Source of the DNA: Alcanivorax sp. DSM 26293
GTDB lineage: Bacteria > Pseudomonadota > Gammaproteobacteria > Pseudomonadales > Alcanivoracaceae
Direction: 5' to 3'
Length of the DNA stretch: 64,000 bases
Assembly (NCBI RefSeq): GCF_900107995.1
Contig: NZ_FNUM01000002.1
Coordinates: 146,283-210,282, forward strand
Both the position numbers and the translations under genes were made by a program. The stretch's first letter is position 1. The number at the start of each line of letters is the position of its first letter. Positions 1 through 64,000 of this stretch are shown here, one piece after another. The notes beneath the pieces were generated by a model, which was given only the letters and a program-made list of their open reading frames with translations, was not told the origin of the DNA and ran no database searches.

Positions 1-558
1 CAGAAACTGATCGATAAACATGATCTGGTGGTGCTGGTGCGCCCGGCCCATCGTCGCAGTTTGCGCAGCGCCCTGGCCCGACTGGTGGGGCTGCAACGCC
101 AGCAACCGGTGGGGGATGCCCCCATGCAAACCCGAGAGGAGCGCCTGCGCCGCAAGCAATTCCGGTTGATGCTGGTGGAAGATAACGAGGTCAACCAACT
201 GGTGACCCGCGGCATGCTCAGCAAGCTGGGGTATCAGGTCAAGACCGTCAGCAACGGTGAGACCGCACTGGCCCTGCTGGATCAGGAAAATTTCGATCTG
301 ATTCTGATGGATTGCATGATGCCGGAAATGGATGGCTTTGAAGTCACCCGTCAGCTCCGCGCCCGGGAGAAACAGAACGATGGTCAGCGTACCCCTGTGG
401 TGGCGATCACTGCCAACACCGCCGAAGGGGTGCAGGCCCGTTGTCTGGCGGCGGGCATGGATGATTTTCTGGCAAAACCGGTACACCTTGATGCACTGGA
501 GACCGTATTGCGGCGCTGGTTGCCTGCCGAGCCGGATCACGATGAGGATGAAGAATGA
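1..558 (+). CDS. C-terminal part of a signalling protein with a receiver domain (probably hybrid sensor kinase), cut by the window edge
   Basis: The reading frame is open to base 1, so the 5' part lies outside the window. The visible last 185 residues end in a CheY-like receiver domain: LMLVEDNEVN near its start (acidic pocket), LILMDCMMPEMDGFE (phospho-acceptor Asp) and FLAKPV (conserved Lys). About 25 residues before it look like the end of another Rossmann-like or receiver module. The position at the C terminus of a longer protein suggests a hybrid histidine kinase, but no kinase core is visible. It overlaps the next gene by 4 bases (ATGA). A hybrid kinase in this neighbourhood would match the order I recall near pgsA/uvrC/gacA in Pseudomonas. 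Confidence 0.8.
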   Translation, partial: QKLIDKHDLVVLVRPAHRRSLRSALARLVGLQRQQPVGDAPMQTREERLRRKQFRLMLVEDNEVNQLVTRGMLSKLGYQVKTVSNGETALALLDQENFDLILMDCMMPEMDGFEVTRQLRAREKQNDGQRTPVVAITANTAEGVQARCLAAGMDDFLAKPVHLDALETVLRRWLPAEPDHDEDEE

Positions 559-1250
559 CAAGAAAAGCCTTGCTGCTGGGGGCAACGGGACTGGTAGGGC
601 AAGATTGTCTTGCCAATCTGCTTGAGAGCGATGAATACGACCAGGTACGGGTACTGTGTCGGCGACCGTTATCGGTCGAGCATCTCAAACTGGATGTGCA
701 GGTGATTGACCTGGATGACATGCAAGCCTGCCAGTCATCGTTCCAGGTGGATGATGTGTTCTGCTGCCTGGGTACCACCATGAAAAAAGCCGGCTCCCGG
801 CAAGCGTTTCGTCATGTGGATCATGATCTGGTGGTGCTGGCGGGGCAGATGGCCCTGCGTGCCGGCGCGCAACGCTTTCTGGTGGTATCGGCGGTCAATG
901 CCAATTCCCGCTCACCGTTTTTCTACTCCCGCGTAAAGGGGCAGATGGAAAGGGCGCTGATCAAGCTGGAATTGCCATTGCTGGCCATCCTGCAGCCATC
1001 CCTTTTACGGGGCCAGCGTGAAGACCGGCGCCCGGCGGAAGACTGGGGAAATATCTTCAACCGGGTCATCGAGCCGCTCACCCGCTGGACCGATGCCCAC
1101 TGGTTACCGGTGGACAGCCACAAGGTTGCTGATGCCATGGTGGGCATGGCGCTGGAAGGGCCGCAGACCGGTCTCTATAAATTACGCTACCGGGACTTTC
1201 TGGTATTTGCCGGCAAGTTCCGAAACCAACGGGAAATGAAAGGCGAGTAG
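555..1250 (+). CDS. TIP30/HTATIP2-like NAD(P)-binding oxidoreductase
   Basis: A 231-residue atypical short-chain dehydrogenase. The N-terminal glycine motif GATGLVGQ (residues 9-16) is a Rossmann nucleotide site, and the CCLGTT segment around residue 70 is typical of TIP30-like and YbjT-like proteins. A YSRVKGQME stretch carries the Tyr-x-x-x-Lys pair. The ATG overlaps the stop of the preceding gene (ATGA), with GAGG upstream, so translation is probably coupled. The substrate is unknown. No signal peptide or membrane segment is seen. Confidence 0.8.
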   Translation: MTRKALLLGATGLVGQDCLANLLESDEYDQVRVLCRRPLSVEHLKLDVQVIDLDDMQACQSSFQVDDVFCCLGTTMKKAGSRQAFRHVDHDLVVLAGQMALRAGAQRFLVVSAVNANSRSPFFYSRVKGQMERALIKLELPLLAILQPSLLRGQREDRRPAEDWGNIFNRVIEPLTRWTDAHWLPVDSHKVADAMVGMALEGPQTGLYKLRYRDFLVFAGKFRNQREMKGE

Positions 1251-1320
1251 GGCAAGCAGGTGGGCTTGATGCCAGCCTGCTGTCCGCCACAGCGAATTCG
1301 CCATTGTTTTAGGAGTCAGT

Positions 1321-1803
1321 ATGACCTTTGTGACCTGTGATCTTTGTGACGACAACGCCGACAGTGTTTCTGTGGTAACCGGCCATAACTGGTTCAGCTA
1401 TGGCGGTCGCAACGCCTTCGGCGGTGAAGTGGTGACGGTGAAATGTTTCGAGGACAACAGCCGGGTCAAGGAGCACCTTGGCACGGATGGCAAGGGCAAG
1501 GTGCTGGTGGTTGATGGCGGTGGCAGCCTGCGCAACGCCCTGATCGGCGACATGATTGCCGAGAATGCGGTAAAGAATGGCTGGGAAGGGGTGATCATCT
1601 ACGGTGCATGCCGGGATGTGGACGAGCTGGCCAAGCTGGATATCGGTGTTGTCACCCTTGGCTGCGTACCCATCAAGTCCGTGCGTCGCGATGAGGGGCA
1701 ACTCAATATCGAGATTACCTTTGGTGGGGTCACGTTCCGCCCGGGTGATTATGTCTATGCGGACAACAACGGCATCATCACTTCACCGAAAGCGCTTCTG
1801 TGA
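1321..1803 (+). CDS. rraA: RraA, regulator of ribonuclease E activity
   Basis: 160 residues, the usual RraA length. RraA trimers bind the C-terminal scaffold of RNase E and inhibit mRNA decay; homologues in other contexts are class II aldolases. The family glycine-rich segment [15 protein letters not shown] and the [16 protein letters not shown] region are both present. AGGAG lies about 6 bases before the ATG. It starts about 70 bases after the reductase gene, on the same strand. The family call is secure; the target is inferred from the family. Confidence 0.93.
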
Positions 1804-1885
1804 TCGTTTTGCTATAAGAGAACACCATCCATACCGGGAACAAGGCGCCTTTCACGGGCTTGCCGTTGCACACAGGGAAATCGTT

Positions 1886-2296
1886 ATGCTCAAGTCCATC
1901 AAGGTTGCGGATTATATGACCCGGCGGCTGGTGACCATCCGCCCGGAGATGTCGGTGAATGAAGCTATCCGTGTATTTCTCGAGCACAAGATTTCCGGGG
2001 CACCGGTGGTTGATGAGAATGGCAGTCTGGTCGGGGTTTTCTCTGAATCCGATTGTCTCAAAGGGGCCCTCGAAGCCAGCTATCACGGCACGGAAATCGG
2101 GCCGGTGAAGGAATATATGAGCGTGGACCTGCAGACGGTGACCGGGGAAACCTCCATTCTGGATGTGGCGGAAGTGTTTCTGGCGGACCACCGTCGGCGT
2201 TTGCCGGTGCTGGAAGGTGGCCGTTTGGTGGGGCAGATCAGTCGTCGGGATTTGCTGCGGGCCATGGACGACTTCAGCCGTCGGCATACTCTTTAG
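1886..2296 (+). CDS. Tandem CBS-domain protein
   Basis: 136 residues made almost entirely of two CBS motifs (about 8-60 and 75-130), for example VADYMTRRLVTIRP followed by ISGAPVVDENGSLVGVFSESD, and the second copy RRLPVLEGGRLVGQISRRDLL. Such stand-alone Bateman modules bind adenine nucleotides and regulate partner proteins; no effector domain is attached. The frame is open upstream to 1604, but that part overlaps rraA and lacks family similarity, so I take the ATG at 1886. An 82-base gap follows rraA. Confidence 0.85.
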   Translation: MLKSIKVADYMTRRLVTIRPEMSVNEAIRVFLEHKISGAPVVDENGSLVGVFSESDCLKGALEASYHGTEIGPVKEYMSVDLQTVTGETSILDVAEVFLADHRRRLPVLEGGRLVGQISRRDLLRAMDDFSRRHTL

Positions 2297-2333
2297 TTTT
2301 CATTCACAAAAACTTGTCTATTAGGGGGACAAC

Positions 2334-2903
2334 ATGAATCAGCCTTACCAGGCGCCAAAGGCCGATGTGTCTATGACCGGTGTTGGCAATTATCAGCCCA
2401 AGTTCCTGTCGTTATCCGGCCGGATAGGCCGCATGCGTTATTTCGCTTATGCCACAGGCCTGACGCTGATGTTTTATGCGGTACTTGGGGTTCTTGCTGC
2501 GATCATGATTCCGGCATTTGCTGATAGTTCTATGGGGGTCGTTATTGGTTTGCTGTTTGCTGTGGGCGCTATCGTGGTGTTGGTGTTTTCCTGGGGTTAC
2601 ATGGTACGCCGCCTGAATGACATCAATGCCAGCGGGTGGTTAAGTCTGTTGATGTTGGTGCCTTTGGTGAATATCGTGCTTGGGCTGGTGTTGCTGTTCA
2701 AAAAAGGTTCAGAGGGAGAAAATAACTACGGCGCTGCGCCGGTGGCAAATTCGGGCGGTGTAATAGCGGCCTTCTGGATTTTTCTGCTGTTGATGGTGGG
2801 TTACGTGGGAGTGGTGATTCCCATGGCCATGACTCAGTACGAAGGCTATCTGCAGCGCAGCGAGGCGATGCAAATGGAATATGAACAGGGTTATGACTAC
2901 TGA
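2334..2903 (+). CDS. DUF805 inner-membrane protein
   Basis: 189 residues with four hydrophobic segments (about 33-57, 63-88, 102-122 and 140-163). The DUF805 hallmarks are present: LSLSGRIGRMRYF before the first membrane segment and RRLNDINASGWLSLLMLVPLVN between segments two and three. It resembles E. coli YhaH and YhaI; function unknown. A GGGGG ribosome-binding site precedes the ATG. An acidic, Met- and Tyr-rich tail follows the last segment. It ends at a terminator shared with mdh. Confidence 0.85.
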   Translation: MNQPYQAPKADVSMTGVGNYQPKFLSLSGRIGRMRYFAYATGLTLMFYAVLGVLAAIMIPAFADSSMGVVIGLLFAVGAIVVLVFSWGYMVRRLNDINASGWLSLLMLVPLVNIVLGLVLLFKKGSEGENNYGAAPVANSGGVIAAFWIFLLLMVGYVGVVIPMAMTQYEGYLQRSEAMQMEYEQGYDY

Positions 2904-2922
2904 GCTTTTAGAAGCCAAACAC

Positions 2923-2954
2923 AAAAAAGGGGCTCCGAAGAGCCCCTTTTTTAT
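2923..2954. terminator. Bidirectional intrinsic terminator between the DUF805 gene and mdh
   Basis: An AAAAAAGGGGCT stem, a short CCGAAG-containing loop and AGCCCCTTTTTT form a symmetrical hairpin with A and T tracts on both sides, so it can end transcription from either gene of this convergent pair. The gap is only 63 bases. Confidence 0.9.
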
Positions 2955-2966
2955 GCCTGCGAAACC

Positions 2967-3947
2967 TTACGGCAGCAGGTGGGAAACGGCGTCACGTTCT
3001 TCCGCCAGTTCCTTCTCAGTGGCTTCCATCTTGCCACGGGAGAAATCGTTCACTTCCAGACCCTGAACGATGCTCCAGTCGCCATCCTTGCAGGTGCAGG
3101 GGAAGGAGTAGATCAGGCCTTCCTGGATGCCGTAGGAACCGTCGCTGTAGATGCCCATGGAGACCCAGTCACCGTCGGCAGTGCCGAGGGCCCAGGAACG
3201 CATGTGGTCCACAGCGGCAGAAGCAGCGGAAGCGGCAGAGGAGGCGCCACGGGCCTTGATGATGGCGGCACCGCGCTGCTGGACTTCCGGGATGTAGGTG
3301 CCTTCGTACCAGTCTTGCTCCACCTGGTCGATGGCTACCTTGCCGTCCACTTCACAGTGGTGCAGGTCCGGGTACTGGGTAGAGGAATGGTTGCCCCAGA
3401 TGGTCATCTTGGTGATGTCGTTGACCGTTTTGCCCAGTTTGTTGGCCAGCTGCGCCATGCCACGGTTGTGGTCCAGGCGGGTCATGGCAGTAAACTGACG
3501 GGGGTTGATGTCCGGCGCGTTGCGCTGGGCGATCAGGGCATTGGTGTTGGCCGGGTTGCCGACAACCAGCACTTTGATGTCCTTGCTGGCGTTGTCATTG
3601 ATGGCTTTACCCTGGGCAGAGAAGATTGCTGCGTTGGCTTCCAGCAGATCTTTACGCTCCATGCCCGGTCCACGGGGACGAGCACCAACCAGCAACGCGT
3701 AGTTGGCATCCTTGAAGGCCACGTTGGCGTCGTCGGTGCCAACAATGCCGGCGACCAGCGGGAAGGCACCATCTTCCAGTTCCATGATAACGCCCTTCAG
3801 GGCTTCCATGGCCGGGGTGATTTCCAGCAGTTGCAGAATAACGGGCTGGTCTTTGCCGAGCATGTCGCCGGAGGCGATACGGAACAGCAGGGAATAGCTG
3901 ATTTGGCCAGCGGCGCCGGTAACGGCTACGCGTACGGGTGCTTTCAT
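2967..3947 (-). CDS. mdh: NAD-dependent malate dehydrogenase
   Basis: 326 residues, the length of the cytosolic-type bacterial malate dehydrogenase rather than the 312-residue E. coli type. It interconverts malate and oxaloacetate in the TCA cycle. Visible are the dinucleotide motif [13 protein letters not shown], the Arg-rich substrate loop [23 protein letters not shown], and the catalytic His in [12 protein letters not shown]. The frame runs upstream to 4028, but the ATG at 3947 has TAGGAG 6 bases before it and matches the family N terminus. An Ala/Ser-rich stretch ([11 protein letters not shown]) replaces part of a helix that is also variable in relatives. Confidence 0.95.
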
Positions 3948-4053
3948 TAACAATCTCCTAGCTTGAATTCGGGAGAACTTATGGGGCTGAAACCAGGGGA
4001 GCCACTGAGCAATGGCAAATCCCGCCATGGGTCAGGGGTCCCGGACGGGGCGC

Positions 4054-4059
4054 ATTATA
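4054..4059 (-). promoter_or_regulatory. Probable mdh -10 element
   Basis: On the minus strand this reads TATAAT, a perfect -10 hexamer about 107 bases upstream of the mdh start. No good -35 is visible 17 bases further upstream, so an activator or alternative contacts may be needed. Confidence 0.45.
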
Positions 4060-4120
4060 AAGGAAGCACAGGCCTATTCATACTTGGACCGAAGTCCGCT
4101 TGACTGACTCGAGGCATGGA

Positions 4121-5206
4121 ATGACCCAATGGGATGTGATAATCGTCGGAGCGGCCCAGGCCGGCTGTGCCGCCGCCTGGGATCTGGCGGCGGCAGGGCG
4201 GCGTGTGCTGGTGCTGTCCCGTGCCGGTGGACAGGAAAAACCCTGTGCCGGCGGAGTGACGTCGAAAACCCTGAATCGCTACCGCTTCTCCATTGCTCCC
4301 GTGGTCCGTGAGGTGGTATCCACTCTCCGGATCGGGCGCTTTCCAGGCAGGGACCGGTCGCTGCAGGCCCCGGCCCCGTTCTGTGTGATGACCGAACGGG
4401 GCGAACTGGATGCCTTTTGCCGCCAACAGGCAGAACAGCAGGGGGCCTGTTTCCGACAGACCCGGGGGATTCATGCCATCAAGCAGGATAGCAACGGGGT
4501 CACCGTAACCACCCGCGAGGGAGAGCGTTACCAGAGCGACACACTGATTGCCGCTGATGGTGCCAATAGCCCGGTGCGAAAACTCCTGGGAGAACGTCGT
4601 TACCCCGGCGCCATGGCGATTGAAGGCTGTGTGCCCCGGGATCGACTGACCCGGTATCCGGGCATGACCCTGGACTTTGCGGCAATCAAGGGGGGCTACG
4701 GCTGGCTGTTTCCCAAGGGGGATCATGTCAATGTGGGGCTTTATGTGTGGCGCCATGGCCTGGCTTCCCCCGGCCGTGAGCAGCTTGAGCGCTACAGTCA
4801 GCAACGGCTGGGAGTCAGTCCCTCCCATATGCAGGGTTACCCGCTGGGCACCTGGCTGCCCCGTGCCCGCTTGCGTCACGGGCGCATCCTGTTTGCCGGG
4901 GATGCGGCCGGTTGCACCGAAGCGCTGCTGGGGGAGGGCATCTATGGTGCTGTGCTCAGTGGGCAACTGGCCGCCCAGGCCATTCTTGCCGGCCAGCTGT
5001 CCAGCTACCCGCACTGGCTGGCGGGCTGGCGGGAAGAAGTGGCTACGGTGGAGCAACTGGCGGGGCTCTACTATCGGTTAATGCCCATGTCCACCCGCAT
5101 GTTGCAGGGGCATCTGGGCGAGACCCTGGTGGATGGATTTGCCCGGGGGCTGACCCTCGGGCAATGCAAGCGTCGCTGGCGGGGCGCCTCAATCGTCGGG
5201 GGTTAG
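4121..5206 (+). CDS. FAD-dependent oxidoreductase, geranylgeranyl-reductase family
   Basis: 361 residues from the ATG at 4121, which has GAGG at 4111-4114; a TTG at 4100 would add seven residues. The N-terminal FAD motif VIIVGAAQAGCAAAWDLA is followed by a PCAGGVTSKTL segment as in geranylgeranyl reductases. The second FAD-contact motif is LFAGDAAGCTEALLGEGI, and the GYGWLFPKGDHVNVGLY segment is also typical. It probably reduces or hydroxylates an isoprenoid or other lipid, but the substrate cannot be told. It is convergent with, and overlaps by 18 bases, the AraC gene. Confidence 0.8.
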   Translation: MTQWDVIIVGAAQAGCAAAWDLAAAGRRVLVLSRAGGQEKPCAGGVTSKTLNRYRFSIAPVVREVVSTLRIGRFPGRDRSLQAPAPFCVMTERGELDAFCRQQAEQQGACFRQTRGIHAIKQDSNGVTVTTREGERYQSDTLIAADGANSPVRKLLGERRYPGAMAIEGCVPRDRLTRYPGMTLDFAAIKGGYGWLFPKGDHVNVGLYVWRHGLASPGREQLERYSQQRLGVSPSHMQGYPLGTWLPRARLRHGRILFAGDAAGCTEALLGEGIYGAVLSGQLAAQAILAGQLSSYPHWLAGWREEVATVEQLAGLYYRLMPMSTRMLQGHLGETLVDGFARGLTLGQCKRRWRGASIVGG

Positions 5207-6244
5207 CGCGCTGCCGGGTTGTTCCCGGTAGTGCACCGGGGTCACACCGAACCAGCGCTTGAAGGCCCGGTTGAAGGCACTTTGCTCCGAGTAACCCAGG
5301 TCCAGGGCGATCTGGTTTACGGAACGGTCGCTGTGCAGCAGCCAGTCGCAGGCCAGGCGCCGACGCTCGTCTTCCAGCAAGCTGGAAAAGTCCGTGTTCT
5401 CCGCGCGCAGCTGACGACGCAAGGTCCAGGGCTTGATGCCCAACTGGTCGGCGATAGGCTCCAGCTGGGGGACCCCCTGCTGCAGGCGTTTCTGAATCTC
5501 CAGACGTACCTGCTCCAGCAGGTTATCGCGGGCATGGTACTGGGTAACGGCCCGTTGCATGCGCGAACGGGCCACCTTGTGCATTTCCGGATCCGCATCG
5601 CGCAACGGCAGGTCCAGCAAATCCGCTTCCAGCACGATGGCATTGAGTGGCTGTTCAAAGGCCACGTCACAACGGAATATCCGCTGATATTCCTGCTCAT
5701 CGCCCTGGGGGGCATGGTGAAACAGCACCCGGGTCGGAGACAGTTCCTTGCCGATCAGCCAGCGGCCATAGATGATAGCGCCGGCGAAGTGGGCATCAAT
5801 GCGGGCCGGGTAAGTGGAGAGCGCTTCCAGATCACTTTCCCAGATCAGCCACAGGTGTTTGTCGCGCCACTCGAAGCGTAATTTGGCGCATTCGCTGGTG
5901 ACATTGGCAAAAGGGATCATCAACTCGATGGCATCCCCCAGGGTGGCGCTGGACATGCTGGCATAGCCCAGTTCGCCCATAAAACGGGGGCGGATGCCTT
6001 CGCCCATGTGCAGACCGAACAGCGGGTCACCGCTTTGCAGGATGGCCTGCTTGAGGAGCTGGTTCTCCACCGTCATGGCGATCCGCGACTGAGGATTTTC
6101 CAGATCATCGTTACTGATCCCCAGGTCCACCAGGGGACCGCTCAGGTCGACACCGGCCCGCAGGGCAGCATCCAGCAGGAATTCAAGCCAGAAAGGGGCG
6201 ACAGTGCGCAATTTCAGTGAAGAGGTGAGGCTGGCGGACATCAT
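5189..6244 (-). CDS. AraC-family transcriptional regulator (OruR/ArgR-like N-terminal domain)
   Basis: 351 residues. The N-terminal about 200 residues match the arabinose-binding-like domain of long AraC regulators (PF12625 type); the C-terminal about 100 residues are two helix-turn-helix motifs, including EPIADQLGIKPWTLRRQLRAE and the signature DLGYSEQSAFNRAFKRWFG. Such proteins often control lipid, carnitine or hydrocarbon metabolism. The neighbouring flavin oxidoreductase is convergent rather than divergent, so its target is not evident. The last 18 bases overlap the 3' end of that gene. Confidence 0.88.
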   Translation of the reverse strand: MMSASLTSSLKLRTVAPFWLEFLLDAALRAGVDLSGPLVDLGISNDDLENPQSRIAMTVENQLLKQAILQSGDPLFGLHMGEGIRPRFMGELGYASMSSATLGDAIELMIPFANVTSECAKLRFEWRDKHLWLIWESDLEALSTYPARIDAHFAGAIIYGRWLIGKELSPTRVLFHHAPQGDEQEYQRIFRCDVAFEQPLNAIVLEADLLDLPLRDADPEMHKVARSRMQRAVTQYHARDNLLEQVRLEIQKRLQQGVPQLEPIADQLGIKPWTLRRQLRAENTDFSSLLEDERRRLACDWLLHSDRSVNQIALDLGYSEQSAFNRAFKRWFGVTPVHYREQPGSALTPDD

Positions 6245-6337
6245 GACTCGCGTGGTTTTTGTTATCAGTGGGTTGCACTAGATAACGAGAGGCGAGCGGG
6301 GAAGTCAACGGTTCAGGTGAGACAAAGGGGAAGGAGC

Positions 6338-6358
6338 GGGGGCGGGGATGCCGCCCCC
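6338..6358 (-). terminator. GC-rich hairpin downstream of the phasin gene
   Basis: GGGGGCGG (6338-6345) and CCGCCCCC (6351-6358) form a perfect 8-bp stem with a 5-base loop, 19 bases beyond the phasin stop. The following T-run is poor, so it may be an mRNA 3'-end stabiliser rather than a strong terminator. Confidence 0.5.
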
Positions 6359-6376
6359 GAAGCGGGCAAAGCGCGG

Positions 6377-6730
6377 TTATTTCGCTTCTTTGGCCAGCTT
6401 GTTGACCTTGCGGGTCAGGGAAGCGAGCTTCTTGTTCAGGGCTTCCACCTCATCACGGGTGGGCAGACCCAGGGCGGTGGCAACCTTGCCACGCACTTCG
6501 TCCAGCTGGGACGGCTGTTTCTTGGCGGCAGTTTTCTTCTGGGGTTTGCTCTGGGCTTTCTGACGTTTCTCGCCGGTTTTTACCAGCGTCTGGAACAGTT
6601 CGTTGCCGTTTTCTTCCAGACGGGTGTAGGCACCACGCACGGCGGTGTTCAGTTTCTCCAGAGCCGCTTTGGCTTCGGTGGTAACTTGTTCATAGCGCTC
6701 GTTGAGTTGCTCGATCGTAGCGTTGCTCAT
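6377..6730 (-). CDS. Phasin (PhaI/PhaF-like polyhydroxyalkanoate granule-associated protein)
   Basis: 117 residues, largely helical and highly charged. The C-terminal segment GLPTRDEVEALNKKLASLTRKVNKL (written here in two parts: GLPTRDEVEALNKK and LASLTRKVNKL) is the leucine-zipper-like end of Pseudomonas PhaI/PhaF phasins. A short Lys/Ala/Gln-rich linker (QKKTAAKKQPSQ) recalls the PhaF histone-like tail but is far shorter. GGAGGG lies upstream of the ATG. It probably coats storage granules of PHA or wax ester; no polymerase gene is in the window. Confidence 0.8.
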   Translation of the reverse strand: MSNATIEQLNERYEQVTTEAKAALEKLNTAVRGAYTRLEENGNELFQTLVKTGEKRQKAQSKPQKKTAAKKQPSQLDEVRGKVATALGLPTRDEVEALNKKLASLTRKVNKLAKEAK

Positions 6731-7005
6731 GGGGGGCTTCCCTCCTAGAAAAATGGATTAGCAAAGCCCTCTGGCGGTGGCTGCGAGGGCGTGAACAAGT
6801 GTAAGTCAGGATTCTGACAGTGTTGTTAATGTTGTCTAACAATTAAACATGAGCTTTGGCCTACTTATCAGTAGGTAATTTGCTATGGTCTGCGGTCAGC
6901 CTTTGCCCTGTGGGCCATGGTGGCAATTCACAAGGCCGTTGCCCGGCGCCAAAGCGTGCAGGAGACAACAAGGCTGTCGGACAGAAACCGGAAAAGGACT
7001 CAGCT

Positions 7006-8529
7006 ATGTCAGCAGTGATTCGTCAGGGCCGTTATCAGGGACTGACCGCAAACGGTGTCACCGAATACAGGGGCATCCCGTTTGCCTTGCCACCGCTGGG
7101 TGAGCATCGTTTCAAGGCCCCCCGGCCGTTGCCGGACGGTGATAATGCGGTGGTAGCAGATCACTATCCCCAACCCTCCCTGCAGATGAAGAACCCGCTG
7201 ATGGGTGTCCACGAGTCCAGCGAAGACTGCCTGTACCTGAATATCTGGGTGCCCGAAGGGGAGGGGCCCTTTCCGGTGATGGTCTGGTTCCATGGCGGCG
7301 CTTACCTGGCCGGCTCCATCTCGCAACCGTTGTACAACGGGGCGGAACTGGCTCGAAGCCAGCGGGTGGTGGTAGTGAATGCGGCCTATCGGTTGGGGGC
7401 CATGGGCTTTGCGGATTTCACGGCGGTGGCGCCGGAACTGGATGCGGACAGTAATCTGGGCCTGCGCGATCAACTGGCGGCGCTGGAATGGGTCCAGGAA
7501 AATATCGGTGCCTTTGCCGGTGATGCCGGTCGGGTCACCGTATTCGGGGAGTCTGCTGGCGGTTTCAGTGTCTGTGCACTGCTCGCATGTCCCCGGGCCG
7601 CATCATTGTTCCACGCTGCCATCTCGCAGTCCGGTGCGGCGGATTTTGTGCTGGCGCCGGAGCAGGTCCGCAGGGTCACCGACGCTTTTGTGGCAGCATT
7701 GCCGGGCGCGGGCAGTGCCGCAGAGAGGCTGCGCGACAGTACCGCAAAAGACTGGATCAAGGCCCAGAACCAGGCGGTGAAAGTGCTGGTGGATCGAGGG
7801 CTTCGCACCACCACGCCACAGTTTGCGATGAACTTTCTTCCCATGGTGGATGGGGACCTGTTGCCGCAGTCGCCGATAGATGCCATTGCCGCCGGTGCTG
7901 CTGCGGACAAGAGACTGCTGGCGGGGGTTTGCCGGGATGAATATCACTTTTTCCAGTACGCCGGCGTCCTGGCTGGCACGGTGAAAATGGATTCCCTGCG
8001 GGAGGTGGATGATCAGGAAATCCAGCGTCGGTTCGAGCGTGGCCTGCCGGGCAATGGGGCCCGGGCGTTCGAGTATTACCATTCCACGGTGAAACCGGAT
8101 CCCCGCCGCAGTCCGCTGGATGTGTTTTCGGCCATGGAGTCTGATCGTCTCTTCCGTGTGCCCACATTGCGGTTGCTGGATGCCCAGAGCCGCCATAATG
8201 CGGACTGTTGGGGATTCCAGTTTACCTGGCAGAGCGAACCCTTCGGCTTGCCGCTGGGAGCCTGTCATGTGGTGGATGTGCCCTTCGTGTTTGGCGTCAC
8301 CGATACCCCGGCGGGAATCTATTTCACCGGCGGTGGAGATGCCGCCAGAACCTTGTCCCGTCAGGTACAGACCGCCTGGGGCGACTTTGCTCACGGCAAG
8401 GCTCCTGGCTGGCACGGCTGGTCCGCCGGGCGCAAGGTGCGCCAGTTCGGGCCGGGCGAGGTGATGGCCGCCTTGCTGGACAAGGACGCCGAGACGCTGT
8501 GGGAGTCCATCATTCCTGCCCCGCAGTGA
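7006..8529 (+). CDS. Type-B carboxylesterase
   Basis: 507 residues, typical for the carboxylesterase/para-nitrobenzyl esterase family (alpha/beta hydrolase). The EDCLYLNIWVP signature (73-83), oxyanion HGG (96-98), nucleophile Ser183 in GESAGG and probable catalytic His in GACHVVDVPFVFG are all present. There is no signal peptide, so it is cytoplasmic. The frame extends to 6856, but AAAAGG precedes the ATG at 7006 and the family starts there. It stands alone, with 275 bases of apparently non-coding DNA upstream containing an AT-rich patch at 6820-6890. Confidence 0.9.
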   Translation: MSAVIRQGRYQGLTANGVTEYRGIPFALPPLGEHRFKAPRPLPDGDNAVVADHYPQPSLQMKNPLMGVHESSEDCLYLNIWVPEGEGPFPVMVWFHGGAYLAGSISQPLYNGAELARSQRVVVVNAAYRLGAMGFADFTAVAPELDADSNLGLRDQLAALEWVQENIGAFAGDAGRVTVFGESAGGFSVCALLACPRAASLFHAAISQSGAADFVLAPEQVRRVTDAFVAALPGAGSAAERLRDSTAKDWIKAQNQAVKVLVDRGLRTTTPQFAMNFLPMVDGDLLPQSPIDAIAAGAAADKRLLAGVCRDEYHFFQYAGVLAGTVKMDSLREVDDQEIQRRFERGLPGNGARAFEYYHSTVKPDPRRSPLDVFSAMESDRLFRVPTLRLLDAQSRHNADCWGFQFTWQSEPFGLPLGACHVVDVPFVFGVTDTPAGIYFTGGGDAARTLSRQVQTAWGDFAHGKAPGWHGWSAGRKVRQFGPGEVMAALLDKDAETLWESIIPAPQ

Positions 8530-8577
8530 GCGGGAGTGTCTGACCGCCGGACATTTCTCAGGACCTGGCAAAGCGCG

Positions 8578-8618
8578 TAGAATACTGCCCCCGCGCGGCC
8601 CTGACGCCGCGCTATACT
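8578..8618 (+). promoter_or_regulatory. Candidate promoter region for bolA-trhO
   Basis: Two -10-like hexamers lie in the gap after the esterase: TAGAAT (8578-8583, with TTCTCA as a weak -35 at 8555) and TATACT (8613-8618). BolA genes are often stationary-phase controlled; the sequence alone does not say which hexamer is used. Confidence 0.35.
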
Positions 8619-8646
8619 GGTTTTGTATCCCCGGGTGGTGAGTGCC

Positions 8647-8979
8647 ATGAGCGTAGCAACATTGATCGAGCGCAAGGTTTCCGAGGCTGTCCCTGTGGCA
8701 CATTTGGCCCTGGAAAACGAAAGTCACAAGCACAGTGTGCCACCCAATTCAGAAACCCACTTCAAGTTGGTGCTGGTAAGCGACGCCTTTGACGGTATGT
8801 TGCCGGTGCGTCGCCACCAGATGCTCTACAAGGTTCTGGCCGAGGAGCTGGCGGGTCCGGTGCATGCACTGGCCCTGCATACCTATACCGTGGCGGAGTG
8901 GCAGGCCAAGGGTGGCGAGGTGAGTGAATCCCCTGACTGTCTTGGTGGCAGTAAGCACGATCCGGAGTTCAAGGCGTGA
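8647..8979 (+). CDS. bolA: BolA-family protein
   Basis: 110 residues. The core [35 protein letters not shown] followed by [10 protein letters not shown] (the first quoted here as family segments [11 protein letters not shown] and [14 protein letters not shown]) is the BolA fold, with the conserved His of HALALHTYT that can ligate a [2Fe-2S] cluster with monothiol glutaredoxins. I chose the ATG at 8647 over an upstream frame extension to 8623. The stop overlaps the GTG of trhO, so the two are translationally coupled. Confidence 0.92.
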
Positions 8980-9926
8980 GTCAGCATAAAGTGGAAAGGT
9001 CGGACAGCATCGTCGTTGCTGCCCTGTACAAGTTTGTCCGTCTGGGCGATTTCGAGCAGTTGCGCGAGCCCCTTCTGGCGCTGATGCTCGCACAGGATGT
9101 GCGCGGCACCCTGTTGTTGGCCAACGAGGGCATTAACGGCACCATCGCCGGTCCACGGGCGGGTATCGACACGGTACTTGGCTGGCTCCGTGAGGATCCC
9201 CGTCTGGCGGATCTGGAGCACAAGGAATCCTTCCACGACGCGCATCCCTTCCTGCGTACCAAGGTGAAGCTCAAGAAAGAAATTGTCACCATGGGGGTGG
9301 AAGGCATCGACCCCAATCGTACCGTGGGCACCTATCTGAGCCCGCAGGAATGGAACGCGGTGATCAGTGATCCGGAAACCCTGCTGATCGATACCCGCAA
9401 TGATTATGAAGTGGAAGTGGGCACCTTCAAGGGCGCCATCAACCCGGAAACCCGAACCTTCCGGGAGTTTCCCGAGTATGTGAAAGAGAGCCTGGACCCG
9501 GCCAGGCACAAGAAAGTGGCCATGTTCTGTACCGGCGGCATCCGTTGTGAGAAATCCACTGCCTACCTGAAAGAGCAGGGCTTTGAAGAGGTCTATCACC
9601 TGAAGGGAGGCATTCTCAAATATCTGGAAGAGATGCCGAAAGAAGAATCCCTGTGGGAAGGGGAGTGTTTCGTCTTTGACGAAAGGGTGACCGTTGATCA
9701 CGACCTTAACCCCGGTGAATTTGACCAGTGCCACGCCTGCCGCCGACCCATCAGTGAAGAGGAAAAGGCGTCGGAAAAATTCCAGTTGGGGGTGTCCTGC
9801 CCGAAGTGCTTCGACGAATCCTCACCGGAACAAAAGGCGCGTTTTGCCGAACGGCAGAAGCAGATCGAACTGGCCCGCGCTCGCGGCTGCCAGCATCGTG
9901 GTCAGAATCCCCGCAAACCTTCCTGA
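8976..9926 (+). CDS. trhO: TrhO, tRNA uridine(34) hydroxylase (rhodanese family)
   Basis: 316 residues starting with GTG that overlaps the bolA stop. TrhO (YceA) hydroxylates wobble uridine for cmo5U/mo5U synthesis. An N-terminal acylphosphatase-like domain ([11 protein letters not shown], 50-60) is followed by a rhodanese domain (about 125-220) whose active-site Cys185 lies in [10 protein letters not shown]. The C-terminal part carries two Cys pairs (CHAC and CPKC), probably a zinc ribbon. Family length and motifs are complete. Confidence 0.93.
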
Positions 9927-9947
9927 TAATTCCATTCGCGCGTCGTT

Positions 9948-10023
9948 GGCGCCTTGCTCGCAAGGCGAAGAGGTCAATCAAGCCCGGTGCTTTCTGAAAT
10001 CTTCGCTTTGCCAGCAAAGCGCC
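9948..10023. repeat. Inverted REP pair (REPIN-like), locus E
   Basis: Two 23-base palindromic units in opposite orientation: 9948-9970 with stem CGCCTTG/CAAGGCG around CTCG, and 10001-10023 with stem CGCTTTG/CAAAGCG around CCAG. Each ends in the GGCG...CGAAG edges seen in other REP units of this window. The C/T differences between copies keep each stem paired. It lies between trhO and modA. Confidence 0.7.
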
Positions 10024-10099
10024 ATCGGTGGGCTGCTGTCATCCATGGAGTGCCTGATTCGGGTTAGACTGGGCGTTCGCTCATGGTCCTGGAGCCTTC

Positions 10100-10840
10100 A
10101 TGAAGTGTTTGCTTGTCAGCCTGTTGTTGATGGTGGCGGCCACCGCAGCGGCGGAGCCTGTACAGGTTGCCGTTGCCGCCAATTTTTCTTCTCCGTTGAA
10201 GCAACTGGTTGAGGCGTATCGCCAGCATCACCCGGAGGCGGAGATTCAGATCACGGTGGGGTCCACCGGCAAGCTTGCGGCCCAGATTCGTCAAGGCGCG
10301 CCCTATGATATTTTCCTGGCCGCGGACGCTCGTCGACCGCAAGAGCTGGCCTCGGAAGGGTTGATTCTGCCGGAGACGGTACGGACCTATGCGATTGGCA
10401 GACTGGTGTTGTGGTCACCGGATGCCGGGCCGGTCCTGGCCGGGCCGTCGCTGGTCGCCGGTCAGGTGTCGCCGGTGGCCATGGCCAATCCCCGCACCGC
10501 CCCCTATGGGGAAGCCGCCCAGGTGGTACTGGCACGCTTTCCGCTGCCTGAGTCGGTGGTTCTTGTGCAGGCAGAGAACGTGGGTCAGAGCTATCACTTT
10601 GCGCACAGTGGTGCCGCCCAGGCGGCATTTGTCGCCTTGAGTCAGGTGCAGGACAAGGGTGGGCGGCAGTGGCGTATTCCCGATGGCCTTTATCCTCCCA
10701 TACGCCAACAGGCGGGCCTGCTCAGGGATTCCGAGGCCGCCCGGCATTTTTATGCGTTTCTGTTTTCTGCCCCGGCCAGGGAGAGAATTAACGGGTTGGG
10801 ATACGGTACTGACGAGGTCGCCGATGACGATGGTGAGTGA
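10100..10840 (+). CDS. modA: ModA, periplasmic molybdate-binding protein
   Basis: 246 residues with a signal peptide of about 19 residues (MKCLLVSLLLMVAATAAA, then EPVQ). The mature protein has the ModA features: VAVAANFSSPLKQLVEAY at the N terminus, VGSTGKLAAQI in the oxyanion pocket and APYDIFLAADARRP. It binds molybdate or tungstate and delivers it to ModBC. GGAG sits 5 bases before the ATG. Its 3' end overlaps modB by 17 bases. Confidence 0.93.
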   Translation: MKCLLVSLLLMVAATAAAEPVQVAVAANFSSPLKQLVEAYRQHHPEAEIQITVGSTGKLAAQIRQGAPYDIFLAADARRPQELASEGLILPETVRTYAIGRLVLWSPDAGPVLAGPSLVAGQVSPVAMANPRTAPYGEAAQVVLARFPLPESVVLVQAENVGQSYHFAHSGAAQAAFVALSQVQDKGGRQWRIPDGLYPPIRQQAGLLRDSEAARHFYAFLFSAPARERINGLGYGTDEVADDDGE

Positions 10841-11513
10841 TGGCGACTGGCTGGCGCTCTGGGTAAGCATCAAACTGGCGCTGGTCACCACCGCCATCCT
10901 ACTGCTGGTGTGTACGCCGCTGGCCTGGTGGCTGGCCCGCCGCCGTTTGCCCGGTCAGGCGTTACTGGAAGCCTTGTTGGCCCTGCCACTGGTACTGCCG
11001 CCTTCGGTGCTGGGGTTTTATCTGCTGATCGGGCTGGGGCCGAACGGTCCTGGTGGCTGGGTGACCCAGTGGGGAGAGGCCCGTTCCCTGGCGTTCAGCT
11101 TTACCGGCCTGGTGATCGGGTCGCTGATCTACTCGCTGCCATTTGTCCTGCAGCCCCTGAAGAATGCCTTCGCCGCCATCGAGACCAGGCAGTTAGATAT
11201 GGCGGCGGTCTCGGGTGCCCGTCCCCTGGACCGGTTCTTCTCGCTGGTGATTCCCCAGGCCCGGCAGGGCTATGCCAGCGCGGCTATTCTCGGTATTGCC
11301 CATACGCTGGGGGAATTCGGTGTGGTGTTGATGATCGGTGGCAGCCTTGCCGGAGAAACCCGTGTGGCATCCGTGGCGCTGTATGAACATGTGGAAGCCG
11401 GAGACTATGCCAATGCCCATCGGCTGGCCGGTGTGCTGCTGGTGATGTCGGTGATGATGTTGTGGGCCCTGTTCCGCTGGCAGCGCAAACAGAACGTGGG
11501 GGTGATGCCTTGA
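10824..11513 (+). CDS. modB: ModB, molybdate ABC transporter permease
   Basis: 229 residues with five hydrophobic segments. The cytoplasmic coupling motif (EAA loop) is seen in [20 protein letters not shown]. The frame is open upstream to 10659, but the ATG at 10824 has GAGG 6 bases before it and gives the usual length. It overlaps modA by 17 bases and modC by 4, so the three are one translationally coupled operon. Confidence 0.92.
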
Positions 11514-12562
11514 GTCTGGCATTTTCCCTGGCCGGGCAGGTGGGGCAGTGCCGTCTGCAGGTACAGGCACAGCTTGCCGCCAGTGGCGTGACTGTGCTGT
11601 TTGGCCCTTCCGGCTCCGGCAAAAGTACCCTGCTGCGAATGCTGGCCGGGCTCCAGGAATGCGAGGGGGAAATCCGCTTCGGGGATCAATTGTGGCATAC
11701 CGAGGGTTTCCGGCTTCCTCCCTGGGAACGGCCCTTGGGCATGATGTTTCAAGCGCCGACCCTGTTTCGCCATCTGGATGTTCGCGGCAATCTGGACTAT
11801 GTGAGAAAGCGCCGCGGTGCCAGTGGGGAAGATCTGGCGAGGGTGGTCGGCCAGACCCGCATTGAACCCCTGCTGGCCCGTTCTGTTGAGACACTGTCCG
11901 GTGGTGAGGCCCAGCGGGTGGCACTGGCTCGCGCCTTAATGGCCGGCCCGGAGTTGTTGCTGCTGGATGAACCCTTGTCGGCGCTGGATCATGGCCACAA
12001 GCAGGAGCTTCTTGGCATGATCAGCGCCATCGCCACTCAGGTACCGGTGATTTACGTTACCCACGACCTGGATGAATTGCTGACCCTGTCGCGGCAAGTC
12101 TGGCTGATGGAACAGGGGCGGATCGTGGCAAGTGGCAAGGCCCATGAGGAGCTGGCACGGCTGGATGGCCCGCTGGCCCAGCGGGGCGATGCTACCGCGT
12201 TGCTGTACGGAGAGTTAGGCGCTTACGACAGTCGGGATCATTTGCAGGCAGTGAACGTGGCGCGGCAGACATTCTGGCTGCCGGCGGCGCGACCGGTGGC
12301 CGGAGATGCCCCGGTGCGGCTGCGGATTGCGGCCAGGGATGTCAGCCTGTGCAGGCAGGCGCCAGAGGATTCCAGCATTCTCAATATCCACCCGGTTCAG
12401 GTGGCAGGTCTGCGTGAAGTGGGCCCGGGCCAGGCGGTGGTGCAACTGGTCCTGGGGGACCAGCGGCTGCTGGCCCGTATCTCCAGCCGTTCCGCCCGGG
12501 AACTGGAGGTATTTCCCGGTGCGCAGTTGTATGCGCAGGTGAAGGCGGTGGCGTTGGGGTGA
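11510..12562 (+). CDS. modC: ModC, molybdate ABC transporter ATP-binding protein
   Basis: 350 residues from a TTG start whose last two bases are within the modB stop (TTGA overlap). Walker [10 protein letters not shown] (32-40), ABC signature [15 protein letters not shown] (129-143), Walker B LLLLDEP (149-155) and the switch His in YVTHDLDE are complete. The C-terminal about 65 residues form a Mop/TOBE molybdate-sensing domain. No ATG or GTG gives the full Walker domain without overlapping modB more deeply, which supports the TTG. It ends at a long repeat-flanked terminator. Confidence 0.92.
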
Positions 12563-12570
12563 GGTCAAGG

Positions 12571-12721
12571 CCTCAAGCTACAAGCTACAACGCGGCTCAA
12601 TCATGTTGGTATTTGAAACGTAAGAGGCCGCGCCCGAGTCCTGGGCGCGGCTTCATACGTTGGAAACCCTACATTCGTTTCTCGTGTTGTAGCTTGAGGC
12701 TTGTAGCTTGTAGCTTGCAGC
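12571..12721. repeat. Heptamer-arm inverted repeat around a terminator (locus T1)
   Basis: The left arm, 12571-12591, is three heptamers (CCTCAAG CTACAAG CTACAAC). The right arm, 12687-12721, is five (TTGTAGC TTGAGGC TTGTAGC TTGTAGC TTGCAGC). Bases 12570-12583 pair perfectly over 14 bp with 12687-12700. Between the arms is a terminator hairpin. The whole fills the gap between modC and the convergent Lgt-like gene, ending 3 bases before the latter's stop codon. Confidence 0.85.
12622..12653. terminator. Terminator hairpin of modC / Lgt-like gene
   Basis: GCCGCGCCC (12627-12635) pairs with GGGCGCGGC (12643-12651) around a 7-base loop. AAGAG on the left and TTC on the right are remnants of A/T flanks. 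The core is nearly the same as the hairpins at 26123-26157 and 53842-53877. Confidence 0.75.
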
Positions 12722-12724
12722 TGT

Positions 12725-13834
12725 TCAAGCTGCCGCCTTTCCCTCTCCCTTGCACCCTGCCTCTTCACAGCCTGCCTGGCTGCGCCAGTCAGCGGCCAGG
12801 CCGAAGCGAAGCTCCCCGGTGGTGATGGTGCTGGTGCCGGAAAAGAAGAACATGGTCACGGTGATCACCTGCAGACTGAGAATCACCCCCGGTGACCACA
12901 GAGCGCCCAGGCCTGCTGCCAGATCCGGTACCAGACCCGCATGGACCGGCAGTACCAGACTGATGACGATGCCGTAGAGTGCGGCAAAGAGGGCCATCAT
13001 CTGGTAGACGGAGAACAGCTTGCTGCCGCCTCGGTAGTCCGCCCGCAGTGTCTCTGAATAAACCCGCCACAACTGGCTTCCCACCAGGCTCAGGGCAAAG
13101 GCCAGGGCAAACTGCTGGTGGAAGAAGAGCGCGCTGCACAACAGGGCCAGAGCGGTGTACACCACGCAGGTGATTGCCTGGATGGGTATGACCTTCACTG
13201 CCTCCATTTCGCCGGCAAAGGCGATCTTCTTGGTCTTGCCGATAAACACATGATTCAAGGTGCTGAACAGGCGCTGAGCCCAGGACGGTGAATGTCTGAG
13301 CGCCTTGCCATAACAGCAGCCGAAACTGATGCAGGCCAGCCGGCCGATACCTTCACCCAACACATAGGCAATCGACATGGCCGCCAACATGGGCAGAATC
13401 GGCAGGGCCGTATCCCACCAGCGCTGGCTGGCCATATCCGCCAGCCAGAGAAACAGGGGAGCGATAATAATACCGACAAAGCTGGCGCCGCCCACGGTGA
13501 AACCATGGCGGTTCTTCTCAACCACAGTGGCGATGATCTTGGCGGCGGGCAGACAGATGGCAAGCACGCCCAGAGTGAGCAGCAGGGCGGTTCCCAGCGC
13601 AACGCCGGCGGATGCCGTCAAAAGAATAAAGGCAGCAACGCCGAGCCCCCCGGAGATGCCGGTGAACAACCCATAAAAGGTCAGGTTGAGGCCTTGCCAG
13701 GAGCCGTCACTGTTTTTTTTCAGGGGTAGCGAGGCCACGAATTGCCAGCGCTCTTCCGGTAGGTGACGGAACAGAAAGCGAAAGGTTACCCCGAACACCA
13801 GGGCACAGCCCAACAGAAACAGATCCGCAGCCAT
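12725..13834 (-). CDS. Lgt-like (prolipoprotein diacylglyceryl transferase superfamily) membrane protein
   Basis: 369 residues with about ten hydrophobic segments. The segment GEGIGRLACISFGCCYGK resembles the GR...GCCYG signature of the Cys-containing branch of the Lgt superfamily, not the Asn-rich GRxxNFIN signature of housekeeping Lgt. It probably transfers or binds a lipid, but it need not be the essential lipoprotein enzyme. A GAGGAG site lies 8 bases before the ATG at 13834, which I prefer to an upstream start at 13861. It is monocistronic and convergent with modC. The C-terminal tail is hydrophilic and contains two more cysteines. Confidence 0.65.
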   Translation of the reverse strand: MAADLFLLGCALVFGVTFRFLFRHLPEERWQFVASLPLKKNSDGSWQGLNLTFYGLFTGISGGLGVAAFILLTASAGVALGTALLLTLGVLAICLPAAKIIATVVEKNRHGFTVGGASFVGIIIAPLFLWLADMASQRWWDTALPILPMLAAMSIAYVLGEGIGRLACISFGCCYGKALRHSPSWAQRLFSTLNHVFIGKTKKIAFAGEMEAVKVIPIQAITCVVYTALALLCSALFFHQQFALAFALSLVGSQLWRVYSETLRADYRGGSKLFSVYQMMALFAALYGIVISLVLPVHAGLVPDLAAGLGALWSPGVILSLQVITVTMFFFSGTSTITTGELRFGLAADWRSQAGCEEAGCKGEGKAAA

Positions 13835-13944
13835 CAGCGAGCTCCTCAACGGTGGCGTCAACGAGGAGGATGGGGGTGGAACAGTGCGGAGGAATGACAG
13901 GCGCGTTACGATTGTGTGAAGGATGGGGGCGACACGTGGACGGG

Positions 13945-14202
13945 CTAGTCCCGATTACGGAGAAAACACTCGGCGGCCTGAACAATCAATTCCGTAACAG
14001 AACGGTCTTCCATCAGGGCCTGCATTTTCAGGCGTTTATGCAGATCGGCGGGGATGTCAGCGGTGAGGCGGCGATAGCCATCGCGAACGGCACCCGGACG
14101 CTGCGACTTCGCGGCTTTCTTCGCAGCCGGTTTGCGAGCGACGCCGTTACGCTTGCGGGGGCGTTGCTGCTCTTCAATAGTGACGAAATCGATCTGTTCC
14201 AT
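13945..14202 (-). CDS. Small basic ribbon-helix-helix DNA-binding protein
   Basis: 85 residues. A Lys/Arg/Ala-rich N-terminal tail (RKPAAKKAAKSQR) precedes an RHH fold: beta strand YRRLTADIP, then DLHKRLKMQALMEDRSVTELI and a final helix. This resembles ParG/CopG/Arc-type regulators. No toxin, parA or partner gene is adjacent. The start is uncertain because the frame is open to 14379 and the ribosome-binding site is weak. It is divergent from the GMC oxidoreductase gene and could regulate it; that is inference only. Confidence 0.6.
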   Translation of the reverse strand: MEQIDFVTIEEQQRPRKRNGVARKPAAKKAAKSQRPGAVRDGYRRLTADIPADLHKRLKMQALMEDRSVTELIVQAAECFLRNRD

Positions 14203-14353
14203 GGGTGCTGCAATGAGGCCGGCGAAGACAGTGGCCAGATTACTGGAAAGTGCCGCAAATAGACAGGATTGAGCGTTAATTTTATAGTGCAAAACCTTGA
14301 TTAAAATAGCGTTGTCGCAAAGGCAACGACAAGAAAAGGGGATGGGGGAGACG

Positions 14354-15922
14354 ATGGAAAATGTGGATGTCCTGATCATCGGCAGCGGCTTCGGTGGCTC
14401 GGTGATGGCCTGCCGTATGGCGGAGAAGGGAAGTCAGGTGGTCGTGCTGGAGCGGGGCCGGCGCTGGTTGCCTGAGGCCTATCCCTCGGTTTCCCAGCGA
14501 GACTGGTTCTGGGATGAGGACGAGCCTGAGAAACAGAACGGTTGGCTTGATTTTCGCTATTTCGGCGACATGAGTATCGCCACCGGTGCCGGCGTTGGCG
14601 GTGGTTCCCTGATTTACGCCAATGTCAGCATTGAGGCCAGACCCGAGGCCTTTGCGCAGGGCTGGCCCGAGGCCATCGACTACACCACCCTCAAGCCTCA
14701 TTACGACACCACCGGTGTCATGCTCAACGTCCAGGAGCTGCCGGCCAATCAGTGGACAGCACGAACCCACCTGATGAAAGAGGGGGCCGAGGCGGTGGGT
14801 GCCGGAGAGCGGTTTCGTATCGTTCCCCAGGCGATCACCTTCGATCCGGACTGGAGTCCGGAGCGTGATGATCCCTATGACTATGGCCACAGCCAATCCT
14901 GGGTGAACCCACAGGGCAAGACCCAGGGCACCTGTGTGCATTGCGGGAATTGCGATCTGGGTTGCCCGGTGCAAGCCAAGAACACCCTGGACATGAATTA
15001 CCTGGCGGCGGCGGAGAATGCCGGTGCCGATGTTCGTCCTCTGCATCATGTGCGCACCATTCGGGCTATGCAGGGCGGCGGCTATGAAGTGCTGGCCCGT
15101 GACCTGGAGGGTCATTGCTGGCGACGTTTCAAGGCGGAGAAAGTGATCGTGGCCGCCGGCTCCATGGGGTCCACGGAATTGCTGCTGCGCTGCCGGGATC
15201 AATACAAGACCTTGCCGAAACTCAGCCGCAAGCTGGGCCATAACTGGTCCTGCAATGGCGACTTTGCCACCATGGCTTTCTACGACGAGCGCCGGGTTTC
15301 GCCCACTCGCGGGCCCACCATCACCAGCGCCATCGACTATCTGGATGGCTCCGATGGCGGGGCGCGCTACTTTGTCGAAGATGGCGGCGTGCCGGATATC
15401 CTCGGCAGCTGGATGGAACGGCTGGGAAAAGATCCGCGATTCGCAGGTACCCGGCTGGGCGCTGCCATGGTCGAATACGGTGACAGCAGTGACCCCTTTG
15501 CGAAGATGATGCCCTGGTTCGGACAGGCCATGGATGATCCCGGCGGCCGTTTCTCTCTGGGGCGTCGTTGGTACTGGCCCTGGAAAAAAGACCGCCTGAA
15601 ACTGGACTGGGATTACCGCCAGGCAGAAAAAGCGGTGCAGGCCCTTGCCGACAGGCATCTGGCCCTGACCGCCGCCACTGGCGGCAAGCCCATGACTCCA
15701 GCCACATGGAACTGGTTCAAGGATCTGGTGACCCCTCACCCTCTGGGGGGCTGCAATATGGCGGATTCTGTGGAACAGGGCGTGGTAGATCACCGGGGAG
15801 AGGTGTTCAACTACCCCAATCTGTTTGTGATTGATGGTGCCATGGTGCCCCGTGCATTGGGCTTGAATCCGTCGCGGACCATCGCTGCACTGGCGGAATA
15901 TGCTGCCAGTCAGATGGGTTGA
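14354..15922 (+). CDS. GMC-family oxidoreductase with a four-cysteine motif
   Basis: 522 residues. FAD motif VLIIGSGFGGSVMACRMAEKG at the N terminus (as IIGSGFGGSV), the GMC signature GAGVGGGSLIYANVS, and the C-terminal PHPLGGCNM and ...NPSRTIAALAEYAA are those of cholesterol-oxidase-like and long-chain alcohol oxidases. Cys194, 197, 200 and 204 lie in CVHCGNCDLGC, which could hold an iron-sulfur cluster. It probably oxidises a fatty alcohol or sterol. Alternative starts at 14342 (ATG) and 14297 (TTG) exist; GGGAG is only 3 bases before 14354. Confidence 0.85.
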   Translation: MENVDVLIIGSGFGGSVMACRMAEKGSQVVVLERGRRWLPEAYPSVSQRDWFWDEDEPEKQNGWLDFRYFGDMSIATGAGVGGGSLIYANVSIEARPEAFAQGWPEAIDYTTLKPHYDTTGVMLNVQELPANQWTARTHLMKEGAEAVGAGERFRIVPQAITFDPDWSPERDDPYDYGHSQSWVNPQGKTQGTCVHCGNCDLGCPVQAKNTLDMNYLAAAENAGADVRPLHHVRTIRAMQGGGYEVLARDLEGHCWRRFKAEKVIVAAGSMGSTELLLRCRDQYKTLPKLSRKLGHNWSCNGDFATMAFYDERRVSPTRGPTITSAIDYLDGSDGGARYFVEDGGVPDILGSWMERLGKDPRFAGTRLGAAMVEYGDSSDPFAKMMPWFGQAMDDPGGRFSLGRRWYWPWKKDRLKLDWDYRQAEKAVQALADRHLALTAATGGKPMTPATWNWFKDLVTPHPLGGCNMADSVEQGVVDHRGEVFNYPNLFVIDGAMVPRALGLNPSRTIAALAEYAASQMG

Positions 15923-16025
15923 GGTTCGCCTGGGGCGCGCGCTCAAACCCCGCTGGACGATGACTGACCCTGCTGACCCAGATCGCCACATGGGGAAGGC
16001 AGCAACAACGAGAGAGGACGCCACA

Positions 16026-16595
16026 ATGGCCGACGCCCGTTTTCATATTGTGTTTACCGGTCAACTGGTGAAAGGCTCGGACCTTGCCACCGTGAAGGCC
16101 AACCTGGGAAAAATTTTCAAGATGGAGGCCCCGCGGGTGGAGAAGCTGTTCTCCGGCCAGCCTGTGGTGCTGAAAAAGGATGCGGATCAGGCCACTGCCA
16201 TGAAATTCCGGGCGGTACTGAAACAGGCCGGTGCCGAGTGCGAATTGCGCCCGGTGGCAGAAGCCGCGACGCCGCCGTCAGCCCCACAACCGTCGGCGCC
16301 TGTCCGTGACACGGCGGCCGCGGTCCGAACGGACAGCCAGGGGGATGCGCAGGCCTCAACGGGCGAGCTGGAAACGGTGGGCACGATCCGCACCGGTGGC
16401 ACCGGATTTTCCGGCGCTTTTTCTGTGGCGGAGGTTGGCGCAAAAATGGATAACAGCGACAAGAAGGCACCCCCGCCAGCACCGGATGTCAGCCACTTGA
16501 GCATGGCACAGGCCGGCGAGGTACTGGGTCAGAAAAAAGAGGAAAAAGCGCCCGTGGTTCCGGATATCAGCCACCTTTCCCTCAAGGATGACTGA
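16026..16595 (+). CDS. Conserved protein with an N-terminal small fold and a duplicated PD(V/I)SHLS tail motif
   Basis: 189 residues. The N-terminal about 75 residues (FHIVFTGQLVKGSD ... LFSGQPVVLKKD ... AGAECELRP) match a small domain I have seen at the N terminus of various gammaproteobacterial proteins, sometimes before membrane domains. A low-complexity Ala/Pro linker follows. Near the end the motif PDVSHLS and then PDISHLS occur about 30 residues apart. No catalytic motif is recognised. GAGAGGA precedes the ATG. It follows the GMC gene and is convergent with the DUF2914 gene, 19 bases away. Confidence 0.7.
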   Translation: MADARFHIVFTGQLVKGSDLATVKANLGKIFKMEAPRVEKLFSGQPVVLKKDADQATAMKFRAVLKQAGAECELRPVAEAATPPSAPQPSAPVRDTAAAVRTDSQGDAQASTGELETVGTIRTGGTGFSGAFSVAEVGAKMDNSDKKAPPPAPDVSHLSMAQAGEVLGQKKEEKAPVVPDISHLSLKDD

Positions 16596-16614
16596 GGCCT
16601 CCGGCCCGTCATGA

Positions 16615-17448
16615 TCAGGGGCTGGATGCGGACTGGAAGATCGGTTCGTTGCGATCGTCGCCCTCCAGCCGTTCCAGCAGTCTTTGCCGACTTTGCAGTG
16701 CCGGGTAAACTGGACTGTCGGGCGAGATCGAAATCTCCAGGGTCTGCATCAATTCCCGGGCACCATGGATATCCCGCTGGCGGATCATTCTCTCCAGTTG
16801 CGCAAAGGCTTCGTTATTCGTGGCCAGGGAATCAAGCGCGTTCTGTTGTTGCGGGTTGTCGGTGAGCTGGCGGGCACGGCGTATGGCCACCTTGGCTGCG
16901 CGGGTGTCACCAAGGTCAAGCAACTGTCGGATCACGTCGTAATGTTTACTGAGATCCACCGGTGAGGGATCCGCGCTTTCCGGCTCGGCGTGCCCCGAGG
17001 GGGCCGGTGGCGTGGCGTGTGCAGGCGCCATCTGGCTGGCAGCCCCATCCTCGCTCAGGGTCAGGGTCCAGGTTCCCAGCTGACAGCCACTTTGGGTAGA
17101 AACCTGGACCTGCCACTGACCGCCCACGGCCAGGTCAAGGCCGGCAAAGGTCTTCGATGACCAGGTGCGCCAGTAGTCCGAACCTACCGCCAGGGTGACA
17201 TCGACGATAGCGTCACCGTTGTAGGACCAGGTGTGATGCAGCTGCTGGCCATTGCCACCCTGGATGGCAGTGAAAAACAGCAGTTCATTGGCTGAAAGTG
17301 GGGCGGTTGCCAATGAGGAAACGGGTTCGCGATTTTCCACGTCGGTTGTGAAAGCCGCACTGACCAAGGTGGGGCAAGGGTTGTTGGTGGCTGTTTCAGC
17401 GAAGGCCAGTGCCGGAATCAGCAGGCCGGTGACAATGCAGATGCGCAC
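16615..17448 (-). CDS. DUF2914-domain secreted protein
   Basis: 277 residues from a GTG start with GGGGA 6 bases upstream. A signal peptide (about 17 residues, ending ALAFA) is followed by a DUF2914-like domain (about 25-130): AAFTTDVENREPV, HHTWSYNG and the hallmark WRTWSSKTF, then a Trp-containing end strand. A Pro/Ala/Glu linker leads to a helical region of about 110 residues rich in Gln, Arg and Leu. It is probably periplasmic; the role is unknown. The cysteine pair at about residues 25 and 115 could form a disulfide. Confidence 0.75.
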   Translation of the reverse strand: MRICIVTGLLIPALAFAETATNNPCPTLVSAAFTTDVENREPVSSLATAPLSANELLFFTAIQGGNGQQLHHTWSYNGDAIVDVTLAVGSDYWRTWSSKTFAGLDLAVGGQWQVQVSTQSGCQLGTWTLTLSEDGAASQMAPAHATPPAPSGHAEPESADPSPVDLSKHYDVIRQLLDLGDTRAAKVAIRRARQLTDNPQQQNALDSLATNNEAFAQLERMIRQRDIHGARELMQTLEISISPDSPVYPALQSRQRLLERLEGDDRNEPIFQSASSP

Positions 17449-17585
17449 CTTGATTTCCCCCCAGAGTGTTATCGGGCTGCCGCTTTGTAAGAAGCGTTTT
17501 TGGGATCGCGGCAGCGCTTACCTCAAGACTAGTCGGAGAGAAGCAACAAGGCGCAGAACTGTGTCACGTTAGCGGGGAAGGTTCC

Positions 17586-18131
17586 CTAAGCGGGGTCCTC
17601 TCCCTGATCAGGGCCATGGAATACCAGGTAGAGCTCTTCCAGAATCTCCGGAACACTCAGGGCCATTTGCCGGACAACCTGGGTGTTGTCCCAGAGCGTG
17701 TCCAGGGCTTCGTCATCATCCACGCCGGAGATCAGGATAAAGGGCAGCAGCAATTGCGCCATCTGTTCTTCATCGTCCTGGTACCAGGCTTGCTCATCCA
17801 CGAACACCCCGGTCATGAAGCCGGCACACCAGCTTGCCAGGTCCTGGCCGTCATCGTCCTGGTACGGGTCCAGCAGGCAGGGCAGGTTGATGGCATCGCC
17901 GCCCAGCAACTGGGTGACCAGCCGCTCTTTGAGACGGTTGAGGGCATCACAGACTTCCTCGGGAACCGGCATCTCCAGCTCCGCCGCATAGTCTACGGTC
18001 TCCGCCTCTGGTCCTACGGCCAGCGCGCATAACATGCCGTGGATTTCCGTCCAGGTGGGTGCGTCATCACCCTGGTCCTGGAAATATTGGCGAACGGTAT
18101 TTTTAAGGCTGGGATTGGTGATATCTGACAT
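17586..18131 (-). CDS. UPF0149 (YgfB/YecA-like) family protein
   Basis: 181 residues, acidic and helical. The motifs EIHGMLCALAVGP and DLASWCAGFMTGV, and the end HGP, are typical of the UPF0149 family; the metal-binding SEC-C tail of YecA is absent. P. aeruginosa members of this family affect alginate-type regulation through PprA/AlpA, which is family background only. GGAGG lies 6 bases before the ATG. It sits 68 bases downstream of the diguanylate cyclase on the same strand. Confidence 0.8.
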   Translation of the reverse strand: MSDITNPSLKNTVRQYFQDQGDDAPTWTEIHGMLCALAVGPEAETVDYAAELEMPVPEEVCDALNRLKERLVTQLLGGDAINLPCLLDPYQDDDGQDLASWCAGFMTGVFVDEQAWYQDDEEQMAQLLLPFILISGVDDDEALDTLWDNTQVVRQMALSVPEILEELYLVFHGPDQGEDPA

Positions 18132-18199
18132 GGAGTCCTCCGCTGGCCGCAAGCATACCGGGAGTTGTTCAGGGGCTCCAGGCATTCCCGGTGTTTGGC

Positions 18200-19387
18200 T
18201 CAGGGCAGGCTGATGATCCGGTCTCGGCCGTGGGATTTTGCCTCATACAAGGCGGTATCGGCCCGCTTGGTTAACTGATCCGCCGTTTCCCCTTCCTGAA
18301 AGGCGGTGAGACCGGCAGAAAAGGTCGTCTGTAGCGATGGAGCAAAATCGTAATGCTGTTCTGAAAACTGCTGGCGCAGGCGCTCAAGGGCCGCTTCGCA
18401 GGCGCTCTGCGAGGCATGGGGGAACAGCACCACAAATTCCTCTCCCCCGTAGCGGGCCAGCAGGTCCGACTTGCGCAGACTCTGGCTGGCGATCCGGCCA
18501 AAGCGGCTAAGGACTTCGTCGCCACTGTGATGGCCGTGGTTGTCGTTGACCTGCTTGAAATGGTCCAGGTCGATAATCGCCAGGTGGAGGCTGGTGTGGT
18601 TACGGTTGGCCAGGGAGATTTCCTCTTCCAGCCGTTCCAGGAAATGGCGGCGGTTGTACAGGCCGGTGAGATCATCGCGGACGGCAATGGCTTCCAGGCG
18701 TCGATGGGCGTCGCGCAGATTTTCCCGCTGGTCCCTGACCCGGGTCTGCAAATTGTGGATATAGCCCCCCATGTAAATGAACCAGCAGAGAATCAGGGCA
18801 AGAATGATCCAGTGTCCGATCAGAAACGAAAAAATGGCCTGCTGGGGGGTTTCCCGCCATTCGTAGATCTGTAGCAGGGTGAAACAGAGCAGGGTAAAAC
18901 CTGCCATGGCCATCTGGCGGCGCCGATCCAGGGCGAAGATGCCGAACGTCATGACCATGAAGTAGATGCTCAGCATGGCGCCGCGCAACTCCCGGGTGTA
19001 GTGAAGGATCACTGTGGTCAGTACGATCCCCGTGGCCATCTGCACAATGGTCAGGCTGGGGTCGGCGAAGCGCTCACTGAGCCCGCTGCGAATGATCAGG
19101 AAAAACACCAGATTGATGGCAAAAAGGACCGAAAAGAGGGTCAGGTGGGGGGTATCGGGAGCAAAGGCGCTGAGCTCGACACCGATGATGGTTCCCGCCC
19201 ACAACAGGCAATAGGAATAAAGAGCCATGATCTGGCGGCGCAGGCGGATGGCCCGTTCCGGTGGGTCGGCGGGGATCAGGGTAAACACGTAAGAAACACA
19301 ATCCTGTAGCTGGCCTGATGGCTTTTTTTCGACTTTACCGTTTTTCTCATCCCGGGTCACAGTGATGTCATTGTGAGAGGTAGACAT
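18200..19387 (-). CDS. Membrane-bound diguanylate cyclase
   Basis: 395 residues. Six hydrophobic segments (about 52-205) are followed by a short coiled linker and a GGDEF domain (about 230-392). The active site reads GGEEF, which is functional in known cyclases. RKSD five residues before it is an intact RxxD inhibitory site for product feedback, and DDLTGLYNRRHF begins the domain. It should make cyclic di-GMP at the inner membrane. The sensory membrane region resembles MASE-type domains but I cannot name it. Confidence 0.88.
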   Translation of the reverse strand: MSTSHNDITVTRDEKNGKVEKKPSGQLQDCVSYVFTLIPADPPERAIRLRRQIMALYSYCLLWAGTIIGVELSAFAPDTPHLTLFSVLFAINLVFFLIIRSGLSERFADPSLTIVQMATGIVLTTVILHYTRELRGAMLSIYFMVMTFGIFALDRRRQMAMAGFTLLCFTLLQIYEWRETPQQAIFSFLIGHWIILALILCWFIYMGGYIHNLQTRVRDQRENLRDAHRRLEAIAVRDDLTGLYNRRHFLERLEEEISLANRNHTSLHLAIIDLDHFKQVNDNHGHHSGDEVLSRFGRIASQSLRKSDLLARYGGEEFVVLFPHASQSACEAALERLRQQFSEQHYDFAPSLQTTFSAGLTAFQEGETADQLTKRADTALYEAKSHGRDRIISLP

Positions 19388-19459
19388 AAGCTGACAGACT
19401 GTGTTGCGTAAAACAATCGTTTGATTGGTTGTGTTAACCCGACACTCTGAGGCCAGACC

Positions 19460-20554
19460 ATGTCGACCCCACTGTTCGATCTCACGCTGACAGAAGAGCA
19501 GCGTATTACCCGCGAGAGCATGCGGCGTCTCGCCCGCGATACCTTGTCAAACCAGGCCAGAGCTGCCGACGACGCTGCGGCGGCGGATGCGGGCCTGCTC
19601 GATGCCATTAGCGGTTTTGGTCTGGCATTGATGCCAATGCCGGAAGCCCTGGGGGGAGTGGGAATGCCCCGTTCGCCGCTCTCCAATGCCCTGGCCGTGG
19701 AAGACCTGGCTCAGGGTGACATGTCCCATACCTTGGCGGCGCTCCAGCCCCTGTCTGCGGTGAATGCGCTGATGGATTTTGCTGACGAGCAGCAGCAGGA
19801 GCGCTGGTTGACGGCGTTGGCATCCGAAACCTTCGTTGGCGCCGCCGTGGCCCTCAATGAACCCCGTGCCACCTTCGAACCGACGATGCCGGCCACAACA
19901 GCCCGTAAAGAAAGCGATGGTTATACGCTGAACGGTGTGAAAAGCCTGGTGCCCATGGCGGGCCAATGTCAGTGGTTCGTGGTGATCGCTGCCACGGAGA
20001 GTGAGGTGGCGGCGTTTGTGGTGCCGGCGGATGCCCCGGGCCTGACCATTGCTGCCGAGGCTTGCATGGGGTTGCGCAGCGCCAATACGGCCACGCTGAC
20101 CCTGGAAAACGTCAGGGTTCCGGCCCATGACCGGTTGCCGCACTTTGATCTGGATCGTCTGCTGGGCTTGAGCCGTATTGGGCAATGTGCCATGGCCGTG
20201 GGTTGCTGTCAGGCGGTCATGGAATACGCCATTCCCTACGTGAAAGAGCGCAAGGCCTTCGGTGAACCCATTGCCTGGCGTCAGTCTGTGGCCTTTATGG
20301 TGGCGAATATGGGCATCGAGATCGAAGGCATGCGTCTGATGATGTTGCGTGCCGCCAGCCGCGCGGAGCAGGGACTGGATTTCCACAGGGAGGCCTATCT
20401 GGCCCAGCTGCAGTGCATGGAAAAAGCCATGGAGATTGGTACCAACGGCATCCAGCTGTTCGGTGGTGCCGGCTTTGTGCGCGATTACCCGCTGGAAATG
20501 TGGTACCGCAACCTGCGCAGCATCGCCGTGTTGCACGGCAGCCTGATGGTATAG
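19460..20554 (+). CDS. Acyl-CoA dehydrogenase family protein lacking the usual C-terminal catalytic Glu
   Basis: 364 residues with the acyl-CoA dehydrogenase fold. The C-terminal region keeps IQLFGGAGFVRDYPLEMWYRNLR, but where most members have (Y/F)EGT this protein reads AVLHGSLMV and then stops, so the usual base Glu is replaced. It could be the non-catalytic or differently catalytic half of a heteromer. The next acyl-CoA dehydrogenase starts 9 bases later with its own GGAGAG site. Loss of the Glu is seen directly; the heteromer is inference. Confidence 0.82.
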   Translation: MSTPLFDLTLTEEQRITRESMRRLARDTLSNQARAADDAAAADAGLLDAISGFGLALMPMPEALGGVGMPRSPLSNALAVEDLAQGDMSHTLAALQPLSAVNALMDFADEQQQERWLTALASETFVGAAVALNEPRATFEPTMPATTARKESDGYTLNGVKSLVPMAGQCQWFVVIAATESEVAAFVVPADAPGLTIAAEACMGLRSANTATLTLENVRVPAHDRLPHFDLDRLLGLSRIGQCAMAVGCCQAVMEYAIPYVKERKAFGEPIAWRQSVAFMVANMGIEIEGMRLMMLRAASRAEQGLDFHREAYLAQLQCMEKAMEIGTNGIQLFGGAGFVRDYPLEMWYRNLRSIAVLHGSLMV

Positions 20555-20563
20555 GAGAGAGAC

Positions 20564-21757
20564 ATGATCAACCTGGAAATCCCGGCCAAGCTCCAACAGG
20601 TCCAGCAGATGGCCCAGCAACTGGCGGCGGGTGTCTTTCGTCCCATTGCCCGTAAATACGACGCCATCGAGCACTGCGACACCCCGGAAGAACTGAAACC
20701 CGTGGCACAGATGATGGCGGCCATGCCCCGCGGCAGCGGCGGCAAGGGCGGTGGCGACGAGATCAAAAATGGCAGCAACATGACCGGCATCCTGGCGGTG
20801 GAAGCCATGTGCTGGGGGGATGTGGGCCTCATGCTCTCGATCCCGGGCTCAGGGCTTGGCAATGCGGCCGTCATGGCGGTGGGCACCCCGGAGCAGAAAG
20901 AAAAATACGGCAAGCTCTACTGTGCCATGGCCATCACTGAGCCGGGTGCCGGCTCGGATTCCGCCGCCGTCAGCACCACTGCCGAACTGGACGGTGACGA
21001 GTGGGTCCTCAACGGCGAGAAAATCTACTGCACCGCCGGCCAGCGCTGCGACGCGGTGGTGGTCTGGGCGACACTGGATAAATCCCTGGGCAAGGCGGCG
21101 ATCAAATCCTTTATTGTCCCCCGCGATAACCCGGGCCTCCAGCTGGTGCGGGTGGAAGACAAGATGGGCCTGCGGGTGTCCGATACCGCGGCGCTGTCTT
21201 TCAATAACTGCCGCATTCCCAAGGACCATATTCTCGGTTCTGCGGAGATCGGTGACACCGAGGAAGCCCGCAAGAAGGCATTCGGTGGGGTTATGCAGAC
21301 CTTTGATAACACCCGGCCGCAAGTGGCTGCCATGGCCCTGGGTGTGGCCCGTGCTGCGTTGGAAATTACCCGGGAAATATTTGAAAAAGAAGGGGTTGGC
21401 GCTGATTTCTCGAAACAACCTTATAACTCTACGGCCCGGGAGCTGGAACTTTACCGCCTGGAAGCCGACCTGGAAGCGGCCCGGCTGATGACCCTCAAGG
21501 CAGCCTGGATGGCCGACAATGACCAGCCCAATTCCAAGGAGGCTTCCATGTGCAAGGCCAAGGCCGGGCGCATGGGCAACGACGTCACCCTCAAGTGTGT
21601 GGCCCTGTGCGGCGAGCTGGGTTATTCCGAGCGGACTCTGCTGGAAAAGCTGGCCCGGGATTCCAAGATTATCGACATCTTCGAAGGTACCCAGCAGATC
21701 CAGCAGTTGATCGTCGCGCGGCACCTGCTGGGGCTGTCCTCCAAAGAACTGAAATAA
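20564..21757 (+). CDS. Acyl-CoA dehydrogenase
   Basis: 397 residues. The FAD/substrate signature CAMAITEPGAGSDSAAV and the C-terminal DIFEGTQQIQQLIVARHLLG with the catalytic-type Glu in FEGT are intact. It oxidises an acyl-CoA at the alpha-beta bond, passing electrons to ETF. A Gly/Lys-rich insertion (RGSGGKGGGDE) near residue 60 is unusual. It is cotranscribed with the preceding paralogue. Chain-length preference cannot be read from the sequence. Confidence 0.9.
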   Translation: MINLEIPAKLQQVQQMAQQLAAGVFRPIARKYDAIEHCDTPEELKPVAQMMAAMPRGSGGKGGGDEIKNGSNMTGILAVEAMCWGDVGLMLSIPGSGLGNAAVMAVGTPEQKEKYGKLYCAMAITEPGAGSDSAAVSTTAELDGDEWVLNGEKIYCTAGQRCDAVVVWATLDKSLGKAAIKSFIVPRDNPGLQLVRVEDKMGLRVSDTAALSFNNCRIPKDHILGSAEIGDTEEARKKAFGGVMQTFDNTRPQVAAMALGVARAALEITREIFEKEGVGADFSKQPYNSTARELELYRLEADLEAARLMTLKAAWMADNDQPNSKEASMCKAKAGRMGNDVTLKCVALCGELGYSERTLLEKLARDSKIIDIFEGTQQIQQLIVARHLLGLSSKELK

Positions 21758-21773
21758 ATAGCGACAAGGCTGC

Positions 21774-21923
21774 TGTAGGAGCACCACTTGAGGTGCGAAC
21801 CGCACGCAGTGCGGGATTGACCAAAGGGCGATCAGGCGTTTCAGGGCTCGCCAGTTGTATGCAGGTTAGTCTGTAAGCTAAAGCATGCCACGGCCGGTTC
21901 GCGCCTCGAGAGGCGCTCCTACA
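21774..21923. repeat. REPIN-like inverted REP doublet, locus A
   Basis: The left unit, 21774-21801, reads TGTAGGAGCACC, loop ACTTGA, GGTGCGAACC. The right unit, 21896-21923, is the reverse complement type TGTAGGAGCGCC...GGCGCGAACC. The stems differ but stay paired. Between them are a second small hairpin (21801-21813) and a body containing AAGGGCGATCAGGCG (21824-21838), which recurs inverted at 31461-31475. It fills the 263-base gap before the SDR gene. Confidence 0.85.
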
Positions 21924-22020
21924 GCGGCTGTGTAGTTGGCGTATTTGGCGTTTCAGTCTTTGGATTTCCTGTCCATAGCATTACCCTTGCGGTGTCTTTT
22001 CACTTCAAGGAGCGTGTTAG

Positions 22021-22818
22021 ATGGCCGAAACGCTGGCTGGCAAGGTGGTATGGATTACCGGAGCATCCTCCGGCATTGGCGAGGCAGTGGCGAAGGAATA
22101 TGCCCGACGCGGCGCAACGCTGGTGCTTTCTGCCCGCCGGGAAGCGGAGCTGCAACGGGTCCGCGAGGGGCTGGTCAACAGTGATGATCACCTGGTCCTG
22201 CCGCTGGATCTGGCGGATAGCGGCGCCATGCCTGCGGCGGTGGAGGCCGTGCGTAACCGCTTTGATCGCCTGGATCAGGTGATCCATAACGGCGGCATCT
22301 CCCAGCGTTCCCTGGTGGCGGATACTGATCTTGAGGTGGATCGGCGCATCATGGAGGTGAATTTCTTCGGGGCGGTGGCATTGACCAAGGCGGTGCTGCC
22401 CTGGCTGAAAGAGCAGGGCAGTGGCCGGTTTGTGGTGGTCACCTCGCTGGTGGGTGAGTTGCCCACGCCCCTGCGCAGCGCCTACAGCGCCAGCAAGCAT
22501 GCCCTGCATGGGTTCTTCGAATCCCTGCGTGCGGAAGAGTACGATGCCGGAATCCGGGTGACCCTGGTGATGCCCGGCTTTATCCGTACCAATGTCTCGC
22601 TCAATGCGCTCACTGCGGATGGTTCCGCCCAGGGCAGTATGGACGAGGCCCAGGAAGCCGGTATTCCCCCTGAAGAATGCGCCGAACGGCTGGTGAAGGC
22701 CGTGCAGCGTGGCCGTGATCAGGTTATCATCGCCGGCCGCGAAGGGGCGGGCGTCTACCTGAAACGCTGGAGCCCCGCGCTGTACCGCCGATTGATCCGC
22801 AAAATGAAGGTGACGTAA
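22021..22818 (+). CDS. Short-chain dehydrogenase/reductase
   Basis: 265 residues. TGASSGIG (14-21) binds the cofactor, the NGG motif lies at about residue 90, the catalytic Ser is near VVTSLVGE, and the Tyr and Lys are in YSASK. The closest type is the DHRS7/DltE-like classical SDR. Its stop overlaps the ATG of ttcA by one base (TAATG), so the two are coupled. The C terminus is basic ([10 protein letters not shown]). Substrate unknown. Confidence 0.88.
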
Positions 22819-23675
22819 TGTCTGTGGACGCCCTGGACGCCAAACAACGGACCCGCCTCAACAAGTTGCAGAAGAAGCTGCGGCGTGAGGTCGGTCGTGC
22901 CATTGCCGATTTCAATATGATCGGTGAGGGCGACAAGGTGATGGTATGCCTGTCCGGCGGCAAGGATTCCTACACCATGCTGGAAATCCTGCGCAATCTG
23001 CAGCATTCGGCACCGGTGAATTTCGAGCTGGTGGCGGTGAACCTGGACCAGAAGCAGCCAGGCTTCCCGGAGCATGTACTGCCCGAATACCTGGAAAAGG
23101 AAGGGGTGGCCTACCACATCCTGGAAAAGGACACCTATTCCATCGTCAAGGAGAAGGTCCCCGAGGGCAAAACCACCTGTGGTCTGTGTTCCCGCCTGCG
23201 CCGGGGCAGCCTGTACGGGTTTGCCGAGGAAATCGGCGCCAACAAGATCGCCCTGGGCCATCACCGTGACGACATCATTGAAACCCTGTTCCTGAACATG
23301 TTCTACGGCGGCAAGATGAAAGCCATGCCGCCCAAGCTGCGCAGCGACGATAACCGCAATATCGTCATTCGCCCGCTGGCCTACTGTCGGGAAAAGGACA
23401 TTATCGCGTTTTCCAACTTCAAGGATTTCCCGATCATTCCCTGCAATCTGTGCGGCTCCCAGGAAAACCTGCAACGGCAGGTGATCAAGGAGATGCTCAA
23501 CAAGTGGGACCGGGACCAGCCCGGGCGCATCGAGAACATCTTTGCCGCGATCCAGAATATCGCCCCCTCCCAATTGGCCGATACCCGTCTGTTTGATTTC
23601 GAGAACCTGGAAGACGGCCAGCAGCAGGGCGGCGAACAGGCCCATCGGCTGGATGTGGTCAACCTGTTCGGTTGA
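22818..23675 (+). CDS. ttcA: TtcA, tRNA 2-thiocytidine(32) synthetase
   Basis: 285 residues. The PP-loop SGGKDS (46-51) activates C32 with ATP; Cys121 and Cys124 (CGLC) and the second pair Cys209/Cys212 (CNLC) are the family cysteines. Two of them plus a third bind the [4Fe-4S] cluster in TtcA. The [11 protein letters not shown] segment is also diagnostic. Translation is coupled to the SDR upstream. Confidence 0.95.
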
Positions 23676-23902
23676 TCAAAAAAGCAACGATTTTCCCTGA
23701 TTTGCCACTAAACATGATTCACGGCCACGTTTCCGGTAAAATGCCCGCGCCTTTTTGCGGGGCTGTCCATCGGATGGCCATGTAACCGTTTCCCCGGGCT
23801 TCTGTGATTTCCTCCGAGCTCACTGACGTGAGATCGACCCTTGGGTTTTCGCTGAATGTCCCGATTAACCAAGACTCTCTCGACCAGAAGGGTAGGAGCA
23901 CC

Positions 23903-26065
23903 ATGACCGATCGTATTCAGAAGGGTAGCCTCGAAATCGCTGCCGAACTCCATGATCTGGTAGTCAACGAGATTGCGCCGGGCACCGGCGTGGACCCGGA
24001 ACACTTCTGGGCCGAGCTGGAAAGCATCCTCAAGGACCTGGCGCCCAAGAACAAGGCGCTGCTGGAAAAGCGTGAAACCATCCAGGCGCAACTGGATGAG
24101 TGGTACAAGGCCCGTAAAGGCCAGGCCATCGACATGGCCGAGTACAAGCAGTTCCTGACCGAGATCGGCTACCTGTTGCCGGAAGGCGACGACTTCAAGG
24201 TCACCACCGAAAATGTGGATGACGAGATCGGCACCATCGCCGGCCCGCAGCTGGTGGTACCGGTGAAGAATGCCCGCTTCGCCCTGAACGCGGCCAATGC
24301 CCGCTGGGGCAGCCTGTACGATGCCCTGTACGGCACCGACGTGATTTCCGATGAAGGCGGCGCCGAGAAAGGCGGTGCCTACAACCCCAAGCGTGGCGCC
24401 AAGGTGATCGCCTGGGCCCGCGACTTCCTGGATAACTATTTCCCCCTGGCCAGCGGCTCCCACAAGGACAGCACTGGCTACGCCATCGTCGATGGCAAGC
24501 TGGAAGTGTCTCTGGGCGGTGACAAGAGCGGCCTGAAAGACGAGTCCCAGCTGCAGGGCTACGTGGGCGATGCGGCGGCTCCGTCCGGCATCCTGCTCAA
24601 GCACAACAACCTGCATGCGGAAATCCAGATCGACGCCAGCCACCCGATTGGTGCTGAAGACGCGGCGAACATGAAGGATGTGCTGCTGGAATCCGCCATC
24701 ACCACCATCCAGGACTGCGAAGACTCCGTGGCTGCCGTGGATGCGGAAGACAAGGTCGAGGTGTACCGCAACTGGGCCGGCCTGATGAAGGGCGACCTGC
24801 AGGAATCCTTCGAGAAGGGCGGCAAGACCATGACCCGTGCCATGAACCCGGATCGCGAGTACACCGCCCTGGACGGCTCCACGCTGACCCTGCACGGCCG
24901 CTCCCTGCTGCTGGTTCGTAACGTGGGCCACCTGATGACCAACCCGGCCATCCTGATGAACGGGGAAGAGACTCCGGAAGGCATCATGGACGGCATGGTG
25001 ACCGTACTGGCGGGTCTGCATGACCTGAAGAAGCTCAATAAACTGAGCAACAGCCGCACCGGTTCCATGTACATCGTGAAGCCGAAGATGCACGGCCCGG
25101 AAGAAGTGGCCTTCGCCGTTGAGCTGTTCGAGCGTGTAGAAAAAGCCTTAGGTTTGGCTCCTAACACCTTGAAAATTGGCATTATGGACGAAGAACGCCG
25201 CACCACCGTCAACCTGAAGGAGTGTATCCGTCAGGCCAAGGAGCGTGTGATCTTCATCAACACCGGCTTCCTGGATCGTACCGGTGACGAAATGCACACT
25301 TCCATGGAAGCGGGCCCCATGGCGCGCAAGGGCGACATGAAAGCCCTGCCGTGGATCAACGCCTACGAAGACTGGAACGTGGATATCGGCCTGGAGTGCG
25401 GCCTGCCGGGCCACGCCCAGATCGGCAAGGGCATGTGGCCCAAGCCGGACGAGATGGCCGAGATGATGGCCACCAAGGCTGGTCACCCGAAAGCCGGTGC
25501 CAACTGCGCCTGGGTACCGTCCCCGACCGCCGCTACCCTGCACGTGACCCATTACCACGAAGTGAACGTGGCCCAGGTGCAGAAAGAGCTGGCCAACCGC
25601 AAGCGTGCCTCCCTGGACGACATCCTCACCGTGCCGCTGCTCACCCGTGAGCTGTCCGCCGAGGAGATCCAGCAGGAGCTGGATAACAACGCCCAGGGTA
25701 TTCTGGGTTACATGGTGCGCTGGATCGACCAGGGCGTCGGCTGTTCCAAGGTGCCGGACATCAATGATGTGGGCCTGATGGAAGACCGCGCCACCCTGCG
25801 TATCTCCAGCCAGCACGTGACCAACTGGCTGCACCACGGCATCACCAACCAGGAACAGGTGATGGAAACCCTGAAGCGCATGGCCGAAGTGGTCGATCGT
25901 CAGAACGCCAACGATCCGCTGTACGTGCCCATGGCCAAGGACTTCGACAACTCCGTCGCATTCCAGGCAGCGGTAGAACTGGTGTTCGAGGGCTGCTCCC
26001 AGCCCAGCGGCTACACCGAGCCGGTTCTGCACCGTCGTCGCCGTGAGCTGAAGAACAACGGTTAA
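23903..26065 (+). CDS. glcB: Malate synthase G
   Basis: 720 residues, the single-chain G form. It condenses glyoxylate with acetyl-CoA to malate in the glyoxylate bypass. Visible are [14 protein letters not shown] (Mg-binding Glu and Asp), [29 protein letters not shown] and [19 protein letters not shown] lies 6 bases before the ATG at 23903; an in-frame extension to 23804 is leader. A TAAAAT (23737-23742) in the 227-base leader may be the -10. Its stop codon lies within the first heptamer of repeat T2. Confidence 0.96.
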
Positions 26066-26216
26066 CAGTGAATAATTAACAGTTAACAGCGACGCGTTCT
26101 CGTGTCGCGGTTCTTGAAAGCAAAGAGGCCGCGCCCAATCGTTGGGCGCGGCCTCTTGCGTTTTAATCCCTGCCTGTTGTTCGCCGCGTAACTGTTCACT
26201 GTTAACTATTCACTGA
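26062..26216. repeat. Heptamer-arm inverted repeat around a terminator (locus T2)
   Basis: Left arm 26062-26089: TTAACAG TGAATAA TTAACAG TTAACAG. Right arm 26189-26216: TAACTGT TCACTGT TAACTAT TCACTGA. Extended arms 26066-26096 and 26185-26215 are complementary at 27 of 31 positions. The left arm contains the glcB stop codon and the right arm contains the stop codon and last codons of the convergent gene. Confidence 0.88.
26123..26164. terminator. Strong bidirectional terminator between glcB and the convergent gene
   Basis: A perfect 16-bp stem, AAGAGGCCGCGCCCAA (26123-26138) with TTGGGCGCGGCCTCTT (26142-26157), around a 3-base loop. TTTT follows 3 bases later. It sits between the arms of repeat T2. 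Confidence 0.9.
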
Positions 26217-26976
26217 TCTCCACCATCACTTCCAACGGCAGATTGACTTGCTGGCTGCTGCTCTGCACCCCGCCGATACCACGCTGGTCCTGTTGGCGGT
26301 CTACGCGGATGCTGCCCATGGGTTGCCAGACACCCGGCTGTAGCCGCAGGGTGGTGCCGCTGGATTGGGTGTATGCCACGCCCTGGTCGCCCGGTTGGTC
26401 GTAGCGCTGGCGGATCTGCAGGACGACGCTGCCGTCCGGGGTCAGTTGTGGGACTACCTGAATTCCCTGTTGCAGCTCGGCAAACACGGTGCCGTAATAG
26501 CCGCCGCCGAGGGCGAGCAGGGTGCCCTGGCTGATATGGGCCGGGTAACCGCTGAGGGTGCGGATCCGGTAATGGTCCTGCTGGCTTGTCTGGCGCTGAC
26601 TCTGTTGAATGCGAATGTCGCCGGAGACACCGCCGGGTATTTGCCCCTGGATGCGGGTATTCACACCGTGCCGTTGTTCACTGCTGCTGCCATGGCGGCG
26701 CAGATGGACAACCAGCGCAGAGGGCGTGGCTTCCAGGCTGCTCAACGCCTGCTCCAGCTCTGCCATATTGCTATCGGTGGTGCGAATGATCAGTTTGCCC
26801 TGGTAGGCCCGCACACTGCCTCCAGGCGGCAGCAGGGGTTCGATCACGGGAAGCAGGGCGGGGGCGTCCGGGCGTGGCAGGACATGGATTCGCAGGTTAT
26901 CCGCTGCCGCGGGTACGACCAGCACCAGTAACAGCAAGAACACCAGGGTTCGGCAAACGTGAATGCTTCTTTCCAT
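26206..26976 (-). CDS. Exported protein with a secretin N-domain-like region
   Basis: 256 residues with a signal peptide (LLLLVLVVPAAA). Residues about 40-85 (VRAYQGKLIIRTTDSNMAEL...LEQALSSLEA) look like the N-terminal, NolW-type domain of secretins, followed by Gln/Arg-rich beta sequence. There is no secretin pore domain, so it is not a complete secretin. GGGAG precedes the ATG at 26976. The last codons lie in the repeat arm T2. Function unknown. Confidence 0.65.
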   Translation of the reverse strand: MERSIHVCRTLVFLLLLVLVVPAAADNLRIHVLPRPDAPALLPVIEPLLPPGGSVRAYQGKLIIRTTDSNMAELEQALSSLEATPSALVVHLRRHGSSSEQRHGVNTRIQGQIPGGVSGDIRIQQSQRQTSQQDHYRIRTLSGYPAHISQGTLLALGGGYYGTVFAELQQGIQVVPQLTPDGSVVLQIRQRYDQPGDQGVAYTQSSGTTLRLQPGVWQPMGSIRVDRQQDQRGIGGVQSSSQQVNLPLEVMVEISE

Positions 26977-27084
26977 GACCGGCTCCCGCGGACTTTTTCT
27001 CACTGTACCATGGCGGTTCCACTGCGCATGGTGAGAGGATCACAGGCATAATGGCCGCCGCCTGTGAACAACCCCAGAGTTGCC

Positions 27085-27753
27085 ATGTTTGCCAACAGCC
27101 GAAGCGTTACCACCAACCAGACCTCCATCCATGACGACCTGGATCGGGTGGTCCGCCGTCATCTGCAGCACCCCTGGCGCGCCCCCATTGCCGATCATGA
27201 TGTCCAGGCATTTCGCCGATTGCAGCAATGGCGTGATGCGCAGGGCAGTGAGAGACCCCTGATGCTGGATTCCGGTTGTGGCACCGGCCGCTCGTCCCGT
27301 GCGCTGGCCAGCCAGAATCCGAATGCCCTGGTGGTCGGCGTGGACCAGTCCGCCGTGCGGCTGGACCGGGCGACAAGGCGGTTTGAGACCCTTCCTGACA
27401 ACCTGTTGTTGCTGCGGGCCGATTGCGCTGGCCTGTGGCGGCTGATGGCCGGAGAGGGCTGGCAACTTCACCGCCACCAGATTCTCTATCCCAACCCCTG
27501 GCCCAAAAGCGCCCATCTCAAGCGGCGCTGGCACGGTCACCCGGTGTGGCCCACCTTGCTGTCTCTGGGTGGGGAGCTGGAAATGCGCAGTAACTGGCCC
27601 CTGTATCTGCAAGAAGTGCAGGCGGCGCTGCAGATCAGTGGTATCCAGGCGACATTGTCCGCGTTGCCAGAACAACACGAGCCGTTGACGGATTTCGAGG
27701 AAAAATATCAGGCCAGCGGGCAGCTGAACTGGCGGCTGACAGCGAGTCTGTAA
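27085..27753 (+). CDS. TrmB-like SAM-dependent methyltransferase with an altered PDPW motif
   Basis: 222 residues. LDSGCGTGRSSRALA is the SAM-binding motif I. QILYPNPWPKSAHLKRRW corresponds to the tRNA m7G46 methyltransferase motif FPDPWPKxRHxKRR, but the catalytically important Asp is Asn here. TDFEEKYQ near the C terminus matches the TrmB TxFExK motif. It may be a divergent paralogue rather than the main TrmB. A GTG start at 27064 would add seven residues. It is convergent with the 27811 gene. Confidence 0.72.
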   Translation: MFANSRSVTTNQTSIHDDLDRVVRRHLQHPWRAPIADHDVQAFRRLQQWRDAQGSERPLMLDSGCGTGRSSRALASQNPNALVVGVDQSAVRLDRATRRFETLPDNLLLLRADCAGLWRLMAGEGWQLHRHQILYPNPWPKSAHLKRRWHGHPVWPTLLSLGGELEMRSNWPLYLQEVQAALQISGIQATLSALPEQHEPLTDFEEKYQASGQLNWRLTASL

Positions 27754-27794
27754 CCCGGCCTTCCGGCACGGCAGGCCCAGCTGGCCGGGCATCC

Positions 27795-27815
27795 TCCGCG
27801 AGCGAGGCGCCTACA
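27795..27815. repeat. Solitary REP unit, locus D
   Basis: On the minus strand this reads TGTAGGCGCC, then TCGCTCGCGGA, the same edge (TGTAGG) and palindrome type as the doublets elsewhere. It overlaps the TAG stop (27811-27813) of the gene to its right. Confidence 0.65.
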
Positions 27816-28308
27816 GGCGTAGCTCCCTCAACTCGGTTGAATGGAAGGCGCGCTCCCATTGCTCCTGAAACTGCCGCGCCAGTCGAGGCGCCCTGGGCAG
27901 CCGGTGGGCACACAGGTCCAGCCGGGCGGGCCGGGGCCAGCCGCTGGCTTCAAACAGGCCGGTGTTGTCACCGATGGCAAAGCAAAGCTGGCCATCCCTG
28001 TCATCGTCCTGGCTCTGGCGAAGCTGGATACGGGAAGGCAGCCTGCGCGCCAGGTGGATCAGGCGGTGGCCGTTGCGGATTGCGTCGTCCTGGCTGTCGT
28101 ACTGAATGCGAATATCCACTCTTTCACTGCTCAATCCCAGCTGCTTGAGAGCATCGCAGACGACCCGGTCGGCGGTCAGGTTATCCAGCGAGGGCACCCG
28201 CAGCCACAGGCTGCGGCGGCAGGCCAGGATCAAGCTGGCCAGCGCCGTGCCGGCCTCGTGGAATTCCGGGTGGTGCAGGGTGTCGTCGTCACCGATGACA
28301 AAAGGCAT
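27811..28308 (-). CDS. Conserved protein of unknown function paired with a GNAT acetyltransferase
   Basis: 165 residues. It begins MPFVIGDDDT and contains a GTALASLILACRRSLWLRVPSLDN segment recalling the phospholipase-D-like fold of proteins found next to, or fused with, GNAT domains in Pseudomonas (DUF7931-like, from memory). No HKD catalytic motif is seen. The start overlaps the stop of the GNAT gene by one base (TGATG), so they are coupled. The stop lies within a REP unit. Confidence 0.6.
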   Translation of the reverse strand: MPFVIGDDDTLHHPEFHEAGTALASLILACRRSLWLRVPSLDNLTADRVVCDALKQLGLSSERVDIRIQYDSQDDAIRNGHRLIHLARRLPSRIQLRQSQDDDRDGQLCFAIGDNTGLFEASGWPRPARLDLCAHRLPRAPRLARQFQEQWERAFHSTELRELRL

Positions 28309-28733
28309 CAGACCAGGGGTTTGAACATCTGGCGGTGGGGGATATTGGCATCCATGAAGATGCCGCCGGACACTGCAAAACCGGCCGCTTCGTAGAAGCT
28401 GGTGGCGTGGGTCTGGGCGTGCAGAAAGATTTCTTCCATACCCTTGGCGCGGGCGGCTTCTTCCGCCGCGACCAGCAGGGAACTGCCAACCCCGTTGTTG
28501 CGTTGCTCGGAGAGCACACACAGACGGCTGATCTGCCCGGTCGGCAGCAGACGGATACAACCCACCGGGTTTTGTTCCCGGTCCAGGGCCAGAAAATGGA
28601 CGGCGTTATCGTCTTCGCCATCCCACTCCAGCTCTTCGGGAACATGTTGCTCGTTGATAAAGACCTTCTGGCGAAGGGCTCGCAGGGCGCTTTCGTGTTC
28701 GTCCCAGCGGGTCTCGATAATGCTGATAGCCAT
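28308..28733 (-). CDS. GNAT-family N-acetyltransferase (ElaA/YjcF-like)
   Basis: 141 residues. LRQKVFINEQHVPEELEWD at the N terminus and the acetyl-CoA loop QRNNGVGSSLLVAAEEAA are GNAT features of the YjcF type; FYEAAGFAVSGGIFMDANIPH is the usual C-terminal part. The substrate is unknown. The ATG at 28733 lies 10 bases from the stop of the upstream roxA gene, so the order roxA-GNAT-partner looks like one operon. Confidence 0.85.
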   Translation of the reverse strand: MAISIIETRWDEHESALRALRQKVFINEQHVPEELEWDGEDDNAVHFLALDREQNPVGCIRLLPTGQISRLCVLSEQRNNGVGSSLLVAAEEAARAKGMEEIFLHAQTHATSFYEAAGFAVSGGIFMDANIPHRQMFKPLV

Positions 28734-28743
28734 AGGGGTCTCG

Positions 28744-29891
28744 TTATAGTGGGGCGAAGAAGCCCTGTTCAATCCAGTCATGTAGCAATTCACTCCCGGC
28801 TGGCTGCATTACCGCATCCAGCGCGTCACGGGTATAGCAGCGCTGGCGGGCCAGCAGCTGTACCAGTGGTCGTTGTTGTTCTGTCAGTGAGTAGGGCTCA
28901 CCGTTTAACCAGGCAATGTTGCCCTGCAAAATCAGGCGCACACTACCATGGCGCACCAGGGCGATCGATGGATCGCGGTGGCGAATATGGGCATCATCGA
29001 CGGCAAATTCAAGTCCATCCAGCCGGGGCGTGGACAGCCAGCGATAAACTGCACGCTCAATGGCCGCCGGGTTGAGCAGGTCCAGGGCGCCGCGAATCAG
29101 TTGCTGCCGGTCTGCATCGGCCAGTACTGACGGGTCTCCCGTCACTGGCCGGTCCGGGTCGGTGAACAGTTCGCTGTCCGCATCGGCCAGACATTCACCG
29201 GCAATTTCCGCCATTAGCATCTGGTAATCCGGGGCCCGGAAGCCCACCGACCAGGTGATGCAGTCACTGTCTTCGGCGACCCCATGGTGAGCTACGCCGG
29301 GTGGCAGGTAGAGCACATCACCGGGATTGGCCACGAACGCTTCCCGCACCGGCATATCGGCCAGTAACTTCAGATCAGGGTGCGGCAGTTTCGGCGTTTT
29401 GTCGTCGCAGATATCACCGATCTGCCAGCGGCGGCTGCCGGCGGCCTGGATCAGGAATACGTCATAGCGGTCGTAGTGGGGCCCCACGCTGCCACCCTTG
29501 GCGGCATAGCTCATCATGATGTCTTCCAGACGCCAGTTGGGCAGGAAGGCAAAACTGTCCAGCAGCAGGGACACATCGGTGAGATAGTGATCCACGGACT
29601 GTACCAGCAGGGTCCAGTCCCGCTCACCCAGCTCGGCAAACACGGTTTCCTCGAACGGGCCCTGTTTCAGTTCCCAGCTGCCACCGGCAGAGCCGCGAAT
29701 GATGCGCGCTTCCACGTTGTCTTCCAGCGCCAGCCCGGCCAGGGTGTCCGCGTCTGGCTCATCCAGGCCGCTGGCGGCGCCGGGCATGAACAGGGGCTTT
29801 TTCTGCCAGTAGTCCCGCAAAAACGCTGCCGGCTTCATGGGCAGAGTGAAGCGCGGCAGAGTCAGGGCTGACTGGCCCGGAGCGTCGGTCA

Positions 29892-29892
<1 letters not shown>
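28744..29892 (-). CDS. roxA: Ribosomal protein L16 arginine hydroxylase (RoxA/YcfD, JmjC fold)
   Basis: 382 residues. The Fe(II)/2-oxoglutarate triad is visible: His139 and Asp141 in GPHYDRYD, and His202 in PPGVAHHG. LPNWRLEDIMMSYA and the C-terminal winged-helix-like region match YcfD. It hydroxylates Arg81 of L16 in E. coli. The ATG overlaps the purB stop by one base (TGATG), so it is coupled to purB. Confidence 0.9.
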
Positions 29893-31349
<1,457 letters not shown>

Positions 31350-31364
31350 TTAGCGGATGCTCCC

Positions 31365-31530
31365 TGTAGGCGCCCCGCTTGAGGGGCGAACCGAGCGAAG
31401 CGAGGCAACAGAGCGTGATGGCTGCGGCAAGCGTTCCTGGAGATATGCAGGCTTCTGATTCGCCTGATCGCCCTTCGGACGATTTCCGCGCTACCGCGCG
31501 GTTCGCGGCTCATACCCGCGGGGCACAGAG
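31365..31530. repeat. REPIN-like element, locus B (right end degenerate)
   Basis: The left unit, 31365-31392, reads TGTAGGCGCCCC, loop, GGGGCGAACC. The right end around 31500-31528 is a decayed inverted copy (GGTTCGCG...CCGCGGGG). The body has CGCCTGATCGCCCTT (31461-31475), the exact reverse complement of 15 bases in locus A. It lies in the 301-base gap between hflD and purB, which otherwise holds only the purB leader. Confidence 0.75.
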
Positions 31531-31563
31531 AGCGCCGATCCTGCAAGTAGCTTTAAGAGTGAC

Positions 31564-32202
31564 CTATAGGTTATTGATATCTATGGACTCTATGGCACTT
31601 AAAAGCCGTTTCCTCTGGAACAGCAACTGCCAGCGGCGGCCGCCGAGCTGGTGCCAGAGGAAGGCGGCGCGCACCCCGGCCAGAAACAGGGCGCGAACCC
31701 GGGCGGCCTTGTTTTCGTCCTGCAGGTGGGCGGGTTCCCCCTTCACCTGGATGCGAAAGCGGAAGGTGCCCAGGGTATCCACATAGATGCCGGCCAGGCG
31801 GTGGCAGAAGGCATCATCCCGCACACTGCTGAAATGGGCCTGTTGTCCATCCAGCGCCTTGAGTCGATGGCGCAGGATATTCACGGTGTCATCGCTCTTG
31901 CGCAGCTTGGCGGCCAGGTGCAGCAAGGCGAGGCCATAATTGAGTGGCCGCAGGTTGCCACCGGCGGAGTCCCGGTTGAGGCTGCGGTTAAGGAGGCTGA
32001 CGCCATCACGAAGCAGGGCAGGCTGCGGATAAATGGCGTCAAAGCTGTCCGCGTCCAGGGCCATGACGCCCTGCATCAGGGCCTCAAAGGCGCGCGGTTC
32101 GCAGTCACCGCGAAGGGCGATGTCGTCGGCCAGCTGGGCGGCCTGAAAGACCGCGGCCAGGGCCAGAAGCTGTTGCTGTTGCGGGTTGAAGCGTTCGCTC
32201 AT
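31564..32202 (-). CDS. hflD: HflD, high-frequency-lysogenization protein homologue
   Basis: 212 residues, helical, membrane-peripheral family. Recognised by [19 protein letters not shown] at the N terminus, [17 protein letters not shown], and [13 protein letters not shown]. In E. coli it sits between mnmA and purB and antagonises lambda CII; its cellular role is unclear. It overlaps mnmA by 4 bases. Confidence 0.93.
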
Positions 32203-33305
32203 GCCGTTTCCTCAATGACAGCGCCACCCAGGCACAGGGGGCCATCGTAGAACACCACGGACTGGCCCGGCGTGACGGCACGCTGGGGCTCATCAAAGAC
32301 CACATGGACGCGGCCATCCCCGGCATCGCTGACGGTGCAGGCCTGATCCGGTTGCCGATAGCGGGTCTTGGCGGTGAGCCTGGCGGGCAAGGCCGGGGCT
32401 GCCAGGGCAACCCACTGCATGGGAGCGCTGGTCAGTTCGCGGCTGTAAAGCAATGGGTGATCGGTGCCTTGCACGGCGATCAGGACGTTGCGGTCAAGAT
32501 CCTTGCCGGCCACATACCAGGGGGCATCGCCGGCGTTGGCGAGACCACCAATGCCCAGCCCCTGGCGCTGGCCCAGGGTGTAATACATGAGGCCATCGTG
32601 GTCACCGATCACATTGCCATGATCGTCCTCGATCTTGCCGGGCTGGGCGGGCAGGTACTGTTCAAGAAAATCCTTGAAGCGGCGCTCGCCGATAAAGCAG
32701 ATCCCGGTGGAGTCCTTCTTCTTGTGATTGGCAAAGCCCTTTTCTTCGGCGATGCGCCGCACTTCCGGCTTTTCCAGATCCCCCAAGGGGAACAGGGTGC
32801 GCGCGAATTTGTGGTGATCCACGGCATGGAGGAAGTAGGTCTGGTCCTTGTTGGTATCCACCGCGCGTAGCAAGCGGCCCTTGCCGTCGTGGCTCACCCG
32901 GGAATAATGGCCGGTGGCGATGTAGTCAGCCCCCAGGGTGATGGCGTGATCCAGAAAGGCCTGGAATTTGATTTCCTTGTTGCAGAGGATGTCCGGGTTG
33001 GGGGTGCGCCCGGCCTTGTACTCGGCAAGAAAGTGCTCGAAGACACGGTCCCAGTATTCTGCCGCGAAGTTGGCGGTGTGCAGTTCGATACCCAGCACCC
33101 CGGCCACCTGCATGGCATCCATCAGGTCTTCCCGGGCGGTGCAGTAGTCGGTGCCGTCATCCTCATTCCAGTTCTTCATGAACAGGCCCTCGACGCGATA
33201 ACCCGCGTCCAGCAACCGCGCAGCGGCCACCGAGGAATCCACACCGCCGGACATGCCGACGATCACATGGGTGTCTTGTGGGGCTTTTGCAGAAACGTGG
33301 CTCAT
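32199..33305 (-). CDS. mnmA: MnmA, tRNA-specific 2-thiouridylase
   Basis: 368 residues. PP-loop GMSGGVDSS (17-25), Cys108 in NPDILCN and Cys203 in STGICFIG are the nucleophile and persulfide cysteines. It makes the s2 part of mnm5s2U34 in Lys, Glu and Gln tRNAs, with sulfur passed through the Tus relay whose tusBCD genes are at 54993-55903. The family motifs GHYSR and [12 protein letters not shown] are present. Confidence 0.96.
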
Positions 33306-33320
33306 GGTGCTGCCTTCATG

Positions 33321-33788
33321 TCAGCCGCGTTGTAGCGGCCAGGGGTGCTGATAGATGGTGTCCAGTGGCAAGCGGCGTCCTGACAGGTAGTCATCCAGGC
33401 ATTTTTCCACCAGGGCGCTACGGTGTTGGGGGCGGCGGCTGCGCAGTTCGTCCGGGGTCAGCCATTCGGCGCCAAGAATACCGGTATCCAGCTTCTGGGC
33501 CGGGTCATGGCTGACCGGCCTGGCCACGAAACAGGTGCGGAAGTAGACCCCGGCGCCCCGGAAGGGCTGGAAGATATACCAGCCCAGCAGATCGGTGACT
33601 TCTACCTGCCAGGCGGTCTCTTCGAGGGTTTCCCGATAGGCGGCCTGCATCAGGTTTTCCCCGAACTCCACATGCCCGGCGGGCTGATTCAGCACTTCCT
33701 TGCCCTTGCTCATTTCCCGAACAAAGAGGAAGCGCCCGTCTTGTTCCACCACACAGGCCACAGTAATGTGCGGCTCAAAGCTGTTCAT
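33321..33788 (-). CDS. nudJ: Nudix hydrolase, NudJ-like
   Basis: 155 residues. The Nudix box is GHVEFGENLMQAAYRETLEE followed by TAW: all acidic metal ligands are present, but the usual Gly near the end (EExG) is Ala. N-terminal PHITVACVVEQDGRFLFV and LNQPAGH match NudJ, a nucleoside di/triphosphate and HMP-PP phosphatase. It lies 15 bases after mnmA on the same strand going upstream, as in many gammaproteobacteria. The start at 33788 has TAGGG before it. Confidence 0.87.
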   Translation of the reverse strand: MNSFEPHITVACVVEQDGRFLFVREMSKGKEVLNQPAGHVEFGENLMQAAYRETLEETAWQVEVTDLLGWYIFQPFRGAGVYFRTCFVARPVSHDPAQKLDTGILGAEWLTPDELRSRRPQHRSALVEKCLDDYLSGRRLPLDTIYQHPWPLQRG

Positions 33789-33929
33789 ATCAACCCTACC
33801 GGTACCGACCCCGTCCAAATGGGGCACAATGATAACTGAATCCACGATACCCGCGCGTGGCTCTGGATTCAGACGCAAATCAGGGCGGGAATGGTAGCGC
33901 AGCAGCGCCACAGACAACAGGAGTGATCA

Positions 33930-34409
33930 ATGCCCGGGGACCGGTTTACCCACCTGGATGACCAGGGACGCGCCCAGATGGTGGACGTGACGGACAAGGC
34001 GGAAACGCAGCGGCAGGCCACAGCCATGGCGCGTATTCGGATGGAACCGCAGACCCTGGCGATGATCCGCGATCAGCGTCACCCCAAAGGCGATGTGCTG
34101 GCCACCGCCCGTATCGCCGGCATTCAGGCTGCCAAGAAAACCTGGGACCTGATCCCCATGTGTCATCCGTTATTGCTGACCAAGGTAACGGTCGCCATCG
34201 ACGAGGAGGGCGAGGATGCGCTGCTGATTCGGGCTTCCTGCAAACTGAAGGGCACCACAGGGGTGGAAATGGAAGCCCTGACGGCGGCCTCGGTGGCAGC
34301 GCTGACCCTCTACGATATGTGCAAGGCGGTAGATCGTGGCATGGTAATTGAAGCCATCTGCCTGCTGGAAAAGGAAGGTGGCCGCAGTGGTCACTACGTC
34401 AGGTCCTGA
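33930..34409 (+). CDS. moaC: MoaC, cyclic pyranopterin monophosphate synthase
   Basis: 159 residues. [21 protein letters not shown] and [20 protein letters not shown] are the MoaC signatures, including the active-site His and Lys residues. With MoaA it converts GTP to cPMP in molybdenum cofactor synthesis. moaA is not in the window. AGGAG precedes the ATG. It heads moaC-moaD-moaE. Confidence 0.95.
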
Positions 34410-34429
34410 GGCGTTTGTTCCTTGATAGG

Positions 34430-34452
34430 GTGGGAGCCATGCAGGCATGGCC
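34430..34452. repeat. Solitary REP-like palindrome between moaC and moaD
   Basis: GCCATGC (34436-34442) and GCATGGC (34445-34451) pair perfectly around two bases, preceded by GGGA as in the TGTAGGAGCCATGC edge of locus C. It is probably a decayed REP unit and fills most of the 86-base moaC-moaD gap. Confidence 0.55.
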
Positions 34453-34495
34453 AATGGCCGTTTGCTCCCGGGATGGTTTTCGAAGGTACCCATGC

Positions 34496-34747
34496 ATGAT
34501 TGAAATCCGTTTTTTCGCTGCCCTTCGTGAGCGGGTTGGCAGTGACAGGCTGGCAGTGTCCCCCCCGGATTCAGTGGATACGGTGGCGAAGCTGGTTGCA
34601 TGGCTGGAGACAGACCCGGCATTGGCCGAGGCCCTGGCGGCCACACCACGCCGTATGGTGGCGGTCAACGAGGTGCTGGGTTCGGAAGACTCCACGGTTT
34701 CTCCCGGCGATGTTGTGGCGCTATTCCCGCCGGTGACCGGGGGATGA
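34496..34747 (+). CDS. moaD: MoaD, molybdopterin synthase sulfur-carrier subunit
   Basis: 83 residues ending in the required Gly-Gly (VALFPPVTGG), the site of thiocarboxylation. IRFFAALRERVG is the typical beta-grasp start. The frame is open upstream to 34415, but that stretch runs through a REP-like palindrome; AAGG precedes the ATG at 34496. It overlaps moaE by 4 bases (ATGA). Confidence 0.93.
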   Translation: MIEIRFFAALRERVGSDRLAVSPPDSVDTVAKLVAWLETDPALAEALAATPRRMVAVNEVLGSEDSTVSPGDVVALFPPVTGG

Positions 34748-35217
34748 AAACCCGTATCGAGATTCGTAATGGCCCGCTGGTGGCCGCGGAGCCATCTGAT
34801 TGGCTTCGAGATGCGGGCCTCAGCGGCGCCCAGGTACAGTTTTCCGGCCAGGTCCGCGATGAACAGGGCAGGGTGGAGGCGCTCCATCTGGAGCATTACC
34901 CGGGGATGACAGAGTCTGTGCTTGGCACCATTGTCGAGCAGGCCCGGCAGAAGTGGCACCTGAATGGTGCCTGGGTGGTGCACCGGGTTGGCACCATGGA
35001 GCCGGGTGATGACATTGTTCAGGTAGCGGTGAGTGCCGCTCACAGACAGGTCGCCTTCGAGGCCTGCGCCTTTATCATGGACCTGCTGAAAACCCGAGCC
35101 CCCTTCTGGAAGAAAGAACTTATCGGCGGCCGCTGGTTCTGGGTCGAGGCCCGTGAGCGGGATGCCGAGGCCGCCGCTGCCTGGCTGCGGGCGCTTTCGG
35201 CGCATGAACCGCCATAG
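34744..35217 (+). CDS. moaE: MoaE, molybdopterin synthase catalytic subunit
   Basis: 157 residues. VQFSGQVRD, LEHYPGMTE, VVHRVGTMEPGD and FIMDLLKTRAPFWKKE (catalytic Lys) are diagnostic. It transfers MoaD thiocarboxylate sulfur to cPMP. Translation is coupled to moaD. The last 98 bases overlap the 3' end of rluE on the opposite strand. Confidence 0.95.
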   Translation: MKTRIEIRNGPLVAAEPSDWLRDAGLSGAQVQFSGQVRDEQGRVEALHLEHYPGMTESVLGTIVEQARQKWHLNGAWVVHRVGTMEPGDDIVQVAVSAAHRQVAFEACAFIMDLLKTRAPFWKKELIGGRWFWVEARERDAEAAAAWLRALSAHEPP

Positions 35218-35743
35218 ACCGCCATTCCCCGGGGGCCAGCCCGGTCAGGTCCCAGTCGCCGATTTGCCAGCGCACCAGGCGGAGTGTGGGGTGACCGATG
35301 GCGGCGGTCATTCGCCGCACTTGCCGATTTCGACCTTCGTCTATGGTGAGTTTCAGCCAGCTATCCGCTACTGTTTTTCGGGTCCTGACCGGGGGGTGAC
35401 GCGGCCACAGGTCAGGGGCGTCGATGCGAGCCGCTTTGGCGGGTCGGCAGTCGCCATCCTTCAGGGTGATGCCCTGGCGCAGTTTTTGCAGTTCCTGCTC
35501 CCCGGGCGTGCCTTCCACCTGAACCAGGTAGGTCTTGGGCAGATGGAAACGCGGGTCACTGATACGCGCCTGCAGGGCACCGTCATCAGTGAGCAACAAC
35601 AGTCCTTCAGAATCCCAGTCCAGCCGCCCGGCCGGGTAAACGCCGGCCACCGGGACGAACTCTCGCAGTGTGCGACGACCGCGGTCGTCACTGAACTGCG
35701 ATAGCGTGTGAAAGGGCTTGTTGAGCAATATCAGTTGTGCCAT
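35120..35743 (-). CDS. rluE: RluE-type 23S rRNA pseudouridine(2457) synthase
   Basis: 207 residues of the RsuA/RluB/E/F family without an S4 domain. NKPFHTLSQFSD at the N terminus, the catalytic Asp in GRLDWDSEGLLLLT, and EGRNRQVRRMTAAIGHPTLRLVR are present. After the normal RluE end it carries a basic, Pro/Arg-rich tail of about 30 residues whose codons lie antisense within moaE. Confidence 0.92.
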   Translation of the reverse strand: MAQLILLNKPFHTLSQFSDDRGRRTLREFVPVAGVYPAGRLDWDSEGLLLLTDDGALQARISDPRFHLPKTYLVQVEGTPGEQELQKLRQGITLKDGDCRPAKAARIDAPDLWPRHPPVRTRKTVADSWLKLTIDEGRNRQVRRMTAAIGHPTLRLVRWQIGDWDLTGLAPGEWRSMAVHAPKAPAARQRRPRHPAHGPRPRTSGRR

Positions 35744-35805
35744 GGGTATGGGTTTCGGTGGCTGTCGTTATGGCGTTGGTGCCGGTTGAACTAACAAGGC
35801 TAAAC

Positions 35806-35825
35806 GGTCGGTGCTATACTCGCCA
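35806..35825 (+). promoter_or_regulatory. Promoter core of the monomeric isocitrate dehydrogenase gene (20-base block shared with icd)
   Basis: GGTCGGTGCTATACTCGCCA, identical over 20 bases to 38338-38357. It contains TGCTATACT, an extended -10 (TATACT at 35815-35820). No good -35 hexamer lies 17 bases upstream. It is 121 bases before the start codon; the leader between contains GC hairpins. Confidence 0.75.
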
Positions 35826-35883
35826 ACTCATGCAGAATACGGTTTATCTGGAGGGAGCACTCCTTTTAGGCTCGCTGATCTGA

Positions 35884-38166
<2,283 letters not shown>

Positions 38167-38186
38167 TCTCTGCAGTGAATAAGAAG

Positions 38187-38208
38187 GCCGGCGCAAGCCG
38201 GCTTTTTT
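38187..38208 (+). terminator. Intrinsic terminator after the monomeric IDH gene
   Basis: GCCGGC (38187-38192), loop GCAA, GCCGGC (38197-38202), then TTTTTT. It ends 20 bases past the stop codon and separates the two isocitrate dehydrogenase units. Confidence 0.92.
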
Positions 38209-38337
38209 ATGGACAATCCACCGGGCCCTGTTTCAGTCGCAATGTTCAATCCGGCTCTCTGACCGCTTGGGTGGCTGTCTGAAGATCGGGCGGAAAGCTT
38301 GCTTAATCGGCCTCCGGGCAGATGTCCGCCGCTTGCA

Positions 38338-38357
38338 GGTCGGTGCTATACTCGCCA
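38338..38357 (+). promoter_or_regulatory. Promoter core of icd (20-base block shared with the monomeric IDH gene)
   Basis: The same 20 bases as at 35806-35825, with the extended -10 TGCTATACT (TATACT at 38347-38352). It is 41 bases before the icd ATG, giving a short leader ending in GAGGGAG. Confidence 0.75.
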
Positions 38358-38398
38358 GTAAATACCTGTTTCGCTTTTATTCAGAGGGAGTAGTGTAG

Positions 38399-39661
<1,263 letters not shown>

Positions 39662-39691
39662 TTTCTCAGATACCCCTGCGGCACAGATTGC

Positions 39692-39955
39692 TCAGGAAGG
39701 CGTCGACTGATTTTCAGGGGCGCCTTTTTCGTGGTCGCTTTCGGCGTAATCCCCGTCAGCCCTGAGATTGACAGCGTGGAAGCCCTTGTTGGCCGGCTGA
39801 ACCTCGTATTCCACGGGCTGGCCAGCCTTCAGGCTCTTGTAGCCTTCCATCTGTATATAGGAGTAGTGAACAAACAGGTCCTCACCCCCTTCATCCGGCC
39901 TGACAAACCCGTACCCCTTGGCGTTGTTAAACCACTTTACTCGTCCCGTTGCCAT
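39692..39955 (-). CDS. cspD: Cold-shock domain protein, CspD-like
   Basis: 87 residues. RNA-binding motifs RNP1 (KGYGFVRP) and RNP2 (DLFVHYS) lie in an N-terminal cold-shock domain of about 67 residues; a hydrophilic acidic tail follows. CspD is the replication-inhibitory stationary-phase member next to clpS in E. coli and Pseudomonas, as here. AGGGAAGGA precedes the ATG. It is divergent from clpS across 237 bases. Confidence 0.9.
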   Translation of the reverse strand: MATGRVKWFNNAKGYGFVRPDEGGEDLFVHYSYIQMEGYKSLKAGQPVEYEVQPANKGFHAVNLRADGDYAESDHEKGAPENQSTPS

Positions 39956-40152
39956 GGTCCTTCCCTCTTGCCTATCCAATGGCTGTCGTTGTTTGTTGTT
40001 ATCCCCGGGCCGACTGCTGCGGTAAACTGGAATCCGGAGTTATCGTGCAACTTTTAAACATGCGTGGCGGGGTGTCAAGCCCGTGAAATATTCAACGGGT
40101 GGCAGGCTGCTAGGGATTGAAAAATCCGTTACCGTCCATCATTTCTTCATTG

Positions 40153-40170
40153 CCTGCTGACGCAAGCAGG
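40153..40170 (+). promoter_or_regulatory. Hairpin in the clpS leader
   Basis: CCTGCT (40153-40158) and AGCAGG (40165-40170) form a 6-bp stem 22 bases before the clpS start. It might influence translation of clpS; nothing links it to a known motif. The rest of the 237-base cspD-clpS gap holds no gene that I can see. Confidence 0.35.
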
Positions 40171-40192
40171 GTTACAACGGTTTTGAGGCATT

Positions 40193-40579
40193 ATGAACTG
40201 GCAACAACAAGGGCACTGGGTAATGGCTCACGGAAAAGAGGATCTCCGTAACGGGCCTGCGGATTCGCCTTCCGATCCGGATCGTCACGGCGATCTGGCA
40301 GTGGAAGAGGCCAGGCCGAAGTTGAAGCCACCGTCCATGTACAAGGTGTTGATGCTCAATGATGACTACACCCCCATGGATTTTGTGGTAGAGATACTGG
40401 AAGACTTCTTCAATCTGGGCCGGGAGCAGGCCACTCGCGTGATGCTCACGGTTCATACCGAAGGAAAGGCGGTATGCGGGGTGTATCCCCAGGATATCGC
40501 CGAAACGAAAGCCACTCAGGTGGTGGAATACGCCCGTGAAAATCAGCACCCGCTGATGTGTCAGGTGGAGAAAGCCTGA
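40193..40579 (+). CDS. clpS: ClpS, N-degron adaptor of ClpAP
   Basis: 128 residues from 40193 (GAGG 4 bases upstream) or 118 from the ATG at 40223 (AAGGG 9 bases upstream). The core [21 protein letters not shown] has the residues that bind N-terminal Leu, Phe, Tyr and Trp; [15 protein letters not shown] and the His of the H-x-x-G element are present. It delivers N-degron substrates to ClpA, encoded 47 bases downstream. Confidence 0.93.
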
Positions 40580-40626
40580 TTCAGGCTCTCCAGCTGGATT
40601 CCCGGGTACTGCAGTGAGGTAGCCTT

Positions 40627-42891
40627 ATGCTCAGCAAAGAACTGGAAATGACGCTGAATGAAGCGTTTCGCCATGCACGTAGCCACCGTCATGAATTCAT
40701 GACCGTTGAGCATTTGCTGCTGGCGCTGCTGGATAACGAGGCGGCCATCGAGGTCCTGCGCGCCTGTAGCGCGGATCTGGAGGAACTGCGCGATGCGTTA
40801 AGCCAGTTTATTGAGGACTCCACCCCGCTGTTGCCGGAAAGTGATCCGGATCGTGATACCCAGCCAACCCTGGGGTTCCAGCGTGTGCTCCAGCGCGCCG
40901 TCTTCAGCGTGCAATCCTCCGGCAAGAAAGAGGTGACCGGCGCCAACGTGCTGGTGGCCATCTTTAACGAACAGGAAAGCCAGGCAGTCTATTTCCTCAA
41001 CTGCCAGGATATCCATCGCCTGGACGTGGTGAATTTTATCGCCCACGGCATTTCCCAGGTGCAGGATGCGGAGCCGTCCATGGAGGCGGAACAGGACATG
41101 GAAAATGCCGGGGAGAGTGCCCCGGCCAGCGCCCTGGAAAACTATGCCAGCAACCTGAATGAGCTGGCCCGTGCGGACCGCATTGATCCGCTGGTGGGGC
41201 GTGCTTTCGAAATAGAGCGGGCGGCCCAGATACTCTGCCGTCGCCGCAAGAATAACCCGCTCCTGGTGGGCGAGCCCGGTGTCGGCAAGACCGCTATCGC
41301 TGAGGGTCTGGCACGGATGATCGTGGAAGAGAAGGTGCCGGAACCACTGCTGGATGCCACCGTCTATTCCCTGGATCTGGGCGCGTTACTGGCCGGTACC
41401 AAGTACCGTGGCGATTTTGAGAAACGCCTGAAATCGGTGCTGGCCGAATTGAAGAAAGACCCCAACTCGATTCTCTTCATCGATGAGATCCATACCATCA
41501 TCGGCGCAGGTGCCGCTTCTGGTGGGGTCATGGATGCCTCCAACCTTCTCAAGCCGATGTTGGCCAGTGGCGAGCTGAAGTGCATGGGCTCGACCACCTT
41601 CCAGGAATACCGTGGTGTATTCGAGAAGGATCGGGCCCTGTCGCGCCGGTTCCAGAAAATCGATGTGGTAGAGCCCTCGGTGGAAGATACCGTGGGGATT
41701 CTCAAAGGGTTGAAGAGCCGTTTTGAGCAGCACCACGATGTGACCTACAGCGATGCCGCGCTCAAGGCGGCGGCGGAGCTCAGTGCCCGTTATATCAATG
41801 ATCGCTACCTGCCGGACAAGGCCATTGATGTGATTGACGAGGTGGGTGCCTGGCAACGTTTGCGCCCGGAAGACCAGCGCAAGCACACCATTGACGAGTC
41901 TGACGTGGAAGACATGGTGGCCAAGATCGCGCGCATTCCTCCCAAGCAGGTGTCGTCTTCCGACAAGGAACTGCTGCGTAATCTGGAGCGGGACCTGAAG
42001 ATGACCGTGTTCGGGCAGGAGGAAGCCATTGATACCATCTCGGCGGCCATCAAGCTGTCCCGTGCCGGCCTCAAGGGCGAACACAAGCCCATTGGCAGTT
42101 TCATGTTTGCCGGCCCCACCGGGGTGGGCAAGACCGAGGTGAGCCGGCAACTGGCCCGAGCTCTGGGTGTGGAACTGGTGCGCTTTGACATGTCCGAGTA
42201 CATGGAGCGTCATACCGTGAGCCGCTTGATCGGCGCACCCCCGGGCTACGTGGGTTATGACCAGGGCGGTCTGCTCACCGAGGCCGTGACCAAGACGCCT
42301 CACTGTGTGCTGCTTCTGGACGAAATCGAAAAGGCTCACCCGGAGGTATTCAACATCCTGTTGCAGGTCATGGACAATGCCACGCTGACCGACAATAACG
42401 GTCGCAAGGCGGATTTCCGCAACGTGATTGTGATCATGACCACCAACGCTGGCGTGGAAGTGCTGAACAAGCGCACCATCGGCTTCACGGAGCAGGACAA
42501 CAGCACCGATGGCATGGAGATGCTGAAAAAGGTCTTCACCCCCGAGTTCCGCAACCGCCTGGATGGCATCATCCAGTTCAAGCCGCTGTCCACAGAGGTC
42601 ATCCTCGGTGTGGTGGACAAGTTCCTGGTGGAACTGCAGGCGCAACTGGACGAGAAAGGCGTGGTGCTCAACGTGGACAAGGCGGCGCGTACCTGGCTGG
42701 CGGACAAGGGCTATGACAAGGATATGGGGGCACGCCCCATGGCCCGCCTGATTCAGGAACAGCTCAAGAAGCCGCTGGCGGAAAAGCTGCTGTTCGGGGA
42801 GCTTTCAGCTAACGGTGGCCAGGTCGATGTGACCGAGAAGGACGGCCAACTGTCGCTTACCGTCAAGGCGGCGGAGCCGGAGCCAGCGTAG
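40627..42891 (+). CDS. clpA: ClpA, ATPase subunit of ClpAP protease
   Basis: 754 residues. An N-terminal ClpS-binding repeat domain (about 1-145) is followed by two AAA+ modules with Walker A GEPGVGKT (about residue 215) and GPTGVGKT (about 496), Walker B LFIDEIH and LLLDEIEKAHP, and the pore loops KYRGDFE and GYVGYDQGG. It unfolds substrates for ClpP, which is not in the window. Its 3' end faces infA across repeat T3. Confidence 0.96.
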   Translation: MLSKELEMTLNEAFRHARSHRHEFMTVEHLLLALLDNEAAIEVLRACSADLEELRDALSQFIEDSTPLLPESDPDRDTQPTLGFQRVLQRAVFSVQSSGKKEVTGANVLVAIFNEQESQAVYFLNCQDIHRLDVVNFIAHGISQVQDAEPSMEAEQDMENAGESAPASALENYASNLNELARADRIDPLVGRAFEIERAAQILCRRRKNNPLLVGEPGVGKTAIAEGLARMIVEEKVPEPLLDATVYSLDLGALLAGTKYRGDFEKRLKSVLAELKKDPNSILFIDEIHTIIGAGAASGGVMDASNLLKPMLASGELKCMGSTTFQEYRGVFEKDRALSRRFQKIDVVEPSVEDTVGILKGLKSRFEQHHDVTYSDAALKAAAELSARYINDRYLPDKAIDVIDEVGAWQRLRPEDQRKHTIDESDVEDMVAKIARIPPKQVSSSDKELLRNLERDLKMTVFGQEEAIDTISAAIKLSRAGLKGEHKPIGSFMFAGPTGVGKTEVSRQLARALGVELVRFDMSEYMERHTVSRLIGAPPGYVGYDQGGLLTEAVTKTPHCVLLLDEIEKAHPEVFNILLQVMDNATLTDNNGRKADFRNVIVIMTTNAGVEVLNKRTIGFTEQDNSTDGMEMLKKVFTPEFRNRLDGIIQFKPLSTEVILGVVDKFLVELQAQLDEKGVVLNVDKAARTWLADKGYDKDMGARPMARLIQEQLKKPLAEKLLFGELSANGGQVDVTEKDGQLSLTVKAAEPEPA

Positions 42892-42931
42892 AAGCAATTG
42901 ATAGTTGATAATTGACAGTTGAAAACGAGAA

Positions 42932-42965
42932 ACGAAAAAACCCGGCAAAGCCGGGTTTTTCGTCA
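42932..42965 (+). terminator. clpA terminator
   Basis: ACGAAAAAACCCGGC pairs with GCCGGGTTTTTCGT apart from one bulged A, around AAA. It has A and T tracts on both sides, so it could act in both directions. Confidence 0.9.
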
Positions 42966-43026
42966 GGAATAGATGTTAAGCAAGGGGGCCTGCACCTCTG
43001 CAGGTTTCCGCAAAACATAGAAAAAG

Positions 43027-43066
43027 AAAATACCCCTGGCTCACGAAGAGGCAGGGGTATTTTTTT
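43027..43066 (-). terminator. infA terminator
   Basis: AAAATACCCCTG (43027-43038) pairs with CAGGGGTATTTT (43052-43063) around 13 bases, followed on the plus strand by further T and flanked on the minus strand by TTTTCTTTTT. The position suits termination of infA. Confidence 0.88.
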
Positions 43067-43104
43067 AGCTATCAATTGTCAATTATCAACTGTCAATTGA
43101 AGGC

Positions 43105-43323
43105 TTATTTCATGCGGAACGTAATACGGCCCTTGGTCAGGTCATAGGGGGACATTTCCACCTTGACCCGGTCACCGGTGAGAATGCGGATATAGAATTT
43201 ACGCATCTTCCCGGAGATATGGGCGGTAATAACATGACCGTTGTCCAGCTTCACACGAAACATCGTGTTCGGCAGGGTTTCAACGATGACACCTTCTAGT
43301 TCAATCTGCTCTTCTTTCGCCAT
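43105..43323 (-). CDS. infA: Translation initiation factor IF-1
   Basis: 72 residues, an S1/OB-fold protein near-identical in type to all bacterial IF-1: [20 protein letters not shown] (first 20), then [19 protein letters not shown] and [17 protein letters not shown]. It binds the 30S A site. It lies in the N-degron cluster, as in E. coli and Pseudomonas. Confidence 0.97.
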
Positions 43324-43444
43324 CCAACGAATACCTTGGGTTACCGGCTATTAGCGGGCGCAATTGTGCCGGAAAAGACGCCGGGCTGCAAAAGAAGTTG
43401 GGACGGGAAAGAAAAGCGGGTTATTCCAGGTGGTATCGGGCGCT

Positions 43445-44158
43445 CTAGTCCTTCTTGAACTCTTTCCAGGCACCACTGCGGAGGATTTCCAGGGGCTGGT
43501 ACTGGCTCTTGTAGGCCATCTTCTGACACTGGTCAATCCAGTACCCCAGATAGAGATAGGGAAGCTCCAGGTGATGGCACTGACGAATCTGCCAGAGCAG
43601 GGCCATTACCCCCAGGCTGCGCTCCGCCAGTGTCGGGTCAAAGAAGGTATAAACCGCAGAGAGACCGTCCGCCAGCTGATCGGTCACGGCCACCGCCAGC
43701 AGGTCTCCCTGGCGGCGGAAGCAGTAGAAGTGGGTATCCGCCCAGTCGCAGGTCAGGAAATTGGTAAATTGCTCCTCCGAAGGCGGATACATGTCGCCGT
43801 CACCGTGCCGCTGATCAATATACGCGGCGTAAAGGTTGTAGAACTCACGGGTGTAGCGGGCCGGCTCACGATGAACCGTAAGATCCCGGTTGGCTTTCTC
43901 GATACGCCGATGACGGCGCCGGGGTTGGAAATCCGCCACCCGGACCCGGGCGGGAATACAGGCGTTGCAGCCCTCGCAGTGCGGCCGGTAGAGATAATCG
44001 CCGCTGCGACGAAACCCCAGCAAGCTCAGTTCGCTGTAGAGCTCTGGTGACAATTTGGCCTGGGGGTCCACAAACAGGGTAGAGGCCTGGCGGTCCTCCA
44101 GGTAACTGCAGCTGTGGGCCGGGGTGCGGAAGAACCGCAGCGTGGACAGATCGGTCAT
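43445..44158 (-). CDS. bpt: Bpt, aspartate/glutamate leucyltransferase
   Basis: 237 residues of the ATE1-like family. The N-terminal cluster CEGCNACIPARVRV has the conserved cysteines, RRHRRIEKAN follows, and VYTFFDPTLAERSLGVMALL is the acyltransferase core. Bpt adds Leu to N-terminal Asp or Glu, making secondary N-degrons into ones ClpS reads. It is 111 bases from the next gene, aat, on the same strand. Confidence 0.95.
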   Translation of the reverse strand: MTDLSTLRFFRTPAHSCSYLEDRQASTLFVDPQAKLSPELYSELSLLGFRRSGDYLYRPHCEGCNACIPARVRVADFQPRRRHRRIEKANRDLTVHREPARYTREFYNLYAAYIDQRHGDGDMYPPSEEQFTNFLTCDWADTHFYCFRRQGDLLAVAVTDQLADGLSAVYTFFDPTLAERSLGVMALLWQIRQCHHLELPYLYLGYWIDQCQKMAYKSQYQPLEILRSGAWKEFKKD

Positions 44159-44269
44159 GGCCTCAGTGTAGCGAATATCCTGGTGGAAGCCATATCCCTG
44201 AGAGGGGGCAGGGGCGCTAATTCTGCCCTTTTCCGGGAGAGGAGCGGCGCAGCTTCTGTCGCTGGCGCC

Positions 44270-44992
44270 CTAGCGCGCGCTTTCGAGGATCAGGGACCGG
44301 TCCCAATCGGTATCCGGCCAGCGCTCTGCCTTGGCAGCGTCAGGAATCAGCTGGTGCAGCAGACCCTCAAAAGTGGGTCGGTCAATCAGTTCGGCGCCCA
44401 GGGTCAGCAGGTGCGGGTTTTCCACCTGGGCATCAATCAGTTCGATGCCGAGGGTGGGCGCCAGGGCGCGCAGTGCCGCAAAGGCCATCTTTGAGCCATT
44501 TTGTCTTGGCGATACCATGGATTCCCCGAAGAAGACCCCACCCAGCTTGATACCGTAAACGCCGCCGGCAATGGCGCCGTCCTGCCAGATCTCCAGGCTG
44601 TGGGCGAAGCCAAGCTGGTGCAGGTCCACATAGGCAGTGATCATTTCTTCGCTGATCCAGGTGCCCATCCCATCCGCCCGGGGGGCGGCACACAGGCGCA
44701 TCACCGATTCAAAGTCGCGATCCAGGGTGACAGTAAAGTCGGTCCGGCGCAGATGGCGGGTCAGGCTCCGGCTGACATGTATCCGTTGCGGGCGAATCAC
44801 ACAACGTGGGGCAGGGGACCACCAGAGGATGGGTTGATAATCCGCGTCGTACCAGGGAAAGATGCCCAACGAATAAGCCCGGAGGAGTGTCTCCGGGCTC
44901 AGATCGGCCCCGGCGGCCAGCAGGCCGTCCGGGTCGCGCAGGGCGGTGCGGGTATCCGGGAACGGGGTTCCCGGCTCCAGCCACGGCACCAT
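44270..44992 (-). CDS. aat: Aat, leucyl/phenylalanyl-tRNA-protein transferase
   Basis: 240 residues. LLAAGADLSPETLLRAYSLGIFPWY and ILWWSPAPRCVI are the family start (quoted as AYSLGIFPWY and WWSPAPRCV); GGVYGIKLGGVFFGESMVS is the tRNA-aminoacyl pocket. It adds Leu or Phe to N-terminal Lys or Arg, creating N-degrons. Start ATG is 3 bases before the trxB stop, so trxB-aat-bpt may be one transcript. Confidence 0.96.
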   Translation of the reverse strand: MVPWLEPGTPFPDTRTALRDPDGLLAAGADLSPETLLRAYSLGIFPWYDADYQPILWWSPAPRCVIRPQRIHVSRSLTRHLRRTDFTVTLDRDFESVMRLCAAPRADGMGTWISEEMITAYVDLHQLGFAHSLEIWQDGAIAGGVYGIKLGGVFFGESMVSPRQNGSKMAFAALRALAPTLGIELIDAQVENPHLLTLGAELIDRPTFEGLLHQLIPDAAKAERWPDTDWDRSLILESAR

Positions 44993-44995
44993 GGC

Positions 44996-45976
<981 letters not shown>

Positions 45977-46114
45977 TCACCCAGCTAATGGGGGTGCGGC
46001 ACTGCACATTCAAGGCGTGTGAAAACTACCGTAAAACCGGGGTGACGTGAAGCCTATCGATCCTATAGATTTGGCCAACCGACTCCACGCCGGGCAGGCA
46101 GCCAGGGGGAATTG

Positions 46115-46123
46115 TGCGATAAT
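46115..46123 (+). promoter_or_regulatory. Candidate extended -10 upstream of ftsK
   Basis: TGCGATAAT (TG at 46115, GATAAT at 46118-46123) lies 130 bases before ftsK; a second candidate, TATAAT at 46181-46186, is closer. No LexA box (CTG-N10-CAG type) that I can see occurs in the 309-base trxB-ftsK gap, which holds no other gene. Confidence 0.4.
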
Positions 46124-46252
46124 GCCCGGCGGCTCGACCGGGCCGGGGCCACAAAGCTGGCCGCTCCCAGCGGGATTGACTATAATCGCAATAATTTCAA
46201 TTCGTTATCAGCACTTTTTTAAGCGTAACTTTATGAATGCGAGGGGCGAGGC

Positions 46253-48568
46253 GTGAGTAAAACGGTTGCCGGGCAAGGACAGTCCGGGTTTTCCCGCCAT
46301 CTCAAGCGCGGTTTGGTAGAAGGCATGGTGATCGCCCTGATTGCCCTGTCCCTGTATCTGCTGCTGGCGCTGATCAGTTTCGACAGCCGGGATCCGGGTT
46401 GGTCCTATGTGGGCAATGTGGATGCGGTGCGCAATGCCGCCGGCCGGGCAGGGGCGTTCAGCGCTGACTTGCTGCTGGGCCTGTTCGGCTACATGGCTTA
46501 TCTGTTTCCGGTGCTGGTGGGCTTTTGGGCCACCAAGGTGCTGAGAGAGCGCCATGCGGGTCTGCCGGGCAGCTGGCCATTATTCAGCCTGCGCCTGGTG
46601 GGCTTTGTCCTGACCATGCTGGCGGGAACCGCACTGTCCTACATGCACTTCACCGTGGGGGATGCCCTGCCGGAAGGGGCAGGGGGGATTCTCGGCCACG
46701 AGGTCGGTGCCGCGGCACTGGACGGTTTTAACCCCTTGGGCGGCTCACTGATCATGGTGGCCCTGTTCCTGATCGGGGTGACGATCTTTACGGATCTGTC
46801 ATGGATCGCTCTGGCCGAAGGGCTGGGTGCCCTGGTGCTGGGGGCCTTCGAGAAAATCCCCGCCTGGTGGCAGGCTCGCCGCAAGAAGCGCGAGGAAGCC
46901 CAGCAGAAGAAAGAGGCCCATGAAAAGCGCGCCAAGGTGATCAGCGAAGCGAAGAAGAAAGCCGAGACCCGCACCCCGCCGAAGATCGCCAAACCGGCCA
47001 AACCGGTGGAGAAGAGCGCCCGGGTCCAGAAGGAGAAACAGCAGAAACTCTTTACCACCGAGGTTACTGGCGAGCTGCCACCGCTGGTGCTCCTGGATCA
47101 GGTGGAAGAGTCCAAAGGGGGCTTTTCCGAGGAAGCCCTGGAAGGCATGTCTCGCCTGCTGGAAATCAAGCTCAAGGACTTCAATATCGAAGCGGAAGTG
47201 GTGGCGGTGCAGCCCGGCCCGGTGATTACCCGCTTTGAAATCCAGCCGGCACCGGGCATCAAGGTGTCGCGAATCACTAACCTGGCCAAGGATCTGGCTC
47301 GCTCCCTGGCGGTGATCAGTGTGCGGGTGGTGGAAGTGATCCCCGGCAAGACCACCGTCGGTATCGAGATTCCCAATGAACAACGGGAAATGATCCGCTT
47401 TACCGAAGTGGTCGGCACCCAGATGTTCGACCAGTCTCCGTCACCGTTGACCATGGCGCTGGGCAAGGACATTGCCGGTAACCCGGTCATGGCCGATCTG
47501 GCCAAGATGCCCCACTTGCTGGTGGCGGGCACCACCGGCTCGGGTAAATCGGTGGGCGTGAACGCCATGCTGCTTTCCATGCTGTTCAAGTCCAGCCCGG
47601 AAGATGTGCGGATGATCCTGATTGACCCCAAGATGCTGGAGTTGGCGGTCTACGATGGCATCCCCCATCTGCTGACTCCGGTGGTCACTGACATGAAGGA
47701 GGCCGCCGGCGCCCTGCGTTGGGGGGTGGGTGAAATGGAGCGTCGCTACCGGCTGATGGCATCCATGGGCGTACGTAACCTTTCCGGCTATAACCGCAAG
47801 GTGGCAGACGCCAAGAAGGCGGGCCAGCCGCTCAAGGACCCCATGTGGAAGCCGGACGACCCCATGAATCTGGAGGAAGAGGCACCACTGGCGGAGCATC
47901 TGCCCTACATTGTCATCGTGATTGATGAATTTGCCGACATGATGATGATCGTCGGCAAGAAGGTGGAAGAGCTGATTGCCCGTATTGCCCAGAAGGCCCG
48001 GGCCGCCGGTATCCACCTGATTCTTGCCACCCAGCGGCCATCCGTGGACGTGATCACCGGCCTGATCAAGGCCAACGTGCCGTCGCGGATCGGTTTCCAG
48101 GTGTCCTCCAAGATCGATTCCCGCACGGTGCTGGACCAGGGTGGGGCGGAGCAACTGCTCGGCCACGGTGACATGCTTTATTTGCCCGGCGGCAAAAGTG
48201 TTCCGGAACGTGTTCACGGCGCCTTTGTCTCAGATGAAGAGGTACACCGGGTCTGTGACGATTGGCGCAAACGCGGTGAGCCCAACTATCTGGACGAAAT
48301 TCTGGATGGTGGCAGTGATCTCAATGCGCCCATGCCGGGTATGGAAAGTGCCGGTGGCGGGGGCGATGACGAAAACGACCCGCTTTATGACGAGGCGGTG
48401 GCCTATGTGACCCAGTCGCGCCGGGCTTCCATTTCGTCCGTACAGCGGAAACTGAAAATCGGCTACAACCGTGCCGCCCGTCTGGTGGAAGCCATGGAGA
48501 TGGCCGGGGTTGTCAGCGAGGCGGGGCACAACGGCCAGCGCGAAGTGCTGGCGCCGCCGCCGGTTTAA
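46253..48568 (+). CDS. ftsK: FtsK DNA translocase
   Basis: 771 residues from a GTG start; the two ATGs just upstream (46233, 46237) are in other frames and hit stops, and GAGGGGCGAG is an ideal ribosome-binding site for the GTG. Four N-terminal membrane segments (about 25-190), a short Lys/Ala/Glu linker, the motor with Walker A GTTGSGKS (426-433) and [11 protein letters not shown], and a C-terminal gamma winged helix ([21 protein letters not shown]). It couples chromosome dimer resolution to division. The linker is much shorter than in E. coli. Confidence 0.95.
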
Positions 48569-48580
48569 CAAGGAGTTTCA

Positions 48581-49195
48581 ATGCGCAAGCTGTTAACGGG
48601 TTTACTGATCATGCCGTCCCTGTTGTGGGCGGCCCCTACCGATGAGCTGCTGTCCAAGCTGCAGAAGCTGGAATCCATGAAGGGCCAGTTTGAACAGATG
48701 GTGCTGGACCAGGGTGGTACCCACATGCAGGAAGCGGAAGGGGAGTTTCAGGTGGCCCGGGGCAACCGCTTCTACTGGTCCACGGCAATGCCTTTCGAGC
48801 AACTGGCGGTGTCCGATGGCAGCACCGTCTGGGTCTATGACAAGGATCTGGAACAAGTGGTGGTGCGGCCCCTGAGTCAGGACCTTGGCCAGACCCCTGC
48901 GCTGCTGTTTGGCGGCAAACCTGCTGACGTGGCCGAGGCCTTCGCCATTTCCGAGCGTAGCCGGGAGGGAGAAAGCGTCACCTACCGCCTCAAGCCGAAA
49001 GGCAGCGATCCCTTGTTCGACCAGCTGGATGTGACGTTCGAGGGCGACAAGCCCCGTTCCATGCGTCTGCAGGATGCCCTGGGTCAGCAAACCGTGATCG
49101 ATTTTCGCGACTTGATGATCAACACCGGCATTGATGCCGCGTTGTTCAACTTCGTGCCGCCGGAAGGCACGGATGTGATCCAGCAACAACAATGA
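48581..49195 (+). CDS. lolA: LolA, periplasmic lipoprotein chaperone
   Basis: 204 residues with a signal peptide of about 18 residues (ending LLWAAP). [31 protein letters not shown] and VDF-like strands match LolA, which carries lipoproteins from LolCDE to LolB. It begins 12 bases after ftsK and overlaps rarA by 4 bases, as in E. coli order. Confidence 0.93.
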
Positions 49196-50523
49196 ACGAC
49201 CTGTTCGCCACCGACGCTGCCCGGCAGGCACAGCCCCTGGCGGCACGCCTGCGTCCCACCTCGCTGGACGAGTACGTGGGGCAGCAGCATCTGGTGGGCG
49301 ACGGCAAACCTTTTCGCCAGGCACTGGAGCGGGGTCAACTGCATTCCATGATCCTGTGGGGGCCGCCGGGGACCGGCAAGACCACCCTGGCGTTGATTCT
49401 GGCCCAGGCGGTGGATGCGGCCTTTATCACGCTTTCCGCAGTGCTATCCGGGGTCAAGGATATCCGCGCGGCGGTGGAACAGGCGCAGGTCCGCCTGGGC
49501 CAGGGGCGGCGCACGGTCCTGTTCGTGGACGAGGTGCACCGCTTTAACAAGGCCCAGCAGGACGCCTTCCTGCCCCATGTGGAAGAGGGCACCATCACCT
49601 TTATCGGTGCCACCACGGAAAATCCCTCTTTCGAGCTCAACAACGCCTTGCTGTCCCGGGCCCGGGTCTACCGACTGCGCTCACTGACCGCGGAGGACCT
49701 GCACGGTTTGCTTTCCCGGGCCCTGGCGGACCCGACCCTGAAAGGCATGGAGCTTGACGGTGATGCTCGCCAGCTATTGCTCAACTACGCCGATGGTGAT
49801 GCCCGGCGATTGCTGAATATGCTGGAAGTGGCGGCGGATCTGGCTGACGGCGAATCCCCGGTCATCGATGCGGCGCTGATGCGGGAAGTGCTTCGCGATG
49901 CGGTGCGTCGGTTCGACAAGGGCGGGGATCTGTTTTATGACCAGATCAGCGCGCTGCACAAATCCGTTCGCGGGTCTGATCCGGATGCGGCGCTGTACTG
50001 GTTTGCGCGCATGCTGGACGGTGGCTGTGACCCCCTGTACATTGCCCGCCGCGTGGTGCGCATGGCCAGTGAAGAAGTGGCCAATGCTGACCCCAGAGCG
50101 CTGACGCTTTGCCTTCAGGCCTGGGATGTGCAGGAGCGGCTGGGCAGCCCGGAAGGTGAGCTGGCCATCGCCCAGGCCATTGCTTACCTGGCTGTGGCGC
50201 CCAAGAGCAATGCGGTTTACAAGGCCTATAACCAGGCCCGGGCGCTGGTACGTGAGCACCCCACCGATGAGGTGCCACTGCATCTGCGCAATGCGCCCAC
50301 CCAGTTGATGAAAGATGAAGGCTTCGGTGCCGAGTATCATTACGCCCACGATTTTCCGGATGCCTTTGTGGCTGGCGAGAACTACTTTCCGCCCAGCCTC
50401 AGCAGGACCCGCTTGTACGAACCGGTGAACCGGGGGCTGGAAATCAAGGTGTCGGAAAAGCTGGCGCGTCTGCGCGAGCTGAACCAGCAAAGTGACTGGC
50501 AACGCTACGGGGACGAGTCATGA
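49192..50523 (+). CDS. rarA: RarA/MgsA, replication-associated recombination ATPase
   Basis: 443 residues. Walker [10 protein letters not shown] (57-65), Walker [20 protein letters not shown] and sensor 1 [14 protein letters not shown] are the clamp-loader-like AAA+ motifs of RarA/WRNIP1; the C-terminal tetramerisation part ([19 protein letters not shown]) is present. It acts at stalled forks. It overlaps lolA and crcB by 4 bases each. Confidence 0.95.
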
Positions 50524-50912
50524 ATATGGCAACCCTGGCGCCCTGGCTGGCTGTTGCCGGCGGCGGAGCTCTTGGTGCCAGCCTGCGTTTTGCCACTACG
50601 CTGTGGATCGGTGTGCCGACCATGCCGACCTGGCCCTGGGCCACCTTCGGGGTGAATCTGGTGGGCAGTTTTTTGTTCGGCTTTCTGGCGGTGGCTCTGG
50701 CCAGCCTGCCGGTGGGTGAGCTCTGGCGGCTGGCGTTGATGACCGGCATGCTCGGCGCGTTGACCACGTTTTCCACCTTCTCCTTCGAACTGGTTCGATT
50801 GGTGGAAGTGAAGGCCTACGGGATGGCGGCTGGATATGCCCTGGCGTCGGTGCTGGTCTGTTTTTGTCTCGGTGGGCTGGGGTTGCTGCTGGGACGGTTG
50901 GTGTTCGAGTAA
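50520..50912 (+). CDS. crcB: CrcB/Fluc fluoride channel
   Basis: 130 residues with four membrane helices. [19 protein letters not shown] and TTFSTFSFE (the Phe-box and central Na site region) are the family signatures. It exports fluoride as a dual-topology dimer. The start overlaps rarA (ATGA). No fluoride riboswitch is expected or seen, since it is inside an operon. Confidence 0.93.
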
Positions 50913-50923
50913 CGATTGCCTGA

Positions 50924-52375
<1,452 letters not shown>

Positions 52376-52407
52376 CACGCTCCCGGTCATTGAAACAGGG
52401 AGCAATC

Positions 52408-53799
52408 ATGGAATTCCTGCCAATCAGCTGGCGTCTGCAGGGCAAATCGGCCCTGTTGGTGGGGGGCGGCGAAGTGGCCCTGCGTAAGGGGCGTCTCCTG
52501 CACCGATCTGGCGCAAAGGTGAATGTGGTTGCGCCTGAAGTGTGCGCAGAATTGTGCGACATCGTGGCGCAGAGTGGCGGTGAGTGTGTTGAGCGTGCCT
52601 TTGAATCCGGCGATCTGACCGGTCAGGCTTTGGTCATTTGTGCCACTGACGATGGGTCCGTGAATGCCTCGGTGGCACAATTGGCCCAGGAAAAAGGCCT
52701 GCCGGTGAATGTGGTGGATAACCCGTCTCTGGGAGATTTCATCTTTCCGGCTATCGTGGACCGTTCCCCGGTGCTGATCAGTATCAGTTCCTCCGGGGCC
52801 TCGCCGGTACTGGCGCGCAAGCTGCGCAATCAGCTGGAGTCTGCGTTGCCGGCTCGCTGGGGCCGCCTGGCTGACCTGATGGCCCGGTTCCGCCAACCCC
52901 TCAAGGACAAACTCAAGAGCGTGGGCGCCCGCCGCCTGTTCTGGGAGCAGGCCCTGGAAGGTCCCCTGGTCGAAAAAGTCATGGCCGGCAAGGACAGCGA
53001 AGCCGAAGCCATGCTCAGCGAAGCCATCGAGCAGGCCGATGCAGCCCGCTTGAGCCGTGGTGAGGTCTACCTGGTGGGCGCCGGTCCCGGCGACCCGGAC
53101 CTGCTTACTTTCCGCGCCCTGCGCCTGTTGCAGAAAGCCGATGTGGTCCTCTATGACCGTCTGGTGGGACAGGGCATCGTGGATCTGGCCCGGCGGGATG
53201 CGGAACTGGTTTACGTGGGCAAGGCACGGGACAAACACGCCTTGCCCCAGGACAATATCAACGAACTGCTGGTCCATTACGCCAAACAGGGCAAGAAAGT
53301 GTGCCGGCTGAAAGGGGGAGACCCCTTTATCTTTGGCCGCGGCGGCGAGGAAATTGACCTGATCGTGGCGGAGGGCATCGACTTTCAGGTGGTGCCGGGG
53401 ATTACTGCCGCCAGTGGGTGTGCCGCCTATGCCGGTATTCCGTTGACCCACCGTGACCATGCCCAGTCCGTGCGCTTCGTTACCGGCCATCGCAAGGATG
53501 GGACCGTTACCCTTGACTGGGAGCACCTGGTCAGTGAAACGGAGACCGTGGTCTTCTACATGGGGCTGGTGGGGCTGCGACAGATCTGCACTGAGCTGAT
53601 GGAACACGGTCGAGCCGGCGACACGCCCATCGCCCTGGTGTCCCGCGGCACTACCAACCTGCAGGAAGTGATCACCGGTACCCTCGATAGCCTGCCGGAT
53701 CAGATTGAAGGTCGCGAGGTTCATGCGCCGACCTTGATCATTGTTGGCAGTGTGGTGAGCCTGCATTCGCAGTTTGAATGGTTCGGGAAGGGTAATTAA
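52408..53799 (+). CDS. cysG: CysG, multifunctional siroheme synthase
   Basis: 463 residues. N-terminal Met1-about 210: dehydrogenase/ferrochelatase with [18 protein letters not shown]-terminal part: uroporphyrinogen III methyltransferase with [21 protein letters not shown] (quoted as [12 protein letters not shown]) and the [16 protein letters not shown] loop. It makes siroheme for sulfite or nitrite reductase. GGGAG precedes the ATG. Its TAA lies in the left arm of repeat T4. Confidence 0.96.
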
Positions 53800-53934
53800 T
53801 AGTTAATAGTTACGCGGTCACGCGTATGGGGTTTTCAGACAAAGAAGCCGCGACCATAGCCATGGTCGCGGCTTCTTGCTTTCAAAACAGACGGGCCATC
53901 TCTCGTCGTTATTAATTATTCATTATTAATTGCC
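53794..53934. repeat. Heptamer-arm inverted repeat around a terminator (locus T4)
   Basis: Left arm 53794-53814: AATTAAT AGTTAAT AGTTACG. Right arm 53907-53934: CGTTATT AATTATT CATTATT AATTGCC. Allowing a 3-base gap, 18 of 21 left-arm bases are complementary. The left arm holds the cysG stop; the right arm encodes the last residues (LIMNN) and stop of ybiB. Confidence 0.85.
53842..53877. terminator. Bidirectional terminator between cysG and ybiB
   Basis: A perfect 16-bp stem AAGAAGCCGCGACCAT / ATGGTCGCGGCTTCTT around AGCC. Its A-rich left and T-rich right ends fit both directions. It has the same GCCGCG core as the hairpins of T1 and T2. Confidence 0.88.
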
Positions 53935-54913
53935 TTTTCCTGTTCTGCCACAACTCACGTGCCAGCTCCTGTGCTTCTTCCAGCGAAGCCGCCCGGTCCA
54001 GTCCCCATAGCGCTACCGCTACGGTCTGGATCACTGCGTTTTCGCCATAGTCATCGCTCTGCTCGCCACGCCATACCGCCAGCACGGTTTGTGCATCCGG
54101 CTCGCCAGGGGGGCTTTGCCGTGGCATGACGTTATCCAGAACGGCTGCGCCTTCCAGATGTTCGCCATGTCGGATGCCGGTGATCTGGGTGCGCGCATCC
54201 GGGCGGATTTCCAGTTCGCCGCCTTCGCCCTTGAATAACAGCAGGTCCTGATCACCCGCCAGGTCGGCGGCACCCTGGTGCAGCTCGATGTAGGCGGGAT
54301 GGAAAACGCTCTGCATGGACAGGGGCGCTTTGGCCGGATTGAGACTTCTCGCCAGCGTATTGATGGGGGAGCGCAGGCCAAGTAAGTAGCGCAGGGTCAG
54401 CAGGTGCGATAGTGGCGCGCAGAAAGTCTCCAGCGGCAGATACGCCAGGCCATACTGATCCAGATGGGCGGCGGCGGCCTGTGGAGAATCGGCCACCGGC
54501 AGCCCCAGTTGTGGCAACAGCTGGTCACTGTAGACCCGGTTCGGGGTATGGGCGGGCCCGCCATGAAGCAGGGTGCGGATGCCCTGGCTAGCCAGTAACA
54601 ATGCTGCCAGCAGATACCAGGGGTGGTGCTTTTTCTTGCCCGCGTAGCTGGGCCAGTCAAGCTGCACGTCCGGCAGGTCGGCCAGCGCCCGGTAACACAC
54701 CGGACGGCAGGCATCCAGAAAGCCGGCCAGCTCCTCGGGCGTTTCTTCCTTTACCCGTAGCAGCATCAGGAAGGCGCCAAGTTGAATGTCTTCCACCTGG
54801 CCATCGAGAATGGCCTGCATGGCTTCCCGGGCTTCCTCCCGCGTGAGACTGCGCCGTGCCCGTTTACCGCGGCCAAGTGTGCGTACAAAAGGGGCAAAAG
54901 CATGTTCAGTCAT
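53912..54913 (-). CDS. ybiB: YbiB/TrpD2-like glycosyl transferase-family nucleic-acid-binding protein
   Basis: 333 residues with the anthranilate phosphoribosyltransferase fold: SLTREEAREAMQAILDG near the start, and LLHGGPAHTPNRVYSDQLLPQLG (quoted as LHGGPAHTPNR) in place of the PRPP loop. E. coli YbiB lacks the enzyme activity and binds DNA/RNA. Typically found beside siroheme or DsrE/Tus genes, as here. The final codons come from the repeat arm T4. GAGG lies some bases upstream of the ATG region. Confidence 0.82.
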   Translation of the reverse strand: MTEHAFAPFVRTLGRGKRARRSLTREEAREAMQAILDGQVEDIQLGAFLMLLRVKEETPEELAGFLDACRPVCYRALADLPDVQLDWPSYAGKKKHHPWYLLAALLLASQGIRTLLHGGPAHTPNRVYSDQLLPQLGLPVADSPQAAAAHLDQYGLAYLPLETFCAPLSHLLTLRYLLGLRSPINTLARSLNPAKAPLSMQSVFHPAYIELHQGAADLAGDQDLLLFKGEGGELEIRPDARTQITGIRHGEHLEGAAVLDNVMPRQSPPGEPDAQTVLAVWRGEQSDDYGENAVIQTVAVALWGLDRAASLEEAQELARELWQNRKRQLIMNN

Positions 54914-54992
54914 GGTTAGCCTCGTGGATGCCCGTCACTTCAGGCTGGGAAGGGTGCATGTTGCGTGAAGCGTACGACGAGTGAGCGCGATA

Positions 54993-55244
54993 TCAATACC
55001 AACTGGTACAGGGGCCATGTTCGGCGACCAGCTCCAGCAACCGGGCGTGGTCAATAACAGGCAAGGTGTTGTCCGGCAGAGCCAGTGCGGAGTGCTGCAG
55101 CAAATAGCCTTCGCCTTTCAGTGCGAAGCCGGAAGCGCACAGCAGGCCGGCATCGCTGAACACGCAGATATCGCCGTCACGATACAGGGTCTCGAATGTC
55201 TGCCGTTGGGGACTGTGCGGGGGAAAACCGATCAGATGAATCAT
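54993..55244 (-). CDS. tusB: TusB/DsrH-like sulfur relay protein
   Basis: 83 residues. IHLIGFPPHS start, GDICVFSDAGLL and the C-terminal HGPCTSWY match DsrH/TusB. TusBCD accepts persulfide sulfur from TusA and passes it to TusE and MnmA (mnmA is at 32199). It starts 4 bases after tusC. The start is set at 55244 by the family N terminus; the ribosome-binding site is weak. tusE is not in the window. Confidence 0.83.
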   Translation of the reverse strand: MIHLIGFPPHSPQRQTFETLYRDGDICVFSDAGLLCASGFALKGEGYLLQHSALALPDNTLPVIDHARLLELVAEHGPCTSWY

Positions 55245-55248
55245 CGCT

Positions 55249-55551
55249 TCAGAACACCACAACCTGAGCGCACTGGTCGCGCAGCCTCAGCAAGGATTGA
55301 GAGTCCAGCGTCTCTACCGGGACTGGCGTCACTGGCGCAAGACTGTCAGTGACACAGCGTACGCCAAAGTCGGGGAGCTGTGCCAGAGCGTCGCTGGGTG
55401 CCCGTTGCAGCTGAGACAGGGACGCTTCGGTGAGCCACAGGATCGTGGGCTGGCCAAAGGCTGCCCCGGTTAACAGCATATCCAGGGTTTCCTGAAACTG
55501 GCTGGAAAGCGGCGCACTGCCGGTGGCGATGTAGAGAATCGGGTTAGCCAA
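55249..55551 (-). CDS. tusC: TusC/DsrF-like sulfur relay protein
   Basis: 100 residues from a probable TTG that overlaps the end of tusD (8 bases); the frame is open to 55584. ILYIATGSAPLSSQFQETLDMLL and GAAFGQPTILWLTEA correspond to the TusC core (APYGS...ALD and AAF). DFGVRCVTDS holds the only internal Cys. The start is the least certain in the operon. Confidence 0.8.
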   Translation of the reverse strand: MANPILYIATGSAPLSSQFQETLDMLLTGAAFGQPTILWLTEASLSQLQRAPSDALAQLPDFGVRCVTDSLAPVTPVPVETLDSQSLLRLRDQCAQVVVF

Positions 55552-55903
55552 ACTGAATGACCCGGTCGCTGTTGATAAGAGCATCGGCCCACTGGCCCAG
55601 ACCGGCCAGAGTAAAGCCCTCTGCCAGGGTATCCGGTACCACGCCCCGTCGCTGGGCTGCGCCTACACAAACCACTGCATCAACAGGGTTTTCAGCCAGC
55701 CATTGCTGCCATTGTTGCGCGGCACAGGCCTGATCGCCGTCGCCACGCCAGGCATGACGGTTGGCCAGGTGCACGGCGTCACGGTAGAAGAAAAGTCGGT
55801 ACAGATGGAAGTTGGGGTGGGCCAGTAATGCCCGGGCAGTATCAAGGGCAGTCAGTGCGGCGGCGGAATCCGCCGCCGCATTGACCAGAAGGGCAAACCG
55901 CAT
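55544..55903 (-). CDS. tusD: TusD/DsrE-like sulfurtransferase
   Basis: 119 residues. RFALLVNAAADSAAALTALD at the start and VCVGAAQRRGV, with the persulfide-carrying Cys, are TusD hallmarks. It is the catalytic subunit of the TusBCD hexamer. The ATG overlaps the yccA stop (TGATG). Order tusD-tusC-tusB is the usual one. Confidence 0.9.
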   Translation of the reverse strand: MRFALLVNAAADSAAALTALDTARALLAHPNFHLYRLFFYRDAVHLANRHAWRGDGDQACAAQQWQQWLAENPVDAVVCVGAAQRRGVVPDTLAEGFTLAGLGQWADALINSDRVIQFG

Positions 55904-56583
55904 CAATCATCGCCACCAAGGGCGGTGAGCAGGTGCAGCAGAGACATGAAGAGGTTATACAGGGACACGAACAGAGTTACCGTGGCCATGATGTAGTTGG
56001 TCTCGCCGCCGTGAATAATGGCGCTGGTCTGCCACAGGATCAGCATTGAGGACAGCAATACGAAAGCGGCGGAGATCGCCAGGGCCAGTGCGGGTATGGC
56101 GAAGAAAATATTGGCGATTGCCGCAATAAAAGCCACCAGAATACCGACCATGATGAAATTGGTCATGAAACTGAAGTCTTTCTTGGTCACCAGAGCGATG
56201 GCTGACATGGCCACGAAGATGCCTGCAGTGCCGCCCAGGGCCATGGTTACGATTTCCATGCCGCCCGGCATTTGCGCGTACATGTTGATGATCGGGCCAG
56301 TCGTAAAGCCCAGCCAGCCGGTCAAACCGAATACGGCCAGAATGCCCCAGGCGCTGTTGCGGAGCATGTTGGTAGCGAAAAGCAGACCAAAGTACACGCC
56401 GAGGGTCAGCCAGACGTTAACAAAGCCGATGTTGCTGGCCATGGCAAACCAGGAGGCGCCGGTGGCCACAATCAGTGACAGCCCCAGCAGCATGTAGGTG
56501 TTCTTCAATACCTGGGCCGCGCGCTCCCCGGTGACGGCTACGCCGTGCGGAGAGACGGAATAGGGGTTGGTCTGGTTATTCAT
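55903..56583 (-). CDS. yccA: Bax inhibitor-1 family membrane protein (YccA-like)
   Basis: 226 residues with seven membrane segments from about residue 28 on. The family segments LKNTYMLLGLSLIVA, TGWLGFTTGPIINMY and SLYNLFMSLLHLLTALGG are present, with the conserved Asp region near the end. E. coli YccA is a substrate and modulator of FtsH. A promoter is seen at 56618-56645. It is coupled to tusD by a 1-base overlap. Confidence 0.93.
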   Translation of the reverse strand: MNNQTNPYSVSPHGVAVTGERAAQVLKNTYMLLGLSLIVATGASWFAMASNIGFVNVWLTLGVYFGLLFATNMLRNSAWGILAVFGLTGWLGFTTGPIINMYAQMPGGMEIVTMALGGTAGIFVAMSAIALVTKKDFSFMTNFIMVGILVAFIAAIANIFFAIPALALAISAAFVLLSSMLILWQTSAIIHGGETNYIMATVTLFVSLYNLFMSLLHLLTALGGDD

Positions 56584-56617
56584 GTGTTTGCACTCATCCT
56601 TAGGAATTGTCCCTGTG

Positions 56618-56645
56618 ATAATAAGGGCGGTAACGCCAAAATCAA
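56618..56645 (-). promoter_or_regulatory. Probable yccA-tusDCB promoter
   Basis: On the minus strand: TTGATT (56640-56645), 16-base spacer, TATTAT (56618-56623), 35 bases before the yccA ATG. The spacer contains GGCG-TTAC-CGCC, a small inverted repeat that could be an operator. Confidence 0.6.
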
Positions 56646-56716
56646 GCGAAGAAACAAGGCATAAAGGTCGATTTTTTATGGGTCCGACGGGGGATCAGGG
56701 CAGGGCGGGCGCTACA

Positions 56717-56738
56717 GCCGTTTTTCGACCAAAACGGC
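56717..56738. repeat. Perfect 8-bp inverted repeat in the yccA-tRNA-Ser gap
   Basis: GCCGTTTT (56717-56724) and AAAACGGC (56731-56738) around TCGACC. It could be a terminator-like hairpin or a binding site. Apart from this and the two promoters, the 418-base gap 56584-57001 shows no gene I can support. Confidence 0.55.
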
Positions 56739-56960
56739 GCCGCAACGGGGTTGATCCGAATCGGCAAAGGCATCGGGTTTTGCTATGACTGAACAAATGC
56801 TGATCGGCAGTGGCAGTCTCTCAAAGACAGGGAAGCGTTGATGAGGCGGCTACCCATGTGCAGTGTGGCTGATTGTTCCCGATTTAGTGAGGAGATGATT
56901 GAGTTGGCCCCGCAGCTGATTAACTTTCCACCAGTTGCAGCGAGGATTTGCGAAGCGCGA

Positions 56961-56988
56961 TTGACTGACTTCATTGCTCATGTATTAT
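56961..56988 (+). promoter_or_regulatory. tRNA-Ser promoter
   Basis: TTGACT (56961-56966), 16-base spacer and TATTAT (56983-56988), followed by GCGGGCC just before the tRNA: a GC-rich discriminator typical of stringently controlled stable-RNA promoters. Confidence 0.75.
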
Positions 56989-57001
56989 TGCGGGCCTGTC
57001 T

Positions 57002-57089
57002 GGAGGGGTGGCAGAGTGGCCGAATGCACCGGTCTTGAAAACCGGCGACGGGAGACCGTCCGTGGGTTCAAATCCCACCCCCTCCGCCA
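57002..57089 (+). tRNA. tRNA-Ser (anticodon UGA)
   Basis: 88 bases including an encoded CCA. Acceptor GGAGGGG pairs with CCCCTCC; anticodon stem CCGGT/ACCGG encloses CTTGAAA with anticodon TGA at 57036-57038; the long variable arm (CGGGAGACCG type) marks a class II Ser tRNA; T arm GTGGG-TTCAAAT-CCCAC. It reads UCA and other UCN codons. Confidence 0.97.
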
Positions 57090-57097
57090 AACAAGAA

Positions 57098-57128
57098 GCC
57101 CGTGCTCGCAAGAGCGCGGGCTTTTTTT
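57098..57128 (+). terminator. tRNA-Ser terminator
   Basis: GCCCGTGCTC (57098-57107), loop GCAA, GAGCGCGGGC (57112-57121): ten pairs with one G-T, then seven T. It starts 9 bases after the CCA end. Confidence 0.93.
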
Positions 57129-57167
57129 ATGGCCAATCGGGCGACGAAACCGACGACGGAGCGGTAG

Positions 57168-57237
57168 CGAGTTACGAGTTACGAGGAGCAAAAGTCGAAG
57201 CTGGTTTTGATTTTCGCTCCTCGTAAATCGTAACTCG
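57168..57237. repeat. Heptamer-arm inverted repeat (locus T5)
   Basis: Left arm 57168-57188: CGAGTTA CGAGTTA CGAGGAG. Right arm 57217-57237: CTCCTCG TAAATCG TAACTCG. The 22-base arms (57168-57189 and 57216-57237) pair with one mismatch around 26 bases containing AAAAG...TTTT. It lies between the tRNA terminator and the convergent ArsA-like gene; here the terminator is outside the arms. Confidence 0.88.
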
Positions 57238-57250
57238 AAAACCTGCGTGT

Positions 57251-58273
57251 CTATATCCTTGGTTCCAGCAAAGCCGCAAATTCCTGTAGCCCGTCCAGTC
57301 CCTGAATATCATCCTCCAGCAACGGTAGCTGGATTCTGGGTAGTCCTTTGAGCGCCTCATCCAGTTCGATCATGTGTCGTTGCTGACGCACCAGGCGGGC
57401 GGCGAAGAAGGCGCTGTCGGCGGCATCCGGGAGTACCCGGTTGACGATGGCCCCTGCCACCGGGATATGGCTGTCGCGCAGGGTGGCTACGGCGCGGGCG
57501 GTTTCCAGGATGGGCAGGCGTTCCGGGGTCAGTACGAACAGGAAGGCGGTGTGGTCCGGGTCGCTGAGCTGCCGTCGGGTGCGGTGGAACAGGCGCTGTC
57601 TGGTCATCAGCGTTTCTGCCACTTCTCGACTGCGCGGGTCCAGATCTGCGGTGGCGTGTTCGGTGGGGTCCTGCAGCGGGCTGTCCAGGTCCTTGCCGGG
57701 AGTCAGGTGTCCGACCACCTTGCCCAGGGTTCGTGCTCTTTCATTGTGGCGTAACAGACCATCGGTCCAGGCGGCCATCACTTCCGGCAGGCTCAACAGT
57801 CGCAGAGTGTGGCCGGTGGGTGCAGTATCGAAAATTACCAGGTCATAGTCGCGGCTGTCTTCATCGATAGTGCGAGCGATGCGTTCCAGCAGAGCCGCTT
57901 CCTGGGCACCAGGAGACTGGCGACTCAGACGCAATTGCTTTTCCAGCTCCCGCACCTGGTCCGGGCCGGCAAAGCGCCGCATCTGGGCACTGACACGATC
58001 CAGATATGCCTCCACTTCCTGATCCGGGTCCAGCTCCAGGGCGACCAGATTGGGAGCCATGCGGGTCGGGTGGTTGCCGATGGGCCGGTCGAAGGCGTCG
58101 GCCAGACTGTGGGCGGGATCGGTGGATACCAGCAATACCCGGCGCCCCTGTTCTGCGGCGCGCAGGGCCAGTGCCGAGGCGGTCGTGGTTTTCCCTACGC
58201 CGCCCTTGCCGCCAACCATCAGCAGGGACTTTTCCGCCAGCAGTCGATCCAGATCCAGAGCGGTCTCAGCCAT
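57251..58273 (-). CDS. ArsA/GET3-family ATPase without cysteines
   Basis: 340 residues, single ATPase domain. The deviant Walker A GGKGGVGKTT (21-30), switch I STDPAHSLADAF and switch II FDTAPTGHTLRLL are complete. There is no cysteine in the whole protein, so neither the arsenite-binding thiols of ArsA nor the zinc CxxC of Get3 exist. It is coupled by 1-base overlaps (TGATG) to a small CC-tailed protein and a CstA-type transporter, so it probably serves that transporter rather than arsenic resistance. Confidence 0.88.
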   Translation of the reverse strand: MAETALDLDRLLAEKSLLMVGGKGGVGKTTTASALALRAAEQGRRVLLVSTDPAHSLADAFDRPIGNHPTRMAPNLVALELDPDQEVEAYLDRVSAQMRRFAGPDQVRELEKQLRLSRQSPGAQEAALLERIARTIDEDSRDYDLVIFDTAPTGHTLRLLSLPEVMAAWTDGLLRHNERARTLGKVVGHLTPGKDLDSPLQDPTEHATADLDPRSREVAETLMTRQRLFHRTRRQLSDPDHTAFLFVLTPERLPILETARAVATLRDSHIPVAGAIVNRVLPDAADSAFFAARLVRQQRHMIELDEALKGLPRIQLPLLEDDIQGLDGLQEFAALLEPRI

Positions 58274-58542
58274 CAGCAGCAGCGGAAATGGTCGAGCGGG
58301 GAACGTTCCATGCCCATGCGGGTATGCCAATCGTGGAAACGGTCCATGAGTAGCGGTTGCAGTTCCAGCGTGCTCCAGGTCGCCGGGTTGGGTACACCCA
58401 TCATTTCGGCAAATACCAGCAGCATGAACAGGTCTTCCTCGTCCCGTTTGGCTCGAGCGATGGCCGCCCGATAGGGCGCGTTGTAGTACTGGGCGCCCAG
58501 TTCGCCCAGACGGCGAAAAAGCAGCCGAGTCTTGCCGGACAT
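58273..58542 (-). CDS. Small protein with a C-terminal Cys-Cys (cory-CC-star-like)
   Basis: 89 residues, predicted helical, soluble and charged. It begins [20 protein letters not shown] and ends SPLDHFRCC immediately before the stop. I recall a family with this C-terminal CC-stop beside CstA and ArsA-like genes under the name cory-CC-star protein. These are the only cysteines in the protein. It is translationally coupled on both sides. Function unknown; the cysteine pair could bind metal, a disulfide partner or the ATPase. Confidence 0.75.
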   Translation of the reverse strand: MSGKTRLLFRRLGELGAQYYNAPYRAAIARAKRDEEDLFMLLVFAEMMGVPNPATWSTLELQPLLMDRFHDWHTRMGMERSPLDHFRCC

Positions 58543-60215
58543 CAGATGTTCTCCGGTGGGGCGCTAAAGGCGCGTTTCAAGGCCGCTGCACACTCCAGGG
58601 TCACCAGCAAGGCGGCTACCAGCACGACCAGATCCAGCCCCAGCAGGAACCAGTCAGATTGGTCGTAGAAACTTTTCAGCTGAATCAGCAGGGCGTACAG
58701 GGTCATGACCAACAGAAATACCAAGGGCGCCAGAGTATAAATGGCAGGGCGTCCCCGTTTCACCAGCATGATGGTGATCACCAGCAGGGTTAGTCCGGCC
58801 AGCAACTGGTTGGTGGTGCCAAACAAAGGCCAGATCAGCAGGCCGCCGGAACCGTCAGCCCCTCCGGCTCCAAAGGCCAGCAGTAAACAGCTGGCCACTG
58901 CCAGCAGAGTGGCGGGGAGAGGGCGGGTCAGCCACTTCTGCTGATAGATTTCCCCCCACTCCTGGAAGATATAACGCTGCAGGCGCAGGCCGGTATCCAT
59001 GGTGGTGCCAGCAAACAGGGCTGCCATGACGGTGAGGAGTGTGGCCGCCACGCCCACATCCATGCCGGTACCACCGGCGAGAATATTGGCGCCACCGTTG
59101 ACGAAGGCGCTCAGACTGCCATTACCGAAAGCGGTATAGACAGCCTGCCAGTCCGCCAGAGTGGCGAAGCCGGCAGTGGCTGCGATGATGGCCGCCAGAG
59201 CCAGGGCGCCTTCACCCACGGCGCCGAAATACCCGACAAAACGGGCATCGGGTTCCTTGTCCAACTGTTTGGAGCTGGTTCCGGATGCCACCAGTCCGTG
59301 GAAGCCGGAAATGGCACCACAGGCGATGGTGACGAACAGCAGGGGTAACAGGGAAGGGGTCCCTGCAGGCACATCGTTATTGATCATGGGGGCGACGACC
59401 TGTGGATTGCCAATCAGCACAGCGCCATAGAGCAGAATCAGCCCCACGAAAAGTTGTAGCCCATTGATGTAATCGCGGGGTTGCAACAATACCCAGACCG
59501 GCAGCAGGGAGGCGATGGCCGCGTAGGCGAATAACAGCAGAATCCAGCTGGCGTTGGCGGACAGGCCCATGACCTGTTCCGGTAATGTCACAGGGACCTG
59601 GGGACCCACATAAATCAGGCTGTACAGGGCGATCACCCCCAGCACGGAGACCAGTCCCAGGCCAATGATGCGGCGGTAAATGAGCTGGCCGATGATCAGT
59701 GCTACCGCGATGGCACCCCATACCGGGACCACGGACCCCGGGTTGTTGATTAGCAGCTTGGCAATGACCACCCCGAAAACGGCATTCACCATCAACAGCA
59801 CCAGGAAAATAACGATCATGAACACGGTGCGGGCTCGATAACCCACCACCTCGCCGGTGAGGGCGCCTACGGATTTGGCCCGGTTGCGGACACTGGCCCA
59901 GAGCGCACCGCTGTCATGAACCCCGGCAAAAAAAACCGTGCCCAGCACTACCCACACAAAGGCCGGCAACCATCCCCAGATCACCGCGATGGCCGGCCCG
60001 ACAATGGGGGCGGCGCCGGCAACGGAGGTGAAGTGGTGGCCCCACAGGACAAAACGGTTGGTCGGCACAAAATCCACCCCATCCTCAAATTCGTGGGCGG
60101 GTGTCCGAAAAGCAGGGTCCAGCTTGTAGATGCGGGATGCAATAAAGCGGGAGTAGAATAGATATCCGGCGGCCATGCCACCCAGACCGAGCAAAAGTAA
60201 AACGATTGCGCTCAT
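58542..60215 (-). CDS. CstA-family transporter (carbon starvation protein, short form)
   Basis: 557 residues with about 15 membrane segments, shorter than the about 700 of E. coli CstA. YSRFIASRIYKLDP, TPAHEFEDGVDFVPTNRFVLWGHHFTSVAGAAPI (quoted as VDFVPTNRFVLWGHHFTS) and SGFHGLVASGTSSKQL are CstA signatures. Known relatives take up peptides or pyruvate. The ATG at 60215 has AAAGGG before it. It is first in the cstA-CC-ArsA operon. Confidence 0.9.
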   Translation of the reverse strand: MSAIVLLLLGLGGMAAGYLFYSRFIASRIYKLDPAFRTPAHEFEDGVDFVPTNRFVLWGHHFTSVAGAAPIVGPAIAVIWGWLPAFVWVVLGTVFFAGVHDSGALWASVRNRAKSVGALTGEVVGYRARTVFMIVIFLVLLMVNAVFGVVIAKLLINNPGSVVPVWGAIAVALIIGQLIYRRIIGLGLVSVLGVIALYSLIYVGPQVPVTLPEQVMGLSANASWILLLFAYAAIASLLPVWVLLQPRDYINGLQLFVGLILLYGAVLIGNPQVVAPMINNDVPAGTPSLLPLLFVTIACGAISGFHGLVASGTSSKQLDKEPDARFVGYFGAVGEGALALAAIIAATAGFATLADWQAVYTAFGNGSLSAFVNGGANILAGGTGMDVGVAATLLTVMAALFAGTTMDTGLRLQRYIFQEWGEIYQQKWLTRPLPATLLAVASCLLLAFGAGGADGSGGLLIWPLFGTTNQLLAGLTLLVITIMLVKRGRPAIYTLAPLVFLLVMTLYALLIQLKSFYDQSDWFLLGLDLVVLVAALLVTLECAAALKRAFSAPPENI

Positions 60216-60472
60216 GGGGTGCCCTTTGTCATTGTCGCTATGATGGGCCCGTTCGGGCATGCAGCCTATGGTTAGCGGTTTTGCTGCCAGCGTCAACGCG
60301 ACCAATGGCTAACCCGTTTTATGCAGGCTGGCCCGCGGGCGGTAAATATTCGGGGCACGTGCGCTATGTCATCGTTTGTTCATCTTGCCCTATGCATGCG
60401 GGTGCACAGACGCTACTCTTCGGAACATACTGAAAAAGAAGTGGGTAAAGGATTACCCGGGGGAAAGCAGCA

Positions 60473-61126
60473 ATGATCAAAGTATTGGTAGTGGACGACC
60501 ATGATCTGGTCAGAACCGGTATCTCCAGGATGCTGGACGAGGTTGAAGGTTTGCGGGTTGTTGGTGAGGCCAGCTCCGGCGAACAGGCCGTGCAACTGGC
60601 CAAGGAAACGGTGCCGGATGTGGTGTTGATGGATATCAAGATGCCAGGCATCGGCGGCCTTGAGGCAACTCGCAAATTGCTGCGTGTGGACGAGGGCATC
60701 CGCGTGATCGCGGTAACCATGTGCGAGGAGGAACCCTTTCCCTCGCGGCTGATGAAAGCCGGCGCCGCCGGCTACATGACCAAAGGGGCTGGCCTGGAAG
60801 AAATGGTCAGGGCCATCAAGGTTGTGACCACCGGGCAGCGGTACATCAGCCCGGAAATTGCCCAGACCATGGCGCTGAAGCCCTACACCGGTGAGGATGC
60901 CACGCTGCTGGATATGCTCTCCGAGCGCGAGCTGCAGATCATGATGATGATCGTCAACTGCCACAAGGTGCAGGATGTGGCTGACAAACTGTGCCTGTCA
61001 CCGAAAACCGTCAATACCTACCGCTATCGCATTTTCGATAAGCTGGGCGTGACCAGTGATGTGGAAATGGCACTGCTTGCGGTACGCCATGGCATGCTGG
61101 ATGCGGTTGAGAATACCGTTCCCTGA
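60473..61126 (+). CDS. gacA: GacA/UvrY-type response regulator
   Basis: 217 residues. Receiver domain with Asp54 in VVLMDIKMPG and a C-terminal LuxR-type helix-turn-helix (about 148-205: LSERELQIMMMIVNCHKVQDVA...LSPKTVNTYRYRIFDKLGV, shown in parts). Located directly before uvrC as in E. coli and Pseudomonas. With GacS/BarA it drives small RNAs that titrate CsrA/RsmA. No gacS is in the window. Confidence 0.94.
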   Translation: MIKVLVVDDHDLVRTGISRMLDEVEGLRVVGEASSGEQAVQLAKETVPDVVLMDIKMPGIGGLEATRKLLRVDEGIRVIAVTMCEEEPFPSRLMKAGAAGYMTKGAGLEEMVRAIKVVTTGQRYISPEIAQTMALKPYTGEDATLLDMLSERELQIMMMIVNCHKVQDVADKLCLSPKTVNTYRYRIFDKLGVTSDVEMALLAVRHGMLDAVENTVP

Positions 61127-61212
61127 TGGCAACAGGGCGGTCACGGGAAACAGACAACTGGCTGGGCGAAACTGTTACACTTTGTGGGCAGTAACCGGCC
61201 GAGATTGTTCCC

Positions 61213-63036
61213 TTGTCAGAGTTTGACCCGCAACATTTTCTTGATCATTGCGCTCGCAAGCCGGGCGTCTATCGCATGCTCAATGATGAGGGTGATGTCC
61301 TCTATGTGGGTAAAGCCCGTAATCTTCAGGCCCGTCTGAGCAGTTACTTCCAGAAGAATATTACCAGCCCGAAAACCCGGGCCCTGGTGGGGCGTATCGC
61401 CAGTGTCCAGACCACAGTGACGGGCAGTGAGGCGGAGGCCTTGCTGCTAGAGCAGTCGCTGATCAAGGAACTACGGCCGCCCTACAACATTCTCCTGCGG
61501 GACGATAAATCCTACCCCTACATCCGTATTACCAGCGCTGACCGCTTCCCGCGCATCACCTTTCACCGCGGCAGTCGCCGCAGTGGCAGCCATTACTTTG
61601 GTCCTTATCCAAGTGGTGGCGCAGTTCGTGAAGCCCTGTCCCTGGTGGAAAAGGTCTTCCAGGTACGTAACTGTAGCGACAGTTATTTTCGCAACCGCAC
61701 CCGACCCTGTCTGCAGCACCAGATCAATCGCTGTACGGCACCCTGTGTGGGGCTGGTGAGCGAACAGGACTATGCCCGACAGGTGAAGCTGGCCATGGAT
61801 TTTCTGGATGGCCGCAGCCGGGAAGTGGTGGAACAGCTCAGCCGGGAAATGAACAGTGCGGCCCAGTCACTGGATTTTGAGCGGGCCGCCATTATTCGCG
61901 ATCAGCTGGCAGCCATACAGGCTGTTCAGCAAAAGCAGTATGCGGAAACCGGGCAGGGGAATCTGGATGTGGTGGCCATCGATAGCCGCCATGGCCTGGC
62001 TGTACTGGAAGTATTGATGATTCGCGGGGGCAGGATTCTCGGCCACCGGACGTTTCGCCCGGATACCCGCGGCGAGGAAGATCAGAACGATATTCTCGAG
62101 GCCTTCCTGGCGCAATACTATCTGGGGGACCGGGAGGACCCGGTGCAACCCCAGGAAATCCTGTTGGGCCTGGAGCCTGCCAGCGCTGAGGCATTACAGC
62201 AGGCATTAAGCCAGCACTGGGGCAAGAAGGTGCGTCTGGCCTGGCGGGTTCGCGGAGAGCGTGCTGCCTGGATTGCCATGGCCCAGACCAATGCCCAGCA
62301 ATCTCTGGCGGCCGAGCTGGCCGCCCGCGAGCACATGGAGCAGCGCTTTCTGGCCCTCGAGGCCTTGCTCGGGGCGGATGAGCCGGTTCGCCGGATCGAG
62401 TGCTTTGATATCAGCCATACCCAGGGCGAAAAAGCCGTGGCGTCCTGCGTGGTGTTCGACCAGCAGGGCGCCAGGAAAACCGATTATCGCCATTTCAATG
62501 TGTCCCCGGCCCATGGCGGTGATGATTATGAAGCGCTGGAAGAGGCGGTGCGCCGGCGCTATCAGCGGGTGCTCAAGGAGCAGGGCAGGTTGCCGGATCT
62601 GCTGCTGATTGATGGCGGCAAGGGCCAGATGCAGCGCGCCTGGAGTGTGATGCAGGCGCTTGCCTTGCACGATCGCGTTCGGGTCATGGGTATTGGCAAG
62701 GGGCCCAGCAGGCGTCCCGGCTTTGAAGTGCTGTACCTGCCCGATGGTAAGGAACTGGTGCCCGGGCCGTCCCACTCCGCGTTGCACTTGTTGCAGCAGG
62801 TTCGCGATGAGGCCCACCGCTTTGCGCTCACCGGCCATCGCGCCCGGCGTGGCAAGGCGCGCAAGCAATCCTCCCTGGACGAAATTCCCGGCATCGGTCC
62901 AAAGCGTCGCAAGGCGCTGTTGACGCACTTTGGTGGCCTGAAACAGCTACGCAATGCCTCGGCCGGGGAGTTGGCCCGTGTTCCGGGGATCAATGCCCAG
63001 ATGGCACAAACCCTGTATGACTGGTTTCATGATTAG
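61213..63036 (+). CDS. uvrC: UvrABC excinuclease subunit C
   Basis: 607 residues from a TTG start. GIY-YIG nuclease at the N terminus (KPGVYRMLNDEGDVLYVGKARNL, quoted as GDVLYVGKARNLQARL), UVR motif for UvrB binding (about 205-238), the C-terminal RNase H-like nuclease (RIECFDISHTQG ... LLLIDGGKGQ) and two helix-hairpin-helix motifs at the end. It makes both incisions in nucleotide excision repair. No ATG gives the full N terminus. Confidence 0.96.
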   Translation: MSEFDPQHFLDHCARKPGVYRMLNDEGDVLYVGKARNLQARLSSYFQKNITSPKTRALVGRIASVQTTVTGSEAEALLLEQSLIKELRPPYNILLRDDKSYPYIRITSADRFPRITFHRGSRRSGSHYFGPYPSGGAVREALSLVEKVFQVRNCSDSYFRNRTRPCLQHQINRCTAPCVGLVSEQDYARQVKLAMDFLDGRSREVVEQLSREMNSAAQSLDFERAAIIRDQLAAIQAVQQKQYAETGQGNLDVVAIDSRHGLAVLEVLMIRGGRILGHRTFRPDTRGEEDQNDILEAFLAQYYLGDREDPVQPQEILLGLEPASAEALQQALSQHWGKKVRLAWRVRGERAAWIAMAQTNAQQSLAAELAAREHMEQRFLALEALLGADEPVRRIECFDISHTQGEKAVASCVVFDQQGARKTDYRHFNVSPAHGGDDYEALEEAVRRRYQRVLKEQGRLPDLLLIDGGKGQMQRAWSVMQALALHDRVRVMGIGKGPSRRPGFEVLYLPDGKELVPGPSHSALHLLQQVRDEAHRFALTGHRARRGKARKQSSLDEIPGIGPKRRKALLTHFGGLKQLRNASAGELARVPGINAQMAQTLYDWFHD

Positions 63037-63126
63037 GGGCACTAACAGGCAGAATCGCCACGTGCGCTGAGTCAGGGTGGCCTGGGCTGATGATAAATCG
63101 GCAATGAGTCACCGTGGCCTTTCCGT

Positions 63127-63132
63127 TATACT
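63127..63132 (+). promoter_or_regulatory. Candidate pgsA -10 element
   Basis: TATACT in the 246-base uvrC-pgsA gap, about 150 bases before the pgsA ATG; the -35 region (ATGAGT) is poor. Nothing else coding is supported in this gap. Confidence 0.4.
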
Positions 63133-63282
63133 GACTCTTTCGGCCTGTTATTGCCTGCGTTGATCGACAGCGGCAGACATTATGGCTGGCCATGCCCTGC
63201 GTTCGTGTCTTTTTATGCTCTTTGCAACGATTTCGACGGAGCAGCGGGGTATCAACAGGCCCTTATTTTGGCGGTAGTACCT

Positions 63283-63882
63283 ATGCAGAAAACGAGCCCG
63301 ATCCTGAATTTGCCCAATATCCTCACCATGATTCGTGTATTGGCAATTCCCGTTCTGGTTCTGGTGTTCTACTTGCCCTTCAAGTGGAGCGATATGTGTG
63401 CGGCGGCCCTGTTTCTGGCTGCGGGCATTACCGACTGGCTGGACGGCTACCTGGCCCGTCGCCTTAACCAGACCAGCCCTCTGGGTGCCTTCCTCGATCC
63501 GGTGGCAGACAAGCTGATTGTCGGGGTGGCCCTGGTCATGCTGGTGCAGGTGCATGCCACGGCCTGGCTGGCGGTGCCCGCCATGGTGATTGTGTCCCGG
63601 GAGATCGCGGTATCCGCCCTGCGTGAATGGATGGCGGAGCTGGGTCAGCGGGGCAGGGTGGCAGTCAGTCAGCTGGGCAAGATCAAGACGGTGACCCAGA
63701 TGACAGCCATCACCCTGTTACTGGCCCAGAAGCCCGAGTTCGATGCCCTGGGCGATATCATGATGACTCCCTGGTTGTGGCTCAGCTACGGTCTCCTGTA
63801 CCTGGCCACGGCATTGACCCTGTGGTCCATGGGCGCATATTTGCGCGCTGCCGCCCCGGAATTGCTGAAAAGTGGTGACTGA
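63283..63882 (+). CDS. pgsA: Phosphatidylglycerophosphate synthase
   Basis: 199 residues with four or so membrane helices. The CDP-alcohol phosphotransferase motif is complete: DWLDGYLARR, then LGAFLDPVADK. It makes PGP from CDP-diacylglycerol and glycerol-3-phosphate. NLPNILTMIRVLAIP is the family N terminus, which favours the ATG at 63283 over an in-frame extension to 63151. Confidence 0.95.
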   Translation: MQKTSPILNLPNILTMIRVLAIPVLVLVFYLPFKWSDMCAAALFLAAGITDWLDGYLARRLNQTSPLGAFLDPVADKLIVGVALVMLVQVHATAWLAVPAMVIVSREIAVSALREWMAELGQRGRVAVSQLGKIKTVTQMTAITLLLAQKPEFDALGDIMMTPWLWLSYGLLYLATALTLWSMGAYLRAAAPELLKSGD

Positions 63883-63928
63883 GCGGAGTTAAGCCGGCCC
63901 GCGCGAGTCTGGCCCTGGCAGAATCGAG

Positions 63929-63966
63929 GGTTTTTTAGTCAAAGTGCTGAAAAATCAGAAAAAACC
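63929..63966. repeat. Inverted repeat after pgsA, with a -35-like site near the window end
   Basis: GGTTTTTT (63929-63936) and AAAAAACC (63959-63966) are perfectly complementary and may be a weak terminator of pgsA. TTGACA at 63979-63984 is a perfect -35 whose -10 would fall just beyond the window; in relatives a tRNA cluster follows pgsA. Confidence 0.45.
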
Positions 63967-64000
63967 AGCCGGGCCGGGTTGACAGTGAGGGGGCGATGGG

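Follow-up and report, generated by a model that had tools for sequence, protein, structure and literature searches.

INTRODUCTION

The intervening sequence (IVS) of Coxiella rRNA carries a 28-bp terminal stem, tandem heptamers, and an S23p open reading frame (ORF), and is excised by RNase III (PMC4990558). For S23p/IVP (PF05635, TIGR02436), the protein of 23S rRNA IVSs, that paper gives solved structures and no known function. It resembles the Avd protein of diversity-generating retroelements, and comparisons of sequence and structure suggest that the two are homologous (PMC10053308). In Xanthomonas, GGGAATC heptamers form 70 and 75 inverted pairs in two genomes (Rehm et al. 2015, PMC4692102), lying 0 to 50 bp from stop codons or overlapping them, on the coding strand. 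The GGGAATC and GGGGA(C/T)T repeats of Xanthomonas and Nostoc, which prefer four units and occur as inverted pairs, have been read as G-quadruplex repeats generally apart from mobile elements, and the available text describes no partner gene for them (PMC4692102). TAACTGA heptamers of Beggiatoaceae, Cyanobacteria, and Bacteroidetes form dispersed intergenic sets of few units that are mostly direct and upstream of start codons, with one inverted repeat reported (MacGregor 2015, PMC4679880); that text contains none of the terms S23, four helix, and intervening. REPIN/RAYT systems pair miniature hairpins, whose types are genome-specific, with a trans-acting gene linked to them (PMC3116915).

Here, we analyzed a 64,000-nucleotide stretch of Alcanivorax sp. 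DSM 26293 (the window), together with related loci elsewhere. Like the Coxiella rRNA IVS, the elements described below have terminal inverted repeats of ~28 bp, tandem heptamers, and sense orientation, and the S23p/IVP ORF, absent from the window copies, is present in full-length relatives. Unlike rRNA IVSs, they lie behind mRNA stops, are mostly ORF-less, and occur in many copies per genome and many heptamer flavors. They share with the Xanthomonas and Nostoc repeats tandem heptamers near or over stops on the coding strand, arranged in inverted pairs; GGGAATC and GGGATTC arm pairs flank PF05635 ORFs in two genomes (loci L384 and L386), whereas the window flavors are not G-rich. In contrast to REPIN/RAYT, the partner here is a four-helix-bundle protein and the arms are heptamer arrays rather than REP hairpins. 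The ORF-less miniatures also resemble MITEs in being short, dispersed, and bounded by terminal inverted repeats, and they fall into flavor families. A preliminary description of the window held that such a class had no formal description; this is only partly right, given the inverted heptamer pairs described in Xanthomonas (Rehm et al. 2015, PMC4692102). In the open-access literature, we found no description linking heptamer hairpins to PF05635/IVP.

RESULTS

Anatomy of the window elements. Direct reading of the sequence confirmed inverted arms of imperfect heptamers at all five window junctions (Table 1), four of which passed our array threshold; at 53800-53911, the arms lie below it and are visible by eye. 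At 57090-57250, the arms occupy 57168-57240, and the left neighbor is a tRNA with its terminator rather than a CDS. The neighbors of junction 3 are presumably clpA and an infA-like gene. An Rfam scan of the window returned tRNA only, and the copies are located between called genes, with no rRNA gene as host. Since they are too small for an S23p/IVP ORF, we filed them as ORF-less relatives rather than IVSs proper. The element at 26066-26205, the sole one folded, gave an RNA fold z of -8.0 (i.e., 8 SD better than shuffles). Orthologs of the tandem gap with a single array hold two-armed elements of other flavors.

Table 1. Heptamer arms and associated hairpins in the window
Feature	Position	Strand	Evidence
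Junction 1 left arm, AGCTACA flavor	12574..12590	+	Period-7 array
Junction 1 central GC hairpin	12619..12659	.	Direct reading
Junction 1 right arm, AGCTACA flavor, adjoins stop of minus-strand gene	12692..12722	-	Period-7 array
Junction 2 left arm, AGTTAAC/AGTGAAT flavor, overlaps stop codon	26057..26089	+	Period-7 array
Junction 2 central hairpin, GAGGCCGCGCCC...GGGCGCGGCCTC	26119..26165	.	Direct reading
Junction 2 right arm, AGTTAAC/AGTGAAT flavor, overlaps stop codon	26191..26214	-	Period-7 array
Junction 3 left arm, AGTTGAT/AATTGAC flavor, 3' of presumed clpA stop	42898..42922	+	Period-7 array; orthologs
Junction 3, two canonical terminator-like hairpins between arms	42934..43066	.	Direct reading
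Junction 3 right arm, AGTTGAT/AATTGAC flavor, 3' of stop of presumed infA-like gene	43072..43099	-	Period-7 array
Tandem gap, single heptamer array, ACGCCAG type	51028..51059	-	Period-7 array
Junction 4 left arm, AGTTAAT flavor, overlaps stop, below array threshold	53794..53813	+	Direct reading; orthologous arrays
Junction 4 central hairpin, GAAGCCGCGACCATAG...CATGGTCGCGGCTTC	53840..53878	.	Direct reading
Junction 4 right arm, AATTAAT/AATGAAT flavor	53907..53933	-	Direct reading
Junction 5 left arm, AGTTACG flavor, 3' of tRNA and its terminator	57168..57185	+	Period-7 array
Junction 5 right arm, AGTTACG flavor	57221..57240	-	Period-7 array

Arrays favor gene 3' ends. In an 864-kb sample (23% of the genome), counting gaps of at least 100 bp, arrays were present in 23/62 convergent, 35/217 tandem, and 5/82 divergent gaps. 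The elements are thus not restricted to convergent ends, as had been proposed, and 39/62 long convergent gaps lack an array; their supposed absence from tandem gaps fails inside the window itself, at 51028-51059. At a score of at least 10 in 464 kb, period-7 arrays numbered 11 in convergent, 27 in tandem, and 4 in divergent gaps versus 1 inside genes, and each of the control periods 5, 6, 8, 9, 10, and 11 gave intergenic counts of 0 to 1. This excess over control periods and gene interiors indicates that the arrays are not due to chance. By comparison, 80 clpA loci in named genomes (1.53 Mb) held 7 arrays at period 7 and 6 and 8 at periods 8 and 11, respectively, so that the feature is absent or rare in these stretches; only Pseudomonas carbonaria and Halomonas eurihalina were listed among them with inverted heptamer arms.

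Gene 3' ends are the usual array position, with 27/98 arrays touching the stop and 47/98 lying within 6 bp of it. We dropped the idea that arrays supply stop codons in all frames, as several flavors, judged by eye, lack a stop in the mRNA sense. Paired-arm elements (n = 33) have a median length of 161 bp (range, 73 to 466, the longest containing an IVP gene), 20 of them falling between 149 and 170 bp, and many miniatures contain a terminator-like hairpin. Both the position behind stops and the strong fold of the element at 26066-26205 would suit host-useful 3'-end elements (i.e., terminators or RNA-end protectors, with the arms as co-evolving sites of IVP, itself a domesticated RNA-binding protein), as would junction 2, where some species have a canonical terminator and others the element. 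We nevertheless regard this explanation as unlikely: canonical terminators are about equally frequent in convergent gaps with arrays (5/23) and without (10/39), such that the elements do not simply stand in for them, and junctions lose or swap elements between genomes. In view of the strong fold, the elements may still block read-through, as first suggested; for the supercoil, gyrase-site, and cruciform roles suggested alongside, no incidental evidence emerged.

Related arms bracket a PF05635 gene. The earlier reading of the elements was incomplete: it missed the PF05635 gene linked to them, situated beyond the window. In the 864-kb sample, two long-span arm pairs, of the AGCTACA (C7:197135-197788) and AGTTGAC (C12:45786-46251) flavors, enclose PF05635 ORFs (Pfam E 1.3e-31 and 1.2e-25, respectively), with TIGR02436 also matched. 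Across the bacterial family, an inverted repeat scoring at least 16 joined the flanks of 58/62 PF05635 loci versus 1/79 control ORFs, and period-7 arrays lay on both sides of 48/62 versus 0/79; the locus set omits L295 and L328, which repeat L269 and L274, and one of 80 control ORFs was removed because it was itself the IVP gene of the source genome. The inverted repeats at these 58 loci, like the window arms, form the ~28-bp stem typical of an IVS. Arms are common to miniatures and IVP-bearing elements, and by our own grouping some sixteen flavors surround PF05635 loci. The ends differ in part: an inner C[TG].AAA box occurs at 29/44 IVP-element ends and 12/55 dispersed ends, and a CGCG box at 17/55 dispersed ends versus 0/44 IVP-element ends.

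The IVP gene runs in the same direction as the upstream gene at 58/63 loci with an upstream gene called (the two repeat loci included), and the distance from the upstream stop to the start of the 5' arm is at most 10 bp at 41/56 loci (median, 5.5 bp); of all loci read, 23 represent one orthologous site. Arm similarity tracks protein identity (Mantel r 0.69, 0/2000 permutations) over 77 loci, from which L295, L328, loci with an inverted-repeat score below 16, and proteins shorter than 100 aa were left out; common descent alone could account for this correlation. Elsewhere in Pseudomonadota, the best flank period was 7 in 28/30 loci of one batch and in 17/20 of a second (one of its loci repeats the first batch), the second batch being set against 33/148 control genes. 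Among the 17 of 22 plasmid matches examined, which are mainly cyanobacterial, uncontrolled counts gave inverted flanks of at least 16 in 15 and arrays on both sides in 10, and the annotated plasmid copies adjoin CDSs. A search of phages with one IVP protein gave no match at E 1e-5.

Association of arms with the gene is not universal. No IVP lies inside L329-L331, long-span arm pairs from other genomes on which we rejected the rule that every such pair is an IVP element; the pairs at C7:148.9-151.3 and C22:23.1-24.8 kb also lack one and look like neighboring elements. Three IVPs (L272, L292, and L326) have no clear arms. An empty-site comparison gave no well-aligned clean empty site and caught neither a target duplication nor a clean-ended insertion. 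A REPIN-type family moved by RAYT, a Y1 transposase, would follow a like logic of palindromic miniatures in genome-specific types with a linked gene, and the gaps with arrays also contain REP-like TGTAGGAGC pairs. However, the gene found inside the arms is PF05635 rather than a transposase and the REP-like pairs are separate elements of different sequence, which makes this origin highly improbable.

Arms of one element change together. Within their own gap, arms matched at a score of at least 12 in 42/66 array gaps versus 9.5% of cross-locus pairs (permutation, 0/2000), while direct-orientation matches reached 12 in 2/66. The own gap was the single best match in only 5/66 and among the top three in 25/66, because flavors recur across loci; the heptamer therefore agrees within a locus, as first described, and is not locus-specific. 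At orthologous junctions, arm covariation was borne out. Of 108 junctions with an ortholog, 17 had paired arrays in two or more genomes, gaps with one array or none being left out; at these loci, the own-genome arm match was 17.8 versus 12.5 across genomes (0/5000 permutations). Taken singly, the four window CDS junctions (4, 7, 5, and 3 genomes) showed no significant covariation (permutation p 0.38, 0.14, 0.05, and 0.83, respectively). The earlier proposal of a defined element class is supported.

At many orthologous junctions, genomes share the position of an element and differ in its flavor, which calls for replacement or in-situ rewriting, plain insertion being insufficient. Simple slippage or homogenization was rejected as the source of flavor change, since unit order is kept between flavors (e.g., C7:113624, G000 versus G016). 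Arm covariation would also be expected of a mutational by-product, in which 7-bp slippage builds arrays and template switching across hairpins, known as quasi-palindrome correction, copies one arm onto its partner with no trans-acting factor. Long exact arrays (~24 units in the junction-1 left arm of G004, whose partner arm is lost, and two runs of ~12 units each at C7:197.6 kb) point the same way, as does a survey in which heptamers ranked first among long repeats in most of the genomes covered (Mrazek 2007, cited in PMC4679880). Against it stand the bracketing of PF05635 rather than random ORFs, the element length peak near 160 bp, the 129 ordered unit triplets common to arrays versus an order-shuffled mean of 32 (maximum of 500 shuffles, 60), and the association of array presence with the IVP gene described below; altogether, we judge such an origin quite improbable.

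Arrays accompany the IVP gene across genomes. A class-2 IVP was found in 24/30 genomes of two genera, and AGTKRAY array counts were 0-421 in genomes with it versus 0-5 without (MWU p 2e-4). In all 24, it lies between glyA and nrdR; among the other 6, five have a miniature of another flavor in this post-stop position and one has a degenerate gap, and in outgroups the gap is short in 9/11, the other two being long and array-free. The retention of class-2 IVP at this site across two genera, while protein sequence and arms vary, speaks for the host-useful alternative considered above, whereas G001, a member of the genus that lacks an IVP and has almost no arrays of the counted flavors, speaks against it.

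Flavor patterns covered 32/46 family genomes, 16 of which, from the two genera, entered flavor-IVP tests. Resident-IVP flavor agreed partially with dispersed arrays (AGTKGAY, p 0.002; AATKRAD, 0.01; AGCYNCA, 0.06; AGTTNMA, 0.09). A strict cognate rule, in which each dispersed flavor has its own IVP in the genome, was rejected, as the latter two miss p < 0.05. More specifically, G015 has 485 AGCYNCA and G003 129 AATKRAD matches with no matching IVP, G005 has 6 AATKRAD matches despite a matching one, and G034 has GTCGGAC arrays and no PF05635 match.

DISCUSSION

From the observed anatomy, bracketing, co-occurrence, and covariation, we consider it likely that the window features are ORF-less miniatures of IVS-type selfish elements whose IVP recognizes the heptamer arms. 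In a full element, an S23p/IVP (PF05635) gene is enclosed by terminal inverted repeats of ~28-30 bp, and each repeat comprises about four imperfect 7-bp units. A miniature has arms of this kind and no gene, with a total length that is mostly ~160 bp. Heptamer flavor goes along with IVP variant, and the elements follow directly on stop codons, oriented in the sense of the mRNA upstream. The heptamer-unit stem is the putative recognition site of an IVP pentamer that, acting in trans, may let elements spread into post-stop sites or replace one another there. Like the stems of rRNA IVSs, the RNA stem is probably cut by RNase III, in which case insertion behind a stop would do little harm.

More broadly, and more tentatively, S23p/IVP may be the trans-acting partner of a widespread class of mobile elements that have heptamer arms and no transposase and that extend over Pseudomonadota, Cyanobacteria, and other groups. 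In such a two-part system, the pentameric helical-bundle protein would change in step with a heptamer code throughout the genome, and many of the 'simple' heptamer repeats of bacteria would be its traces; we hold this wider reading to be possible, at somewhat below even chances. Heptamer repeats have so far been ascribed to slippage or G-quadruplexes, and we know of no established route of spread for IVSs. If bracketing means recognition, IVP function, IVS spread, and heptamer-repeat origin become one question, which can be tested with a ~110-residue protein, its arm sequence, and natural flavor pairs. If true, this would also show how small elements can reside behind stops inside operons, including cyanobacterial CRISPR operons, and would connect an enigmatic class of bacterial repeats with one testable partner protein.

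Heptamer arrays at gene ends

Direct reading of each of the five window junctions listed in the table bore out the inverted arms of imperfect heptamers reported in the preliminary description, with mRNA-sense units that run from the gene end inwards as AG[TC].. or AAT... Period 7 alone among periods 5 to 11 showed a clear intergenic excess in 464 kb (the window and a further 400 kb of its genome). The proposed restriction to convergent junctions did not hold: in a larger sample of 864 kb (23% of the genome's 3.7 Mb; gaps of ≥100 bp), arrays, i.e., tandem period-7 runs over a score threshold, occurred in 23/62 convergent, 35/217 tandem, and 5/82 divergent gaps, and control periods 5, 6, 8, 9, and 10 gave 1 to 10 gaps in all. 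Gap classes bordered by more gene 3' ends carry arrays more often. AG-type arms were closer to the left gene in 17/18 convergent cases (median, 3 bp inside the gene end) and reverse-type arms closer to the right gene in 12/13, these counts excluding 6 convergent arrays of no assignable orientation. Among arrays in gaps bordering a 3' end, 27/98 touched the stop codon and 47/98 lay within 6 bp.

Features read in the window, in contigs of the same genome (C7, C22), and at one locus of another genome
Sequence	Position	Feature
Window	12563-12724	Junction with heptamer arms
Window	26066-26205	Junction with heptamer arms
Window	42892-43104	Junction with heptamer arms
Window	53800-53911	Junction with heptamer arms
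Window	57090-57250	Junction with heptamer arms
Window	50913-51082	Tandem gap, ACGCCAG-type array; orthologs, two-armed AGCTACA-, AGTTGAA-, or AGTTTCA-type elements at the same spot, bare mini-palindrome in G001, G008, G010
C7	148902	Heptamer arms or remnants in 9/9 genomes compared; ≥5 flavours
C7	148.9-151.3 kb	Matched long-span pair, no PF05635 gene inside
C22	23.1-24.8 kb	Matched long-span pair, no PF05635 gene inside
L329 (G002:C28)	352-385 and 871-898	Matched AATTGAT arms ~550 bp apart, no IVP-like ORF

Flavours (the heptamer word types of the arms) behave as families; 129 ordered unit triplets were common to different arrays, versus a mean of 32 with shuffled order (maximum, 60 in 500 shuffles). 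Elements with paired arms had a median length of 161 bp (149 to 170 bp in 20/33), and flavour content differed sharply from genome to genome.

Agreement between the arms of a locus was borne out: in 42/66 array gaps one arm matched the reverse complement of its partner, versus 9.5% across loci (0/2000 permutations), although, with flavours recurring, the own gap was the single best match in just 5/66. Arm covariation at orthologous junctions, proposed as a check, was found over 17 loci of the genus and family, with an arm match of 17.8 within the same genome versus 12.5 between different genomes (0/5000). The clpA-infA junction, with unlike arms in G013 and G015, is a counter-example, and none of four window CDS junctions tested singly was significant.

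The same gaps hold further long palindromic intergenic elements, seen on contigs C10 and C7 (loci L005 to L024) and in the tandem gap of the table, namely TGTAGGAGC..GCTCCTACA pairs (REP-like), GTAGGGTGCACTGAGC.. palindromes, and GTTGGAGC.. pairs. Some junctions have them at positions occupied by heptamer elements in other species.

IVP genes between heptamer arms

Two longer-span arm pairs of the same genome (466 and 550 to 654 bp) each surround an ORF for IVP, the PF05635/TIGR02436 (S23p) protein of 23S rRNA intervening sequences (IVS). The matched pairs on C7 and C22 look like neighbouring elements. Long-span pairs from other genomes contained the gene in 2/5 cases (L297, L316) and lacked it in 3/5 (L329 to L331); L329 could be a decayed element or one with a different cargo.

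PF05635 was detected in 29/46 family genomes (own genus, 16/17; next genus, 12/13; rest, 1/16) and in 0/14 control genomes. At 62 PF05635 loci (64 read, two repeats removed), inverted repeats scoring ≥16 linked the flanks in 58/62, versus 1/79 control ORFs of similar length (initially 80, the own IVP gene being taken out), and arrays lay on both sides in 48/62 versus 0/79. Arm similarity reached ≥0.6 in 93% of locus pairs with >80% protein identity and in ≤7% of pairs with <60%. Arm flavour follows IVP protein identity, for which common descent of gene and arms could account.

Class-2 IVP, split from class 1 by profile match and borne out by genomic position, occurred in 24/30 genomes of the two genera. 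Matches to the flavour pattern AGTKRAY numbered 0 to 421 with class-2 IVP and 0, 0, 0, 0, 3, and 5 without, an association whose P value is optimistic because genomes share ancestry. Among genomes with class-2 IVP, G008 has 9 AGTKRAY matches and G002 is the lone zero; G002 has 93 matches to the pattern AATKRAD. Per-flavour tests of IVP against dispersed arrays gave a mixed outcome. At clpA-infA, G034 (locus L182), a genome with no PF05635 match, carries a two-armed GTCGGAC element; in other genomes, arms of this flavour are found flanking IVP genes.

The glyA-nrdR site

Class-2 IVP sits between what we take, from translated sequence, to be glyA and nrdR in 24/24 genomes carrying it, over which identity to our copies was 88 to 99% for GlyA and NrdR and 67 to 99% for IVP; our element lies 6 bp past the glyA stop. 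The six genomes without class-2 IVP have here an AGTTGAA-type miniature (an armed element without an IVP ORF; G019, G022), a CAGGATT-type one (G020, G021, G026), or a degenerate gap (G001). In other genera, 9/11 gaps, with an aligned residue inside NrdR taken as the far end, spanned 39 to 101 bp; the long gaps of G044 and G045 contained no heptamers. Thus, one post-stop position holds different elements by species and is mostly empty outside. Across loci, IVP was co-oriented with the upstream gene in 58/63 (~74% of all sample junctions are tandem) and arms started ≤10 bp from the upstream stop in 41/56, cases that are not independent because 23 loci read represent the single glyA-nrdR site.

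Spread beyond the family

PF05635 matched 52/299 Pseudomonadota genomes at E ≤ 0.001, 48 over the curated cut-off. In two sets of loci, sharing one locus (49 distinct), the best flank period was 7 in 28/30 and 17/20, and the flank inverted repeat reached 16 in 21/30 and 12/20. Period-7 scores of ≥7 on both sides occurred at 30/49 distinct loci versus 3/148 control genes, which were drawn from our array-rich genome and had period 7 as best in 33/148. Two of the PF05635 loci have GGGAATC/GGGATTC arms, the heptamer described by Rehm et al. (PMC4692102).

Plasmid records matching IVP numbered 22; among 17 read, inverted flanks of ≥16 occurred in 15 and arrays on both sides in 10, uncontrolled counts that include some low-complexity sequence. 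Flanks on a Gemmatirosa plasmid had an 8-mer appearance, and an apparent 8-bp unit was seen at L340 (by eye), L394, and L396. Three cyanobacterial plasmids (L338, L345, L348) carry the gene among CRISPR genes (cas6-IVP-cas4 twice, cas10-IVP-cmr3 once), with clear heptamer arms in two. A search with one IVP protein at an E value of 1e-5 gave no match in phages.

Relatives and possible mechanism

The account of the Coxiella IVS describes a terminal stem of 28 bp, heptamers that precede the S23p ORF and vary in number by strain, and a first repeat at which RNase III cuts; it presents IVS mobility as a long-standing but unproven proposal and cites a pentameric Xanthomonas campestris protein (PMC4990558). 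Relatives in the PDB are 2gsc (Xanthomonas XCC0516) for class 1 and 2rld for class 2. A search of open-access papers showed none that ties IVP genes to dispersed heptamer repeats. We propose that IVP may recognise the heptamer stem and that elements would persist past stop codons, being tolerated at such positions; flavour turnover would then reflect either element replacement or joint change with IVP.
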